From: Nipponacmea schrenckii
Taxonomy: Eukaryota > Mollusca > Gastropoda > Lottiidae
Direction of reading: 5' to 3'
Length of the DNA: 64,000 nucleotides
Assembly: GCA_030562195.1 (NCBI GenBank)
Contig: JAUJPP010000003.1
Location: 29,766,602-29,830,601, forward strand
Shown here: one piece after another, positions 1-64,000 of the stretch
Layout of the letters: each line of letters begins with the position of its first letter
Numbering within the stretch: position 1 is the stretch's first letter
The notes under the pieces: generated by a model
Told to the model about the DNA's origin: nothing
The model's input: only the letters and a program-made list of their open reading frames with translations
Databases searched by the model: none
Made by a program: the position numbers and the translations under genes

Positions 1-1491
1 TCTGAGATAATGAGAATTTAATTGGCGGAAGGTTATTTCTAAAATAGTTGTTCCGTGTGTAGTGACAGTGTATGTTGATAAAATGTAGTGGTTTACTTTT
101 ATTTTGTTAAGTTCAAAATTTTCATGGTCATGCTATATTGAAATTTTGTACAGAAACCAAGTATTGGTCAGGCTTTCATGTGACATATAGGAAAGTTTTC
201 AACAAGATTTCTGAAAAAAGTTATGGAAGGTTGAATTTCGAGATTTAACATTGAAACAGATGGCAAATGAATTGGTGGACTGAGTCTGTGAAAAGACACA
301 GTACCGAAGTCTTGAAACTATTTCCCGGGCAACCACCAGGTAAGTTCCGTTAGGCCTATCCGTCAATAATAATATTGTTATTTGAACTAGCATATATTGA
401 TATGTTTATGCTTTAATACTGATAAGGACTTCATTTGTGTACGGTTCCATACAATAGCTTAGCCGGGGACTTCGTTATACAAGAGGACAAGTCTGCAACG
501 GGTCAGTTCATGTCATCTACCGATAGAACTGATTTTCCTGTGAATCCATCTTATTTCACTTTCTAAATAACCATAGATTTGTAGACTTATGCCTCCAACT
601 GCCGACGGTAATGTGGGGCCAATTAACTCCAGCCTCTGTCTTATCCACCAGGATGCTAGTATTCTGGGACTTATCTGGAACGAGTGGAGGTTGAGCACAT
701 CTAATATGAGAATTTTGAATTTTTGCTCACTTGATAACTCTGAGCTACTGTTTAGAAGATTTAAACTTTCAGTTGCCATTTTTTCTAGCACATGAATGAT
801 GTTAGAGGCACGCAGTGGATGGACATAACTCTTGTCAGTTATAAGCAATTTTATTTTTTGAACTTGTTTTGTATGGAAGATTTATATATTTGTTTCATCA
901 TTTGTGCTTGGTATTTTTTTATTTTTGTTTGTCCATTCGCAATATATTACAGTTTCGATTTTCCTAACAGGTCCAAATTATAAATAAAACACTTGCAGCG
1001 GGACAACAGATTAAAAATATTTTGTTTCTTGTGTAACAAATAACGCTATTACAAATTTTTTCAGAAACCTCTAGTTTCGTTTTACAGGTCTTTTATAAGC
1101 AGTTGGGCACGATGCAGCGAGGTTGGGCAATGCGGCAAAACGAACCCACCGTAATTCAATCCACCCTAAGTCGAGCCAATGGATAATATTAAGTATGAAC
1201 AATCCAATTTTCAAATAAGGAAAGACTAATATTCTTATATTTTATCTGATGATAACAAAGTAAGAGCGAAAAGAACTCTAATGCCACAACAATTAGGTTT
1301 AGCAAACCTTTGGAAAAAAATCTGACAAAGATGCGATTGTTTACAAAGGCCAATCAGAGAAAAGAGAATCAAAAACACACTGTATTTCACTTTATCAAAT
1401 GGGAACGTTGTAAAATAAAACTGAATATATAATTGAATTGCTTTGTCAGTGAAAAGATAGAAGGTCCAAACAACTAAAAAATAATGGACAC
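1..1491. other. AT-rich region, no supported gene
   Basis: No recognisable coding domain. A strong splice-donor consensus (CAG|GTAAGT) lies at 337-345 on the + strand. The sequence before it has no useful open reading frame, so at most it could be a non-coding 5' exon of a + strand gene. The minus-strand frame at 513-848 is described separately. The remainder is simple AT-rich sequence. Confidence 0.4.
513..848 (-). CDS. Hypothetical minus-strand open frame, possible exon
   Basis: An open frame of about 111 codons, ending in TGA at the low-coordinate side. A better start than the first codon is the ATG at 779-777, which has a run of A before it and reads MATESLNLL. The composition is plausible for a soluble protein (mixed helix-forming residues, two adjacent Trp, no low complexity). 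I recognise no family, and no splice signals fix its limits. It does not look like the surrounding repeats. It may be a chance open frame. Confidence 0.2.
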   Translation of the reverse strand: MLITDKSYVHPLRASNIIHVLEKMATESLNLLNSSSELSSEQKFKILILDVLNLHSFQISPRILASWWIRQRLELIGPTLPSAVGGISLQIYGYLESEIRWIHRKISSIGR

Positions 1492-2631
1492 TTTTTATAC
1501 GCCCACATGGAAATGTGGACGTATATTGCCGTCGCCCCTGTCCGTCTGTCCGTCCACATTTGTTGTATCCACGATAGAGGCTACAGTTTTTATCCGATCT
1601 TAATGAAACTTGGTATACATGTATATATTGATGATATCTCGGTCAAGTTCGAAAATGGAAATTATCGCATGAACGGTTTTTGAGTTATTGTACTTGACTT
1701 AAACGCGTCAAATTTGGGTTGTATCCACAATAGAGGCTACAGTTTTTATCCGATCTTAATGAAACTTGGTATACATGTATATATTGATGATATCTCGGTC
1801 AAGTTCGAAAATGGAAATTTTCGCATGAACGGTTTTTGAGTTATTGCCCTCGACTTAGTAAAAACGCGTCAAATTTGGGTTGTATCCACAATAGAGGCTA
1901 CAGTTTTTATCCCATCTTAATGAAACTTGGTATACATGTATATATTGATGATATCTCGGTCAAGTTCCAAAATGGAAATTATCGAATGAACAGATTTTGA
2001 GTTATTGCCCTTGACTTAGTAAAAACGCGTCAAATTTGGGTTATATCCACAATATAGGCCACAGTTTTTATCAGAAATTCAAATTTGACGATTTTTTGAT
2101 GAATAGTTTATGAGTAATTGCCCTTGACTAAGTAAAATTGCGTAAAAATTCTGTAGACACTATAGAAGCTACAATTATCTATGGATTTTAATGAAACTTG
2201 GTATGAGCATTGGAATTGATAAGAGGGCGGTCAAGTTCGATTTGGACGATTTTGTGATAAACAGTTTTGGAGTTATTGCCCCTGCCTCTATATTTGTTGT
2301 AGACAAAATAGAAGCTACAATTTTCAATGGATTTAAATGAAACTTGGTGTGAGCATTAGAATTGATAAGACACAGTCAAGTTCGAATTTGATGATTTTTC
2401 GATGAACAGTTTTTTAGTTATTGCCCTTGACTTAGTAAGATTGTGTCAAAATTTTTTTGTGGTTCAATAGAAGCTACAATTTCAATGGATTTTGATGAAA
2501 CTTGGTGTTTTTGAGTTTTTGCCCTTGACTTCAATATCCATTTAGTGAATGTTTTTGAGTCATTGCTCTATTTATTTTTCAAATTCAATGCTGCCAGTGG
2601 GCGTATGTTACCTTGCCTGGCAAGCTATCTT
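1492..2631 (+). mobile_element. HINE/pearl-like element, class A'/A, complete ends
   Basis: The left end TTTTTATACGCCCACAT folds back on ATGTGGACGTAT, followed by a short GTCC/GTCT microsatellite at about 1539-1558. Then come six or seven degenerate tandem cores of about 158 bp, each holding AATGAAACTTGGTAT and GAGTTATTGCCCTTGAC. The right end is CAGTGGGCGTAT, then a perfect hairpin CTTGCC-T-GGCAAG, then CTATCTTT. GTGGGCGTAT at the right is the inverted complement of ATACGCCCAC at the left. The architecture is that of bivalve pearl/CvA elements, placed by others with Helentrons. No protein is encoded. A 14-bp direct repeat (AAAAATAATGGACA) flanks it at 1477-1490 and 2634-2647. Confidence 0.8.
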
Positions 2632-3066
2632 TTAAAAATAATGGACAATTTTCATGAAATAGTGGACAGTTAGTGAGTAGTACAAACAACACTAATAGAT
2701 TCTACTAGAGAATGGATAAATACAACAAAAGATGACGTTATAGCTGTTATTTAATAATAGCTCAGTGACCCTCGTAACATTAAATATTAATTTTAAATAT
2801 TAAAAAAATAATAATAATAATTCTGTTTTATTTTATTATTCTTATGCTGAGTTACTTTACTTACGTTTTTTATTAGAATTAATAGGCCTTTTATCAGATT
2901 TAATACGTCTTCTTATCGAAATTAATACCGATGACAAAAATTTGCCTTTTACTTTTCACTTATGAGGGATCAACCGAAACCAAATTTCATAGGTACATTC
3001 TTCTGTGTAATGCAAACAGTTTTTCATATTTACCAACAGATTAATATTCAAAGCCAAATCAGTAGA
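2632..3066. other. Unassigned AT-rich spacer
   Basis: Holds a simple AATAATAATAAT stretch near 2807-2822 and ordinary AT-rich sequence. No coding or structural signal was found. Confidence 0.4.
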
Positions 3067-3860
3067 GCACGCTTAGCATAGCGGTAAGGCATTGTTATAA
3101 TAAAAATAACAAGTGGTTGCCTAGCAAGATACGCCCACTTTAAAATATATTTTCTGTTTTAACACAGGCAAAAACTCTAAGATTATTTAGGTCTAATCCA
3201 AGTTCTCGTCAATATAAATGTTCACACCAAATTTCATTAAAATCAGATGAAAACTGTATTGTCTATCGCAATCACAAGCTGCGTTTTGACTAAGTTAAGT
3301 GCAATAACTCAAAAACAGTATATCAACATGTCAATTTCGAACTTGACCAAGATGACATCAAATTCAATGATCACACCAAATTTCATTCCAATCAGATGAA
3401 AACTGTTGTCTCTATCTTGTTCACAAGTCTATTTCGACGCAATTTGACTTAGTCAAGGCCAATAACTCAAAAAACGTTCACCCAAAAATCGTCACAATCA
3501 AACTTGTCAAAGATTTCATCAATATAAATGTTAACACCAAATTTCATTCAAATCAAATGTAAATTGTGATCTCTATCGCGTTCACAAGCCAATTTTGAGG
3601 CGTTTTGACTAAGTCCAGTGCAATAACTCAAAAACCATTCATCGAAAAATTGCCAATTTCGAAATTGTCTGAGATCTCATCAATATAAATGATCACAGCA
3701 AGTTTCATTCAAATCCGATAAAAACTGTAGCCTCCATTGCGTTCACAAGCAATTGTGGACGGAAGGACAGGGGTGACGACAATATACAACCACATTATAA
3801 TGTGGGCGTAAAAAAAATATTATGGTTCAATACCCGTGATATAACACGAAACCAGATTGG
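3067..3860 (+). mobile_element. tRNA-derived SINE (or tRNA-like repeat) split by a HINE
   Basis: A box-A-like TAGCATAGCGGTAAGG lies at about 3074-3089, and a box-B-like GGTTCAATACCC lies at about 3832-3843. The two boxes are separated by a reverse-oriented HINE. With the HINE removed they are about 40 bp apart, which is the spacing of a tRNA gene promoter. Box B departs from the consensus at two positions, so this is a decayed SINE head or tRNA-like fragment rather than a functional tRNA. Outer limits are uncertain. Confidence 0.45.
3110..3815 (-). mobile_element. HINE class B, reverse orientation
   Basis: Read on the minus strand it starts with a ATACGCCCACATTATAATGT hairpin and GTCC-like sequence. 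It has four cores with the CATTTATATTGATGAGATC phrase and ends with TTTTAAAGTGGGCGTATC followed by TTGCTAGGCAACCACTTG. That right end is the class-B variant, in which the hairpin is TTGC-TAG-GCAA. It interrupts the SINE-like sequence around it. Non-coding. Confidence 0.75.
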
Positions 3861-4489
3861 TAAAGTTCCGAATCATGACCCAAGCCATTTGACGAAAAGG
3901 CAAGGACCTTGCAGAGGTCATTGGCGGTCATTAATCAGCAGTATGTTTTTTCAGTGATATTTTGTTTTCATGTGATTTAATCCCCATTATTAATATAATA
4001 AGCGATTATCTAAATAAGTAATTAAGATAACTAAATGTCATATTATACAAACTTTTTTGACCGTCAGGACCACTGATTAAGTGTTGGAAATCAGAAAAGA
4101 CAGAATGTCGTAATACTCTGGGAATTTGAAGAATTAACTTTAGAATTTGTCCTCGTGAGTGTCGCTAATATGCTGAAGCCGTTTTAATAATAATAGCCTC
4201 ATACAATATTAAGTGGTGAATATAAAATAAATAACTACAGTTCGATTTTCATTATAATTTCAAAAGTTATAAAACTTGTTTTGTGCCAATTTTTTTTACG
4301 CTGGGTAAAAGTAGACGGCGGTATTGACTAAAATAGCCGTCGTTTTTTCGCGGGCTGCCAGCTACTAATGACACCCCTGGATTTTAATTTGAAATATTAG
4401 ACAAAATAAAATAGTAACAACAAAAAAAACCTTTACAATGTGTCTATTTCATTCAAGCCAAATCACCAATTTACAAAGCTTATTATCCC
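3861..4489. other. Unassigned AT-rich spacer
   Basis: No open frame of note and no recognisable repeat end. It contains one short GC-richer patch (about 4300-4375). Confidence 0.35.
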
Positions 4490-5240
4490 TTTAAATCCAT
4501 TGATGATTGTAGCTTCTATTGTGTCTACAACAAATATAGAGGCAGATGCAATAACTTAGAAACTGTTTATCGAAAAGTCATTAAAATCGAACTTGACTAC
4601 CGTCTTATCAATTCCAATGCTCATACCAAGTTTCATTAAAATACATAGAAAATTGAAGCTTATATAGTGTCTACAACAAATAGATTTTTACCCAATTTTA
4701 CTTAGTCAAGGGCAATTACTCATAAAGTATTCATCGAAAAATCATCAAATTCAAAACCTAACCACTGCCTTATCAATTCCAATGCTCATACCAAGTTTCA
4801 TTCAAATGCATTGAAAATTGAAGCTTCTATTGCATCAACAATAAATTCTGATGTGATGTAACTAAGTCAAGGGCAATAACTCAAAAACCCTTCATCGAAA
4901 AATCTTCTAATTCGAACTTAACTGCCGTCTTATCAATTCCAATGCTCACACCAAGTTTCATTAAAATCCATTGAAAATTGTAGTTTCTATTGTGTCTACA
5001 ACAAATATAGAGGCAGGGGCAATAGTTAAAAAACTGTTTATCGAAAAATCATCCAAATCAAACTTGACTGCCGTCTTATCAATTCCAATGCTCATACCAA
5101 GTTTCATTCAAATTCATTGAAAATTGTAGCTTCTTTTGTGTCTACAACAAATGTTGTCGGATGGACCGATGGACCGATGGACCAACAGACGGACAGACAG
5201 GGGCGACGACAATGTACGTCCACATATTCAAGTGAGTCAA
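4490..5240 (-). mobile_element. HINE class A, reverse orientation, right end lost
   Basis: Five minus-strand cores of the class-A type (phrases such as ATGAAACTTGGTATGAGC read in reverse) run up to a CGATGGACCGATGG/ACAGACGG microsatellite at 5157-5200 and a degraded left hairpin at about 5214-5236. The right hairpin expected near 4490 is missing. Confidence 0.65.
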
Positions 5241-5340
5241 ATCCAAATTAAAAACACTGTCATATAAGAAAACATTTTTTTCCAATGTTTTCCACTACAA
5301 AATGAAGAGAAAAAGACAGACCACACACAAACGGGGTTAT
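5222..5340. repeat. HINE left hairpin joined to a Penelope-like terminal segment
   Basis: The sequence CCACATATTCAAGTG is followed at once by AGTCAAATCCAAATTA, then AACATTTTTTTCCAATG. The same junction recurs at 6346-6440 and 62145-62275, so it is a composite repeat rather than an accident. In the copy at 62145 the reverse complement contains a CTGAGGA...GAAAC arrangement typical of Penelope-like terminal repeats. Confidence 0.45.
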
Positions 5341-5460
5341 AATATATTTTCTAATTATTGAAAGATTTGGAAATAAAGTACTTGTCCGATGCCCGAGTAA
5401 TGAAATTTAGTTTGCCGGTACATTTTATAAATAGTTTTGTACTTGTTTGACCTTGGCAAT
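5335..5460 (+). repeat. Interspersed repeat shared with 55128-55252
   Basis: About 120 bp here, including AAATAAAGTACTTGTCCGAT, matches the reverse complement of 55128-55252. Neither copy carries a recognised domain. The repeat shows that the open frame at 55007-55312 runs through repeat sequence. Confidence 0.6.
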
Positions 5461-5539
5461 TATTTTACAACAATTTTCCAACAAGTTTCCAACTTTTTTC
5501 CAGCAAGCAACAACTCTGTTCACGCTGACACTATAATTC

Positions 5540-6330
5540 TGAAATGTTAAAATTTTATTTAGACTTTTTCAAATTTCTACAATTTGAATTGGTTTTTAAC
5601 CATCCATGTCTCATGTTGTTGAAACGAATAAAACGACTGCAAGCTTATTATTACATCCATATTGATGTGGGATAAATTTATTGTAAGTTAGAAATTTAGG
5701 TTGAAATATTTTTTTTAAAGTTGTAGCCAAATTTGATGATTTGAATTTTTATAGTAAACCACCCATGTCACATATCGTTCAAAAGGAAAAAACGTGTATA
5801 TCCTTTCTCTGCAAACCAAATTGATGTGTGATAAATATATTTGATTTGAGGGCTGAAGTCATAAAGTCTACACTTTCTTTCTTCAAAATATATTCATGGA
5901 TTATTGTCATATATCTTTTAAAACAGAATTCCAAGCCCAAAAATGCAGAATTCAAAAGGGCTTTTATTCTGGAAGTTGATATTTTTCACCCAATATCAGC
6001 ATATCTATAGATTGCATAAGTCAAGGTCATTGTGTACTGAAAATGTCAAGGTCATTAAAGGTCAAGGTCACGAGGTAGAAACTTTAAAAAATTCAAACAT
6101 AACTAAAAAGAGTTTAAATTTGAAATTCAAAATTCTGTCTCACCAACTTAAAGGTAAAGTAAAAAAAGGTGTGATAGAGGCCAAAATAATACAAATCGGA
6201 TTAAAAATGGCGACGGAAGTAGAATTTTGCTTAATGTATGACTACTCATGGCAGCTCATGTATCACTTCCGGTCAGGATATTTTCTTCTACATGGTTTGT
6301 AATAATGCACAATAGACAAAATATATCGAT
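5540..6330 (+). repeat. GGTCA-family interspersed repeat
   Basis: Non-coding repeat with phrases shared with copies at 22.6, 24.1, 33.2-36.0, 39.4-42.6 and 61.4 kb: AAAGGTCAAGGTCACGAG, CACTTCCGGTC...TTTTCTTCT and AAAATTCAAAC. Three TCAAGGTCA motifs occur at 6021, 6046 and 6062. Open frames across it are fortuitous. Confidence 0.6.
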
Positions 6331-6530
6331 TTTGTCGACATTTTTATATGCCCACATTAATATGTGAGTCAAATCCCAATTAAAAAACACTGTCATATAA
6401 TAAAACATTTTTTTCAAACGTTTCCCCTCTAATGTTCGGATATAAACGTATGACATTTATGTTCACTGATTATAGTATTAACCCTAATGCCTTGACTTAG
6501 TTACATCACGTCAAAATATAAGTAAATTAT

Positions 6531-6647
6531 AATTAACAGTGCTTCTTCTAAAGCTTCAATTCCTTCTTGAATAGGTATGTTTGGATATAAACTTATGACA
6601 TAATTAACAGTGCTTCTTCTGAAGCTTCAATTCCTTCTTGTGGACGT
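6531..6647 (+). repeat. Short tandem duplication (about 70 bp)
   Basis: AATTAACAGTGCTTCTTCT with its following AAGCTTCAATTCCTTCTTG occurs at 6530-6574 and again at 6602-6646, with one base difference. It sits immediately before the HINE that starts at about 6640. Confidence 0.7.
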
Positions 6648-7714
6648 ATATTGTCGTTGCCCTTGTCCTTCAGTCTGTCGGTCCTTCCATCAACATTTGT
6701 TGTAGACACAATAGAAGCTACAATTTTCAATTGATTTGTATAGAACTTGGTATCAGCATTGGAGTCGATAAGATGGCAGTCAAGTTTGATTTGGACAATT
6801 TTTGAAAAACGGTTTTTGAGTTATTGCCCCTACCTCTATATTTGTTGTAAACACAATAGAAACTACAATTTTCAATGGATTTTAATGAAACTGGGTGTGA
6901 GCATTGGAATTGATAAGACGGCGGTCAAGTTAGAATTTGAAGATTTTTCAATTAATGGTTTTTGTGTTATTGCCCTTGACTTAGTTACATCACATCAAAA
7001 TTTATTGTTAATGCAATGGAAGCTACAATTTTCGGCACTGTTTTACTAACGCACCCCCCAACTTCCCGTAAAGCTATCCATTTGAAACTTGGCAGAGGGA
7101 TACTTATAAGTGTCCTGAATGTTCAATGGATTTGAACGAAATTTAGTATTAGCATTGGAATTGATAATGCGGTGGTCAGTTTTCGAATTTGACAATGTTT
7201 TGATGGTTTTAGAGTTATTGCCCTTGACTTAGTTACATCACATCAACATTTATTGTTAATGCAATAGAAGCTTCAATTTTTGATGGATTTTAATGAAACT
7301 TGGTATGAGCACTGGAATTGATAAGATGGCAGTCAAGTTTGATTTGGACAATTTTTTGATAAACGTTTTTTGAGTTATTGCCCTTGCCTCTACATTTGTT
7401 TCAATTCATTAAAATGAAACTTGGTATGAGCATTGGAATTGATAAGGCGGTGGTCAGGTTTCAAATTTGATGATTTTTTAATAGTTATGAGTAATTGCTC
7501 TTGACTAAGTAAAGTTGTGTAAAAATTCATTTGTTGTAGACACATTAGAAGCTTCAATTTTCTATGGATTTTTATGAAACTTGGTATGATCATTGGAATT
7601 GATAAGACAGTAGTCTTCAATATTCAGTGAATTTTATTTTGGTTATTGCTCAATTTTTTATTCAAATTCAATGCTGCCAGTGGGCGTATGTTACCTTGCC
7701 CGGAAGCTATCTTT
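6640..7714 (+). mobile_element. HINE class A, left hairpin lost
   Basis: Begins at GTGGACGTATATTGTCG without the upstream half of the hairpin. It has a degenerate TCGGTCC microsatellite, six class-A cores of about 160 bp, and a right end TGCCAGTGGGCGTATGTTAC followed by a hairpin with one base lost (CTTGCCCGGAAG). Non-coding. Open frames within it are accidents of the repeat. Confidence 0.75.
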
Positions 7715-8240
7715 AATTTACACTGGAAGTGGGGAAACTTGCTCATTATGCAATATCTTATTTGCGGTTTAGCAAATATTTGGTTTTAGATATTCACATG
7801 GTGGTACATTACTTCTCAAATTGTTTACTAAAACTAGAAATACTATGTCATTTTCTGTTTTTGTTTGAGGCCTTACACAAAAAAATTTAACCCCCAAAAA
7901 AATCGAAGCTGCTTGCGCTGAAACTGAAATTTTGAAGACTTAGTTTTATTTGTTGGTATATATATTTATGAAATTCAGATTGATCCAATAATTAGCAAAA
8001 AGGTTGCAAATTTCAAATATATTACCCAAAATGTTTTATAACAATTATTTCATCCAAAACATTTCAAAACTTTAAATTTTTCAACTTCGTGAAATAAAAT
8101 CTTATTACAAATAACAAAATAAAGAAATTTGAAATAAATTGGCCCATAAATAAGCTCTACAGACTTGAAGCAAAATTTATACACATTATGCAAAATTTCA
8201 TTTTTGATTCCAGCCCACTTCAAGACCTATGGCCTTATCA
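7715..8240. other. Unassigned AT-rich spacer
   Basis: No coding signal. Sequence such as AAAAATTTAACCCCCAAAAA and long A/T runs only. Confidence 0.35.
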
Positions 8241-8245
8241 TTTTT

Positions 8246-8272
8246 ATATGCCCACATGAATATGTGGTGATT
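8246..8272 (+). mobile_element. Isolated HINE left-end hairpin
   Basis: TTTTTATATGCCCACATGAA followed by TATGTGG forms the left-terminal hairpin, with no microsatellite or core after it. It is a stranded end fragment. Confidence 0.5.
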
Positions 8273-8406
8273 CCAAAGAGAAAAAGCAGGCAGCAATAAC
8301 CAATCACAGAAGACTTTCTGAAGGGATCACCAGTACCACTAGTAGTACAGCGATTCATTTGATATATACTAAACTTGGTGAATTAAATAATAAAATTGAC
8401 TCAAAT

Positions 8407-9337
8407 CAGAGCTGTTGATTTGGCTCTATATGCCGGCTCTATATGACCGGCAGTCAAGGCAAAATGGCTGTTTGCAAATAGGCTCCGCCGGATACAAGTA
8501 TAGGTCAGTGACATTAAGAAAAATAATTAAAAATTAAATTACCTATCACGTTTATAGACAATGATATTCCTAACACTACCGGTCAATTAATTACTTTTAA
8601 CAAATAGTTGACACAATAATCCGTTATGTGATTAATCCTATAGTTATGCCGTCAAATTTTAATCGGTCATTATTCATTGATACTATTGTATATCAAGTCT
8701 ATTTTACCGATAATTATCTTCTGATTTCATCAGTACCAGCATAAACATGACAAAGAAAATGTCGGCCCTCACATAGGGCTTGCCGGTCCTTTTTTTTAAA
8801 TTATAAAGTTGACAGAAAGTTCAATTAAATGTCATTGGCAGGTTATTTACAATTGAAATTTTACTATTCCTTGCAAAAAATGTGCGTAGTTATATAAAAT
8901 TTATCGTTCTTTTCTGCTTACTACTAAGATATGAAGCAGTTACTATTTATAGACAAATCGGAAAGACCGCTAGAAAATTTACCGTTGTTTTTCTCAGTAT
9001 TGGTGTCATTCAAAATACTTCGCTTTTCTCATGATCAACCAGAAGTACATCGTCAGTGAAAGTTAACTAAAAATCGGCATTTGTAACTTCTTTAAAAATG
9101 TTAAATTTAACTGTAAATATTTGATGATCGGATTGTTTTGTTATTGTGATGTGATGTATGACAGTATGTTCAGAAAATTAAAGTCCCAATTATGATGAAT
9201 ATAACTAAACATTCATGGCATTGAAAAACATTTTACAGTTGGATACTTGTTGAATAGTACTTAGTCTAGTAGTTTTGACATCAACAAAACATCGTTAAAA
9301 AATGTCCGGCTGGGAAAAAAATAAATTAACATCCCTG
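8407..9337 (+). mobile_element. hAT-like nonautonomous transposon, copy 1
   Basis: The ends are CAGAGCTGTTGATT (8407) and AATTAACATCCCTG (9337), which form an imperfect terminal inverted repeat. Flanking 8-mers are ACTCAAAT (8399-8406) and CATCAAAT (9338-9345), identical at six of eight positions. The interior matches, in inverted orientation, the copy at 43449-46659, which has a perfect 8-bp duplication. CAG-type ends plus 8-bp target duplications indicate the hAT superfamily. No transposase is present. Its right end abuts a Penelope-like terminal repeat. Confidence 0.75.
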
Positions 9338-9719
9338 CATCAAATACCATCTGTAATACCCAATATTTTGTCAAAAAAGATTTGACTTCTTCAGGGGAAG
9401 AATTAAATTACAAATGGTGGAAGACAGATTAATGACAATATGACCTCATAAAATTTATGACATCATAATCTTAGAAACCTCAAAACAAGAGGGTAAGAGA
9501 GTTAGATCAATGACCCCATGACCTCAGAAGATTTATGACATCATAAAAAGTCTGAAAGATGACTCCAGAAAAACATGATATAAAACATGATATAAAACAA
9601 GATAAAAAATCTAAACAGAAAGATAATAATTTGGGGGATGGGGGGAAGATTAGGAACTAAAATTAAGCAATTTTGAAACCTCCGGGGTTAAGTTCATTCA
9701 AACCATTGGGCCATACAGA
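9338..9719 (-). repeat. Penelope-like terminal repeat (left, inverted copy)
   Basis: Near-identical in inverted orientation to 14929-15328. On the minus strand it contains CTGAAGAAGTC...GAC (9395 downwards), a degenerate hammerhead-ribozyme-like core with a short stem II. The two inverted copies bracket a reverse transcriptase and GIY-YIG remnant, as in Penelope-like elements whose terminal repeats can be inverted. Confidence 0.7.
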
Positions 9720-9858
9720 GTCAAGTCTATGATTCCACAGATTTTCTGCACTATCTAATGTACTTTTGTTTTCATTTGGAATTTTTCTCAAGAATTGTGC
9801 AATTATAATCATGACCAGGTTGATTGAAATGGGGGGCAAAATGAGGAGCTTTGTGAAC
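9720..9858. other. Residual Penelope-like 3' region
   Basis: Sequence between the left terminal repeat and the class-C HINE. No domain could be read. By position it belongs to the 3' part of the minus-strand Penelope-like element. Confidence 0.35.
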
Positions 9859-11731
9859 CTTTTTATACGTCCACATGAAAATGTGGACGTATATTGCCAT
9901 CACCCCTGTCTGTTCGTCGGTCCGTCCGTCCGTCAACAATTACTTGTGTATGCGATACAGGCCAGAGTTTTTATCCGATTTGAATGAAACTTGGTATGTG
10001 TATTCATCTTGATAATATCTCGGACAAGTTCGAAAATGGCACGATTCCAGATGTCGGTTTATGAGTTTGGGCCCTTGATTAAATGAAAAAACATTAAAAT
10101 TTACTTGTGTACGCAATAGAAGCTGTAGTTTTTATCTGATTTGAATGAAACTTGGTATGTGTATTCATCTTGATAATATCTCGGACAAGTTTGAAAATGG
10201 CACGATTCCATATGTCTGTTTATGAGTTATGGCCCTTGATTAAATGGAAAAACGTTAAAATTTACTTGTGTATGCAATAGAAGCTGTAGTTTTCATCTGA
10301 TTTGAATGAAACTTGGTATGTGTATTCATCTTAATAATATCGAAAATGGCACGATTCCAGATGTCGGTTTATGAGTTTAGGCCCTTGATTAAATGAAAAA
10401 ACGTTAAAATTTACTTGTGTACGAAATAGAAGCTGTAGTTTTTATCTGATTTGAATGAAACTTGGTATGTGTATTCATCTTGATAATATCTCGGACAAGT
10501 TCGAAAATGGCACGATTCCAGATGTCGGTTTATGAGTTTGGGCCCTTGATTAAATGAAAAAACATTAAAATTTACTTGTGTACGCAATAGAAGCTGTAGT
10601 TTTTATCTGATTTGAATGAAACTTGGTATGTGTATTCATCTTGATAATATCTCGGACAAGTTTGAAAATGGCACGATTCCATATGTCTGTTTATGAGTTA
10701 TGGCCCTTGATTAAATGGAAAAACGTTAAAATTTACTTGTGTATGCAATAGAAGCTGTAGTTTTCATCTGATTTGAATGAAACTTGGTATGTGTATTCAT
10801 CTTAATAATATCGAAAATGGCACGATTCCAGATGTCGGTTTATGAGTTTAGGCCCTTGATTAAATGAAAAAACGTTAAAATTTACTTGTGTACGAAATAG
10901 AAGCTGTAGTTTTTATCTGATTTGAATGAAACTTGGTATGTGTATTCATCTTGATAATATCTCGGACAAGTTTGAAAATGGCACGATTCCATATGTCTGT
11001 TTATGAGTTATGGCCCTTGATTAAATGGAAAAACGTTAAAATTTACTTGTGTACGCAATAGAAGCTGTAGTTTTCATCTGATTTGAATGAAACTTGGTAT
11101 GTGTATTCATCTTAATAATATCTTGGACAAGTTCGAAAATGGCACGATTCCAGATGTCGGTTTATGAGTTATGGCCCTTGATTAAATGAAAAAACGTTAA
11201 AATTTACTTGTGTATGCAATAGAAGCTGTAGTTTTCATCCGATTTGAATGAAACTTGGTATGTGTATTCATCTTGATAATATCTCGGACAAGTTTGAAAA
11301 TGGCACGATTCCAGATGTCGGTTTATGAGTTATGGCCCTTGATTAAATGAAAAAACGTTAAAATGTACTTGTGTATGCAATTGAAGCTATAGAAGCTATA
11401 GTTTTCATCCGATATGAATGAAACTTGGTATGTGTATTCATCTTGATAATGTCTCGCCAGATGCCTGTTTATGAGTTATTGCCCTTGATTAAATGAGAAA
11501 ATGTTAAAATTTACTTGTGTACCCAATAGAAGCTGTAGTTTTTATCCGATTTGAATGAAACTTGGTATGTGTATTCATCTTAATAACATCTCGGACAAGT
11601 TAAAAAATGGTGCGATTCCAGATGTCGGTTTATGATTTATTGCTCTTGATTAAATGAAAAAACATGGAATATTCTGTTTGCTGAAGTGGGCGTATGTTAC
11701 CTTGCCTGGCAAGCTATCTTTCAATTTGATG
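9859..11731 (+). mobile_element. HINE class C with higher-order core array
   Basis: Left hairpin ATACGTCCACATGAAAATGT, then GTCC/GTCG microsatellite at 9905-9935, then about eleven cores of about 157 bp with TGAAACTTGGTATGTGTATT and ATGGCCCTTGATTAAATG. The right end is TGAAGTGGGCGTATGTTACC, the CTTGCC-T-GGCAAG hairpin and CTATCTTT. Blocks of three cores repeat with a period of about 472 bp; the core lacking CTCGGACAAGTT recurs at about 10329 and 10801. It is inserted in the 3' part of the Penelope-like element. Confidence 0.85.
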
Positions 11732-11734
11732 TTA

Positions 11735-14700
11735 CTCCTATGTTTGTTAAGTCTATTTATTGAAGGGGGTAATGGTCTGTCCAACATACTGAAATTTACA
11801 TAATTTACAAGTTAGACAATACACTACAAAATTACCTTGGCAATTTAAAGAGTCTTTGATATAAAATGATTTTGAATGTCTATTGGTGATTTTGTTTGTA
11901 GTGTTCATTTTTATACGCCCACATTATAATGTGGTCGTATATTGTCGTCACCCCTGTCGGTCCGTCCATAATTGCTTGTGAACGCAATAGAGGCTACAGT
12001 TTTTGTCGGATTTGAATGAAACTTGCTGTGATCATTTATATTGATGAGATCTTGGACAAGTTCGAAATTGGTGATTTTTCGATGAATGGTTTTTGAGTTA
12101 TTGCACTTGCCTTAGTCAAAACGCCTCAAAATTGGCTTGTGAACGCGATAGAGATCACAATTTCCATTTGATTTGAATGAAATTTGGTGTGATCATTTAT
12201 ATTGATGAAATCTTGGACAAGCTTGATCATGACGATTTTTGGGTGAATGTCTTTTGAGTTATTGGCCTTGACTAAGTCAAATTGCGTCGAAATAGACTTG
12301 TGAACACAATAGAGACAACAGTTTTCATCTGATTGGAATGAAATTTGGTGTGATCATTGAAGTTGATGTCATCTTGGTCAAGTTCGAAATTGATATTTCG
12401 ATATACTGTTTTTTAGTTATTGCACTTGACTTAGTCAAAACGCGGCTTGTAATTGTGATAGACAATACAGTTTTCATCTGATTTTAATGAAATTTGGTGT
12501 GAACATTTATATTGACGAGAACTTGGATTAGACCCAAATAATCTTAGAGTCTTTGCCTGTGTTAAAACAGAAAATATATTTTAAAGTGGGCGTATCTTGC
12601 TAGGCAACCACTTGTTTCACAAGCTTTACACTTAGGTTTATGACAAGGTACACATCCAATATGTTTAGCACTATTTACATTTTCCAGACAATGTTTAAGT
12701 TTTTTTTCACTAAATAATTCCAATTTCTACTTCCTGCCACAATGATTTTCCTGTTCTTTAAAATGTCTGTCATTCTGTAGCTTGTCTTTAAAATGTCAGT
12801 GTCTTTGGCCATCATTGGTAGTCGTGGGTCATATGTATTTGTCCAAGGAATAATCTTCAGCTTCTTGTTATCTTGTTTTGTTTGTTGCTTGAGGAAAAGT
12901 AATTCAGATCGAGGTCTTTCTCTTGCTTTGTTGAACGCAGTTTCAATGAGTTTTTCCTTATATCCTGAACTCTTAAGATGGTTAGCAAACTGTAGTAATC
13001 GGTTGTTTTCCCATTCTATACGGCTACATATTCTTCTAATTCTAAGAGCACCAATAAAGGGTACTGATCTAAAAGTATGTCTGGGATGGCAGCTGCTAGG
13101 TGGTAGATAGTAGTGGCTAGCTGTTTCTTTAGTGAAGAGGTCAGTTACCATCCATAATAACTTTAACATCTAAAAAATTAACTTCATCTGGATCAATTTC
13201 CTTAGTAAATTTAATTTTCGGGTGAAGGTTATTAAGTTTATCTAAAAATTTATGTGAATCTTCTAATGATTTTGTTGACCTGGCCCAAATCTCATCTATA
13301 AATCTGCATGATATGTCTGGTTTTTCAGGTAAAGAATTCCAAAATTTATTCATCCAATAGGTCGTGTAGATATTGGCATATGTAACTGCAAAAGGTGTCC
13401 CCATTGAAGTTCCAGAGATCTGTCTGAAGAAGTCCCCATTAAATTCGAATTATTGTTACGTAGAACAAAGTCTGCTACTTTGTTATTTGTATTATTAGTT
13501 TTATCTAGGGCATCCTTCAAAGCATCAAGACCTTTAGAAATAATGATGTTTGGATAAAGGCTGATAACATCAAGGGTAAGTAGGTGACTATCTGTTGGTA
13601 TTGAACTGTCATTGAGAGATTGGATTTTCTGTAAAAAAATAAGTGTTGTCTCTAACAACTTCATGACAATAATCCTGAGCCACATCTTTTAATTTCCAGT
13701 CTAGCCATTGAGAAGCTTTGTACGTAGGGGCCATTATCTAACTGCATATGGGTCTGCCTGGTGGAATGTCTGATGTGGTTTTAACTTTATGTATTTTGCC
13801 AAGAATGTAAAAGTGGGCTGGTTTGCTAACTGGTCTGTGGAGGATGGCTTCTTTCTCTTTATCGTTTCTATTTAGGGGATTAATTAAATTTTTCAGTTGA
13901 TTGTGAATCTCATTGGAATTACCTTTCCCGAAGATGTTTCTCGCATTCTTTGATGTAATCTTCCCTATTCCAAATGACTATGCCACCTCCTTTGTCTGCT
14001 TTTTCTATAAAAATTTCTGGATCATTCCTTAATGTAGACAGTGCTGATCTTTCTTCTGTTGTTAAATTATCATGTGTTCTCTTTTCTGCGTGACTCTTGA
14101 CAGTTTGGTATTGGTTGAGACAAAAAAGCTCCAAAGCATCATCTCTGTCAGTTGGTGGTGACCAGTTACTCTTAATGTAGAGAGATTGTGGAAGTATTTG
14201 TTTTGATGGTTTCTCATGGAAATATTCAGTCAATCTTAGTCTTCTTTGGAATTCTCTGAGATCGGCTAGCTCTCTCACTTGGTCATATTTGGGAGGAACT
14301 GGGCAAAATGACAATCCTTTGCTGAGTAATTTAGATTCAGAATCTGAAAGTCTTCTAGAACTTACATTAAAGATGAAGGATTTTTTAGGCTGAACCAATT
14401 TAGCATTTCTTCCAAATTTCTTCCTTCCATCAAATCTTCTGCTTGTCTTTTACTTTACAGTATCAGGGAGTTGAATTTCTGTCGGCTTCAATGATGTCAT
14501 TTTTCTGTTGTGGGTACGTCTATTGGAATTCCTTATTTTATCACAACTCTTCTCTATAATTTGGACATTGTGTTGAAAATCTTAGGGGTTAATGGCTATT
14601 TGAAGTGTTTCCAACTGTGACCATAAGTCTTCTCAGTATCACGAATTTTGTTTCTAATAAGGGTTATTGCTTCACTGTTTAGATCCTTTGAAGTTTTATC

Positions 14701-14871
14701 TAAAATTGAAGTCCATTTTCCACTTTCTGTTGTGTCACAAGGAGGTTTAACTTTCAACTGTAACCATTTAGGAATCAGATTTCTTTCCTTGCATTTCAGT
14801 GAAAATTGTAAATGTTCTTTAAACCTCACTAACCTCATTGCTTCCTTTCTGACTGCATTTATTTCCTTCAT
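11735..14871 (-). pseudogene. Penelope-like retroelement: reverse transcriptase + GIY-YIG, broken
   Basis: Minus-strand remnant of a Penelope-like element, which copies itself by reverse transcription and cuts targets with a GIY-YIG nuclease. In order: N-terminal helical region (14871-14596); LSKGLSFCPVP and EKADKGGGIVIW (14398-13919); FYILGKIHK and PPGRPI (13900-13700); motif A LTLDVISLYPNI (about 13590); motif B MGTPFAVTYANIY (13404); motif C RFIDEIW (about 13290), where the second catalytic Asp of the usual FIDD is Glu; NFLDV; and the cysteine motif GCVPCHKPKCKAC (about 12660-12620). A HINE at 11908-12616 then splits it. VVYCLTC and YVGQT of the GIY-YIG domain follow at about 11835-11790. 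Several stops and frameshifts make it inactive. Confidence 0.88.
11908..12616 (+). mobile_element. HINE class B inside the Penelope-like element
   Basis: Left hairpin ATACGCCCACATTATAATGT, four class-B cores, and right end AAGTGGGCGTATCTTGC then TAGGCAACCACTTG. It is almost the mirror copy of 3110-3815 and also similar to 57987-58472. Penelope coding sequence lies on both sides: the cysteine motif to the right and the GIY-YIG core to the left. The insertion is therefore younger than that element. Confidence 0.85.
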
Positions 14872-14928
14872 CTTCTGGATTGATGATCTATCAGGTGAAA
14901 GACTTGATGATACAATACTGTTTTAATT

Positions 14929-15328
14929 GTATGGCCCAATGGTTTGAATGAACTTAACCCAGGAGGTTTCAAAATTGCTAAATTTGAGTTCCTAATCTTC
15001 CCCCCATCCCCCAAATTATTATCTTCCTATTGAGACTTTTTATCTCATTTTTTATCTTGTTTTATGTCATGTTTTTCTGGAGTCATCTTTCAGACTTTTT
15101 ATATATGCAATCTTAGAATTATGATGTCATAAATCTTCTGAGGTCATGGGGTCATTGATCTAACTCTCTTACCCTCTTGTTTTGAGGTTTCTAAGATTAT
15201 TATGTCATAAATTTTATGAGGTCATATTGTCATTAATCTGTCTTCCACCATTTGTAATTTAATTCTTCCCCTGAAGAAGTCAAATCTTTTTTGACAAAAT
15301 ATTGGGTATTACAGATGGTATTTGATGC
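14929..15328 (+). repeat. Penelope-like terminal repeat (right)
   Basis: Inverted partner of 9338-9719. CTGAAGAAGTCAAA...TTTGAC at 15271-15295 forms a stem II and is followed by AAAAT where a functional hammerhead core would have GAAAC. A further partial direct copy follows at 15385-15402 plus 16289-16410, split by a LINE. Confidence 0.7.
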
Positions 15329-15384
15329 AGGGATGTTAATTTATTTTTTTCCCAGCCGGACATTTTTTAACGATGTTTTGTTGA
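15329..15384 (-). mobile_element. hAT-like end fragment
   Basis: 56 bp starting CAGGGATGTTAATTT and running to GATGTTTTGTTGA. It is the same terminus as the right end of the hAT-like element at 8407-9337 and is also preceded by ATTTGATG (complement of CATCAAAT). The rest of the transposon is missing here. Confidence 0.7.
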
Positions 15385-15402
15385 TTATGTCATAAATTTT
15401 AT

Positions 15403-16288
15403 AATAATAATAATTTCTTTATTGGGTTATCAATTAGGACTAAGCCTTTCTAACATTGAGCCCGTTAAAATACAAAAACTACAAATAACACATATACAAG
15501 GCGATAAAAAAACATACCGGTATGTACAGTTTATAATCAGCCTATAATTACTGTAGAAATTGAGTGGGAGAATTGTATAATATTGTGCTGTATACACAGT
15601 TACAATGAAAATGATTATGCTCATTGTAAATCTCCATAAAAATGGAGTTCAGACAATTTCTTAAAAGAATGGACTGATTTGGCTTCTCTTATTTTAACTG
15701 ATAGATTATTCCACAATTTTACACCTTTATATTTTAAACTGTGTTTATAAAGGTCTAATTTAGGTTAAGTAAACGTAAACTTTTTATTAATGGATGAATA
15801 AGATGTTTTGTAGGATAAAAACATATTAGAAACGTATCTCAGACATAAATTATTACGTATCATAAATATAAATACAACAGAATTAAACCTATGGCGTATA
15901 GTATATTCAATAATATTCATGGATCTAAGCTGATTTTTATAATTGTTAGTCTAAGTAAGGTTGAATATGTCCTTTGAAATACAAGGCTCGAAGATTTTCT
16001 CGAAGGAGTCTTTGAATTTTACAAAGTTGAAACAATTTTGTATTTAAAATTCTAGAAATATGATTGATATGGAATTTCCAGTTCATATCTTGATTTACAA
16101 CAACTCCTAGCAATTTGAAATTAGAGACATTTTCTATCTTTTCATTATTTATCATTATGTCTAATTTGTTGATGGGTAGTAGCTGACGGTTTTGATAAGA
16201 TGTTATTAACATACATTTTGTTTTCGAAATATTTACTTTCATCAAATTAGATGTACACCAGTTCATAATAGAATCAGTATCTTCTTGT
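15403..16288 (-). pseudogene. 5'-truncated non-LTR retrotransposon (CR1/jockey-like), 3' end
   Basis: The minus strand encodes the C-terminal part of a LINE reverse transcriptase, including MNWCTSNLMKVNISKTK and FKLLGVVVNQDMNWKFHI (16266-15946). A conserved tail follows, readable with one or more stops as far as GVKLWNNLS (about 15700). The 3' end is an AAT microsatellite (15403-15414). The insertion point is exact because the uninterrupted target can be read at 15195-15225. Any target duplication is at most about 3 bp. Confidence 0.85.
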
Positions 16289-16410
16289 ATGAGGTCATAT
16301 TGTCATTAATCTAACTGCCTTCCACCATTTGTAATTTAGTTCTTCCCCTGAAGAAATCAAAACTTTTTTGACAAAACATTGGTTTTTAAAGATGGTAGTT
16401 GATGTCAATT
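16289..16410 (+). repeat. Penelope-like terminal repeat, third partial copy
   Basis: Continues the terminal repeat begun at 15385-15402 after the LINE. It has CTGAAGAAATC...TTGAC followed by AAAAC (16348-16379), again a decayed hammerhead-like core. Confidence 0.65.
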
Positions 16411-16592
16411 TTATTATTTAATTCACATGGACGTATATTGGCGTTGCATCTGTCCGTCGGTCCATTTGTCAACATTTGTTGTAGATACAGTAGAAGGCAC
16501 AATTTTCAATTGATTTGTATAAAATTTACTGTGAGCATTAGAATTGATAAGATGGCGGTCAAGTTCGATTTTGATTATTTTTTGATGAACGT

Positions 16593-18024
16593 TTTTTTAT
16601 ACGCGCACATATAATGTGGACGTATATTGCGGTTGACCCTGTCCGTCCGGACATCTGTCCGTCCACAATTGCTTGTGGCTGCAATAGAGACCACAGTTTT
16701 CATCGGATTACAATGTAACTTGGTATGTGTCTCTGTCATCATAAACTCTCGGTTCCTTTCGAAAACCAGCTTTCTGACTTTTACTGTTGGTGAGTTATGC
16801 CCTCTTTTTTAGCGAAAATTCGTCAAATTCAGCTTGTGGGCGCGATACAGGCCACAATTTTTGTCCAATCTTTTTGAAACTTGGTATGTGCCTCTATCAT
16901 CATATAATCTAGGTTCCTTTCGAAAACCAGCTTTCTGACTTTTACAGTTGGTGAGTTATGCCCTCTTTTTTAGTGAAACTTCGTCAAATTCAGCTTGTGG
17001 GTGCAATACAGGGCACAATTTTTTTCTGATCTTTTCAAAACTTGGTATGTGTCTTTGTCATCATAAAATCTCGGTTCCTTTCGAAAATCAGCTTTCTGAC
17101 TTTTACGGTTGGTGAGTTATGCCCCCTTTCTTAGTGAGAATTCGTCAAATTCAGCTTGTTTATGCCCTCGTTTTTAGCGAAAATTCGTCAAATTCAGCTT
17201 GTGGGCGCGATACAGGCCACAATTTTTGTCCAATCTTTTCGAAACTTGGTATGTGTCTATCATCATATAATCTCGGTTCCTTTCAAAAACCAGCTTTCTG
17301 ACTTTTACTGTTGGTGAGTTATGCCCTCTTTTTTAGCGAAAATTCATCAAATTCAGCTTGTGGGCGCGATACAGGCCACAATTTTTGTCCAATCTTTTTG
17401 AAACTTGGTATGTGCCTCTATCATCATATAATCTAGGTTCCTTTCGAAAACCAGCTTTCTGACTTTTACAGTTGGTGAGTTATGCCCTCTTTTTTAGTGA
17501 AACTTCGTCAAATTCAGCTTGTGGGTGCAATACAGGGCACAATTTTTTTCTGATCTTTTCAAAACTTGGTATGTGTCTTTGTCATCATAAAATCTCGGTT
17601 CCTTTCGAAAATCAGCTTTCTGACTTTTACGGTTGGTGAGTTATGCCCCCTTTCTTAGTGAGAATTCGTCAAATTCAGCTTGTTTATGCCCTCGTTTTTA
17701 GCGAAAATTCGTCAAATTCAGCTTGTGGGCGCGATACAGGCCACAATTTTTGTCCAATCTTTTCGAAACTTGGTATGTGTCTATCATCATATAATCTCGG
17801 TTCCTTTCAAAAACCAGCTTTCTGACTTTTACGGTTGGTGAGTTATGCCCTCTTTTTTAGCGAAACTTCGTCAAATTCAGCTTGTGGGTGCGATACAGGC
17901 CACATTTTTTTTCTGATCTTTTCGAAACTTGGTATGTGTCTTTGTCATCATAAAATCTTGGTTCCTTTCGAAAATCAGCTTTCGACTTTTAAGGTTGGTG
18001 AGTTATTTCGGGCGTCCGCTCATT
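16593..18024 (+). mobile_element. HINE class D, inserted in class A
   Basis: Left end TTTTTATACGCGCACATATA with its hairpin partner, GTCCGTCC and a run of cores with AAACTTGGTATGTGTC and GACTTTTACGGTTGGTGAG. The right end is TTTCGGGCGTCCGCTCAT, different from other classes. A 524-bp block (about 16781-17304) is duplicated in tandem almost without change. Open frames inside it are repeat accidents: two identical 60-codon frames lie exactly 524 bp apart. Confidence 0.8.
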
Positions 18025-18802
18025 AGTTATTGCCCCTGCCTCTATATTTGTTGTAGACACAATAGAAGCTACAATTTTCAATGGATTTTAATGAAACTTA
18101 GTGTGCGCATTGGAATTGATAAGATGAAATTTGAAGATATTTCGATGAACGTTTTTTGAGTTATTGCCCTTGACTTAGTTACATCACATCAAAATTTATT
18201 GCTGATATGCAATAGAAGCTACCACTTTCAATGGATTGGAATGAAACTTGGTATGATCATTGGAATTGATAAGGCGGTGGTCAAGTTCGAATTTGACAAT
18301 TTTTCGATGAACAGTTAATGGGCAATTGCCCATGACTAAGTAAACTTAAGTCAAAATTCTATTGTGGTTGCAATAAGAAGCTTCAATTTTCAAAGGATTT
18401 GGATGGAACTATGTATAAACAACAGAATTAATAAGACGGCAGTTTGAATGTGACTTTTTTTAACAAATAATTTTTGAGTTTATGCCCTTGACTTAGTAAA
18501 ATTGCATCAAAAATTTTTGTGGAAGAAAAAGAAGCTACAATTTTTAATAGATTTGATGAAAATTGGTATGAGTATTGAAATAGATAAGATGGTGGTCAAG
18601 TTTGAATTTGACAATTTTCCATGAACAGTTTTATGAGGTGCCATGTGGGAATTAAATTATTTGACAAAATTATTTGAAATAAGCAGATTTTATGGAAATA
18701 AATGATTTTGTGCAGTTGTCATTATTTGAAAACAATCAGTTTTTACCATTTTCATTGTATGCAAACCAGTTATGATTGTTTTAAACAATGAATCGCTACT
18801 AT

Positions 18803-19932
18803 TTTTATACGCCCACATATAATGTGGACGTATATTGCGGTTGGCCTCTGTCCGTCCGTCCGTCCACAATTGATTGTGGCCACAATAGAGACCACAGTTT
18901 TCATCGGATTACAATGAAACTTGGTATGTGTCTCTGTCATCATAAAATCTCGGTTCCTTTCGAAAACCAGCTTTCTGACTTTTACGGTTGGTGAGTTATG
19001 CCCCCTTTCTTAGTGAGAATTCGTCAAATTCAGCTTGTGGGCGCGATACAGGCCACAATTTTTGTCCAATCTTTTCGAAACTTGGTATGTGTCTCTATCA
19101 TCATAAAATCTTGGTTCCTTTCGAAAATCAGCTTTCAGACTTTTACGGTTGGTGAGTTATGCCCCCTTTCTTAGTGAGAATTTGTCAAATTCAGCTTGTA
19201 GGGTGGGCGCGATACAGGCCACAATTTTTATACGCCCACATATAATGTGGATGTATATTGCGGTTGACCCTGTCCGTCCGGACGTCCGTCCGTCCACAAT
19301 TGCTTGTGGCCACAATAGAGACCACAGTTTTCATCGGATTACAATGAAACTTGGTTCCTTTCGAAAACAAGCTTTCTGACTTTTACGGTTGGTGAGTTAT
19401 GCCCTCTTTTTTAGCGAAAATTCGTCAAATTCAGCTTGTGGGCGTGATACAGGCCACAATTTTTGTCTGATCTTTTCGAAACTTGGTGTCTTTGTCATCA
19501 TAAAATCTCGGTTCCTTTCGAAAATCAGCTTTCTGACATTTACGGTTGGTGAGCTATGCCTCCTTTCTTAGTGAGAATTCGTCAAATTCAGCTTGTGGGT
19601 GTGATACAGGCTACAATGTTTTTCCAAACAATTTTATATGCCCACATATAATGTGGATGTATATTGCGGTTGACCCTGTCTGTCCGGACGTCCATCCGTC
19701 TATTCGTCCGTCCACAATTGCTTGTGGCCACTATAGAGACGACAGTTTTCATCGGATTTCAATGAAACTTGGTATGCTTGTTCATATTGACGAGATCTTG
19801 GATGGGTTCAAATTTCATGAAATTTCGAGCATTGGTTCCTAGCTTTCTGACTTTTTTGCTGTTGGTGTTTTGCTTACCAATAAAAATTTGCTGCTGGTGG
19901 GCGTATAGCCTTTCGGGCGTCCGCTCGTATTG
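18803..19932 (+). mobile_element. Class D HINE cluster: three left ends, one right end
   Basis: Left-end hairpins with TATAATGTGGAYGTATATTG and GTCC runs occur at 18803, 19226 and 19632. Each is followed by class-D cores, but only one right end exists (GGTGGGCGTATAGCC then TTTCGGGCGTCCGCTCGT at 19895-19926). The left ends are stacked head to tail inside the cores, either by serial insertion or by replication through an end. Confidence 0.75.
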
Positions 19933-21410
19933 TATTCATCTAATCAAACATGGTTAATGATTGTTTATCAAATAATCAAAATAAGAAAAATCATGGTTTA
20001 CAATTTTCCAAAACCATAAAAAATGTTGGAATGCATGGGATGGAAACTATCAAACACAAAATCATTGTTTCCAAACCAGTACTTCAAAACTTTGATTATT
20101 TCAAACAATTATAATCCGCACGTCATTCCTTGCATACCATGAAACTGTAACGTATCTCATTTTGATTATTTGCATCCCAGCAAATCATAAAAGCATGGTT
20201 TTTCATACCATGAAAACTGCATGCATTAAATTCCCACTTGACGCGATTAGATGATCTAATTTTGCTTATTTCCATACAAGCAAACTAACCGTCATGGTAT
20301 GCGCACATGGTTTGCGCAGTAAACACTGGTCTATATATAGATCGGTGGCAGTAGCCTACACCGTCTTTAGTTTATTTCCATTGCTATAATATATTGTAAA
20401 ATATAGTATGAAATTCGGACAGTGATTTGAATTCTCAAATGATATGAATTAGGATATATTATAATAAATAATGACAAATAAATACATTTTCTACTCAGCT
20501 AACAATTAGGCAAAAGGCCTCTTTACAATTAGGCCCAAACGACAACTATCGACGGAACGAATTGGTTGCTTTTTTCGTTGTGGAATACGTAATTTCGACC
20601 TATGGAATCCGAAATTTCGACTTTTGGAATCCGAAAATTCGACCTGAGCAAAATATATTTTTAAAGTGTGACTAAAAGGCTTTGTAGGTAGGAGAATACA
20701 ATCGGGCTATCAATTAAAAAAATACAGTTATCATAGGATAGGATATTCGGGCAAAGAAACGATTTCATTATTAAATATTTGAAAGTACAATTACATTATC
20801 AGGAATTCAGACATAAATTTTATGAACAAAAATGTAAAAATACTCAATTGAAAGAAATAATCGAAATAATATTATTTCGTTTGAACGAAATAAATCTTTA
20901 CTTATATTTTTTCTATTAAGCATACATTTATTTTATTATTTCGTTTAAACGAATTAATATAAATCGTTTAATTGAAATACTAGTAGTCAAATAATTTCGA
21001 ACGAAATAATTATTTCAATTTGTTATTGATTGCTCGTCGGGGTGGGAATTGCTTGAAGTTTGCTGCCATATATTTTTCTGCACTTTTCACAAAAGTCATT
21101 CTTTTGAAAATGGAAAAGATGGGGGGGGGGGCAACACCCTATGGCTCTGTCCCTAGACCCGGGGCAATTTTCTTGCAGTTTGGTTAACCCCGAAGACTCA
21201 AACGACAACTATCGCTGGGACGGTTTGGTTGCTTTAAGTTTCGTTGCAGCGATCGGCTTGCTGTCGGTAGGTTTTAACTGTAGCCTAATATAAAGTTAAA
21301 ATTTTGAAATTTAGGAATGATTCCGTGCAATTTCATGCTCCATGGAACCACCTCCCACCGATCAATTTTTGTTGATTATCAAACAGATATCAAGGCCTAT
21401 TACTGATCTA
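19933..21410. other. Interior of the 2.9-kb TIR transposon
   Basis: No coding domain. Repeats of CAAAACCAT and AAACAATTATAA type, a run of 11 G at about 21120-21130, and AT-rich sequence with several ATTATTTCG motifs around 20860-21000. Confidence 0.5.
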
Positions 21411-21561
21411 TATATAGACCAATGCATACAATGAAAATGGTAAAATCTGATTGTTTTCAAATAATCACGACTGCACAAAATCATTTATTTCCATAAAATC
21501 TGCTTATTTCAAATAATTTTGTCAAATAATTTAATTTCCACATGGCGCCTCATACAGTTTT

Positions 21562-22503
21562 TTATACAAGGTGCAATTCTTGACGGATTTAATTGAAACT
21601 TTATATGAGTGTTTATGATCACTCAAGGATGAACCCTATTTGAAATCAGCGAAATCGGAAAAACTTTAGTATGAGTTTTCGCCCTTGTTCTCGAATGGCT
21701 CATAACACTCCACAATATGCAATTCTTGCCTGGTTTTGATGAAACTTGGTGTGAGAGTATGTTATAACTCAAGGATAAACCCTATTGAAAATCAGCGAAA
21801 TCGAAAAACATTTAGTATGAGTTATTGCCCTTGTTCTTGAAAATGGGTTCAATTTTAGCTTGTAAACACTCTAGAAAGAACAATTCTTAATGGATTTTGA
21901 TTAAACTTGGCTTGAGTATTTGTTTTTACCCAAGGATGAACCCTATTATAAATCAAATAAATCTAAATATATTTAGTGTCAGTTATAGCCCTTGTTCTTG
22001 AAAACGCGTTCAATTTTAGCTTGTAAACACTCTAGAAAGAACAATTTTTAATGGATTGTGATTAAACTAGGCTTGAGTATTTGTTTTCTCCCAAGGATAA
22101 ACCCTTTTGAAAATCAGACAAATCGAAAAATATTAAGTGTCAGTTATTGTGCCTGTTGTCAAAAACGCTTTCAACTTTTGGCTTGTGAACACTCTAAACA
22201 TTTATTTTTGACAAAACTCGCTGAAATTGTTTAATATCAACCAAGGATAAGCCTTATTAAGAATTAAAAATATCAAAATATTATCAAGGGTAACCCTATT
22301 GCAAATCATAAAAATACCGAAAAATAGTTACTGAGTTGTTATTAGGTACAATTCTTGACAGTTTTTAATGAAACTAGAGACCCTAGAAAAAAGTATATGG
22401 AGGAAGGTTGAATATTTCATTCCACTTATTGTTACCTTACTGAAAAGTTTTTATTTGAAATAAATGCTGCCAGTGGGCGTATATTACCTTGCATGGCAAG
22501 CTA
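21562..22503 (+). mobile_element. HINE class E inserted in class A
   Basis: Starts TTTATACAAGG, so the left hairpin and microsatellite are deleted. Five cores follow with CAAGGATGAACCCTATTG, TTGAATGGCTC and ACACTCTAGAAAG phrases. The right end is TGCCAGTGGGCGTATATTAC, a hairpin with one mismatch (CTTGCATGGCAAG) and CTATCTT. The class-A core resumes directly after it. Confidence 0.7.
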
Positions 22504-22639
22504 TCTTGAGTCTTTGCCCTTGACTTCAAAATTCAGTGAATTTTTTTTAGTTATTGCTCAATTTATTATTCAAATTCAATGCTGCCAATGTTGCCTGGCA
22601 AGTTATCTTCAGTTTGAGCTAGCGAGCTTCCCAGAGTAC

Positions 22640-23690
22640 TACTAATATTGTACACTGATAAGCAACTAGGTATCTGTGTGCAAAGTACTTATTTGAAAAA
22701 CGTTATTTCCTACTGACGTAATTCGCTGACCGATATAAATGGTAAATTGGAAGTTTACCCGGATGTGCCATGCCCATCTCATTGAAAAAATTCAATTTTC
22801 ATTTTAAAAACTTTTGTTTTACATTGTTGGAAAGAGGACAAAAAGCGCCTTAAGAATCTGAAGAAATTAACACTCTGAATTAATTAGGTCATGGTCTAGA
22901 GCAGTCCAAAGTTGCGAATATTGCTGTTTTTGGGCAGCTATAAAAACGGAAGTAGACGTCGCAGGTCAAAGTATCAACTGATAATCAAGGTTAATGAACT
23001 TTGACCTACTAAAGGTCACAGTAACAAAAGGTCAAGGTCATGAGAAATAAGCTCCCAAACTTTGAAAAAATTCAACCGGAAGTTGCAAAGATGCAAAAGC
23101 GAAATTAAAAAATCGGCTTTCAATATTTAGTTCCAATATTTATCGTCCTTCATTTGATACCAAAATAATCAGTCAAATCGGATAAGCCGTTACGGCGGTA
23201 TAACTTTTGACGCTTTTTAGGAAAATGAAGATGGTGGCAAAAGTTTCACTTTTGATATCAATTTTGTCGCGATACATCAATTACAGCACGAGTAGGTCAA
23301 CTTGAAGTTTAAACCCTTTTCACATTTTAACTGGAAGTGAACCGAAAAATTTTAACTCTGATAATACTGATGACACTTAAGGGCTATCTTGTTGGAAATT
23401 GTTTCAAGTTTTCGAAAATGCAAACCTGAAGAAAATCGATCAAAAATTGCGACTTCTAGAGCCACTGACAGACTTTTTAGGTTAGTTGCAATGCAGCACT
23501 TCCGGTTTAGCAAAAATGTTCCATTTTATATTTGAGGAACACGTTGCCACTACAAAAGGACTAGAGAAGTTTTGAAAGTGCTGCAACTATTGCAGCCTTT
23601 GGCACAGTGCAGCGTGTAAATTTCGAAAAAAAAAGAAAAAAAAAGACAAACCGAAAACAAACTGGGACAAATTTAGGCCTAGAGTTGAAC
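22640..23690 (+). repeat. GGTCA-family interspersed repeat
   Basis: Shares with 24060-26130 and 33191-36060 the ordered phrases ATCTGTGTGCAAAGTAC, CTGACCGATATAAAT, AGAGCAGTCCAAAGTTGCGA, ACTAAAGGTCA, AAAGGTCAAGGTCATGAGAA, CTTCCGGTTTAGCAAAAATG and a terminal GTAAATTTCGAAAAAAA. No open frame carries a domain. Confidence 0.7.
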
Positions 23691-24059
23691 AAATATTTTA
23701 TTGAGAAATGGGGATCTGGATCTGTTGGATTGTTCTCTTCTGTTCTGATCTGAAATTTGAAAAAAATAATAACCCGTCCAATGGGTGAGAAGTATAGTAC
23801 CTGTTAAGTACAGATTCTTATTAGTTTACTATGAACAAGGTTGTCATTTAAGTTCTGGTTTTTGGAATATGCCACTATTATTTTCTGCTTATAGACATGG
23901 GGAAATTTCTTTTAAGGACTCTTATAATGAGCATGAACTCTGCTTGCTTTATTATTGTATTGAAGGGGACGACAAAGGGTGCTATGCCCGCACTGTGGTG
24001 AATATTAAGTCCTTTGGGTCTTGCTGTATTTAGTGTCTCAATCCAACAAACAGACCGAA
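23691..24059. other. Unassigned segment between GGTCA copies
   Basis: Open frames on both strands (23785-24033 and 23878-24063) overlap one another. Neither resembles a known family, and no splice sites define them. I do not call a gene. Confidence 0.35.
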
Positions 24060-26135
24060 ACATCTGATTTTCTGGGATAAACTGGCCAAAGCAATAAGGT
24101 ATCTGTGTGCTAGGTAATTTTTTGAAAAACGTTATTTCCTACAGACGTAATAGGCTGACCCATATATATTGTAAACTGAAAGTTTACCCTGATGCACCAC
24201 ACCCATCTATTTTTTTTGGGCGTAAATCTAATAACATTCAGAATGTATATTCTCGGTACAAGTTTTAAGCTTGTACATCTAATAGATCACAAGATATACA
24301 CACATACATTTCAAAAAAGCGAAAATACTGTAAAATGTACTTTTATTTTCAAAAATAAAAAAATTCAATTTTCGTTTTAAAAACTTTTGTTATACATCAT
24401 TTAAAAGAGGACAAAAAGCATCTTAAGAATCTGAAAGAATTAATCCTCTCAATTAATTAGGTTTTACTCTAGAGCAGTCCAAAGTTGCGAATTTTGCTGT
24501 TTTCGGGCAGCTATAAAACCTGAAGTCACGAGGTCACGAGAAATAAACACCCAAACTTATAAAAAATTCAACCGGATGTTGCAAAAATGCAAAAGCAAAT
24601 TTCAAAAATCGGCTGCCACAGTTTTTTTTTTGCAATCAATTGATCCTACGCAAAATGTAAACATCACAGAAATTAGACAAAATCCTGAGGCCCCATTTTG
24701 AGTTTTACAAAAACCTAACATTTCAAGATGTCGACCAACATTTCACTTCCGGTCCGGATTTTTTCTTCTTCGTTTTTTTGTCTTTTAATTTAATTAAGAT
24801 TGACATAAATTTTGTTGCGATACATCAATTACAGCACACCTAGGTTAACCGGATGTTTAAACCCTTTTTACGTTTAAACAGGAAATGAAGCACTCTGCCA
24901 ATGTTTTTATATTGGTGACACTTGAAGGCACCCAAATTTTCAGATCAATCGGTCCTAAAATTACAAAGTTGCAAAAATGTGCAAAATACGACCAAAAAAA
25001 GTGTGTTACTAATTTTCAACTATGGAAATTTTTCAACTGCTATCTTGTTGGAAATTATTTCAAGTTTCCAAAAATCCAAACCTGAAAAATCGATCAAAAA
25101 TTGCAACGGCCAAAGCCAATTTGCTACTTTTTACACATGTCATCGCAGGACTTGTTTTGCAAAAATATTCCATTTTATACTTATGCAAAACGCAGCCACA
25201 ACAGAAGGTGTAGAGAAGTTGTGAAATTGTTGCAACTGTTGAAGCCTAGGCACACTGAGGCATACATGTGTAATCTACCGATTTTGTCGGGTTTCTACTG
25301 CTTTTGGATGCTGTCTCCCGAACTACCGCTGGGAGACCCAAATCTACCAATTTTTTTTTTCTTTTCGTAACCATAATTTTCAAGGGGCCTCAAAATTCTT
25401 ACCATAAATCAATAAAAAATTTTTACTTGTATTTTAATTGCCCTTGACACACGTTAATCTCATCCCGTAATAATATTATCATTGCCTGATTAATTAATCC
25501 CCCGATTAAGATGATAATTTGATCCATTTTTCACCTGATGTTTTCATAACAACATCCAGTACGGTACACTACTTTCTGTTTTTAATGATTAACTTTACGG
25601 TAGCCTTGATTTTACCAAAAACGAAATTTGAAGTCTTCGCGATATTATATAATAATCGTCAATTCTATTATATTTATAAATAGCAGACATTGTTTTGAAA
25701 TTTGTTTTATATTATCAGTAGATTTTCAGTGTAAATTTAGTATTTTCTGAAACTTCGTTTCGTAAATCGTTTTATAATTTGACTGTAGCATGTAAACAAT
25801 CATTTATAACCAGCACAACAGGCTACTTTCGATATCAAAATGTCAAATTCAGTTCAATATTTCGTGAGCTTGCTTCAGGAAAATTACTTTTCCTTTCATT
25901 CTGTGCATTTAATTATAGAGAAAAGTAATGAATTACAATTTTAGAAGCATTTAATTTGGATGGCTGGGAACAACATTATATCCATGTTTTCAAATATTGA
26001 ATTTACAAGCTTTGAAAAACATCTACTGATTTTTCGTCAAATCTCCCGATTTTTTAAGACAGATCTCCCTGTTCACATGTATGCACTGAGGTGTGTAAAT
26101 TTCGAGAAAAGAAAAAAACTAGAACTGTGAACAGT
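24060..26135 (+). repeat. GGTCA-family repeat interrupted by a TIR element
   Basis: The first part runs to 25260 and resumes at 26092 with GTGTGTAAATTTCGAGAAAA, the normal end of the family. Phrases match 33191-35180 closely, including GGTACAAGTTT...AAGCTTGTACATCTAATAG and GAAGCACTCTGCCAATGTTT. Confidence 0.7.
25261..26083. mobile_element. 823-bp TIR element, perfect 8-bp target duplication
   Basis: Ends CATACATGTG and CACATGTATG are perfect inverted complements. The 8-mer CACTGAGG flanks it at 25253-25260 and 26084-26091. Subterminal copies of a motif like ATCTACCGATTTT occur near both ends (ATCTACCAATTTTT, ATCTACTGATTTTT, ATCTCCCGATTTTTT), as in hAT elements. No transposase. The interrupted repeat reads on without loss across the site. 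Confidence 0.85.
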
Positions 26136-26411
26136 ACTGAGAGTGGCAAACAACCCCTATGGGGCTGCGTTGCTCATTTCATAAATTTCATATTACATAA
26201 GCACTTGTTTAAGATCCTATATTTATCATATTTATTAAACAAGTAACGTTCTGGTTCTAGTAGTGTTTTATATATATATATAATAATATATACTAACGCA
26301 ACATGAACCTTTGTCACTAATTACAGATAGATAGATAGATTTTATTTATACTTAAAGCTTGTTAAACAAACATATATACATAAAAATATACGCAATAATG
26401 TAAGAATGTAA
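26136..26411. other. AT-rich spacer with possible LINE 3' end
   Basis: Contains TATATATATATAATAATATA around 26270-26290 and GATAGATAGATAGATTTTAT at 26325-26344. The latter resembles the simple-repeat 3' end of a minus-strand non-LTR element, but no coding sequence is attached. Confidence 0.35.
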
Positions 26412-26748
26412 GAAAAATATTTAGTATGAGCTATTGCCCTTGTTCTTAAAAGCGTGTTCAATTTTAGCACTCCTGAAAGAAGATTTCTTAATGGATTTTA
26501 ATTAACTTAGCTTGAGTATTTGTTGTCACCCAAGATGAACCCTATTGAAAATCAGTGAAATCCAAAACTATTTAGTATTAGTTTTTGCCCTTGTTCTTGA
26601 AAATGGTTCAATTGTAGCTTGTAAACACTCTAGAAAGCACAATTCTTGATGGATTTTGATAAAACTTGGCTTGAGTATTTGTTTTTAGGATGAACCCTAT
26701 TGAAAATCAAATAAATCGAAATATATTCAGTGTCAGTTATTGCTCTTG

Positions 26749-27250
26749 TTATACGCCCACATGTGGTCGTATATTGTCGTCACCTCGGTTCGTCGGTCTG
26801 TCCACAATTGCTTGTGAATGCGATAGAGACTACAGTTTTTGTCGGATTTGAATGAAACTCGCTTTGATAGTTTATATTGATGAGATCTCGGACAAGTTCG
26901 AATCTGGCGAATTTTTGATGAATGGTTTTCGAGTTATTGCACTTGACTTAATCAAAACGCGTGATCAAATATATTGATAAGACCTCGAACAAGTTCGAAA
27001 TTGGCATTTTTTCAACAAACAGGTTTTCAGTTATTGCACTTGACCTAGTCAGAATGCGTTAAAATTGGCTTGTAAACACTATAGAGACTACATTTTTCAT
27101 TGGTTTTTAATCTAACTTGCTGTGATCATTTATATTGATGATATCTTGGACAAATTCGAAACAGGCGATTTTTCAATGAATGGTTTTTGAGTTTTTATAC
27201 ACCCAAACATAAATGTGGGCGTATATTGTAGTCGCCCATGTCTGTCTGTA

Positions 27251-27283
<33 letters not shown>

Positions 27284-28187
27284 GCCTTTCCACAATAGTT
27301 GTGAACACGATAGAGACGACATTTCTTGATGGATTTTGACCAAATTTGGTGAGTGTGTTTGTTATAACACATTCTTTTTGCGTTCAAAAATGTGTTGTGG
27401 ACATGATAGAGAGATGGTTTCTGGATGGATTTTGACCAATTTCGGTGTGTGTGTTTGTAATCATCCAAGGATGAAGCCTTCTGCCCGCCTGTCTGTCTGT
27501 CTGTCCGTCTGCCTGTCCACAATTGTTGTGAACACGATAGAGACCACATTTCTTGATGGATTTTAATGAAACTTGGAATGAGTCTTTGTAATGACCTAAG
27601 GATGAAGCCTATCGAAAATGAAACCAATCGAAAAAATATTTACTATGAGTTATTGCCCTTGTCCTAAAATTCCTTGTGAACACTATAGGGAGCAGGGTTC
27701 TTGATGGAATTTGATGAAACTTGGTGTGAGTGTTTGTTATAACTCGAGGATAGACCCTATTGAAAATCAGACTAATCAAAATATATTTATTGAGTTATTG
27801 CCCTTGTTCTTAAAAACGTGTTCACTTTATCAGCCTCTGATTCTTTGTAGACTTGATAGAGATCTGGTTTCTTGATAGATTTTGATAAAACATGATTTGA
27901 GTAAAATATTGCATTTACTGATACCTCTTGTCCACCGCCTGAATAACTAAGGATGCCAATGGTGGGCATATTACGATGGGCCATCGCTATTTTTTTAGTT
28001 ATTGCCCTTGACTTAGAAAATTAGCTAGTAAGTACAATAGAGACTAATCATCTGAATCAAATTTGGTGTAAACATTTATATTGATGAAAACTTGAATTAG
28101 ACCTAAATAATGTTAGAGTTTCTGCCGGTGTTAAAACAGAAAATATATTTTAAAGTGGGCGTATATTGCTAGGCAACCACTTGTTTG
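26749..28187 (+). mobile_element. HINE class B, middle of the nest
   Basis: Left end TTATACGCCCACATGTGGTC, class-B cores, right end TAAAGTGGGCGTATATTGC then TAGGCAACCACTTGT at 28153-28184. A class-F HINE splits its last cores: ATGGTTTTTGAGTT at 27180-27193 is followed by AGTTATTGCCCTTGACTTAG at 27995. Confidence 0.75.
27195..27990 (+). mobile_element. HINE class F, innermost of the nest
   Basis: Left end TTTTTATACACCCAAACATA, GTCT microsatellite at 27241-27290, cores with GATAGAGACCACATTTCTTG, and a second GTCT/GTCC block at 27484-27515. The right end is GGTGGGCATATTA, then a perfect hairpin CGATGG-G-CCATCG, then CTATTTTTTT. The stem differs from CTTGCC-T-GGCAAG, but shape and position are the same. 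Confidence 0.75.
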
Positions 28188-28768
28188 GCTTATAAACACT
28201 CTAGAAGGCACAATTCATGACCTATTTTGACAAAACCCGCTGAAATTGTTTGATATCACCCAGGGATGAACCCTATTAAAAATTAAAAATATCAAAATAT
28301 ATCTAATATGAATTATTGCCCTTGTTCTTTAAAACGTGTTCGATTTTTGTCTCATAAACACTCTATACATGTCACAATTCTTGACCAAGTTTGATGAAAC
28401 TTGGTGTGAAAGTGTGTTAGAACCCAAGGATGAAATCAGCGAAATCGAATTTGTAAAAAATATTTAGTACAAGTTACCGCCCTTGTTCTTGAAAACGCGT
28501 TGAATTTTAGCTTGAAAACACTCTAGAAAGAACAATTCTTAATGGATTTTGATGAAACTTGGTTTAAGTACTTGTTTTCGCCCAAGGATGAGCCCTATTG
28601 AAAATCAGATAAATAGAAATATATTTAGTGTCAGTTATTGCCTTTGTTTAATATCACCCAAGGATGAGCCCTATTGAAAATTAACAATATTTTTAAGGGT
28701 GAACCCTATTGCAAATCATAAAAATACCGAAAAATATTTAAAGACTTGTTATTAGGTACAATTTCTGA

Positions 28769-31757
28769 CACCACACATAAGTATGGGCGTATATTGTAAT
28801 CGCCCTGTCGGTCTGTCTGTTCACATTTACCTCGTGCTCACTCTACAGGCTACAATTCTTCACAGATTCTTTTGATTTTTATGTTGTGGGTCAGTGTCAT
28901 TATGATCCCTATTGATTTTTCGTGATGATCGGATTTAGCCTTTTTCACTCCATTACCTATAGGGTGCAACTCGTGCTCACTCTACAAGCAACAACTCTTT
29001 ATAGATTCTTTTGATTTTTATTTTGTGGGTCAGTGTCAATAAGAACATGATCCTTATTGATTTTCGTGATGATCAGACAATTTTTCACCAAAATATCCCA
29101 TCTGACTTAGCGTTTTTCACACCATTACCCATAGGGTGAAACTAGTGCTTACTCTACAGGCAACAATTCTTTATGGATTCTTTTGATTTTTATTTTGTGA
29201 GTCAGTGTCAATATGAAGATGATCCCTATTGATTTTCGTGATGATCAGATAATTTTTCACTGAAATATCCCATCTGACTTAGCGTTTTTTCACTCCATTA
29301 CCTATAGGGTGAAACTAGTGCTCACTCTTTTATTTTTATACGCCCACATGAAATGGGGGGCGTATATTGTCGTCACCCACATCCGTCCGTCCGTCCGTCC
29401 GTAATTCTTGACGGATTTAGATGAAACTTAATATGAGTGTTTATGATCACGCAAGGATGAACCCTATTGAAAATCAGCGAAATCGGAAAAAAATTAGTAT
29501 GAGTTTGTGCCCTTGTTCTTGAATGGCTCGTAAACACTCTACAACGTGCAATTCTTGACCGATTTTGATGAAACTTGGTGTGAGGGTATGTTATAACTCA
29601 AGGATAAACCCTATCGAAAATCAGCGAAATCGAAAAACACTTAGTATGAGTTATTGCCCTTGTGTTTGAAAACGCGTTCAATTTTAGCTTGTAAACACTC
29701 TTGAGAGAACAATTTTTAATGGATTTGAATGAAACTTGGCCTGAGTATTTGTTATCACCCAAGGATGAAGCCTATTGAAAACCAGTCAAATCGAAAAAAA
29801 AATTAATATCAGTTATTGCCCTTGTTTTTGAAAACGCGTTCAATTTTTAGCTTGTAAACACTCTACAAAGCACAGTTATTGACCGATTTTGACGAAACTT
29901 GCTGAAATTGTTTGATATCACCCAAGAATGAACCCTTTTGAAAATAGCACATATCGAAATATATTTAATAGGAATTATTGCCCTTGTTCTATAAAATGTG
30001 TTGGATTTTTGCCTTGTAAACACTCTACAAGTCACAATTCTTGAGCGATTTTGACATAACTTGGTATGAGTATTTGTAATCACCTAAGGATGAACCCTAT
30101 TGAAATTCAGTTAAATCGAAAAATATTTAGTATCAGTTATTGCCCTTGTGTTTGAAAATGCGTTCAATTTTAGCTTGTAAGCACTCTACAAAGAACAATT
30201 CTTAATGGATTTTGATAAAACTTGGCTTGAGTATTTGTTTTTACCCAAAGATGAAGCTTATTGAAAATCAAATAAATCGAAATATATTTAGTGTCAGTTA
30301 TTGCCCTTGTGTTTGAAAACGGGTTTAACTTTTTGGCTAATAAACACTCTAGAAGGTACAATTCATGACCAATGTTGAAAAAACTCACTGAAATTGTTGG
30401 ATATTGCAAGGGATGAGCCTAATTGAAAATTAAAAATATCAAAATATATCTAATATGAATTATTGCCCTTGTTCTTTTAAACGCGTTCGATTTTTGTCTC
30501 GTAAACACTCTACATGGCACAATTCTTGATGGATTTCGATGAAACTTGGTGTGAGAGTGTGTTAATTGAAAATCAGCAAAATCGAAAAAATTTTTAGTAT
30601 GAGATACTGCCCTTGTTCTTGAAAACGCGTTCAATTTTAGCTTGTAAACACTCTAGAAAGAACTATTCTTAATGGATTTTGATTAACTTTGGCTTGAGTA
30701 TTTGTTTTTACCCAAGGATGAACCCTATTATAAATCAAATAAATAGAAATATATTTAATGTCATTTATAGCCCTTGTTCTTGAAAACGCGTTCAATTTTA
30801 GCTTGTAAACACTCTAGAAAGAACAATTTTTAATGGATTTTGATGTAACTTGGCTGGAGTATTTGTTGTCTCCTAAGGATGAACCCTATTGAAAATCGAA
30901 AAATATTAAGTACAAGGTATTGACCTTGTTTTTGAAAACTCGTTCAATTTAACTCGTAAACACTCTAGAAAGAACAATTTTGAATGGATTTTGATGAAAC
31001 TTGCTTTTAGTATTTGTTTTCTCACAAGGATAAACCCTATTGAAAATCAGATAAATCGAAAAATATTTAGTGTCAGTTATTGCGCCTGTTTTCAAAAACG
31101 CTTTCAACTTTTGGCTTGTGAACATTCTAAACATTCCTTTTTGACAAAACTCGCTGAAATTGTTTAATATCAACCAAGGATGAGCCTTATTAAGAATTAA
31201 AAATATCAAAATATTATTAAGGGTGAATCCTATTGCAAATCATAAAAAAAACGGAAAATATTTAATGAGTTGTTATTAGGTACAATTCTTGACAGTTTTT
31301 AATGAAACTAGAGACCCTAGAAAAAATTAGGTTGGAAGGTTGAATATTTCATTCCACTTATTGTAACCTTACTGAAAAGTTTTTATTTGAAATAAATGCT
31401 GCCAGTGGGCGTATATTACCTTGCCTGGCAAGCTATCTTTCATTATGAAGATGATCCCTATTGATTTTTGTGATGATTGAATAATTTTTCACCGAAATAT
31501 CGTGTCTGACTTAGCTTTTTTCACTCCATTACCTATAGGGTAAAGGTACAAATCTTGACAGATTTGAATGAAAAATAGTAATATTGTACATTTATTTCTA
31601 AAAGTGTATGATTGCAGGTTAAATATTTCATTCTGGTGATTTTTACTGTAGTGTCAAGCTTTTGTTCAAATTCAATGCATATGACAATACCTGGCAAGCT
31701 ATTTTGTAAAATAAAAGCTGTCAGTGAGCGATTGTTACCTTGTCTGGCAAACTATAT
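28769..31757 (+). mobile_element. HINE class G, split by a class-E HINE
   Basis: Left end CACACATAAGTATGGGCGTA with GTCGGTCTGTCTG, and cores with CATTACCTATAGGGTG and TTTTTCACCGAAATATC. The class-E element at 29333-31434 interrupts it, and the core resumes at 31435 (CATTATGAAGATGATCCC). Right-end-like sequence occurs twice: TACCTGGCAAGCTATTTT at about 31690, and GTTACCTTGTCTGGCAAACT at 31734-31753. The second stops about 20 bp before the annexin exon. Confidence 0.65.
29333..31434 (+). mobile_element. HINE class E, complete
   Basis: Left end TTTTTATACGCCCACATGAA with GGGGGGCGTATATTGTCG, (GTCC) repeats at 29383-29402, about twelve cores of about 160-175 bp, and right end TGCCAGTGGGCGTATATTAC plus the CTTGCC-T-GGCAAG hairpin and CTATCTTT. 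Very similar to 43484-45630 and 47189-49161. All three share the unusual order of core variants, so they are recent copies of one source. Confidence 0.85.
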
Positions 31758-31772
31758 CACTTTCTTTTTCAG

Positions 31773-32264
31773 AACTATGCTGGTAATCAAGAATATCCTC
31801 CAGCTGGAGGTGGATATCCTCAATCCTTTGGTGCGCCAAATTTCCCACAGGCGGGTTATCCACTTCAATCAGGGTATGGACCTTCAGTTGGTAATGCCCC
31901 TGGAGAATATGGTCAACCACCAGCTGGTACTGCACCTGGATATGGACAACCACCTGGAGGATATGGAAAACTACCTGCAGGTGGTGCACCTGGATATTGG
32001 CAATCTCCGGCTGAAAGTACTCCAAGACAAGGACAACAAGCAGCTGGATTTGGCCAACCACCTACTAGTACAGCTCCTATACGTTATGGACAACCATCAG
32101 TTGGTAGTGACCCAACTGGATATGGTAAAGCTCCTTCTGGTGGTTCACCAGGAGGCTATTTTGGATATGGGCAACCCGATATTAATACAGGTTATTCATC
32201 TGTTCCTGGCAATTCTGCTGGTTATGGGGGACCACCGAATTCAGGACCATCATATCATCCCAAG
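31773..32264 (+). CDS. Annexin (A7/A11-like), Gly/Pro/Tyr-rich N-terminal exon
   Basis: An exon of 492 bp, 164 codons, phase 0 at both ends. The acceptor is TTTCTTTTTCAG|AAC and the donor AAG|GTTTGT. The protein is a disordered repeat of GYGQPP, GYPQ and AGTAPGYGQPP units, as in the N-terminal regions of annexins A7 and A11, which drive self-association and bind partners such as penta-EF-hand proteins. The link to annexin rests on the next supported + strand exon (62051), which starts in phase 0 with annexin repeat sequence. The start codon must lie in an upstream exon not identified here. The other reading frames of this segment are shadows. A penta-EF-hand protein with a similar N-terminus would be the alternative, but the downstream exon argues for annexin. 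Confidence 0.8.
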
Positions 32265-32354
32265 GTTTGTTATGTATATTTTTTATGTGGACATATATAT
32301 TGCCCAAATTCTTGTACGTCATTCCACATTTATAGAGAAAATAATGGCTAAAGT

Positions 32355-32600
32355 TTGTATACGCCCGCATATTAATGTGGGTGTATATGGTCGTGGCCTC
32401 TGTGTGACTGTCTGTCCGTCCACAATTGTTGTGGACACGATAAAGAGCTGGTTTCTTGATGGATTTTGACGAGTCTTTGTAATTACCCATGGATAAATCC
32501 TATTACAAATCAGGCCAATCGAAAAATACTTTCTATGAGTTATTGCCCTTGTACTTGAATTCTTTGTTGACACTATAGAGAGCTGGATTCTTGAAGGATT
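32355..32600 (+). mobile_element. HINE class F, left part only
   Basis: Left hairpin TATACGCCCGCATATTAATG, GTCTGTCCGTCC at 32411-32422, then one and a half class-F cores (GATAAAGAGCTGGTTTCTTG), cut off by the foldback at 32603. Confidence 0.7.
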
Positions 32601-32602
32601 TT

Positions 32603-32817
32603 GATAATCAGTAACGACACAGCTCCCAAGGCTGATTACATGAGATGATTTAATGACTCTGAGATCGCTGGTTCAAAACCCGTTCGGGTCTCAGCTAATT
32701 TTCAGCACTAGAATCTGTGTCATCCCAATAATTAAATATTGTTGCAACACCACTTTCTAAATGACATTAAATCATCTCATGTGATCAGCCTTGGGAGCTG
32801 TGTCGTTACTGATTATC
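32603..32817. repeat. Foldback element with 53-bp arms and SINE tail inside
   Basis: The arms at 32603-32655 and 32765-32817 are inverted complements with a single mismatch. Between them lies ACTCTGAGATCGCTGGTTC and the segment through AGCACTAGAATCTGTG, which is box B and tail of the SINE family found intact just downstream. The left arm looks like an inverted copy of the tail replacing the SINE head. Confidence 0.8.
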
Positions 32818-32878
32818 AGAGGGGTAATGCAAGTTCGTAGTAAAGTCTACCGGTCTGCTGCCTTCTATTTTTTGTGGA

Positions 32879-33005
32879 GGGTCTGTTGGCCGAGTGGTCT
32901 AGACGGTTGACATGTATTGCTGGCAATTAGGTGCCTGACTCTGAGATCGCTGGTTCGAAACCCGTTCGGGTCTCAGCCAATTTTCAGCACTAGAATCTGT
33001 GCTAT
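32879..33005 (+). mobile_element. tRNA-derived SINE
   Basis: Box A TTGGCCGAGTGG at 32886-32897 and box B GGTTCGAAACCC at 32952-32963. The body resembles a Leu/Ser-type tRNA with GGTCTAGACGG and an extended variable region, followed by TCTCAGCCAATTTTCAGCAC. There is no CCA and no proper acceptor stem, so it is a SINE head rather than a tRNA gene. The same body occurs in the foldback at 32655-32710. Confidence 0.8.
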
Positions 33006-33190
33006 ACCAAGAAAGTGTTATTCCTATAACGAAAATATCTTCATAAATAAAGAGATTGAAAAACATTCGAATAACCCAAAAGCTCTATTCTCGACTCTCC
33101 AAAATTTGCTAGGGAAGGAAAAAGATGTCACTCTGCAAAAAGGAGACGATGCCTCTATTGCACATGATTTAAACTCCAAACCAAACAAAT
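33006..33190 (+). pseudogene. LINE fragment (CR1/jockey-like), between endonuclease and RT
   Basis: The frame reads NPKALFSTLQNLLGKEKDVT followed by SIAHDLN. This is the linker that precedes the reverse transcriptase in CR1/jockey-type ORF2 proteins. It is truncated on both sides by a SINE and a GGTCA-family repeat. Confidence 0.65.
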
Positions 33191-36060
33191 GACTAGAGCC
33201 ACTTGTGGCACAGAGTGGGACTTTGCAAACGTCGCAAAATTGCAACTGATTTTCTGGGAGCATATGGGCAAAGCAACGAGGTATCTGTGTGCAAAGAATT
33301 TTTTGGAAAAACGTCATTTCCTACTTACATAATTCGCTGACCTATATAAATGCTACATTGAAAGTTTACCAGGATGTGCCACGCCCATCTCATTTTTTTT
33401 GCGTAAATCTAATAACATTCAAAATATATATTCACGGTACCAATTTGAAGCTTGTACATCTAATAGATCACGAGATATGCACAAATACATTTCAAAAAAG
33501 CAAAATGTACTTTAATTTTAAAAGTGCAAAAATTTAATTTTAATTTTAAAAACTTTTCTTTACATTGCTGGAAAGTGGACAAAAAGCGCCTTAAGAATCT
33601 GAAAATAAAAAAAACTCTAAATTAATTAGGTCACGCTCTAAAGCAGTCCAAAGTTGTGAATTTTGCTGTTTTCAGGCAGCTATAAAACCGGAAGTGGAAG
33701 TCGGAGGTCAAATATCAAAATATTAAATGATAGACACGGTCAATGACCTTTGACCTACTAAAGGTCAAGGCCACCAAGGGTCACGAGAAATAAGCTTCCA
33801 AAATTAGAAAAAAATCAACCGGTTTGCTATTGTCGAAAACTTGCAACAAACAGGCCGAATTATCTGATTTTCTATAATGAATTGGCCAAAGCAATGAGGT
33901 GTCTGTGTGCAAAGTACTTTTTTTAAAAAATGCTATTTCCTACAGACGTAAATGCTGACCCATGAAAAGGGTAAATTCGAAATTTAGCCGGATGTGCCAC
34001 GCCCATCTCATTTTTTTAGCGTGAATCTAATCACATTCAAAATGAATCTTCACGGTACAAATTTGAAGTTTGTACATCAAATAGATCACGAGATATACAT
34101 ACATACATACATTTCAAGCAAACGTAAATACGGCAAAATATACTTAAATTTTCAAAAATCAAAAACTTCAATTTTCATTTTACAAACTTTTGTTATATAT
34201 CGTTGGAAAGAGGACAAAAAGCACTTTAAGAATCTGAAAATATCAACTCTCTAAATTAATTAGGTCACGCTCTAGAGCAGTCCAAAGTTGCGAATTTTGC
34301 TGTTTTTGGGCAGTTATAAAACCGGAAGTACTCGTCGGAGGTCAAAGGTCAAAGTAGCAACTGATAGCCAAGGTCAAAGACCTTTGACCTACTAAAGGTC
34401 ACGGTCATCAAAGGTCAAGGTCACGAGAAATAAGCCCCCAAACTTCGAAAAAATTCAACCGGATGTTGCAAAAATGCAAAAGCAAAATTCAAAAATCGGC
34501 TTCCCATAAGTTTTTCGCAATCGAATGAACTTTCCAAAAATGCAAATATCACGCAAATCGATTTTACCGTAGAGGCCCCATTTTGAGTTTTACAAAAAAG
34601 TGACATTTCAAGATGGTGGCCAAAGTTTTACTTCCTGTCCGAATTTTTTCTTCTTCGTTTTTTTGTCTTCTAATTCAATTAAGATTAACATAAATTTTGT
34701 TGCGATACATCAGTTACAGCACAAGTAGGTCAACCGGAAGTTTAAACCCTTTTTACGCTGAAACCGGAAATGAAGCAAAAATTTTGACTCTGCCAATGTT
34801 TTCATATTCATGACACTTGAAGGCACCCAAATTTTCAGATCAATCAGTCTTAAAATAGCAAAGTTGCAAAAATGTGCAAAATACGGCAAAAAAATGTGTG
34901 CTATGAATTTTCGAAATTCGAAACTTTTTAACTGCTATCTTGTTGGAAATTGTTTCAAGTTTTTAAAAATGCAAACCCGAAGAAAATCGATCAAAAATTG
35001 CGACTTCCAGAGCCACTGACCTACTTTTTACACATGTTGCAATGCAGCACTTCCAGTTTTGCAAAAATGTACCAATTTATATTCATTAGAAACGTAGCCA
35101 CTACAGAAGGTCTGGAGAAGTTGTGAAAATGCTGCAACTATTGCAGCCTAGGCTGTGTGAGGTGTGTAAATTTCGAAAAAAAAAAAACTAGATATAACTG
35201 TTTTATCTTTTCCCTTCTGTTTTTCTAAGTAAAAAAATTCAAGCGGAAATTGCGAAAAAGCAAAAGCGATATTCAAAATTCGGCTCCCACAGTTTTTTTC
35301 GCAATCGAATGAAATTCACATTTACATCAAATTTATGCAAATTCATATTCACCCCGAGGCCCCATTTTTGATTTTACAAAAGTGTGAAATTTCAATATGG
35401 CGGCCAAAGTTTCACTTCCGGTCTAAATCTTATTTTAAAATCGGCTGTAGAATTTTACTTTATATCGATGACCAAAATTTCGTTGACCTAAATTACTTAC
35501 AGCGGAATTTGTCCCTGTTTTTCGAACCAGAAGTTCAAGTACATTTCATGTGAAAACCGAAAGTGACGCAAAAATTTTGATTGTTTCAATTTGTTTACTT
35601 TACTGACTTTTATGTGCAAAATGAATTTCATATTGATTGGACAATTAATAAAAAAGTTGATTGTTTTTGTCAAAAATTTTAAATTTCGATTGCAAAAAGT
35701 GTGCAAAAAAGTTTCAATTTTCGACATTTTTAAACTGCTATCTTGTGGGATTTATACAGCAGATTCTAAAACTGAAAACCCGAGGAAAATCGGACCAAAA
35801 ATGCGACCTCTAGAGCCATTGACCTGTTTTTTACTATTTTCGGCTGTAGCACTTCCGGTTGTACAAAAATGTTCCAATTTATATTCATTAGGAAGGGTCC
35901 CAAAATCTAAGGTCCAGGAATGTTAAATGGTTGCTGCAACTATAGCAGTCTAGGCAGAGGAATGTGTGTAAAAATCGAAAAAAAAAAAAAAAAAAAAAAA
36001 AAGAATAGACATTTCGAAAACAAACTGGGACTTTGCGGAAGCAAAGTCCCACAATGAGAC
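33191..36060 (+). repeat. Three adjoining GGTCA-family copies
   Basis: Copies at about 33191-33830, 33835-35180 and 35215-36060. The first begins ACTAGAGCCACTTGTGGCAC then AGAGTGGGACTTTGC, the same terminus as the inverted copy ending at 61735. The last ends in a run of A, ACAAACTGGGACTTTGC and GGAAGCAAAGTCCCA, a palindromic end. The family carries AGGTCAAAGGTCA (34339-34351), TCAAGGTCA (34415) and ACCGGAAGT. Confidence 0.7.
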
Positions 36061-37033
36061 ATCCTTTGACGAGATTACAGAGGCTAGATGGACACATGAT
36101 GTCACATGATGAAAATGATGTCTGCAAGATAATTTTCGTTTCAAAGCCTACAACATGTGATGTCATATCTACGAAGTTTCTTCTAACGAGTGGTATTGTC
36201 AACGTTCTGTGGCCTGTCATCACTAAAATAATCAATCTGAGCTTAAACCATGGCATAGTTCCTCTGAAATTTAAAAGGGCTGTGGTTAAACCTCTAATAA
36301 AGAAGTCATCTCTGGACCAAGAAACATTCAAGAATTATCGTCCAGTTTCCAATTTACTTTTTCTGTCTAAAGTGCTGGAGAAATGTGTCAAAATACAACT
36401 TAGTGAACATCTATCAGTCTTTGGTCTCCTTGATACGTTCCAGTCTGCATACAAAGCAGCACACAGCACTGAAACCGCACTAAATTGTGTTCTGGATAAT
36501 ATCAAACGTTCTGTGGATGCTGGGAAACTTCCTTTGTTGGTTCTGCTGGATCTGTCCGCAACCTGATACAATTGATTCTGGGCGCCTGATTTGTCGACTC
36601 CAACATGACTATGACCTACATAATGTGACTCAAATGTGGTTTTCTAGTTATCACTCAGGGAAATTGCAGTATGTTAATTGAATATCATCTGCTGATACTA
36701 TACTCACCTGCGGCGTTCCACAGGGGTTGGTGATAGGACCTATCCTGTTCACATTATACACAAGACCTTTGGGAAAACTTATTTTCACTGTTTTGCAGAC
36801 GATACACAGTTAGTCAGTGATTGCGAAATGAATCCTGCAAGTCAAGACAACATGTTGGAACAAATTAAAGGCTGTGTATGCGAGGTCAAGACTTGGATGT
36901 CAGATAATAGGTTGCAGCTAAACAGTGACAAGACTAAAGAAATAGTATCTTGGGATTTACCTTGACTCAAATCTTTCTTGTGACAATTATGTTAATTTCC
37001 TGAGCAAAACGTGTAGTTTTCAACTCAGAAACA
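36061..37033 (+). pseudogene. CR1-like LINE reverse transcriptase, first part
   Basis: The frame from about 36150 reads FKNYRPVSNLLFLSKVLEKC, FQSAYKAAHSTETAL and PLLVLLDLSAT (RT motif A region). GVPQGLVIGPILF (about 36712) and FADDTQL (about 36795) follow in shifted frames, then LSCDNYVNFLSKTCSFQLRN up to 37030. The palm motifs are all recognisable, but frameshifts and stops inactivate it. A TIR element then interrupts the gene and the reading resumes at 38761. Confidence 0.88.
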
Positions 37034-38760
37034 TACGGCCATCTCACGTTCTCGCTTTCTCACGTTCTCGCGTTTGTAATTTGAACTTTTTTTTTTCTGA
37101 AAATGAAAGTTTTCTCGCTTTCCCGCGTTCTCGCGTTCCGGTTTCCCTTTTAATGCTATATAAAAATAAAAATTTCATAGCCCTTAAAGTAAACAAATTA
37201 GCCACTCGAATGATAAAATTTAAATAAAGGATACGCTAGTGCTGCAAAGGCTGGGGAACTTTCCGGTAATTTTTGAAATTTACCTGGTAATTTTCGGAAA
37301 CTTTCAAGGGCAGAGAAATTTTGGAAATATTGAATTTTTTTTTTTAATTATAAAAGTTATTTGACAAAATTTGATTTTTAACATCTCCATCTGGAGAAAG
37401 TAATGGCCAGCCTTGTGAAGTTCAGTGCCTTTGGAAAGGAGAAGGGGTATGGGCATCTGCGTAACCTGGGGGAAAGGCCTATGTGGTACCGAGGCTGTAT
37501 GCAATTCTTCTACAAACTCCTATAAGTTCGGCCTCATCTGAACACAACTTTTCCTTATTTGGCAATATTCACGCCAAGGCTCCCACCAAACTAACAAATG
37601 ACAAATGCTTGTTTCTATTAAAGTTAACCTTGAACTGTTCGAAGCCATCTCTTATAGTCTTCTAGAGGAACCATAGCTTAGTGATGGTGAGGTTGAAACA
37701 TCTCACGTGGAAATTATTGACTAAATATGTTTAATTATTCTACGCTTAATGGGCTAGTTTGATTGTTGTAATATTTTAGTTATTTACCAAATTGGAGTTA
37801 CCAATTCTTTTTTCAATTGATTGTGTTAAATTGCTTTAGTTGTTATCATTATTCGTTTTTAATTTTATTTTGCACCATTTTTAGCATAATGCCATAGCAG
37901 TACATAAATGTTGATGTGCTTAAAATGAAATCGAGCCAGACATTATCGTAGTAGTCAAAATTATAATCATCATATATATTAAGCTAACTATAGAAGCAAT
38001 GGTTATGATAGATTTATTTTGGCAACTGGAATGTGAATGAAGTTAGACTTAACTTTTTACGGTAAAAATGTTCAAAGCAATAAATATGACAAAAAAACTT
38101 TGTGTTTTGCAGTTTTGCAATTCTTTTTGCCAACATTCAAACAATATGTCACCTCATAGACCTTTAATGTATACTATATAAAAAGACTATAAATCACAAT
38201 TGTTTTGTTTTATACAAAAAGAGACAAATACGATTTTCTGAATCTCAAATTTTTCCCAATATTTCCCAAAAATTCCTGAAAGTTTCCTGAAATTTTCATT
38301 TGAAATTTTGCAACACAAGGAAACGCATTTGTGAATTTGGAAGAGGGTCCGAAAGAGAAATGTATCTTTGTGCCATCATAAACAAAACATGTGATACGCA
38401 TGCGTAATAATTGATTGTCGAGAAACCGGAAGGCGAGAACGCAAGTAAGCGACAACCCGAGAAAGCAAGAAGGCAAGGAAACTAACATCTTCAGAAAAAA
38501 AAAAGTTCAAATTACAAACACGAGAACGCGACAACACGAGGAAAATGAAGGTCGAAAACGCGAGAATGCGAGGAAAAGCACTCTGTTATTAAAATTTACA
38601 AAGGCGAGAACACGATGGTATTTTTTCTCACTTCGTCGCCCTCTTTTTCTCGTGTTCTCGCGCTGTTTTCTTGTGTTGTCGCTTTCTCGCGTCCTCGTCC
38701 CTCGCTTTCTCGCATTCTCGCCCTCTTAACATAGGCGAGAACACGAGAAATTGAATGGAC
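37034..38760. mobile_element. TIR element of degenerate CTCGCGTTCTCG repeats
   Basis: Left part (37046-37135) and right part (38410-38757) are inverted complements built from degenerate CTCGCTTTCTCG-type dodecamers; TTGTAATTTGAACTTTTTTT at 37074 matches the complement near 38495-38515. It interrupts the CR1-like gene between LRN and the following YCNSLL region. Exact ends and target duplication could not be fixed. Confidence 0.6.
37237..38318 (+). mobile_element. hAT transposon remnant with transposase C-terminus
   Basis: The ends TAGTGCTGCAAAG and TTTTGCAACACAA are imperfect inverted complements, flanked by GGATACGC (37229-37236) and GGAAACGC (38319-38326), seven of eight identical. Inside at about 37500-37635 the + strand reads TPISSASSEHNFSLFG and NIHAKAPTKLTNDKC, the dimerisation region at the C-terminus of hAT transposases. 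The rest of the transposase is lost. It sits within the CTCG-repeat element. Confidence 0.82.
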
Positions 38761-39375
38761 GCAACCGGCTTCCATAGCTAACTCCAGAATCAACAGCAAC
38801 CTTAGCAAAATCTTTATTTCTGACTCGGCTAGACTATTGTAATAGTCTCCTGTTCGGTACCTCAAATGACAACTTGACCAAACTCCAGAGACTCCAAAAT
38901 AGAGCAGCTCGTATAATATCGACGACCAGACCAACAGAACACATAACTCCAGTTTTCAAGGCACTGGCTAAATATCCAAGAACGTATTGATTTCAAGATT
39001 TTATCCTTAACATACCAATGCATCAATCATACAGCTCCATCCTATCTCAGGGACTTAGTTCATATTAGAGAATCATCATGATCTCCACGATCCTCACAAC
39101 AGTCGTTTCTTAAAGTGCCATTATTTAACATGAAAACTTTTGGGGACTGGTCGTTTTCTTATGCTGCTGTTACACTGTGGAATTCCTTACCAGATGGCAT
39201 CAAACATGCTCCATCATTAAATGTGTTCAAATCAAAGTTTAAAACCTTCTGTTCTCGCGCTATGATTAATCTAATCAACAATGGGACAATCTATAAGCAC
39301 CTCGAGCATACTTTTTGTGTGGTGCTACAATGCGTTAGAAATGCTATTATTGCAGCGGTTCTTCGAACGCACTGC
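38761..39375 (+). pseudogene. CR1-like LINE, second part (thumb and 3' end)
   Basis: Resumes the gene broken at 37033. Frames read LTRLDYCNSLLFGTSNDNL, LQNRAARII and, at 39115-39330, AAVTLWNSLPDGIKHAPSL and FKSKFKTFC. These are the standard C-terminal landmarks of CR1/jockey reverse transcriptases. Stops are present between them. Confidence 0.85.
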
Positions 39376-40471
39376 TTTGTTTTCGAAATGACTATTTTTT
39401 TTTTTTTTCCCCGATTCTAGTCTGAGTCCACAGACATAACTACAAATAACACACATGATCTGACACGATAATCTAACATGAAATGTGTGTCATTAGTGGA
39501 TGAATATAAAATGACGCATTTGTGCCCAACCGGAAGTGACGTACCTTAAAATACGTAATTTTGGTTTTTTGCCTCTACCGATCTAATTCTGAACTGATTT
39601 TGACCGCTTTTTTTTTATTCCATGTTTTAGGGATAATCGCTACATTATAAATAAATAAAATTTTGAATTTTGTTGCTGACTTTTTGTAATTTAAATTTAC
39701 ACTTTTTTTAACTTCTACAATTTTGATTAGATCAAAACAAAAATTCGCAGGTAGATAGACATTTTGTTTGTCAACATATTTCCGTTTCAAAATTACTTCC
39801 GGTTTTGACGTCATTCGAATCTAAACTTGAAATTTCAACTTCCGGAATTCTTAAGATATTTGAATTTTTTTTTTTGCACTTAGTTACTATTAACCCATAT
39901 GATTCAATAATTAACAAAATATGACCCGGAAGTAACAGGTCATCTGCCATCATTAAACTACTTAAAAACGAAAAATGGGGCCTTAGGGGTTAATCAGACA
40001 GTTGTAATTTTTATGTTTATGTAATCTTCAATTGATTGCTAACAATTCTCAGGAAGCCGAATTTTGAATTTCGATTTAGCTTTTCCTTTATTTCCGGTTA
40101 TATTTTTTCACTAAGTGCCTAATTTTCGAAGGTTCATATATCGTGACCTTGACCTCTGGTGTCCATGTAACCTGCACAAACTTTATTGCCCTTGTCGAGA
40201 CCTATCTATTGCTGTCTTCATTTTTGTTTTGCAATGTCAACTTTGGGTTTTACAGCCATTTGAAAATCGCAATTTTTAACTTTGAAGAGCTCTGTCATGT
40301 AACCTAATTTACATATGTCTAAATTTCTTTCACGTCCTTATTACACGTAATCTATTCTTTCCAATGATGTATAACACTTGATATTTTGATCAAAATTGCG
40401 CTTTTGAGAATTTGAAAATTTTGTTCTAAGTTCTATAGTAACTGTGCGTGATTTATAAAATAACGCATGTT
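39376..40471 (-). repeat. GGTCA-family repeat, reverse orientation
   Basis: Starts with a hairpin around GCTTTGTTTTCGAAATG and contains CGTGACCTTGACCTC (40141-40155), CTTCCGG motifs and TTGCTAACAATTCT, all the complement of the family. The family may continue after the HINE at 42014. Confidence 0.55.
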
Positions 40472-42013
40472 TTTTTATACGCCCACATAAAATGGGGGGC
40501 GTATATTGGCGTCACCCCATCCGTCCGTCGGTCCGTCCGTCCGTCCGTCCACAATTGCTCGTAAACACTCTACAGGGTGCAATTCTTTACGGATTTTGAT
40601 GAAACTTGATATGAGTGTTGATGATCACGCAAGGATGAACCCTATTGAAAATCAGCGAAATCTGAAAAAATTTAGTATGAGTTCTTGCCCTTGTTCTTGA
40701 ATGGCTCGTAAACACTCTACAATGTGCAACGGATTTTGATGAGACTTGGTGTGAGAGTTTGTTATAACTCAAGGATAAACCCTATTGAAAATCAACGAAA
40801 TCAAAAAATATGTAATACGAGTTATAGCCCTTGTTCTTGAAAAACGCGTTCAATTTTAACTTGTAAACACTCTTGAAAGAATAATTCTTAATGGATTTTG
40901 AACAAACTTGGCTTGAGTATTTGTTATCGCCCAAGGATGACCCCTATTGAAAATCAGTTAAATCGCAAAATATTTAGTGTCGGTTATTGCCCTTGTTTTT
41001 GAAAACGCGTTCAACTTTTTTTCTTATAAACACTCTAGAAGGCACAATTCATGAACAACGTTGACAAAACTAGCTGTAATTGTTTGTTATCACCCAGGGA
41101 TGAGCCCTATTGAAAATAAAAAATATCAAAATATATCTAATATGAATTATTGCCCTTGTTCTTTGAAACATGTTCAATTCTTGTCTCGTAAACACTCTAC
41201 ATGGCACAATTCTTGATCAATTTTGATAAAACTTGGTGTGAGAGTGTGATATAACTCAAGGATGAACCCTATTGAAAATCAGCGAAATCGAAAAATATTA
41301 CGTATGAGTTATTGGCCTTGTTCCTTAAAACGTGTTTGATTTTCTTGTAAACACTCTACATGGCACAATTCTTGACCGATTTTGATGAAACTTGGTGTGA
41401 GAGTGTCTTTTAACTCCAGGATGAATCCTATTTAAAATCAGCGAAATCGAAATATATTTAGTATGAGTTATTGCCCTTGTTCCTGAAAACGTGTTCAATT
41501 TTTGCTTGTAAACACTCTAGAAAGAACAATTCTTAATGGATTTTGATGAAACTTGGTTTGAGTATTTGTTTTCACCCATGAATGAACCCTATTGAAAATT
41601 AGATAAATCGAAAAATATTTAGTACAAGTTATTGCCCTTGTTCTTGAAAACGTGTTGAATGGATTTTGATGAAACTTGGTTTGAGTATTTGTTTTCACCC
41701 AAGGATGAACCCTATTGGAAAATCAGATAAATCAAAAATATTTAGTATGAGTTATTTCCCTTGTTCTTGAAAAAATGTTCAATTTTAGCTTGTAAACACT
41801 CTAGAAAGAACAATTTTGAATGGATTGTGATTAAACTTGGCTTGAGTATTTGTTTTCACCCAAGGATAAACCCTATTGAAAATCAGATAAATCGAAAAAT
41901 ATTTAGTGTCAGTTATTGCGCCTGTTTTCAAAAAAGCTTTCAACTTTTGGCTTGTGAACACTCTAAACATTCATTTTTGACAAAACTCACTGAAATTGTT
42001 TAATATCAACCAA
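40472..42013 (+). mobile_element. HINE class E, right end lost
   Basis: Left end TTTTTTATACGCCCACATAA, GGGGGGCGTATATTGGCG, (GTCC) block at 40519-40550, and eight or nine class-E cores. It stops at AATATCAACCAAGG without the right hairpin. Short open frames inside are repeat accidents. Confidence 0.8.
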
Positions 42014-43440
42014 GGGGCACAATCTTGATTTTTAGGGGTCGTTTTGGGCCTTTGTTACATTTAAACAGTCCTCAGAAATACTCAAGCTCTAAGAAAATCG
42101 CAAAATACCTTGAAATATATCTCAAACAAAAAATTTCAATTTTCATTCTTTTTCCGTGCTGTATGAGGCTGATCTCCAGTCAGTCTGAAAATTGTGTGTC
42201 CTGTTGACAAAGTCTACAATTGAAAATGCGTTGTAGTCTATTTATATAGATGACCGTTATTGCACGATGGGAAGGATAAACTTTGATTATCAAGACGAAC
42301 CGTTTTCCAATATGGTGGGACGTTCGTAATTTCTTAAAACATTATGATTTTTCAAACACGGATAATTATGGATACACATGAATTTGAAGGCTCAAATTTC
42401 AAAGGTAAGCTCTGTAGACTCTTTCTGATTAGCTAAGCAAAAGATTTCATGTGTTTGATGCTGTCGGATGATTGTCCGAAACAATTCATGCCTGGGCCCC
42501 TTTAATTTTGATGTCTATGGAGTCTTTAGTCGATTGCTAACAAAATTCTAAGGTTGGGTTTTTGAATTTCGACCAGGATTCGTTTTTTATTTCCAGTTAA
42601 ATAATTTCAGAAATGGCCAAAACTTCCATAGCCCATACCTCATGAATGCCAGTACCGTGTTTTGTTTTCGATTTAGATAGTAGGTACCTATTATTTATGA
42701 TAAAGAAATCTCGTTATATATTTCGTCGTAAGTGTATATCTTATAATGTCTCATTTATATTTATGAATCAATGTGTCTCAATTCGTATTGCAAATAAGTC
42801 CTGCTAGTTTTTTTTCATATTTTAGAAGTTTATACGTCAATCCAGCGACGACAAGGGAGATAAATTAATATTAAAACTTATGAAGTAATTAGGAAAATTT
42901 TTTAATTAAGCTTATTTATCAAACTCTGAAATATTTTATTAATTGTATAATATTGTCAATGTTAACAAAATGCCCTTGTTTGATATTCTAAATTGATTCG
43001 TTTGTCTTTTTGTAATTTATATGTAATTTATTAAGTGACCAGTCATTTATTTTTATCAAAAATAAAGTAGTCTAACGATTGTTGTACAGGTTGATATTAC
43101 TTGGAAGATACAAACTATGTATCTGTTCTACAGTAGAACAGGCATCGTAGTACGTCTTTAATCAAGATTAATCTATCTGTCGTCCAATGAATATTAATAG
43201 CGGTTAAAAAGGGACACGCACTGCATCAATACTGTTCACGGTTCTAGTTATTATTATTAATATTATTAATAAATGTAAGCTATATTTATACAACTATAAG
43301 TCAATTTATAATATTTTATTATTCAAATCACATATTAAAATTAGATGGACATGAGATATTGGATTGGAACAATAAAAAGGATTTTAATTTATGTTAGGAT
43401 ATTTATTTTTGGAGATAGTCAAGGCCTCTGGGCTATAAGT
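42014..43440. other. Fragmentary repeat then unassigned sequence
   Basis: 42380-42660 resembles the GGTCA family (TCGATTGCTAACAAAATTCT, TTTATTTCCAGTTAAATAAT). 42660-43440 shows neither coding nor repeat signals I can name, only ATTATTATTAATATTATTA simple sequence near 43250. Confidence 0.35.
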
Positions 43441-43448
43441 TATACACC

Positions 43449-46400
43449 AAGGCTGTTGATTTATTTTTTTCCCAGACGGACATTTTTATACACCCACATG
43501 AAATGGGGGGCGTATATTGTCGTCACCCACATCCGTCCGTCCGTCCGTCCACAATTGCTCGTAAACACTCTACACGGTGTAATTCTTGACGGATTTAGAT
43601 GAAACTTAATATGAGTGTTTATGATCACGCAAGGATGAACCCTATTGAAAATCAGCGAAATCGGAAAAAAATTAGTATGAGTTTGTGCCCTTGTTCTTGA
43701 ATGGCTCGTAAACACTCTACAATTCTTGACCGATTTTGATGAAACTTGGTGTGAGAGTATGTTATAACTCAAGGATAAACCCTATCGAAAATCAGCGAAA
43801 TCGAAAAACATTTAGTATGAGTTATTGCCCTTGTTCTTGAAAACGCGTTCAATTTTAGCTTGTAAATACTCTTGAGAGAACAATTTTTAATGGATTTTAA
43901 TGAAACTTGGCCTGAGTATTTGTTATCACCCAAGGATGAAGCCTATTGAAAACCAGTCAAATCGAAAAAAAATTAATATCAGTTATTGCCCTTGTTTTTG
44001 AAAACACGTTCAATTTTGAGCTTGTAAACACTCTACAAAGCACAGTTATTGACCGATTTTGACGAAACTTGCTGAAATTGTTTAATATCACCCAAGAATG
44101 AACCCTTTTGAAAATAGCACATATCGAAATATATTTAATAGGAATTATTGCCCTTGTTCTATAAAATGTGTTGGATTTTTGCCTTGTAAACACTCTACAA
44201 GTCACAATTCTTGAGCGATTTTGACATAACTTTGCATGAGTATTTCTAATCACTTAAGGATGAACCCTATTGAAATTCAGTTAAATCGAAAAATATTTAG
44301 TATCAGTTATTGCCCTTGTGTTTGAAAACGCGTTCAATTTTAGCTTTTAATCACTCTAGAAAGAACAATTCTTAATGGATTTTGATAAAACTTGGCTTGA
44401 GTATTTGTTTTTACCCAAGGATGAACCTTATTGAAAATAAAATAAATCGAAATATATTTAGTGTCAGTTATTGCCCTTGTGTTTGAAAACGGGTTTAACT
44501 TTTTGGCTAATAAACACTCTAGAAGGTAAAATTCATGACCAATGTTGACAAAACTCACTGAAATTGTTGGATATTGCAAGGGATGAGCCTAATTGAAAAT
44601 TAAAAATATCAAAATATATCTAATATGAATTATTGCCCTTGTTCTTTTAAACGCGTTCGATTTTTGTCTCGTAAACACTCTAGATGGCACAATTCTTGAT
44701 GGATTTCGATGAAACTTGGTGTGAGAGTGTGTTATAACTCAAGGATGAACCCTATTGAAAATCAGCGAAATCGAAAAAATTTTTAGTATGAGTTACTGCC
44801 CTTGTTCTTGAAAACGCATTCAATTTTAGCTTGTAAACACTCTAGAAAGAAACTATTCTTAATGGATTTTGATTAACTTTGGCTTGAGTATTTGTTTTTA
44901 CCCATGGATGAACCCTATTATAAATCAAATAAATAGAAATATATTTAGTGTCAGTTTTAGCCCTTGTTCTTGAAAACGCATTCAATTTTAGCTTGTAAAC
45001 ACTCTAGAAAGAACAATTTTTAATGGATTTTGATGTAACTTGGCTGGAGTATTTGTTGTCTCCCAAGGATGAACCCTATTGAAAATCGAAAAATATTTAG
45101 TACAAGTTATTGACCTTGTTTTTGAAAACGCGTTAAATTTTTAACTCGTAAACACTCTAGAAAGAACAATTTTGAATGGATTTTGATGAAACTTGGCTTT
45201 AGTATTTGTTTTCTCACAAGGATAAACCTTATTGAAAATCAGATAAATTGAAAAATATTTAGTGTCAGTTATTGCGCCTGTTTTCAAAAACGCTTTCAAC
45301 TTTTGGCTTGTGAACACTCTAAACATTCCTTTTTGACAAACTCGCTGAAATTGTTTAATATCAACCAAGGATGAGCCTTATTAAGAATTAAAAATATCAA
45401 AATATTATTAAGGGTGAATCCTATTGCAAATCATAAAAATACCGAAAAATATTTAATGAGTTGTTATTAGGTACAATTCTTGACAGTTTTTAATGAAACT
45501 AGAGACCCTAGAAAAAAATAGGTTGGTAGGTTGAATAATTCATTCCACTTATTGTAACCTTACTGAAAAGTTTTTATTTGAAATAAATGCTGCCAGTGGG
45601 CGTATATTACCTTGCCTGGCAAGCTATCTTTTAACGATGTTTTGTTTATGTCAAAACTACTAGACCTAGTACTATTCAACTAGTATCCAACTGTAAAATG
45701 AATTTCAATGCATGAATGTTTAGTTATAATCATCATAATTGGGACTTTAAATTTTGTGAACATACTGTCATACTTTACATCACAATAACAAAACAATCCA
45801 ATCATCAAATATTTACAGTTAATTTAATATTTTTTACGAAGTTTCAAATGCCGATATTTAGTTAACTTTCATCGACAATGTACTTCCGGAACATGAGAAA
45901 AGCGAAGGGTTTTGAATTACACCATTAATGAGAAAAACGACGGTAAATTTTCTCGCGGTCTTTCTGATTTGTCTATAAATAGTAACTGTTTCATATCCTA
46001 CTAGTAAGCAGAAAAGAACGGTAAAACTTATATAACTACGCACATTTTTTGCAAGGAATAGTAAAATTTCAATAGTAAATAACCTGCCAATGACATTTAA
46101 TTGAACTTTCTGTCAACTTTATAATTGTTAAAAAGAAGAATTCTCAATGACCGGCAAGCTATCATCGTCAAAAATTCTATGTGAGGGCCGACATTTTCTT
46201 CGTCATGTTTACGTTGGTAATGATGAAATTGGAAGACAATTATCGTAAAATAAACTTGATATACAATTATATCAATGAATAATGACCGATTAAAATTTGA
46301 CTGCAAAACTATAGGCTTAAACACATAACAGATTATCGTGTCAACTGTTTGTTAAAAGTAAGTAGTTTGAGATAGTAAATCTCTTGGAACTGGAAGCGTT

Positions 46401-46659
46401 TTCCGGGAGCCGATTAATAATTGTCAATAAATTCATTGTTAATTAACCACCTCTTACCGCTAATCTCTTAATTAACTTAATTAATTGACCGGTAGTGTAA
46501 GGAATCTCATTGTCTAAATGTGATAGGTAATTTAATTTTTAATTATTTTTCTTAATGTCACTGACCTATACTTGATGTCCGGCGGAGCCTATTTGCAAAC
46601 AGTCATTTTGGCATGACTGCCGGTCATGTCCGGCATATAGACCCTAATCAACAGCCCTG
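43449..46659 (-). mobile_element. hAT-like nonautonomous transposon, copy 2, with HINE inside
   Basis: Ends CAAGGCTGTTGATTTATT (43449) and AATCAACAGCCCTG (46659), flanked by a perfect 8-bp duplication TTATACAC (43441-43448 and 46660-46667). Without the HINE at 43484-45630 the element is about 1.06 kb and matches 8407-9337 in inverted orientation over most of its length. An extra stretch of about 130 bp (46365-46490) is absent from copy 1. No transposase. Confidence 0.9.
43484..45630 (+). mobile_element. HINE class E inside the hAT-like element
   Basis: Left end TTTTTATACACCCACATG with GGGGGGCGTATATTGTCG, (GTCC) block, about twelve cores, right end TGCCAGTGGGCGTATATTAC plus the CTTGCC-T-GGCAAG hairpin and CTATCTT. 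The empty target is preserved at 9285-9310 and 15355-15375 as GGACATTTTTTAACGATG, so the insertion lies within a run of six T. Confidence 0.9.
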
Positions 46660-46721
46660 TTATACACAGTCTTAAAGATTTCAAAATGGCCTAAATGACA
46701 GATTTTCTTGAAATAACAACC

Positions 46722-47188
46722 CTTTTTATACACCCACATTACATCTCGGACAAGTTCGAAATTGGCGATTTTTCAATGAACGTTTTTTGAGTTTTTGCAC
46801 TTGACTTGACAAAATTGGCTTGTGAACGCGATAGAGACTACAGTTTTTGTCGGATTTGAGTGAAACCTGCTATGATCATTTATATTGATGAGATCCAAGA
46901 CAAGTTCGAAATTGGCGATTTTTCTATGAACGGTTTTTGAGTTATTGCACTTGACTTCGTCAAAACGCTTGTGAATGCGATAGAGATCACAATTTCCATT
47001 GGATTTTAATAAAATTTAGTGTCATCATTGATATTGATGAGATCTTGGACAAGTTTGATAGTCATGATTTTTTGGTGAACGTTTTTTGAGTTATTGCCCT
47101 TTACTTAGTCAAAACGCCTCAAAACAAACTTCTGAACACCACAGAGACAACAGTTTTCATCTGATTTGAATGAAATTTGGTGTGATCA
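46722..47188 (+). mobile_element. HINE class B, partial
   Basis: Left end TTTTTATACACCCACATT runs directly into core sequence, the microsatellite being deleted. Three cores follow with CGATAGAGACTACAG and GAAATTTGGTGTGATCATT. The class-E HINE begins in the last core, and no class-B right end is found after it. Confidence 0.65.
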
Positions 47189-49161
47189 TTTTTATACGCC
47201 CACATGAAATGGGGGGCGTATATTGTCGTCACCCACATCCGTCCGTCCGTCTATCCGTCGGTCCGTACGTCTGTCCACAATTGCTCGTAAACACTCTACA
47301 CGGTGTAATTCTTGACTGATTTAGATGAAACTTAATATGAGTGTTTATGATCACTCGAGGATGAACCCTATTGAAAATCAGCGAAATCGGAAAAAAATTA
47401 GTATGAGTTAGTGCCCTTGTTCTTGAATGGCTCGTAAACACTCTACAACGTGCAATTCTTGACCCATTTTTATTAAACTTGGTGTGAGAGTATGTTATAA
47501 CTCCAGGATAAACCCTATCGAAAATCAGCGAATTCAAAAAACATTTAGTATGAGTTATTGCCCTTGTTCTTGAAAACGCTTTCAATTTTAGCTTGTAAAC
47601 ACTCTTGAGAGAACAATTTTTAATGGATTTTAATGAAACTTGGCCTGAGTATTTGTTATCACCCAAGGATGAAGCCTATTGAAAACCAGTCAAATCGAAA
47701 AAAAATTAATATCAGTTATTGCCCTTGTTTTTGAAAACGCGTTCAATTTTTAGCTTGTAAACACTCTACAAAGCACAGTTATTGACCGATTTTGACGAAA
47801 CTTGCTGAAATTGTTTAATATCACCCAAGAATGAACCCTTTTGAAAAAAGCACATATCGAAATATATTTAATAGGAGTTATTGCCCTTGTTCTATAAAAT
47901 GTGTTGGATTTTTGCCTTGTAAACACTCTACAAGTCTCTTGAGCGATTTTGACATAACTTGGCATGAGTGTTTCTAATCACCTAAGGATGAACCCTATTG
48001 AAATTCAGTTAAATCGAAAAATATTTAGTATGATCAGTTATTGCCCTTGTGTTTGAAATCGCGTTCAATTTTTAGCTTGTAAGCACTCTAGAAAGAACAA
48101 TTCTTAATGGATTTTGATAAAACTTGGCTTGAGTATTTGTTTTTACCCAAGGATGAACCTTATTGAAAATCAAATAAATTGAAATATAATTAGTGTCAGT
48201 TATTGCCCTTGTGTTTGAAAACGGGTTAACTTTTTGGCTAATAAACACTCTAGAAGGTACACTTCATGACCAATGTTGACAAAACTCACTGAAATTGTTG
48301 GATATCGCAAGGGATGAGCCTAATTGAAAATTTAAAATATATCTAATATGAATTATTGCCCTTGTTTTTTTAAACTCGTTCGATTTTTGTCTCGTAAACA
48401 CTCTACATGGCAAAATTCTTGATGGATTTCGATGAAACTTGGTGTGAGATTGTGTTTTAACTCAAGGATGAATCATATTGAAAATCAGCAAAATTGAAAA
48501 ATATTTAGTATGAGTTATTGCCCTTGTTCTTGAAAACGCGTTTAATTTTAGCTTGTAAAGACTCTAGAAAAAACAATTCTTAATGGATTTTGATGAAACT
48601 TAGTTTGAGTATTTGTTTTTGAAAATCAGATAAATCAAAAAATATTTAGTGCAAGTTATTGCCTTTGTTCTTATAAACGTGTTCAATTTTAGTTTGAAAA
48701 CACTCTAGAAAGAACAATTTTGAATGGATTTTGATGAAACTTGGCTTTAGTATTTGTTTTCTCCCAAGAATGAACCCTATTAAAAATCATATAAACCGAC
48801 AAATATTTAGTTCAGTTATTGCCCTTGTTTTTGAAAACGCCTTAAACTTTTGGCTTGTAAACACACATTTTGACAAGCTCTCTGAAATTGTTTGATATCA
48901 CCCAAGGAAGATCCCATTAAAAATATCAAAATATTATTAAGGGTGAACCCTATAGCAAATCATGAAAATACTGAAAAATATTTAATGAGTTGTTATAAGG
49001 TACTATTCCTGACATTTTTTAAAGAAAATAGAGACCCTAGAAAAAAAGTATATGGCGGAAGGTTGAATATTTTAGTCCACCAATTGTTACCTTACTGAAA
49101 TTTTTTTATTCAAAATAAAGGCTGCCAGTGGGCGTATATTACCTTGCCTGGCAGCTATCTT
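47189..49161 (+). mobile_element. HINE class E, complete
   Basis: Left end TTTTTATACGCCCACATGAA, mixed GTCC/GTCT/GTCG block at 47239-47275, about eleven cores, right end TGCCAGTGGGCGTATATTAC with a hairpin lacking one base (CTTGCCTGGCAG) and CTATCTTT. It lies inside a class-B core. Confidence 0.82.
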
Positions 49162-49228
49162 TATTGGTGAGGTCAAAGAGTAAATATTTACCCTGCAAAT
49201 AATACTGACTGTTTTACCAGATAGATAG

Positions 49229-49230
49229 TC

Positions 49231-49273
<43 letters not shown>

Positions 49274-49432
49274 CTGTCTGTCCGTCCGTCCGTCCGTCCG
49301 TCCGTCCGTCCGTCCGTCCGTCCGTCCGTCCGTCCGTCCGTCCGTCCGTCCGTCCGTCCGTCCGTCCGTCCGTCCGTCCGTCCGTCCGTCCGTCCGTCCG
49401 TCCGTCCGTCCGTCCGTCCGTCCGTCCGTCCA
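49229..49432 (+). repeat. Long GTCT then GTCC tetranucleotide microsatellite
   Basis: About 12 GTCT units followed by about 38 nearly perfect GTCC units. This is the microsatellite module of the HINE that continues at 49433, expanded well beyond the 3-8 units seen in the others. The apparent proteins of alternating Thr-Asp-Gly-Arg on the minus strand are translations of this repeat. Confidence 0.95.
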
Positions 49433-51647
49433 CATTTATTGTATCCACGATAGAGGCTACAGTTTTTTTCCAATCTTAATGAAACTTGGTATACATGTAT
49501 ATATTGATGATATCTCGGTCAAGTTCGAAAATAGAAATTATCGTATGAACGGTTTTTGAGTTATTGCCCTTGACTTAGTAAAAACGCGTCAAATTTGGGT
49601 TGTATCCACAATAGAGGCTACAGTTTTTATCCGATCTTAATGAAACTTGATATACATGTATATATTGATGATACCTCGGTCAAGTTCGAAAATAGAAATA
49701 ATCCCATGAGCGGTTTTTGAGTTATTGCCCTTGACTTAGTATAAACGTGTCAAATTTGGGTGGTATCCACAATAGAGGCTACAGTTTTTATCCGATCTTA
49801 ATGAAACTTGGTATACATGTATATATTGATGATATCTCGGTCAAGTTCGAAAATAGAAATAATCCCATGAGCGGTTTTTGAGTTATCGGCCTTGACTTAG
49901 TATAAACGTGTCAAATTTTGGTTGTATCCACAATAGAGGCTACAGTTTTTATCCGATCTTAATGAAACTTGGTATACATGTATATATTGATGATATCTCG
50001 GTCAAGTTCGAAAATAGAAATAATCACATGAGTGGTTTTTGAGTTATTGCCCTTGACTTAGTAAAAACGTGTCAAATTTGGGTTGTATCCACAAGAGGCT
50101 CCAGTTTTTATCCGATCTTAATGAAACTTGCTACACATGTATATATTAAGGATATCTCGGTCAAGTTCGAAAATGGAAATTATCGCATGAACTGTTTTTG
50201 CGTTATTGCTCTTGACTTAGTAAAAACGTGTCCAATTTGGGTTGTATCCACTATAGAGGCTCCAGTTTTTATCCGATCTTAATGAAACTTGGTATACATG
50301 TATATATTAAGGATATCTCGGTCAAGTTCAAAAATGGAAATTATCGCATGAACGGTTTTTGAGTTATTGCCCTTGGCTTAGTAAAAACGCGTCAAATTTG
50401 GGTTGTATCCACAATAGAAGCTACAGTTTTTATCCGATCTTAATGAAACTTGGTATACATGTACAGTGAAACCTGGCTATAACGAATCATACGGGACCGA
50501 ACGAATTAGTTCGTTATAGCCGAAATTCGTTATATCATTTTCTATGTCCGCCATCTTGGATAAAGTCAAAATTACCCATACCATCCCAAAGGAAAGGAAC
50601 GATCGCAGTTTTAAACAATACTAAACTTTTAGCATATAATTTATTGCTAATTCACATAAATTATAATCATGCATTTTCGTAGTGTGTTTAAAGATCGAAA
50701 AGCGTCCACAAATGATGACAACTTCATTGTCTATGATTTCTTCTTCGTCATCAGATTCTGGGGTGGTGTCATATTTCACCGACATAACACTCTCTACAAT
50801 TTCACCGTCGCTCGGTCTATCCTCTGTAATAATATGTTCATCGACTTTTAAAAAATCGTCCAGTCTTACGGTATCTGGTGCATCGGTAAATTTATTCACC
50901 TTGTACCAAATTCTCTTTAATTCACCTACACGCATGTCGTTCTTTTCGTCATCGGATTCGGAATTTTATGGGCTTTGTACGTAGCATGTTGATGTTGAGA
51001 ATCGAATGACACTTGAAGACGGTTATCATTATTTACGATTTCGCCGTATGTTTATTGTTTTGACCGGTAAACAAAATGAATATCTTGGGACTGTGGGTGA
51101 ATAGAGGAGGACAAAAGGATTACACTAAATGTTAATTAAGTTTAATTGATAAATAACAATTGATAGTAGGGAGTCGGGAGGTGTGAAATTCTGTGACAAT
51201 TTATTGCCGTGATTGGGTTGATTGAGATTATCGGTTAATTATGACTAATCCATTCGTAATAACCATTAATTTTGGTACATAGGGTGTCAGTTTCTATTCG
51301 TTATTACCGAAAATTCGCTACTAGCATTTCGTTTTATCCATTTATTTTTCAATGAAATTAGTGCAGTGAAAAACGGGACTTTTAAATGTGTTCGTTATTA
51401 CCGGTTTTTCGGTATAAGCATGTTCGTTATAAGTGAGGACCACTGTATATATTAATGACATCTTGGTCAAGTTCGAAAATGGAAATTATTGCAAGAACGG
51501 TTTTTGAGTTATTGCCCTTGACTTAGTAAAAACGTGTTAAATTTGGGTTGTAACCACAATAAAGGCTACAATTCTTATCCGATCTTAATGAAACTTGGTA
51601 TACATGTATATATTGATGATATCTCGGTCAAGTTCGAAAATAGAAAT
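49433..51647 (+). mobile_element. HINE class A', ends lost, split by a Tigger-like element
   Basis: Seven cores of the GTATCCACAATAGAGGCTAC type at 49433-50461, resuming at 51446-51647 after the DNA transposon. It lacks a left hairpin and stops at a palindrome at 51648. Confidence 0.75.
50464..51445 (-). mobile_element. Tigger/pogo-like (Tc1-mariner) element with transposase remnant
   Basis: The ends CAGTGAAACCTGGCTATAAC and the complement of TTATAAGTGAGGACCACTG share CAGTG and TATAACGAA, the usual Tigger/pogo termini. TA flanks both sides (50462-50463 and 51446-51447), as expected for this superfamily. The minus strand at 50935-50621 encodes an acidic stretch including DEHIITEDRPSDGEIVESV, resembling the C-terminal tail of Tigger-like transposases. 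The HTH and DDE catalytic parts are absent. It lies in a HINE core. Confidence 0.8.
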
Positions 51648-51720
51648 GATGACGTCATAACGTCATGGCTACTCACTTTGTAGAGAATTGTTTGAGTAGC
51701 CATGACGTTATGACGTCATC
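51648..51720. repeat. Perfect 28-bp inverted repeat containing TGACGTCA
   Basis: The arms at 51648-51675 and 51693-51720 are exact inverted complements, separated by 17 bases. Each contains GATGACGTCATAACGTCATG and thus a palindromic CRE-type TGACGTCA. It immediately precedes the Penelope-like segment. Confidence 0.95.
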
Positions 51721-51945
51721 AGTTTAACAGTCTTTTTCTTTTGATTGTGATTGTGTTTTCACTCCCTGAGGAAGTGTGTTTTTATCCACACGAAACGTTG
51801 GAGAATAAATGGTTTTTATTGGCAGAACTTAATTATTTTAATCTTCATACATATTTACTGCCAAGGCATCATAGTTTTTTACAACTAAGATCACCATTTG
51901 GAACTTCTTGGTTTGGTTCAACTCTACATTTGACTTGGAATCTAC
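51721..51945 (+). repeat. Penelope-like terminal segment with hammerhead-like core
   Basis: CTGAGGA (51766-51772), stem GTGTG (51774-51778), 8-nt loop, CACAC (51787-51791), then GAAAC (51792-51796). This matches the hammerhead-ribozyme conserved core (CTGANGA, stem II, GAAA) apart from an extra A before the stem. CGTTGGAGAATAAATGG follows, as in terminal repeats of Penelope-like elements. Stems I and III were not resolved. Confidence 0.5.
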
Positions 51946-53181
51946 ACATGAAAATGTGTACGTATATTGGTATCACCCCTGTCCGTCCGTTGATCCGTAC
52001 GTACGTCCGTCCGTCAACAATTACTTGTGTATGCGATACAGGCCAGAGTTTTTATCCGATTTGAATGAAACTTGGTATGTGTATTCATCTTGATAATATC
52101 TCGGACTAGTTCGAAAATGGCACGATTCCAGATGTCGGTTTATGAGTTTGGGCCCTTGATTAAATGAAAAAACATTAATATTTACTTGTGTACGCAATAG
52201 AAGCTGTAGTTTTTATCCAATTTGAATGAAACTTGGTATGTGTATTCATCTTGATAATTTCTCGGACAAGTTCGAAAATGGCACGATTCCATATGTCGGT
52301 TTATGAGTTATGGCCCTTGATTAAATGGAAAAACGTTGAAATTTACTTGTGTACGCAATAGAAGCTGTAGTTTTCATCTGATTTGAATGAAACTTGATAT
52401 GTGTATTCATCTTAATAATATCTCGGACAAATTCGAAAATGGCACGATTCCAGATGTCGTTTTATGAGTTATGGCCCTTGATTAAATGAAAAAAACGTTT
52501 AAATTTACTTGTGTATGCAATAGAAGCTGTAGTTTTCATCCGATTTGAATGAAACTTGGTATGTGTATTCATCTTGATAATATCTCGGACAAGTTCGAAA
52601 ATGGCACGATTCCAGATGTCGGTTTATGAGTTATGGCCCTTGATTAAATGAAAAAACGTTAATTATTACTTGTGTACACAATAGAAGATATAGTTTGCAT
52701 CTGATTTTAATGAAACTTGGCATGTGTATTCATCTTGATAATATCTCAGACAAATTCGAAAATGGCACGATTCCAGATGTCGGTTTATGAGTTATGGTCC
52801 TTGATTAAATGAAAAAACGTTAAAATATACTTGTGTAAGCAAAAGAAGCTATAGAAGCTATAGTTTTCATCCGATATGAATGAAACTTGGTATGTGTATT
52901 CATCTTGATAATGTCTCGCCAGATGCCTGTTTATGAGTTATTGCCCTTGATTAAATGAGAAAATGTTAAAATTTACTTGTGTATGCAATAGAAGCTGTAG
53001 TTTTTATTCGATTTGAATGAAACTTGGTATGTGTATTCATCTTAATAACATCTCGGACAAGTTCAAAAATGGTGCGATTCCAGATGTCAGTTTATGAGTT
53101 ATTGCCCTGGATTAAATGAAAAAACATGGAATATTCTGTTTGCTGAAGTGGGCGTATGTTACCTTGCCTGGCAAGCTATCT
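51946..53181 (+). mobile_element. HINE class C
   Basis: Left hairpin ACACATGAAAATGTGTACG, GTCC/GTAC microsatellite at 51980-52015, seven to eight class-C cores and right end TGAAGTGGGCGTATGTTACC plus the CTTGCC-T-GGCAAG hairpin and CTATCTT. The sequence matches 9859-11731 but lacks its higher-order duplications. Confidence 0.82.
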
Positions 53182-54540
53182 TTGAGTTTTTGCCCTTAAC
53201 TTCAATATTAATTCAGTGAATGTTTTTTGAGTTATTGCTCTATTTATTTTTCAAATTCAATACTGCCAGTGGGCGTATGTTACCTTGCCTGGCAAGCTAT
53301 CTTTGAGTTATTGCCCTTGACTTAGTAAAAACGCGTCAAATTTGGGTTGTATCCACAATAGAGGCTACAGTTTTTATCCGATCTTCATGAAACTTGGTAT
53401 ACATGTATATATTGATGATATCTCGGTCAAGTTCGAAAATAGAAATAATCGCATGAGCGGTTTTTGAGGTATTGCCCTTGACTTAGTAAAAACACGTCTA
53501 ATTTGGGTTGTATCCACAATAGAGGCTACAGTCTTTATCCGATTTTAATGAAACTTGGTATACATGTATATATTAAGGACATCTCGGTCAAGTTCGAAAA
53601 TGGAAATTATCGCACGAATGGTTTTTGAGTTATTGCCCTTGACTTAGTAAAAACACGTCAAATTTGGGTTGTATCCACATTTGAAGCTACAGTTTTTATC
53701 CGATCTTAATGAAACTTAGTATACATGTATATATTGATGATATCTCGGTCAAGTTCGAAAATAGAAATAATTGCATGAGCGGTTTTTGAGTTTTTGCCCT
53801 TGACTTAGTAAAAACTCGTCAAATTTGGGTTGTATCCACAATAGAGGCTACAGTTTTTATCCGATCTTAATGAAACTTGGTATACATGTATATATTAAGG
53901 ACATCTCGGTCAAGTTCGAAAATGGAAATTATCGCATGAACGGTTTTTGAGTTATTGCCCTTGACTTAGTAAAATCTTGTCAAAATTTTAGTTTCGATGC
54001 AATAAGTCCTCCAATTTTCAGAGGATGTTGATGAAACTTGGTGTGAGCATTGGAATTGATTAGGCCTCAGTCAAGTTTGAATTTGACAGTTTTTCAATGA
54101 ATTGTTTTAAGTTATTGCCCTTGACTTAGTAAAATTTCGTCAAAATTCTATTGTTGTTGCAATAAGAAGCTTTCATTTCAAAGGATTTTGATGGAACTTG
54201 GTGTAAGCATCAGAATTGATAAGACGTTAGTCAAGTTTGAATTTCTGACTTTTTTTAACAAATGGTTTTTGGGTTATTGCTCTTGACTTAGTAAAATTGC
54301 TTCAAAAATATTTGTGGGTGCAAAATAGCTACAATTTTTTAATAGATTTGATGAAACTTGGTATGAGTATTGAAATAGATAAGATGGTGGTCAAGTTCTA
54401 AATTAACAATTTTCCATGAACAGTTTTTGAGTTTTTGCCCTTCAATATTAATTCAGTGAATGTTTTTTGAGTTATTTCTCTATTTATTTATCAAATTCAA
54501 TGCTGCCAGTGGGCGTATGTTACCTTATGTATATCTTTTA
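53182..54540 (+). mobile_element. Two stacked HINE right portions (class A and A'/A)
   Basis: 53182-53302 is the last core and right end of a class-A element (ATACTGCCAGTGGGCGTATG and full hairpin). At once GAGTTATTGCCCTTGACTTA begins a series of A' and A cores (53303-54500), ending in another right end TGCCAGTGGGCGTATGTTAC whose hairpin is destroyed (CTTATGTATATC). These are the outer shells into which the class-C element and its neighbours were inserted. Confidence 0.7.
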
Positions 54541-54975
54541 TATTGATGAGATCTCGGACAAGTTCGAAATTGATGATTTTTCGACAAATAGTTTTTGAGT
54601 TATTGCACTTGTCTTAGTCAAAATGCGTCAAAATTGGCTTGTGAACGAAGAGATCTCGGACAAGTTTGAAATTGGCGATTTTTCTATGAACGGTTTTTGA
54701 GTTATTGCACTTGACTTAGTCAAAAAGCGTCAAAATTGGCTTGTGAATGTGATAGAGACAACAGTTTTCAATGGATTTGAATGAAACTTGCTGTGATTAT
54801 TTATATTGAAGAGATCTTGGAAAAGTTTAAAATTCTGATTTTTCGATAAAGAGTTTTTAAGTTATTGCCCTTGACTTAGTAAAAAATCGTTAAAATTGGC
54901 TTGTAAATGCTATAGAGACTAAAGTTTATATTGGATTTGAATGAAATTTGCTGTGATCATTTATATTGTTAATAG
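54541..54975 (+). mobile_element. HINE class B, internal cores only
   Basis: Three cores of the ATCTCGGACAAGTTCGAAAT and GAGTTATTGCACTTGACTTA type with neither end. It may be the left portion of the class-B element whose right portion is at 57987-58472. Confidence 0.6.
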
Positions 54976-55394
54976 TAATTTCTGAACTGTCAGAAGTGTT
55001 CAAGCAGTGCATTTCATCGAGGTGGTTGCATTCGATTTTTGTTCCCGGGGCGACACCTCCAATATGATTTCAGTGGAAAACGACACGCAGCAAGCATCGA
55101 ACGCCCCACAAATTCCAGGAAAACAATCAAACAAGTACAACACTGTTTATAAAATTTACCGGCAAACTAAATTTCATTACTGGGGCATCGGACAAGTACT
55201 TTATTTCCAAATCTTTCAATATAGAAAAAATATTATAACCCCGTTTACGATTATGAGAACGGTACGGATGAATTTTGTGAAAACTTTCACGGAGAAGAAG
55301 TTTTTTTTGTAATTTTCCGATGGAAGAACAAATTGTGTCTTGAAGTTGAAGTCAGAAAAAAAATATTAAAAAGTGAAAATTTATTTTTATTTTT
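54976..55394. other. Repeat-derived segment, no gene called
   Basis: An open frame at 55007-55312 on the + strand runs through sequence that is repeated in reverse at 5335-5460. No domain or splice context supports it. Confidence 0.4.
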
Positions 55395-56333
55395 ATTTCG
55401 TCCGCCGATTATGAATTGCACCCTTTGCTTCCTCAGTGTAAAGTTTATCTAATTTAGATTTTATTATTTCATATTGTGAACAATGTGTTTGATAATAACT
55501 GCAGTCAATGGATAATAATTTAATTTCTAGTTCTGCTAATTCTTTACTTACCTTTTATTTATCTCTTAATCTTTTGTTTCTTTTACAGTATGTAATTGTG
55601 CTTGTTTTGTATAGGTAACATCGTAAGTTAAAGTCGCATTGAATTTCCAAAGAGCTGGACTTCGTTTTGGTTCATTTTCAGTTAAATTTATTGTTATTGC
55701 GGAGTGATCACTAAGAATATTCAGAATTATTTTACAGTTTGTTAGACTATCTTGAATAACCTCAGACACAAGCCAGAAGTCTATCCTACTGTGTATGGTG
55801 GGTTTATATTGTTTCCATGTGTACTCTTTAGAAGTTGGCCGCATATATCTATATATATCTATCAGTTGATAAGAATTTATTATGTTCAATATTTCACTCA
55901 GTCCCTTCTTTTTTTTCTTATAATTACCGCCTAATCTATCGATCTCTTTATTCAAAACATTGTTAAAATCGCCCCCTGTAATTACTGGGTAATTATGGTC
56001 ATCTAAAGTTGTTTGAATTACTTTGTTTAATTTTTGGTAGTATATAGCCTGATCTTTATCCTGGATCGGGCTATATGTGTTCATTAAAATATATGTCGTT
56101 TGAAATATAAGCGCGGCAAAAATAATATAATAACCGTTTAGGTCTGGGTAATGTTTTAAGCTTTCTATATTAGCGTTGTTATTTAATAATATAGCCGTTC
56201 CAGCCGAATTACTTTTGCCATGTGAAAATAGATTAGTCCCTCCCCATTCATCACTCCACCTTTTCTCATCATAAGGTGTACTGTGCGTTTCTTGCAAGCA
56301 AAATATATCAGAATTTATATCTTTTAGCCACAA
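55395..56333 (-). pseudogene. LINE ORF2 endonuclease domain (L1/Tx1-type), no RT
   Basis: The minus strand encodes an apurinic-type endonuclease: LQETH near the start, GTAILL, NTYSPIQDKD, GGDFNNVL, SRIDFWLVS and LSDHSAI. These landmarks belong to the metal-binding and catalytic residues of the exonuclease/endonuclease fold used for target-primed reverse transcription. A frameshift occurs at about 55560. The linker then continues (SKELAELEIKLLS...LYTEEAKGAI) to about 55400, after which the element stops without its reverse transcriptase. Confidence 0.88.
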
Positions 56334-56825
56334 AAATAGTTTATGATGTTTTAGTCGACTTGCATGCCTCTTACATTGAGTGATAATAAGTTTATTTCTG
56401 ACATGTAGGTTTTATAAAGTGTAAGCCCATGAAGGTTTTTAAATAAAAAACACCAATACTGTTATCGAAGTATGATGCTTTGCTGATAGAATAGTTCATT
56501 GATCTTAGTCAATTTCAAAGAATTTTTATTTTATCTTTTCATGTTTTATAGAATTATAGAATTGTAATTAATAAGAAAAATTAATCTGAATAATTTTTAC
56601 TTTATGATGGTAATTGTATTTCATTAATTTATTAATAACTATTACAACATAACTTTAATAAATAAATATTTCATGTTTCTGAGGTGATATCTAATTGGTC
56701 AAAAATTGGGTATCTGTCCCTTTAATGCCTGGAATTTTTAAAGCTTCTGATGATTACTTTTTTCATATAAATAAATAATGTTAAAAGAGAAGTTGACACT
56801 TATCTGACCCTCATGTTAGGTAAGT
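56334..56825 (-). other. Spacer between ORF1 and ORF2 of the LINE
   Basis: AT-rich, no domain. The start of ORF2 upstream of LQETH (the usual TLNVNG-like region) is not readable in frame here, so the spacer may include decayed ORF2 sequence. Confidence 0.45.
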
Positions 56826-57735
56826 TCATCTTAGAACCACTTTTATGTACAGGACCAAAGGAGTGATACCTTCCACTCTCTCCCCTGTACTGGTATATTG
56901 TTTTGCTTGGGTCACTTTTCTGATATCATCATATAAGTCTATTTTAGTTCTCTCTCTTCCTCTTGCTGCAGCATAAACACTACCATTTAAGTACCATGCT
57001 GATTCGATTTCGTCGTTGTTTTTGAGTCGATTGATTAAGGTTGAGTTCATAGCTGTGACGTCATCGAATATTTTGAAGCTGTTGTCAAAGAAAGATTTCC
57101 TTTTTCTCATGATCATGTTTTTGATATCACTATTGTCAAATTTACATATGATAGCTCTTGGCAAGTCTCGATATTTTGAAGGAAGTCTATGTATAGCGGC
57201 AATACTTGTAGGTTGAAATAAAGGTCATCATACTTTTCACCTGTTCTTAAGTCCTCTTGTTCATGTTCAGGTATTCCAAGAATTTTAACATTCAATTTTC
57301 TAGAGTATTGCTCGTTGTAATTGGCCATACAGACACTTCTTTTGGTTTGTTCTTGGAGTTGCTTTTTGATATCGTCGATGTCTTCTCGTAAATGTGTGTT
57401 CTCCATTTTGAGCATATCATTGATTTTGATTGATTCCTCCAGTTTAGTAGTAACATCATCCAGTTTAGCTGATATTCGTCCAAGATTGTTCATCCATTCC
57501 TGTTTCAGTTCAGATAACATATCTTTAATGCCTGTCTTTGTCAGCATGTTTTCTTTCAAAAAATCTGCAGAGTCTTGCATTTCTGATAACATAACTGATG
57601 TATCAGATTCAGATTGGCCAGACGATGAGACACAAAATCTTCTTAAGGCATTCTTCATATCATCAGAGCCAGATTTGGTTTTAGATTCTTTAGTCTTATA
57701 ACTATGTCCTTTAGCTCCAGTTTTATTCATTTTTG
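56826..57735 (-). pseudogene. LINE ORF1 (L1/Tx1-type RNA-binding protein), frameshifted
   Basis: Starts MNKTGAKGHSYKTKE at 57735. A predicted coiled coil of about 60 residues (SELKQEWMNNLGRISAKLDD onward) leads to EQYSRKLNVKILGIPEHE, the RRM-like entry of L1 ORF1 proteins. After a single-base frameshift near 57205 the C-terminal domain continues in the next frame (PRAIICKFDN, IFDDVTAMNSTLINRLKN, SAWYLNGSVYA), ending at 56826. The family packages LINE RNA as a trimer. The frame break makes this copy non-functional. Confidence 0.85.
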
Positions 57736-57986
57736 ATAAATAACAACACAGCTGTAGGCTGAGTAGGTAGATCACACACTTCAGATGTGGTCAGTATCAA
57801 TCACCAATTTCTATTGTAATATCAGTGAGTAATTATTCAGCTCATTAACTAGTTTACACTAACTGTAAATAATTGTTAACAGATCACTCAGTGGCTGGTA
57901 CAATTTCCCACAAAACACTTGAAAAGTCTTATTTAAAACTTTTTAATTTCAAAGTTTTATAGCTTGTCTATTTCTCTGCACTGTTA
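57736..57986 (-). other. LINE 5' region
   Basis: No coding domain. By position it is the 5' UTR of the minus-strand LINE. Its far edge is the resumption of class-B HINE core at 57987. Confidence 0.4.
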
Positions 57987-58472
57987 TTGGCTTGTGAACG
58001 CGATAGAGATCACAATTTCCATTTGATTTGAATGAAATTTGGTGTTATCATTTATATTGATGAAATCTTGGACAAGTTTGATCGTGACGATTTTTGGGTG
58101 AACGTTTTTTGAGTTATTGGCCTTGACTAAGTCAAATTGCGTCGAAATAGACTTGTGAACACGATAGAGACAAGAGTTTTCATCTGATTGGAATGAAATT
58201 TGGTATGATCATTGAAGTTGATGTCATCTTGGTCAAGTTCGAAATTGACATTTCGATATACTGTTTTTGAGTTATTGCACTTGACTTAGTCAAAACGCGG
58301 CTTGTGATTGCGATAGACAATACAGTTTTTATCTGATTTTAATGAAATTTGGTGTGAACATTTATATTTACGAGAACTTGGATTAGACCTAAATAATCTT
58401 AGAGTTTTTGCCTGTTTTAAAACAGAAAATATATTTTAAAGTGGGCGTATCTTGCTAGGCAACCACTTGTAT
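57987..58472 (+). mobile_element. HINE class B, right portion
   Basis: Begins in mid-core (GGCTTGTGAACGCGATAGAG) and ends with TAAAGTGGGCGTATCTTGC then TAGGCAACCACTTGT. It is nearly identical to the right part of 11908-12616. Confidence 0.8.
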
Positions 58473-58599
58473 AGACTTGCTACAGGAACTGTAGTACCCA
58501 CTTAACTGGTCACTGAGATCAACCCCACCCATGCTCGAATTATATCCCTAATTGCAACTGGTTTCTTAACTATAGTATCACCGGCTCCTCTCGTTCACC

Positions 58600-59770
58600 G
58601 TACAACATCATGTTTGGCTACCAGAATGATTTGTAGAGATCATAACTACGTTATGATTTAGTTTGCCTTCCAGTTGAGTAATAAAATATTATCTCATGCT
58701 TTGGTAGTGTGAAGTGACCATACCATACCATACCCATGCTGTGATTTTTTCACTATGTCATCCACGATTGGTTGAATTTTGGCTCATCGATGAGGCACAT
58801 GTTCATTTAGGGTCTGTGTGTGCCACATGTAACAATGTGTGGAACAGGAGGCAAAATTGATCATGGTCCATTGCATCCTTGAAGAATGGTACTGTCAACG
58901 TCCATTCCTCTGTCCAGTTGGAGTCCACAGTTGGCTTCTTCACCATACCCATGTTCAACAGAATGCGTATAAATCTGTACATTTCATCTGTGTTAGTGTC
59001 CTTCCATTGTCGTAAACGGGATTTAGGTTTAAGAACGGTATTTCGTATCTTCTCCGCAGCATAAATGGTTTATTTCAGTAATCAATTTAGTCATTAGATC
59101 ATCATCAAAGAAGAGTTTGAAAAAATTTATGGTCTCTGGTTCTGGTTCGTCATCCACGGTTGGCTTTTTCACCATACCCATGTTCAACAGAATGCGTATA
59201 AATCTGTACATTTCATCTGTGTTGGTGTCCTTCCATCGTCGTAAACGGGATTTAGGTTTCAGAAGGTATTTCGTATCTTCTCCGCAGCATAAATGGTTTA
59301 TTTCAGTAATCAATTTAGTCATTAGATCATCATCAAAGAGGAGTTTGAAAAAATTTACGGTCTCTGGTTCGTCATCCATTATATGATCAATTGTAAATCT
59401 ATGATGCACAGGCCCTAGATCATTGACTGTTACATCAGTCCACTGTCTGGCTTTGTTAATATTACGGTTTCCCACACCCTGGCCGCGACAGCCTGGAATT
59501 CCTCCCCCCCCTTGGGCATCCGCGTCCACGACTTGTGTCACCTGTCCTTGACCAGCAACACTTTCCTCAGAAATTGAACTGTTATTAGAAATATAGTCAC
59601 TAGATACATTGTCATCGTGGTCAATATCTGATTCTGAACTAGCATGATAAGAATCCGCTTCTGATTCCCATGAAGATAAAAACATTACCTGCCCCCTGAT
59701 TATCCACTTCGAAACTGTCAACAATGTCTGATTCTTGTTGTAAAAATGTTTCATCATTCGGATCGTTCAT
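58600..59770 (-). pseudogene. piggyBac-type transposase, N-terminal part, internally duplicated
   Basis: Minus-strand DDE_Tnp_1_7 (piggyBac) remnant. An acidic Ser/Asp-rich N-terminus is followed by FFKLLFDDDLMTKLITEINH, RRWKDTNTDEMYRFIRILLN and MGMVKKPTVDD, matching the start of the piggyBac catalytic region (ETN, EM..F..I.L.MG). A 225-bp piece is then repeated: TINFFKLFFDDDLMTKLITE begins again at about 59140 and ends at 58925, running on into WTEEWTLTVPFFKDAMDHDQ (about 58900), where a stop follows. ATG at 59770 reading MNDPNDETFLQQESD is a more piggyBac-like start than the ATG at 59757, with a frame shift between. The catalytic Asp residues lie downstream and are absent. Confidence 0.8.
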
Positions 59771-60070
59771 CATTCAAGACTGAAAGCGCTTGCTCCACAG
59801 TCAACACTCCTCGGCATGAAAGAACCGCCATGTTTATTTACTGATTTTCCATGATAAATCTTGGTTGAAATTCAGAGGGATGCGTCTGTGCTAATAATCA
59901 CATCTGGGTTCCCATGAGAAAAATGTCTCACTTGGGAATGCAAACTTTTTACCCACCAGCTTAAGTCAAGCTTCATATCTGAAGTAACATCTAAGGTGCC
60001 ATCAAAATTACCTTTATTGTTAGCTGTTTTTTTTCTCTTTCTAAATTTCTATGCGTATTCTACGGCAGAA
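59771..60070. other. Upstream of the piggyBac remnant, unassigned
   Basis: Ordinary sequence. No terminal repeat of a piggyBac element could be recognised. Confidence 0.35.
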
Positions 60071-60071
60071 A

Positions 60072-60600
60072 AAACTGGACACCAGGATGATCCCTATAGA
60101 AAATCAGCAAAATCAGAAAAAATTTAGTATGTGTTATTGCCCTTGTCCTTGAATGACTTGTAAACATGCTACAATGTGCAATTATTGACCTATTTTGATG
60201 AAACTTGGTGTGAGAGTGTGTTATAACTCAAGGATGAGCCCTATTGAAAATCAGCAAAATCAAAAAAATATTTAGTATGGGTTCTTGCCCTTGTTCTTGT
60301 AAACACTCTAAAAAGCACAATTCTTAATGGATTTTGATAAAACTTGGCTTGAGTATTTGTTTTTACCTATTTTTGAACCCTATTGAAAATCAAATAAATC
60401 CAAATATATTTAGTGTCAGTTATTGCTCTTGTTTGAAAACTCGTTCAACTTTTTGGCTTATTAACACTCTAGAAGGCACAATTCATGACCAATTTTGACA
60501 AAACTCGCTGAAATTTTGATATCACCCAGGGATAAGTCCTATTGAAAATTAAAAATATCAAAATATATCTTATATGAGTTATTGCCCTTGTTCTTTAAAA
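60072..60600 (+). mobile_element. HINE class E, internal cores
   Basis: About three and a half class-E cores (CAAGGATGAGCCCTATTG, ACACTCTAGAAGGCACAATT) without either end. Confidence 0.7.
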
Positions 60601-61405
60601 CGACAAAAATTTGAGTATCAGAAGTTAATTCTTTCCATGCAGGGAAAAATTTTTTCAACTACCTTGTAGAAAACTTTAACTTTTTAGTGACAGAATCTAC
60701 TTGCTCTTCGACTTTTCCTTTTGAGCTTGTTTTTGCGCCAAATTTATAAGACAAAATACAAATATTTGAAGATAAAATCGATTTTCCAAAAGTCTTTTTT
60801 GTCTTTAACATTTATTTTCCTTTTCAGATTATATATTTTGTCTTTTTGTACAAAACTTTTAGAATATAGATTTTAGCTTATCATACTTTCGTTTTGGATT
60901 CTGGAAAATGTATGATAGAACTTTGCATTCGGACTTGAACTTCTAGATTTTGGATTTTAAATTTTTGCTTTTCTCTTTTAGGATATCTTTTATGCAAATG
61001 AGAAAGGTCTAACGTGCATTAATATTCATGAGTTATACATTTTTAAGTGGAAACAAATTTCTCCCAACTAAGTGGACATGACTCTCATTTTCAGGCATTT
61101 AATACTACTTTCGTTTTGTTTATTTTCTAGATTTTGTTTAAAATGTCTGTGGAGATTAATATCAAGAATTCATAGAATTTGCAATAATGTAGAATCTCTG
61201 AGTGTTCTTGAAGACTCCAAACATTACATCGATAGTCTAATCAGCCTTATATCCATTTTAAGACTACAAAGAACTTGTGGGTGAATTTAATACTACCTTG
61301 CAATCATTGATAAGAGTTAATGACTTGATAGACAATATGATTTTCCGGTCAGTGGACAATCTAATTTTACCACTTGGAATAGAAAATTATAGTAGTATGG
61401 GTAGA
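60601..61405. other. AT-rich intronic segment
   Basis: No recognisable domain. Two overlapping open frames (61072-61284 and 61277-61468) lack splice support and known homology, and the second enters a repeat. Confidence 0.35.
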
Positions 61406-61735
61406 CCTAGACCTTTGGTGACAGTGACCTTAAGTAGGTCAAAGGTCATTGATATATATACATTTTGAATGTGATTAGATTTACTCTAAAAAAAAAAAAA
61501 TGAGATGGGCGTGGCACATCCAGGTAAACTTCCAATTTACCATTTATATCGGTCAGCGAATTACATCAGTAGGAAATAACGTTTATCAAAAAAGTACTTT
61601 GCACACAGATACCTCATTGCTTTGGCCTTATACTCCCAGAAAATCAGATGTTTCGGCCTGTCTGTTGCAATTTTGCGACATTAGCAAAGTCCCACTCTGT
61701 GCCACAAGTGGCTCTAGTTTCTATTTAAATTTATA
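61406..61735 (-). repeat. GGTCA-family repeat, reverse orientation
   Basis: Contains AGGTCAAAGGTCA (61436-61448), GAGATGGGCGTGGCACATCC and, at its end, GCAAAGTCCCACTCTGTG then CCACAAGTGGCTCTAG, the inverted complement of 33191-33225. It gives the 5' terminus of the family. Confidence 0.7.
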
Positions 61736-62050
61736 AAAATTGACAGTCTTTTGCCATTTGTTGCTTTCTGGCTTTTGAATCTTTCTGTTGCAAAGCTTCC
61801 TGATTTTAAAGAAACCAATATTAAACAATTTTGCGACAAAGTTTTATTTCTTTCTGTCTCATGGATTAAAAATAAAACCATGCACTAATGTAAGAAGTTG
61901 GAATGCAATTCGGTTAAATCCTTTACCCAAGATTTGCAATTTAAAATTTAATTGCAAAAATTTTAAGGTTGTCGAAATATGTTAAATATTGTAAGCAATT
62001 CTCGTAATATTTACTGTTGTACACATTTGCCTTGAATTGATTTATTATAG

Positions 62051-62132
62051 GAAGATGGAACATTAAGAGCCAATCCCAATTTCAATGTAGAACACGATGT
62101 TCAGGTACTTAGAAAATCAATGAAAGGAGCAG
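62051..62132 (+). CDS. Annexin exon: start of first annexin repeat
   Basis: 82-bp exon between TTTATTATAG and GTGAGT. It begins in phase 0 and leaves one base of a split Gly codon. The translation contains NFNVEHDVQVLRKSMKGAG, the beginning of annexin repeat 1 (family pattern FD.E.DA..LRKAMKG.G). In annexins the helix A to AB calcium loop starts here, and an intron splitting this Gly codon is usual. Phase 0 at its 5' side fits the exon at 31773-32264. The remaining repeats lie beyond the window. Annexins bind acidic membranes in a calcium-dependent way. Confidence 0.9.
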
Positions 62133-62144
62133 GTGAGTTTGTTT

Positions 62145-62330
62145 TGTTATATGCCCACATGAATATGTGAGTCAAATCCAAATTAGAATACACTGTCATA
62201 TAAAAAAACATTTTTTTCCAACGTTTCCCTCTATTACAATAGAGCTTCCTCAGGGAGGGCCAAATACAAAATGAAGAGAAAAAGACAGTCACAAAAATTA
62301 TGACGTCATCATTCTAATGACCTCACCAGT
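62145..62330 (-). repeat. HINE left hairpin joined to Penelope-like terminal segment
   Basis: TATATGCCCACATGAATATG then TGAGTCAAATCCAAATTA, as at 5222 and 6346. The complement at about 62260-62215 reads CTGAGGAAG, stem CTCTAT-TGTA-ATAGAG, then GGAAACGTTGG: a hammerhead-like core with a longer stem II than that at 51766. Confidence 0.5.
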
Positions 62331-62580
62331 CCTACATAACATTGATAACAAAATTTCAATGGAAAAGTACAAAAAGTGTAAAGGTTAAAGGTGAAATGAA
62401 ATGCTTTCAATTTTTCCTTTGTTTTTTATGTAATGTGAAAGTATATTAGCACTACATCATACTAGTTTGCAAAGAAAGATAAAAAAATAAAAATTCATAA
62501 GTATTTTCAGCGTTATAATCTGGTCCGTATGTACTTAGGCCGTATGTACAGACTAATTATCTCCCCTGATTGACGTCTAG
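62331..62580. other. Intergenic/intronic spacer before the THAP gene
   Basis: AT-rich, no coding signal. Confidence 0.35.
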
Positions 62581-62650
62581 GTGGCGCCGTACCCTGACGT
62601 CATTTTGGTGAAGTCGATTTTCTGTCGAAGGCCAAGCAGAGCGGGAAATC
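62581..62650 (+). promoter_or_regulatory. Probable THAP gene promoter/5' UTR with CRE motif
   Basis: Base composition changes from AT-rich to mixed here. TGACGTCA lies about 50 bp before the ATG (62594-62601), preceded by TGGCGCCG. No TATA box is visible at a fitting distance. The transcription start is not determined. Confidence 0.35.
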
Positions 62651-63013
62651 ATGGGATATTGTATAGCTTTAAATTGTACTACAGCCTCTGGGCAAGGAAT
62701 AAGTTTGTTTACATTCCCGAGGGACGAAAAACGGAAAAAAGCATGGGTTATGAAGCGAGATGGTTTTGTACCAAAAAAAGACTCACGGTTATGTGCTAAG
62801 CATTTTGAAAATGATCAATTCGTGAGAAATCCTCAGATCATGTTATCGGCTGCTTTTACGCCCAAAGGATTGAGATTGAAAGAAGATGCCATGCCAACAA
62901 TTTTTGATTATTCCAAGAAACCCAAGAAGGAAAATACAAATATTTTGACTGGTGAGAAGAGAAAAAGGCCAGTACGAAAGTCAGAAGCTTATCAGAAGCG
63001 GCGAAAGTTGGAG
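62651..63013 (+). CDS. THAP-domain protein, first coding exon
   Basis: Starts at ATG with MGYCIALNC and ends at GAG|GTAAGTG, 121 codons, phase 0. Residues 1-85 form a THAP zinc finger, a sequence-specific DNA-binding module: C4 and C9, then F22-P23, W32, L47-C48-A-K-H51 (the C2CH zinc ligands), F57, and the closing AMPTIF (80-85), a close match to the family AVPTIF. The length of about 85 residues is normal. A Lys/Arg-rich segment (about 88-121) follows, fit for nuclear localisation. The gene lies on the same strand and about 520 bp after an annexin exon. It could be a host gene or a P-element-derived one; the coding frame is intact and spliced. Confidence 0.92.
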
Positions 63014-63631
63014 GTAAGTGTGTTATTTTGATTACTGGTACCGGGTACTGATTTTGATAGACTAGAAAATAAAAGCCTTTTATGACCTTCAACATTTTGT
63101 ATCAATAGGCTACATGTACGTTATTGAGCACTCTTTTAACAGTGGAAATATTTTATTTATTATTACTATGTATCTTTACGATATCCTTATATTATTATCA
63201 GACTCTACTCTAAGCCAAGACTCCAAGAGTAAGAATAATAATAGGCCTAGGCCTAGTCATCATTAAGTTAATTTATTGGCCATGTTATTCAAAATCTGGG
63301 ACCTGTTTCACAAAATTTAACAAAGATACAATCAAGATTTAAAGAAATACAGTAAGCTGGTTAATAAAAACTTAATTTTAGTGATTGACCAATCTGATCA
63401 TTGGAACACTAAATTAATCATCCTAAGTTAAGTTTTCGTGAGACAGGCTCCAAATCTGCAGGCCTCTGCTTCAACTGCATATTCACAATGGGCAAAAAAG
63501 TATGTTAAAGATCACCCAGGTCATGCTAGGCCAAATTATTTTAATGTGCAATAGGCCTATAGGTTTTAAATGTACATGTAAGATTGTAAGTCATATGTAG
63601 CGTAATATCAGAATTTTTTTTTTCTATTTAG
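63014..63631 (+). other. THAP gene intron
   Basis: Bounded by GTAAGT and TTTTTTCTATTTAG. Contains only AT-rich sequence with AATAATAATAGG; no recognised repeat. Confidence 0.75.
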
Positions 63632-63853
63632 GTTTTGTCTGTTTTGCTGCCTAAAAATGTCAATGAAGTGTCCAGCCCTCTACAACCCACTGAAAGTGAT
63701 ATTCCTACTATCATAGATAGAGAAGCCTGTGAGTCTCTGCTCCAGTTACAAACAGCCCCAACACAGCCAGATATCCCCTTCAGGGCAGAGATAGGAGTTG
63801 GGACAGACAATATTCAGTTCAATAACAGTAGCCAAACAACATATAATTTAATT
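63632..63853 (+). CDS. THAP-domain protein, second exon
   Basis: 222 bp, 74 codons, phase 0 on both sides (acceptor CTATTTAG, donor ATT|GTAAGT). It encodes a low-complexity, Ser/Thr/Gln/Pro-rich linker (VNEVSSPLQPTESDIPTIID, SLLQLQTAPTQPDIPF) such as normally follows the THAP finger before a coiled coil or transposase-derived part. The gene continues past the window. The exon is inferred from phase and splice consensus, not from homology. Confidence 0.75.
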
Positions 63854-64000
63854 GTAAGTCTCTGTTAATTTTTCAATTATCTAATCAGATATTAATACTG
63901 TCGCTTAAATATATGGATCCTTTTATCATCTAAGAACTAATGTTAAATAATTTTCTAAGGTGTGGTTGTTGAAGATATAATTTTTAATGAAGTTGATATG

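Follow-up and report, generated by a model that had tools for sequence, protein, structure and literature searches.

Short non-autonomous Helentrons (HINE elements) have been described in flies and oysters. The DINE-1 elements of Drosophila carry 13-bp subterminal inverted repeats (subTIRs), a partial inverted repeat, a GTCY microsatellite and central repeats, insert at TT, and end in a 3′ stem-loop whose stem varies among species and which has been proposed as a terminator (PMC2374699, PMC4067079). In Crassostrea gigas, 11 Cg_HINE elements are described with subTIRs, an inverted repeat, a GTCY-like microsatellite, tandem repeats, a 3′ palindrome and a TT target (PMC7492417). The bivalve Pearl elements CvA, CvE, and CvG (named in PMC11136912 as well), with central repeats of ~160 bp, and the bivalve elements DTC84 and MgE, of comparable architecture, are likened here through their description in PMC7492417 only. 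Helitrons likewise have a near-end 3′ hairpin, which in them acts as a terminator, and they acquire 3′ ends de novo (PMC4778049); they differ in having 5′-TC and CTAG-3′ termini and in being without inverted terminal repeats (PMC2374699). In the bat Helitron Helraiser, deletion of the hairpin lowers transposition and increases read-through, and a swapped stem retained ~90% of activity (PMC4778049).

Element anatomy and copies in the window

The window analysed here, a stretch of 64,000 nt from Nipponacmea schrenckii, is dense in short, protein-less transposons resembling these rolling-circle HINE elements. The initial annotation described a common left-end motif, and this is borne out: the 12-nt motif has 50 matches on both strands at two mismatches or fewer (second arms and right subTIRs being counted too), against a mean of 2.69 and a maximum of 7 in shuffles, and the ends are real. 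Eight of 15 left ends, with types A, B, D, and E represented among them, carry an identical 12-mer. The GTCC/GTCT microsatellites, the tandem cores (~161 bp), and the right GTGGGCGTAT with its stem-loop were all found as well, the last in nine A/C/E-type and four B-type ends; in the one F-type end, the right subTIR reads GTGGGCATAT and is again followed by a stem-loop. The tails of A and F are alike (CTATCTTT versus CTATTTTT).

The first left arm pairs with the right subTIR at 10 of 10 positions in five of the 10 two-ended elements, at nine in four and at seven in F. Subterminal inverted repeats are thus present at both ends, as in HINEs (9–10 of 10 in nine of the 10 elements), with the right inverted repeat ~26 nt inside the element end. 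The two ends of one element have 10 bp in common, while the Helentron family rule given in PMC4067079 is at least 11 bp of identical subTIRs. This anatomy is the published HINE layout, and HINE-like identity is supported. Cg_HINEs likewise possess a left subTIR with a partial inverted repeat, a GTCY-like microsatellite in several elements, tandem arrays of ~140–180 bp, a right subTIR with a palindrome, T-rich targets and related flanks on unrelated repeats (PMC7492417); they differ in that one left end is here combined with several right-end types, and the comparison is one of described anatomy. DINE-1 has other letters, and its stems differ between species, whereas here they differ between families in one window.

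Among the copies, which lie on the plus strand unless marked, the A element at 1492–2632 runs from left end 1497 through A cores to right end 2597 (CTTGC-CTG-GCAAG, CTATCTT). An A-like element at 6638–7714 is without the first left arm, and a deletion breaks its right stem; A-type microsatellite and cores with no recognisable ends lie at 49230–50463. Two further A right ends are found at 53269–53304, within another A core's T-tract, and at 54509–54538, where the stem is lost. C elements occupy 9860–11721 and 51941–53183, the latter with a degraded left arm and a right end (53148) that falls within an A-type core's T-tract. B is represented at 3109–3817 (minus; left end 3811, right end 3138, TTGC-TAG-GCAA), 11908–12615, and 26751–28184, and by a right end at 58441–58470. 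The third of these elements is nested in an E core and itself contains the F element (27192–27994), in which alone the stem is CGATG-GGC-CATCG and the tail CTATTTTT. An x-type HINE with an altered left end and no right end found lies at 4490–5236 (minus). One D element (16592–18021) sits within an x-type core and has a right tail without a subTIR; at 18802–19926, three D left ends (18807, 19230, and 19636) are chained to one D right end (19897). E elements are placed at 21594–22508 (right end 22473, left end not found), 29333–31440 (nested in a repeat with 172-bp cores, G), 40472–41965 (no right end found), 43483–45630, and 47189–49162, the last adjoining a truncated B element (46728–47190) and carrying a one-base deletion in its right stem. 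A left end at 32359–32386 is followed by a short diverged E-like core, with no right end found.

An Rfam search at gathering thresholds returned no matches. Exact left-end and right-end patterns were absent from viral contigs, as was the exact left-end pattern from prokaryote genome contigs, results that are little informative for exact patterns; the end sequences searched as words in the literature gave no matching title concerned with transposable elements.

Terminal hairpins, cores and right-end types

The right stems quoted in the initial annotation occur as written, and the picture of HINE-like elements with one left end and several right-end types stands. Its broader claim, that the fold is kept while all stem bases change, is not supported in general: A, C, and E have one invariant stem, B has the same four pairs and D is weak. 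Seven gap-free A/C/E right ends of nine keep all 10 stem letters; the other two (7680 and 49128) have a one-base deletion, and a tenth end (54509) is without a stem. The four pairs of B are the inner four pairs of A, letter for letter, and B was accordingly rejected as an independent stem. In F (a single copy, 27962), four of five pairs are clearly compensated, and pairing is still perfect although eight of the 10 stem letters have changed; a scan for F at up to three mismatches gave one further site, 5175, which is inside a GTCC-type microsatellite and is not an end. The weak D right type, absent from the initial annotation, occurs at 18006 (without a subTIR) and 19897; with three Watson–Crick pairs and one G–T, it is no better than shuffles and was rejected as a strong stem type. 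Loops differ (CTG, ATG, TAG, and GGC), whereas in Helraiser an altered loop behaved like the deletion (PMC4778049).

A 3′ palindrome follows the right subTIR, as in HINEs. When the 28 nt that follow the subTIR are shuffled, the stems obtained are shorter than those of A (P 0.0042) and F (P 0.0028), the B and D stems being no stronger than shuffles. Folding energies of A and F are moderately unusual, with 11 and 7 of 200 shuffles folding equally well; once the folded sequence takes in the subTIR of 31405, 52 of 200 do so.

The left hairpin fares less well: none of the 15 tabulated left ends (ends missing an arm, such as 6638, 28783, 46728, and 51941, are omitted) has both arms as originally quoted. 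A partial inverted repeat with 8–12 of 12 pairs is present in all 15, partial as in DINE-1. The sole 12/12 hairpin (9865), with arms ATACGTCCACAT/ATGTGGACGTAT, belongs to the first C element, which has T–A where A, B, and D have a mismatch. Pairing in the remaining 14 is 8–11 of 12, and at 26751 the two arms overlap. Left-hairpin covariation amounts to one pair versus 1.0 in shuffles, and a perfect, covarying left hairpin was rejected.

Stem covariation thus does not exceed controls on the left, and the right A/C/E stem has no double changes. A covariance-model alignment of 17 hits gave no covarying pairs, and is little informative with 7–8 of its 13 distinct rows gapped at each pair. Pairs were counted across types by hand because MAFFT alignments, both of all right ends and of the 13-nt stems, misplaced the F, B, and D stems; in this register, fixed across types on the assumption that the stems correspond and counted with no control, F shows 4/5, D 3/5 (a weak stem) and all others 0. 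The covariance model built for A/C/E right ends recovers all nine of these at E 1.8e-10 or better, with 54509 and 31724 next. B ends score E 0.011–0.066, F 0.06, and D (19897) only 0.32, among left arms (27215 scores 0.047), and this overlap makes membership of F, B, and D by the model marginal or absent. The covariation claim is weak, and clear compensation rests on the single F copy. In the A/C/E right box, conservation extends beyond the fold to the sequence itself; the remaining right ends form discrete alternatives and no smooth covarying series.

By sequence comparison, the cores are not a single family. Of 16 core seeds, all but the 172-bp seed at 28928 have a match among the others, and similarity between E and non-E seeds is confined to pieces of 22–71 nt, so that a single alignable superfamily is too strong a description. 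The A and B monomers share 78% identity over 144 nt (E 2.0e-31); the alignment of A with E spans no more than 32–46 nt. Across the right box (71 nt, gaps counted), identity is 69–70% for A–E, 52% for A–C, and 33–34% for A–B, and in the last box the E ends 31405 and 45596 agree with A at 35 of 36 nt. Left ends share 84% and 80% (A–B) and 76%–78% (A–E). A subfamily in PMC4067079 requires at least 80% identity across the final 60 bp; the types, measured over 71 nt, fall below this and are thus separate subfamilies.

An A core resembling that of B beside an A right box resembling that of E (70% over 71 nt) suggests swapped end modules. It is an evenly balanced proposition that the right-end types originated in an exchange of modules or the gain of a new 3′ end, either because nested copies recombined or because read-through reached a different terminator, instead of through stepwise compensated substitutions in one stem. 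The common left end, the nesting of copies and the de novo 3′ ends documented for Helitrons (PMC4778049) are in keeping with exchange; however, C fits simple descent (core 85% identical to A over 89 nt, the last 36 nt matching as well), the subTIR-bearing right types keep nearly the same 10 letters and are thus not wholly new, the A and F tails (CTATCTTT, CTATTTTT) are alike, and the comparison covers nine elements, one monomer each. Rather doubtful is a role for the right palindrome as a double-stranded protein-binding sequence and not a folded single strand. The seven gap-free A/C/E ends keep every stem letter while their cores diverge by at least 15%, as such a sequence might, but recent box exchange would give the same identity, and F pairs perfectly despite its changed letters.

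Insertion, nesting and proposed mechanism

At least four T precede 13 of 15 left ends. The E element at 43488–45630 interrupts a run of six T that is uninterrupted at two paralogues, 9298 (minus) and 15367 (plus), which serve as clean empty sites, and there is no target-site duplication. Copies are nested in one another within the window: the E element at 21594–22508 occupies the T-tract of a last monomer of A type, which has its decayed right end at 22590, and the nested copies at 26751, 27197, and 29338 have mismatched host flanks. A further, unlikely proposal is that one left (start) end is combined with exchangeable right (stop) modules that recombine among copies nested in satellite cores; the core T-tract before GAGTTATTGCCC would be a self-made landing site, such that arrays would breed nested insertions and new combinations. 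Most improbable is that these are MITEs of the TIR type, carrying subterminal inverted repeats and mobilised by a DDE transposase, as DINE-1 was once read (PMC2374699): inverted arms lie near both ends and a 22-nt direct repeat of 91% identity lies on either side of element 1497–2632, unexpected for a Helentron, but the clean empty site shows only T-run ambiguity and the right inverted repeat is ~26 nt internal.

All 54 listed open reading frames of at least 90 aa were scanned, and no Rep or helicase domain was found in them. Those overlapping elements match low-complexity microsatellite translations and no transposition protein, and the elements are thus without coding capacity, as HINEs are. 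The only endonuclease hit, the frame at 55566–56411, was rejected as a Helentron piece, being nearest to LINE-1 ORF2 endonuclease (E 1.2e-26).

The elements very probably constitute several related HINE families, non-autonomous Helentrons that a Rep/helicase/endonuclease encoded elsewhere would move in trans. Recognition and start probably take place at the common left end (poly-T, ATACGCCCACAT and the partial inverted repeat). A rolling-circle product probably terminates at the right subTIR GTGGGCGTAT, stem-loop, and ~8-nt tail, and would then be placed into a T-run. The anatomy, shared ends, nesting and one copy's T-run insertion with its empty site are observed; strand polarity, nicking and terminator function are presumed. 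The terminator role given to the hairpin by the initial annotation is a sound idea, albeit one already in print for DINE-1 (PMC2374699) and tested in Helraiser (PMC4778049); compensatory stem changes, too, were proposed before for DINE-1 (PMC2374699).

What the window adds is a dense, well-nested HINE-like set in which one left end pairs with several right ends. Taken genome-wide, this set could test whether the diversity of Helentron terminators comes from swapped modules or from compensated mutation.

Organisation of the elements

The 64-kb window is AT-rich, animal-type DNA with a GC content of 34% (from base counts). Searched on both strands with up to two mismatches allowed, the left motif of its probable HINEs (non-autonomous Helentrons, here of types A to F plus a further core type, x), ATACGCCCACAT, yields 50 matches, a count that takes in second arms and right subterminal inverted repeats (subTIRs); shuffled sequences give 2.69 expected matches and a maximum of 7. 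Among 15 tabulated left ends, 13 have at least four T residues before the motif. Beyond the motif lie its partial inverted copy, then a microsatellite resembling GTCC/GTCT and an array of tandem cores, most of them about 161 bp long. In right ends, a short spacer separates GTGGGCGTAT from a stem-loop, after which comes a tail of about 8 nt. The longest microsatellite in the window, (CGTC)n of about 50 units (49230–49431), adjoins A-type cores.

Several arrangements are composite. At 18802–19926, three consecutive D left ends, accompanied by partial cores, go with a single right end, an arrangement that looks like truncated copies joined or inserted into each other; the left end at 19230 occupies the CACAATTTTT site within a D core. 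Left arms reading ATATGCCCACAT occur at 6346, 8246, and 62149 (plus strand) and at 5214–5300. Downstream of those at 6346 and 62149 lies a different common sequence, TCAAATCC...ACACTGTCATATAA, which at 5214–5300 is reversed and fused to the left end of the x element, as if joined through the palindrome.

Pairing in the terminal hairpins

The initial annotation described a left hairpin built from two quoted arms, yet none of the 15 tabulated left ends carries both. Between the two arms, 8 to 12 of the 12 positions are paired: types A, B, and D have a standing mismatch at the sixth (C opposite A or T), type C (9865), with T-A at that position, is fully paired, and type E has C-G there, with mismatches near the loop instead. 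Across 14 left ends (13 distinct; 26751, whose loop is missing, was excluded), 87.0% of arm cells are paired against 87.2% in shuffles, and one pair shows a double-sided change, where shuffles average 1.0; these left hairpins therefore give no covariation signal. The helix nevertheless pairs much better than versions slid out of register (16.7%–65.7%), and the fold is strong in the three left ends examined (z = -4.6, -3.5, and -6.5). Arm 1 also matches the right subTIR at 10 of 10 positions in five of ten elements, at nine in four, and at seven in F.

On the right, a profile search recovered nine A/C/E-type and four B-type ends, together with decayed or partial A-type ends at 31725, 54509, 22591, and 31690; weaker matches were left out of the counts, and the F (27962) and D (18006 and 19897) ends were found by direct inspection and pattern scans. 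Seven of the nine A/C/E ends are gap-free, comprising three distinct sequences that vary in 3 of 36 columns and share five invariant stem pairs; in each of the other two, the 3′ arm lacks one base. B retains the T-A, T-A, G-C, and C-G pairs of A exactly and loses the outer pair, and two decayed A-type ends show only lost or weakened pairs. In F, all five pairs are kept and four are changed on both sides relative to A, and D has a G-T and three Watson-Crick pairs, in each of which both bases have changed. The proposal that the fold is kept while all stem bases change thus holds for four of five pairs in the single F copy and weakly for D, but not for A/C/E or B.

Stem length exceeds that of shuffles in A (P = 0.0042) and F (P = 0.0028) but not in B (P = 0.24) or D (P = 0.35), and stems as long as those of A or F occur at random window positions with a frequency of 0.022. 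Shuffles matched the DNA folding energy in 11 (A), 7 (F), 64 (B), and 91 (D) of 200 cases, and in 52 of 200 for one 36-nt E end including its subTIR; the right fold by itself is therefore modest.

Constraint or exchange of the right box

If compensation allowed the stems to drift freely, the A/C/E right box, the segment holding subTIR and stem-loop, should show changes. A and C cores differ by about 15% over 89 alignable nt, and A and E cores can be aligned over only 32–46 nt; yet the last 36 nt are identical in A and C and differ from A once in each of the E copies at 31405 and 45596, and three times in that at 22473. By a simple binomial assuming equal rates, 36 unchanged letters have a chance of about 3e-5 at 25% divergence and 0.003 at 15%, and ten stem letters 0.06 and 0.2, respectively. 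These sequences imply either that the letters of the box are constrained or that the box was recently exchanged. Exchange is suggested because the A core resembles B (78% over 144 nt between monomers), whereas the A right box resembles E (70% over 71 nt, part of it poorly aligning filler) and not B (33%–34%). Type C has no such conflict. The whole comparison draws on nine elements, each represented by one monomer.

Insertion sites, mechanism, and affinities

Both flanks of the E element at 43488–45630 recur element-free at 9298 (minus) and 15367 (plus): the left as 40 nt at 90%, the right as 70 nt at 94% and 29 nt at 86%. Insertion divided the T6 run seen at the empty site, and nothing beyond T was duplicated; this empty site is itself another dispersed repeat. 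Similar sequence lies elsewhere in the window for nine of 16 right and eight of 16 left junctions. Right junctions of types E, C, A, F, and D (22473, 53148, 53269, 27962, and 18006, respectively; five of the 16) fall in the same T-tract of another HINE core, preceding (G/T)AGT(T/C)(A/T)TTGCC. A 22-nt near-direct repeat (91% identity; 1472–1497 and 2632–2655) flanks the A element at 1497–2632, which counts against a no-duplication rule and is unexpected for such an element. Host sequence seems to have been lost between the flanks of nested copies 26751 and 29338, and the flanks of 27197 seem to overlap.

No Helentron protein was recognised in any of the 54 stop-to-stop open reading frames of at least 90 aa contained within the window. 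The only endonuclease match, at 55566–56411, was considered as a Helentron piece and rejected, its nearest relative being LINE-1 ORF2 (E = 1.2e-26). The window also holds a DDE_Tnp_1_7 transposase piece (59029–59766) overlapping a 229-bp tandem duplication (58924–59370), a THAP domain (62612–63031), and a putative exon piece of 27 residues (62051–62131) matching annexin A4 (E = 1.7e-5). About 17 bases beyond the end of that exon piece comes a HINE-like left arm (the pair lies within 62051–62160).

By analogy with Helentrons (PMC4067079) and Helraiser, the left end would be the start of transposition and the right stem-loop the stop. The Helraiser report describes the left end as essential; 8.8% efficiency remains once the hairpin is deleted, about 90% of activity survives an exchange of the stem, and altering the loop has an effect like that of deleting the hairpin (PMC4778049). 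A study of 11 oyster HINEs describes the same parts as in the window elements, related flanks on unrelated repeats, and examined 3′ palindromes able to fold, with the autonomous partner left unresolved there (PMC7492417). The central idea of the initial annotation is already in print for a sister group.
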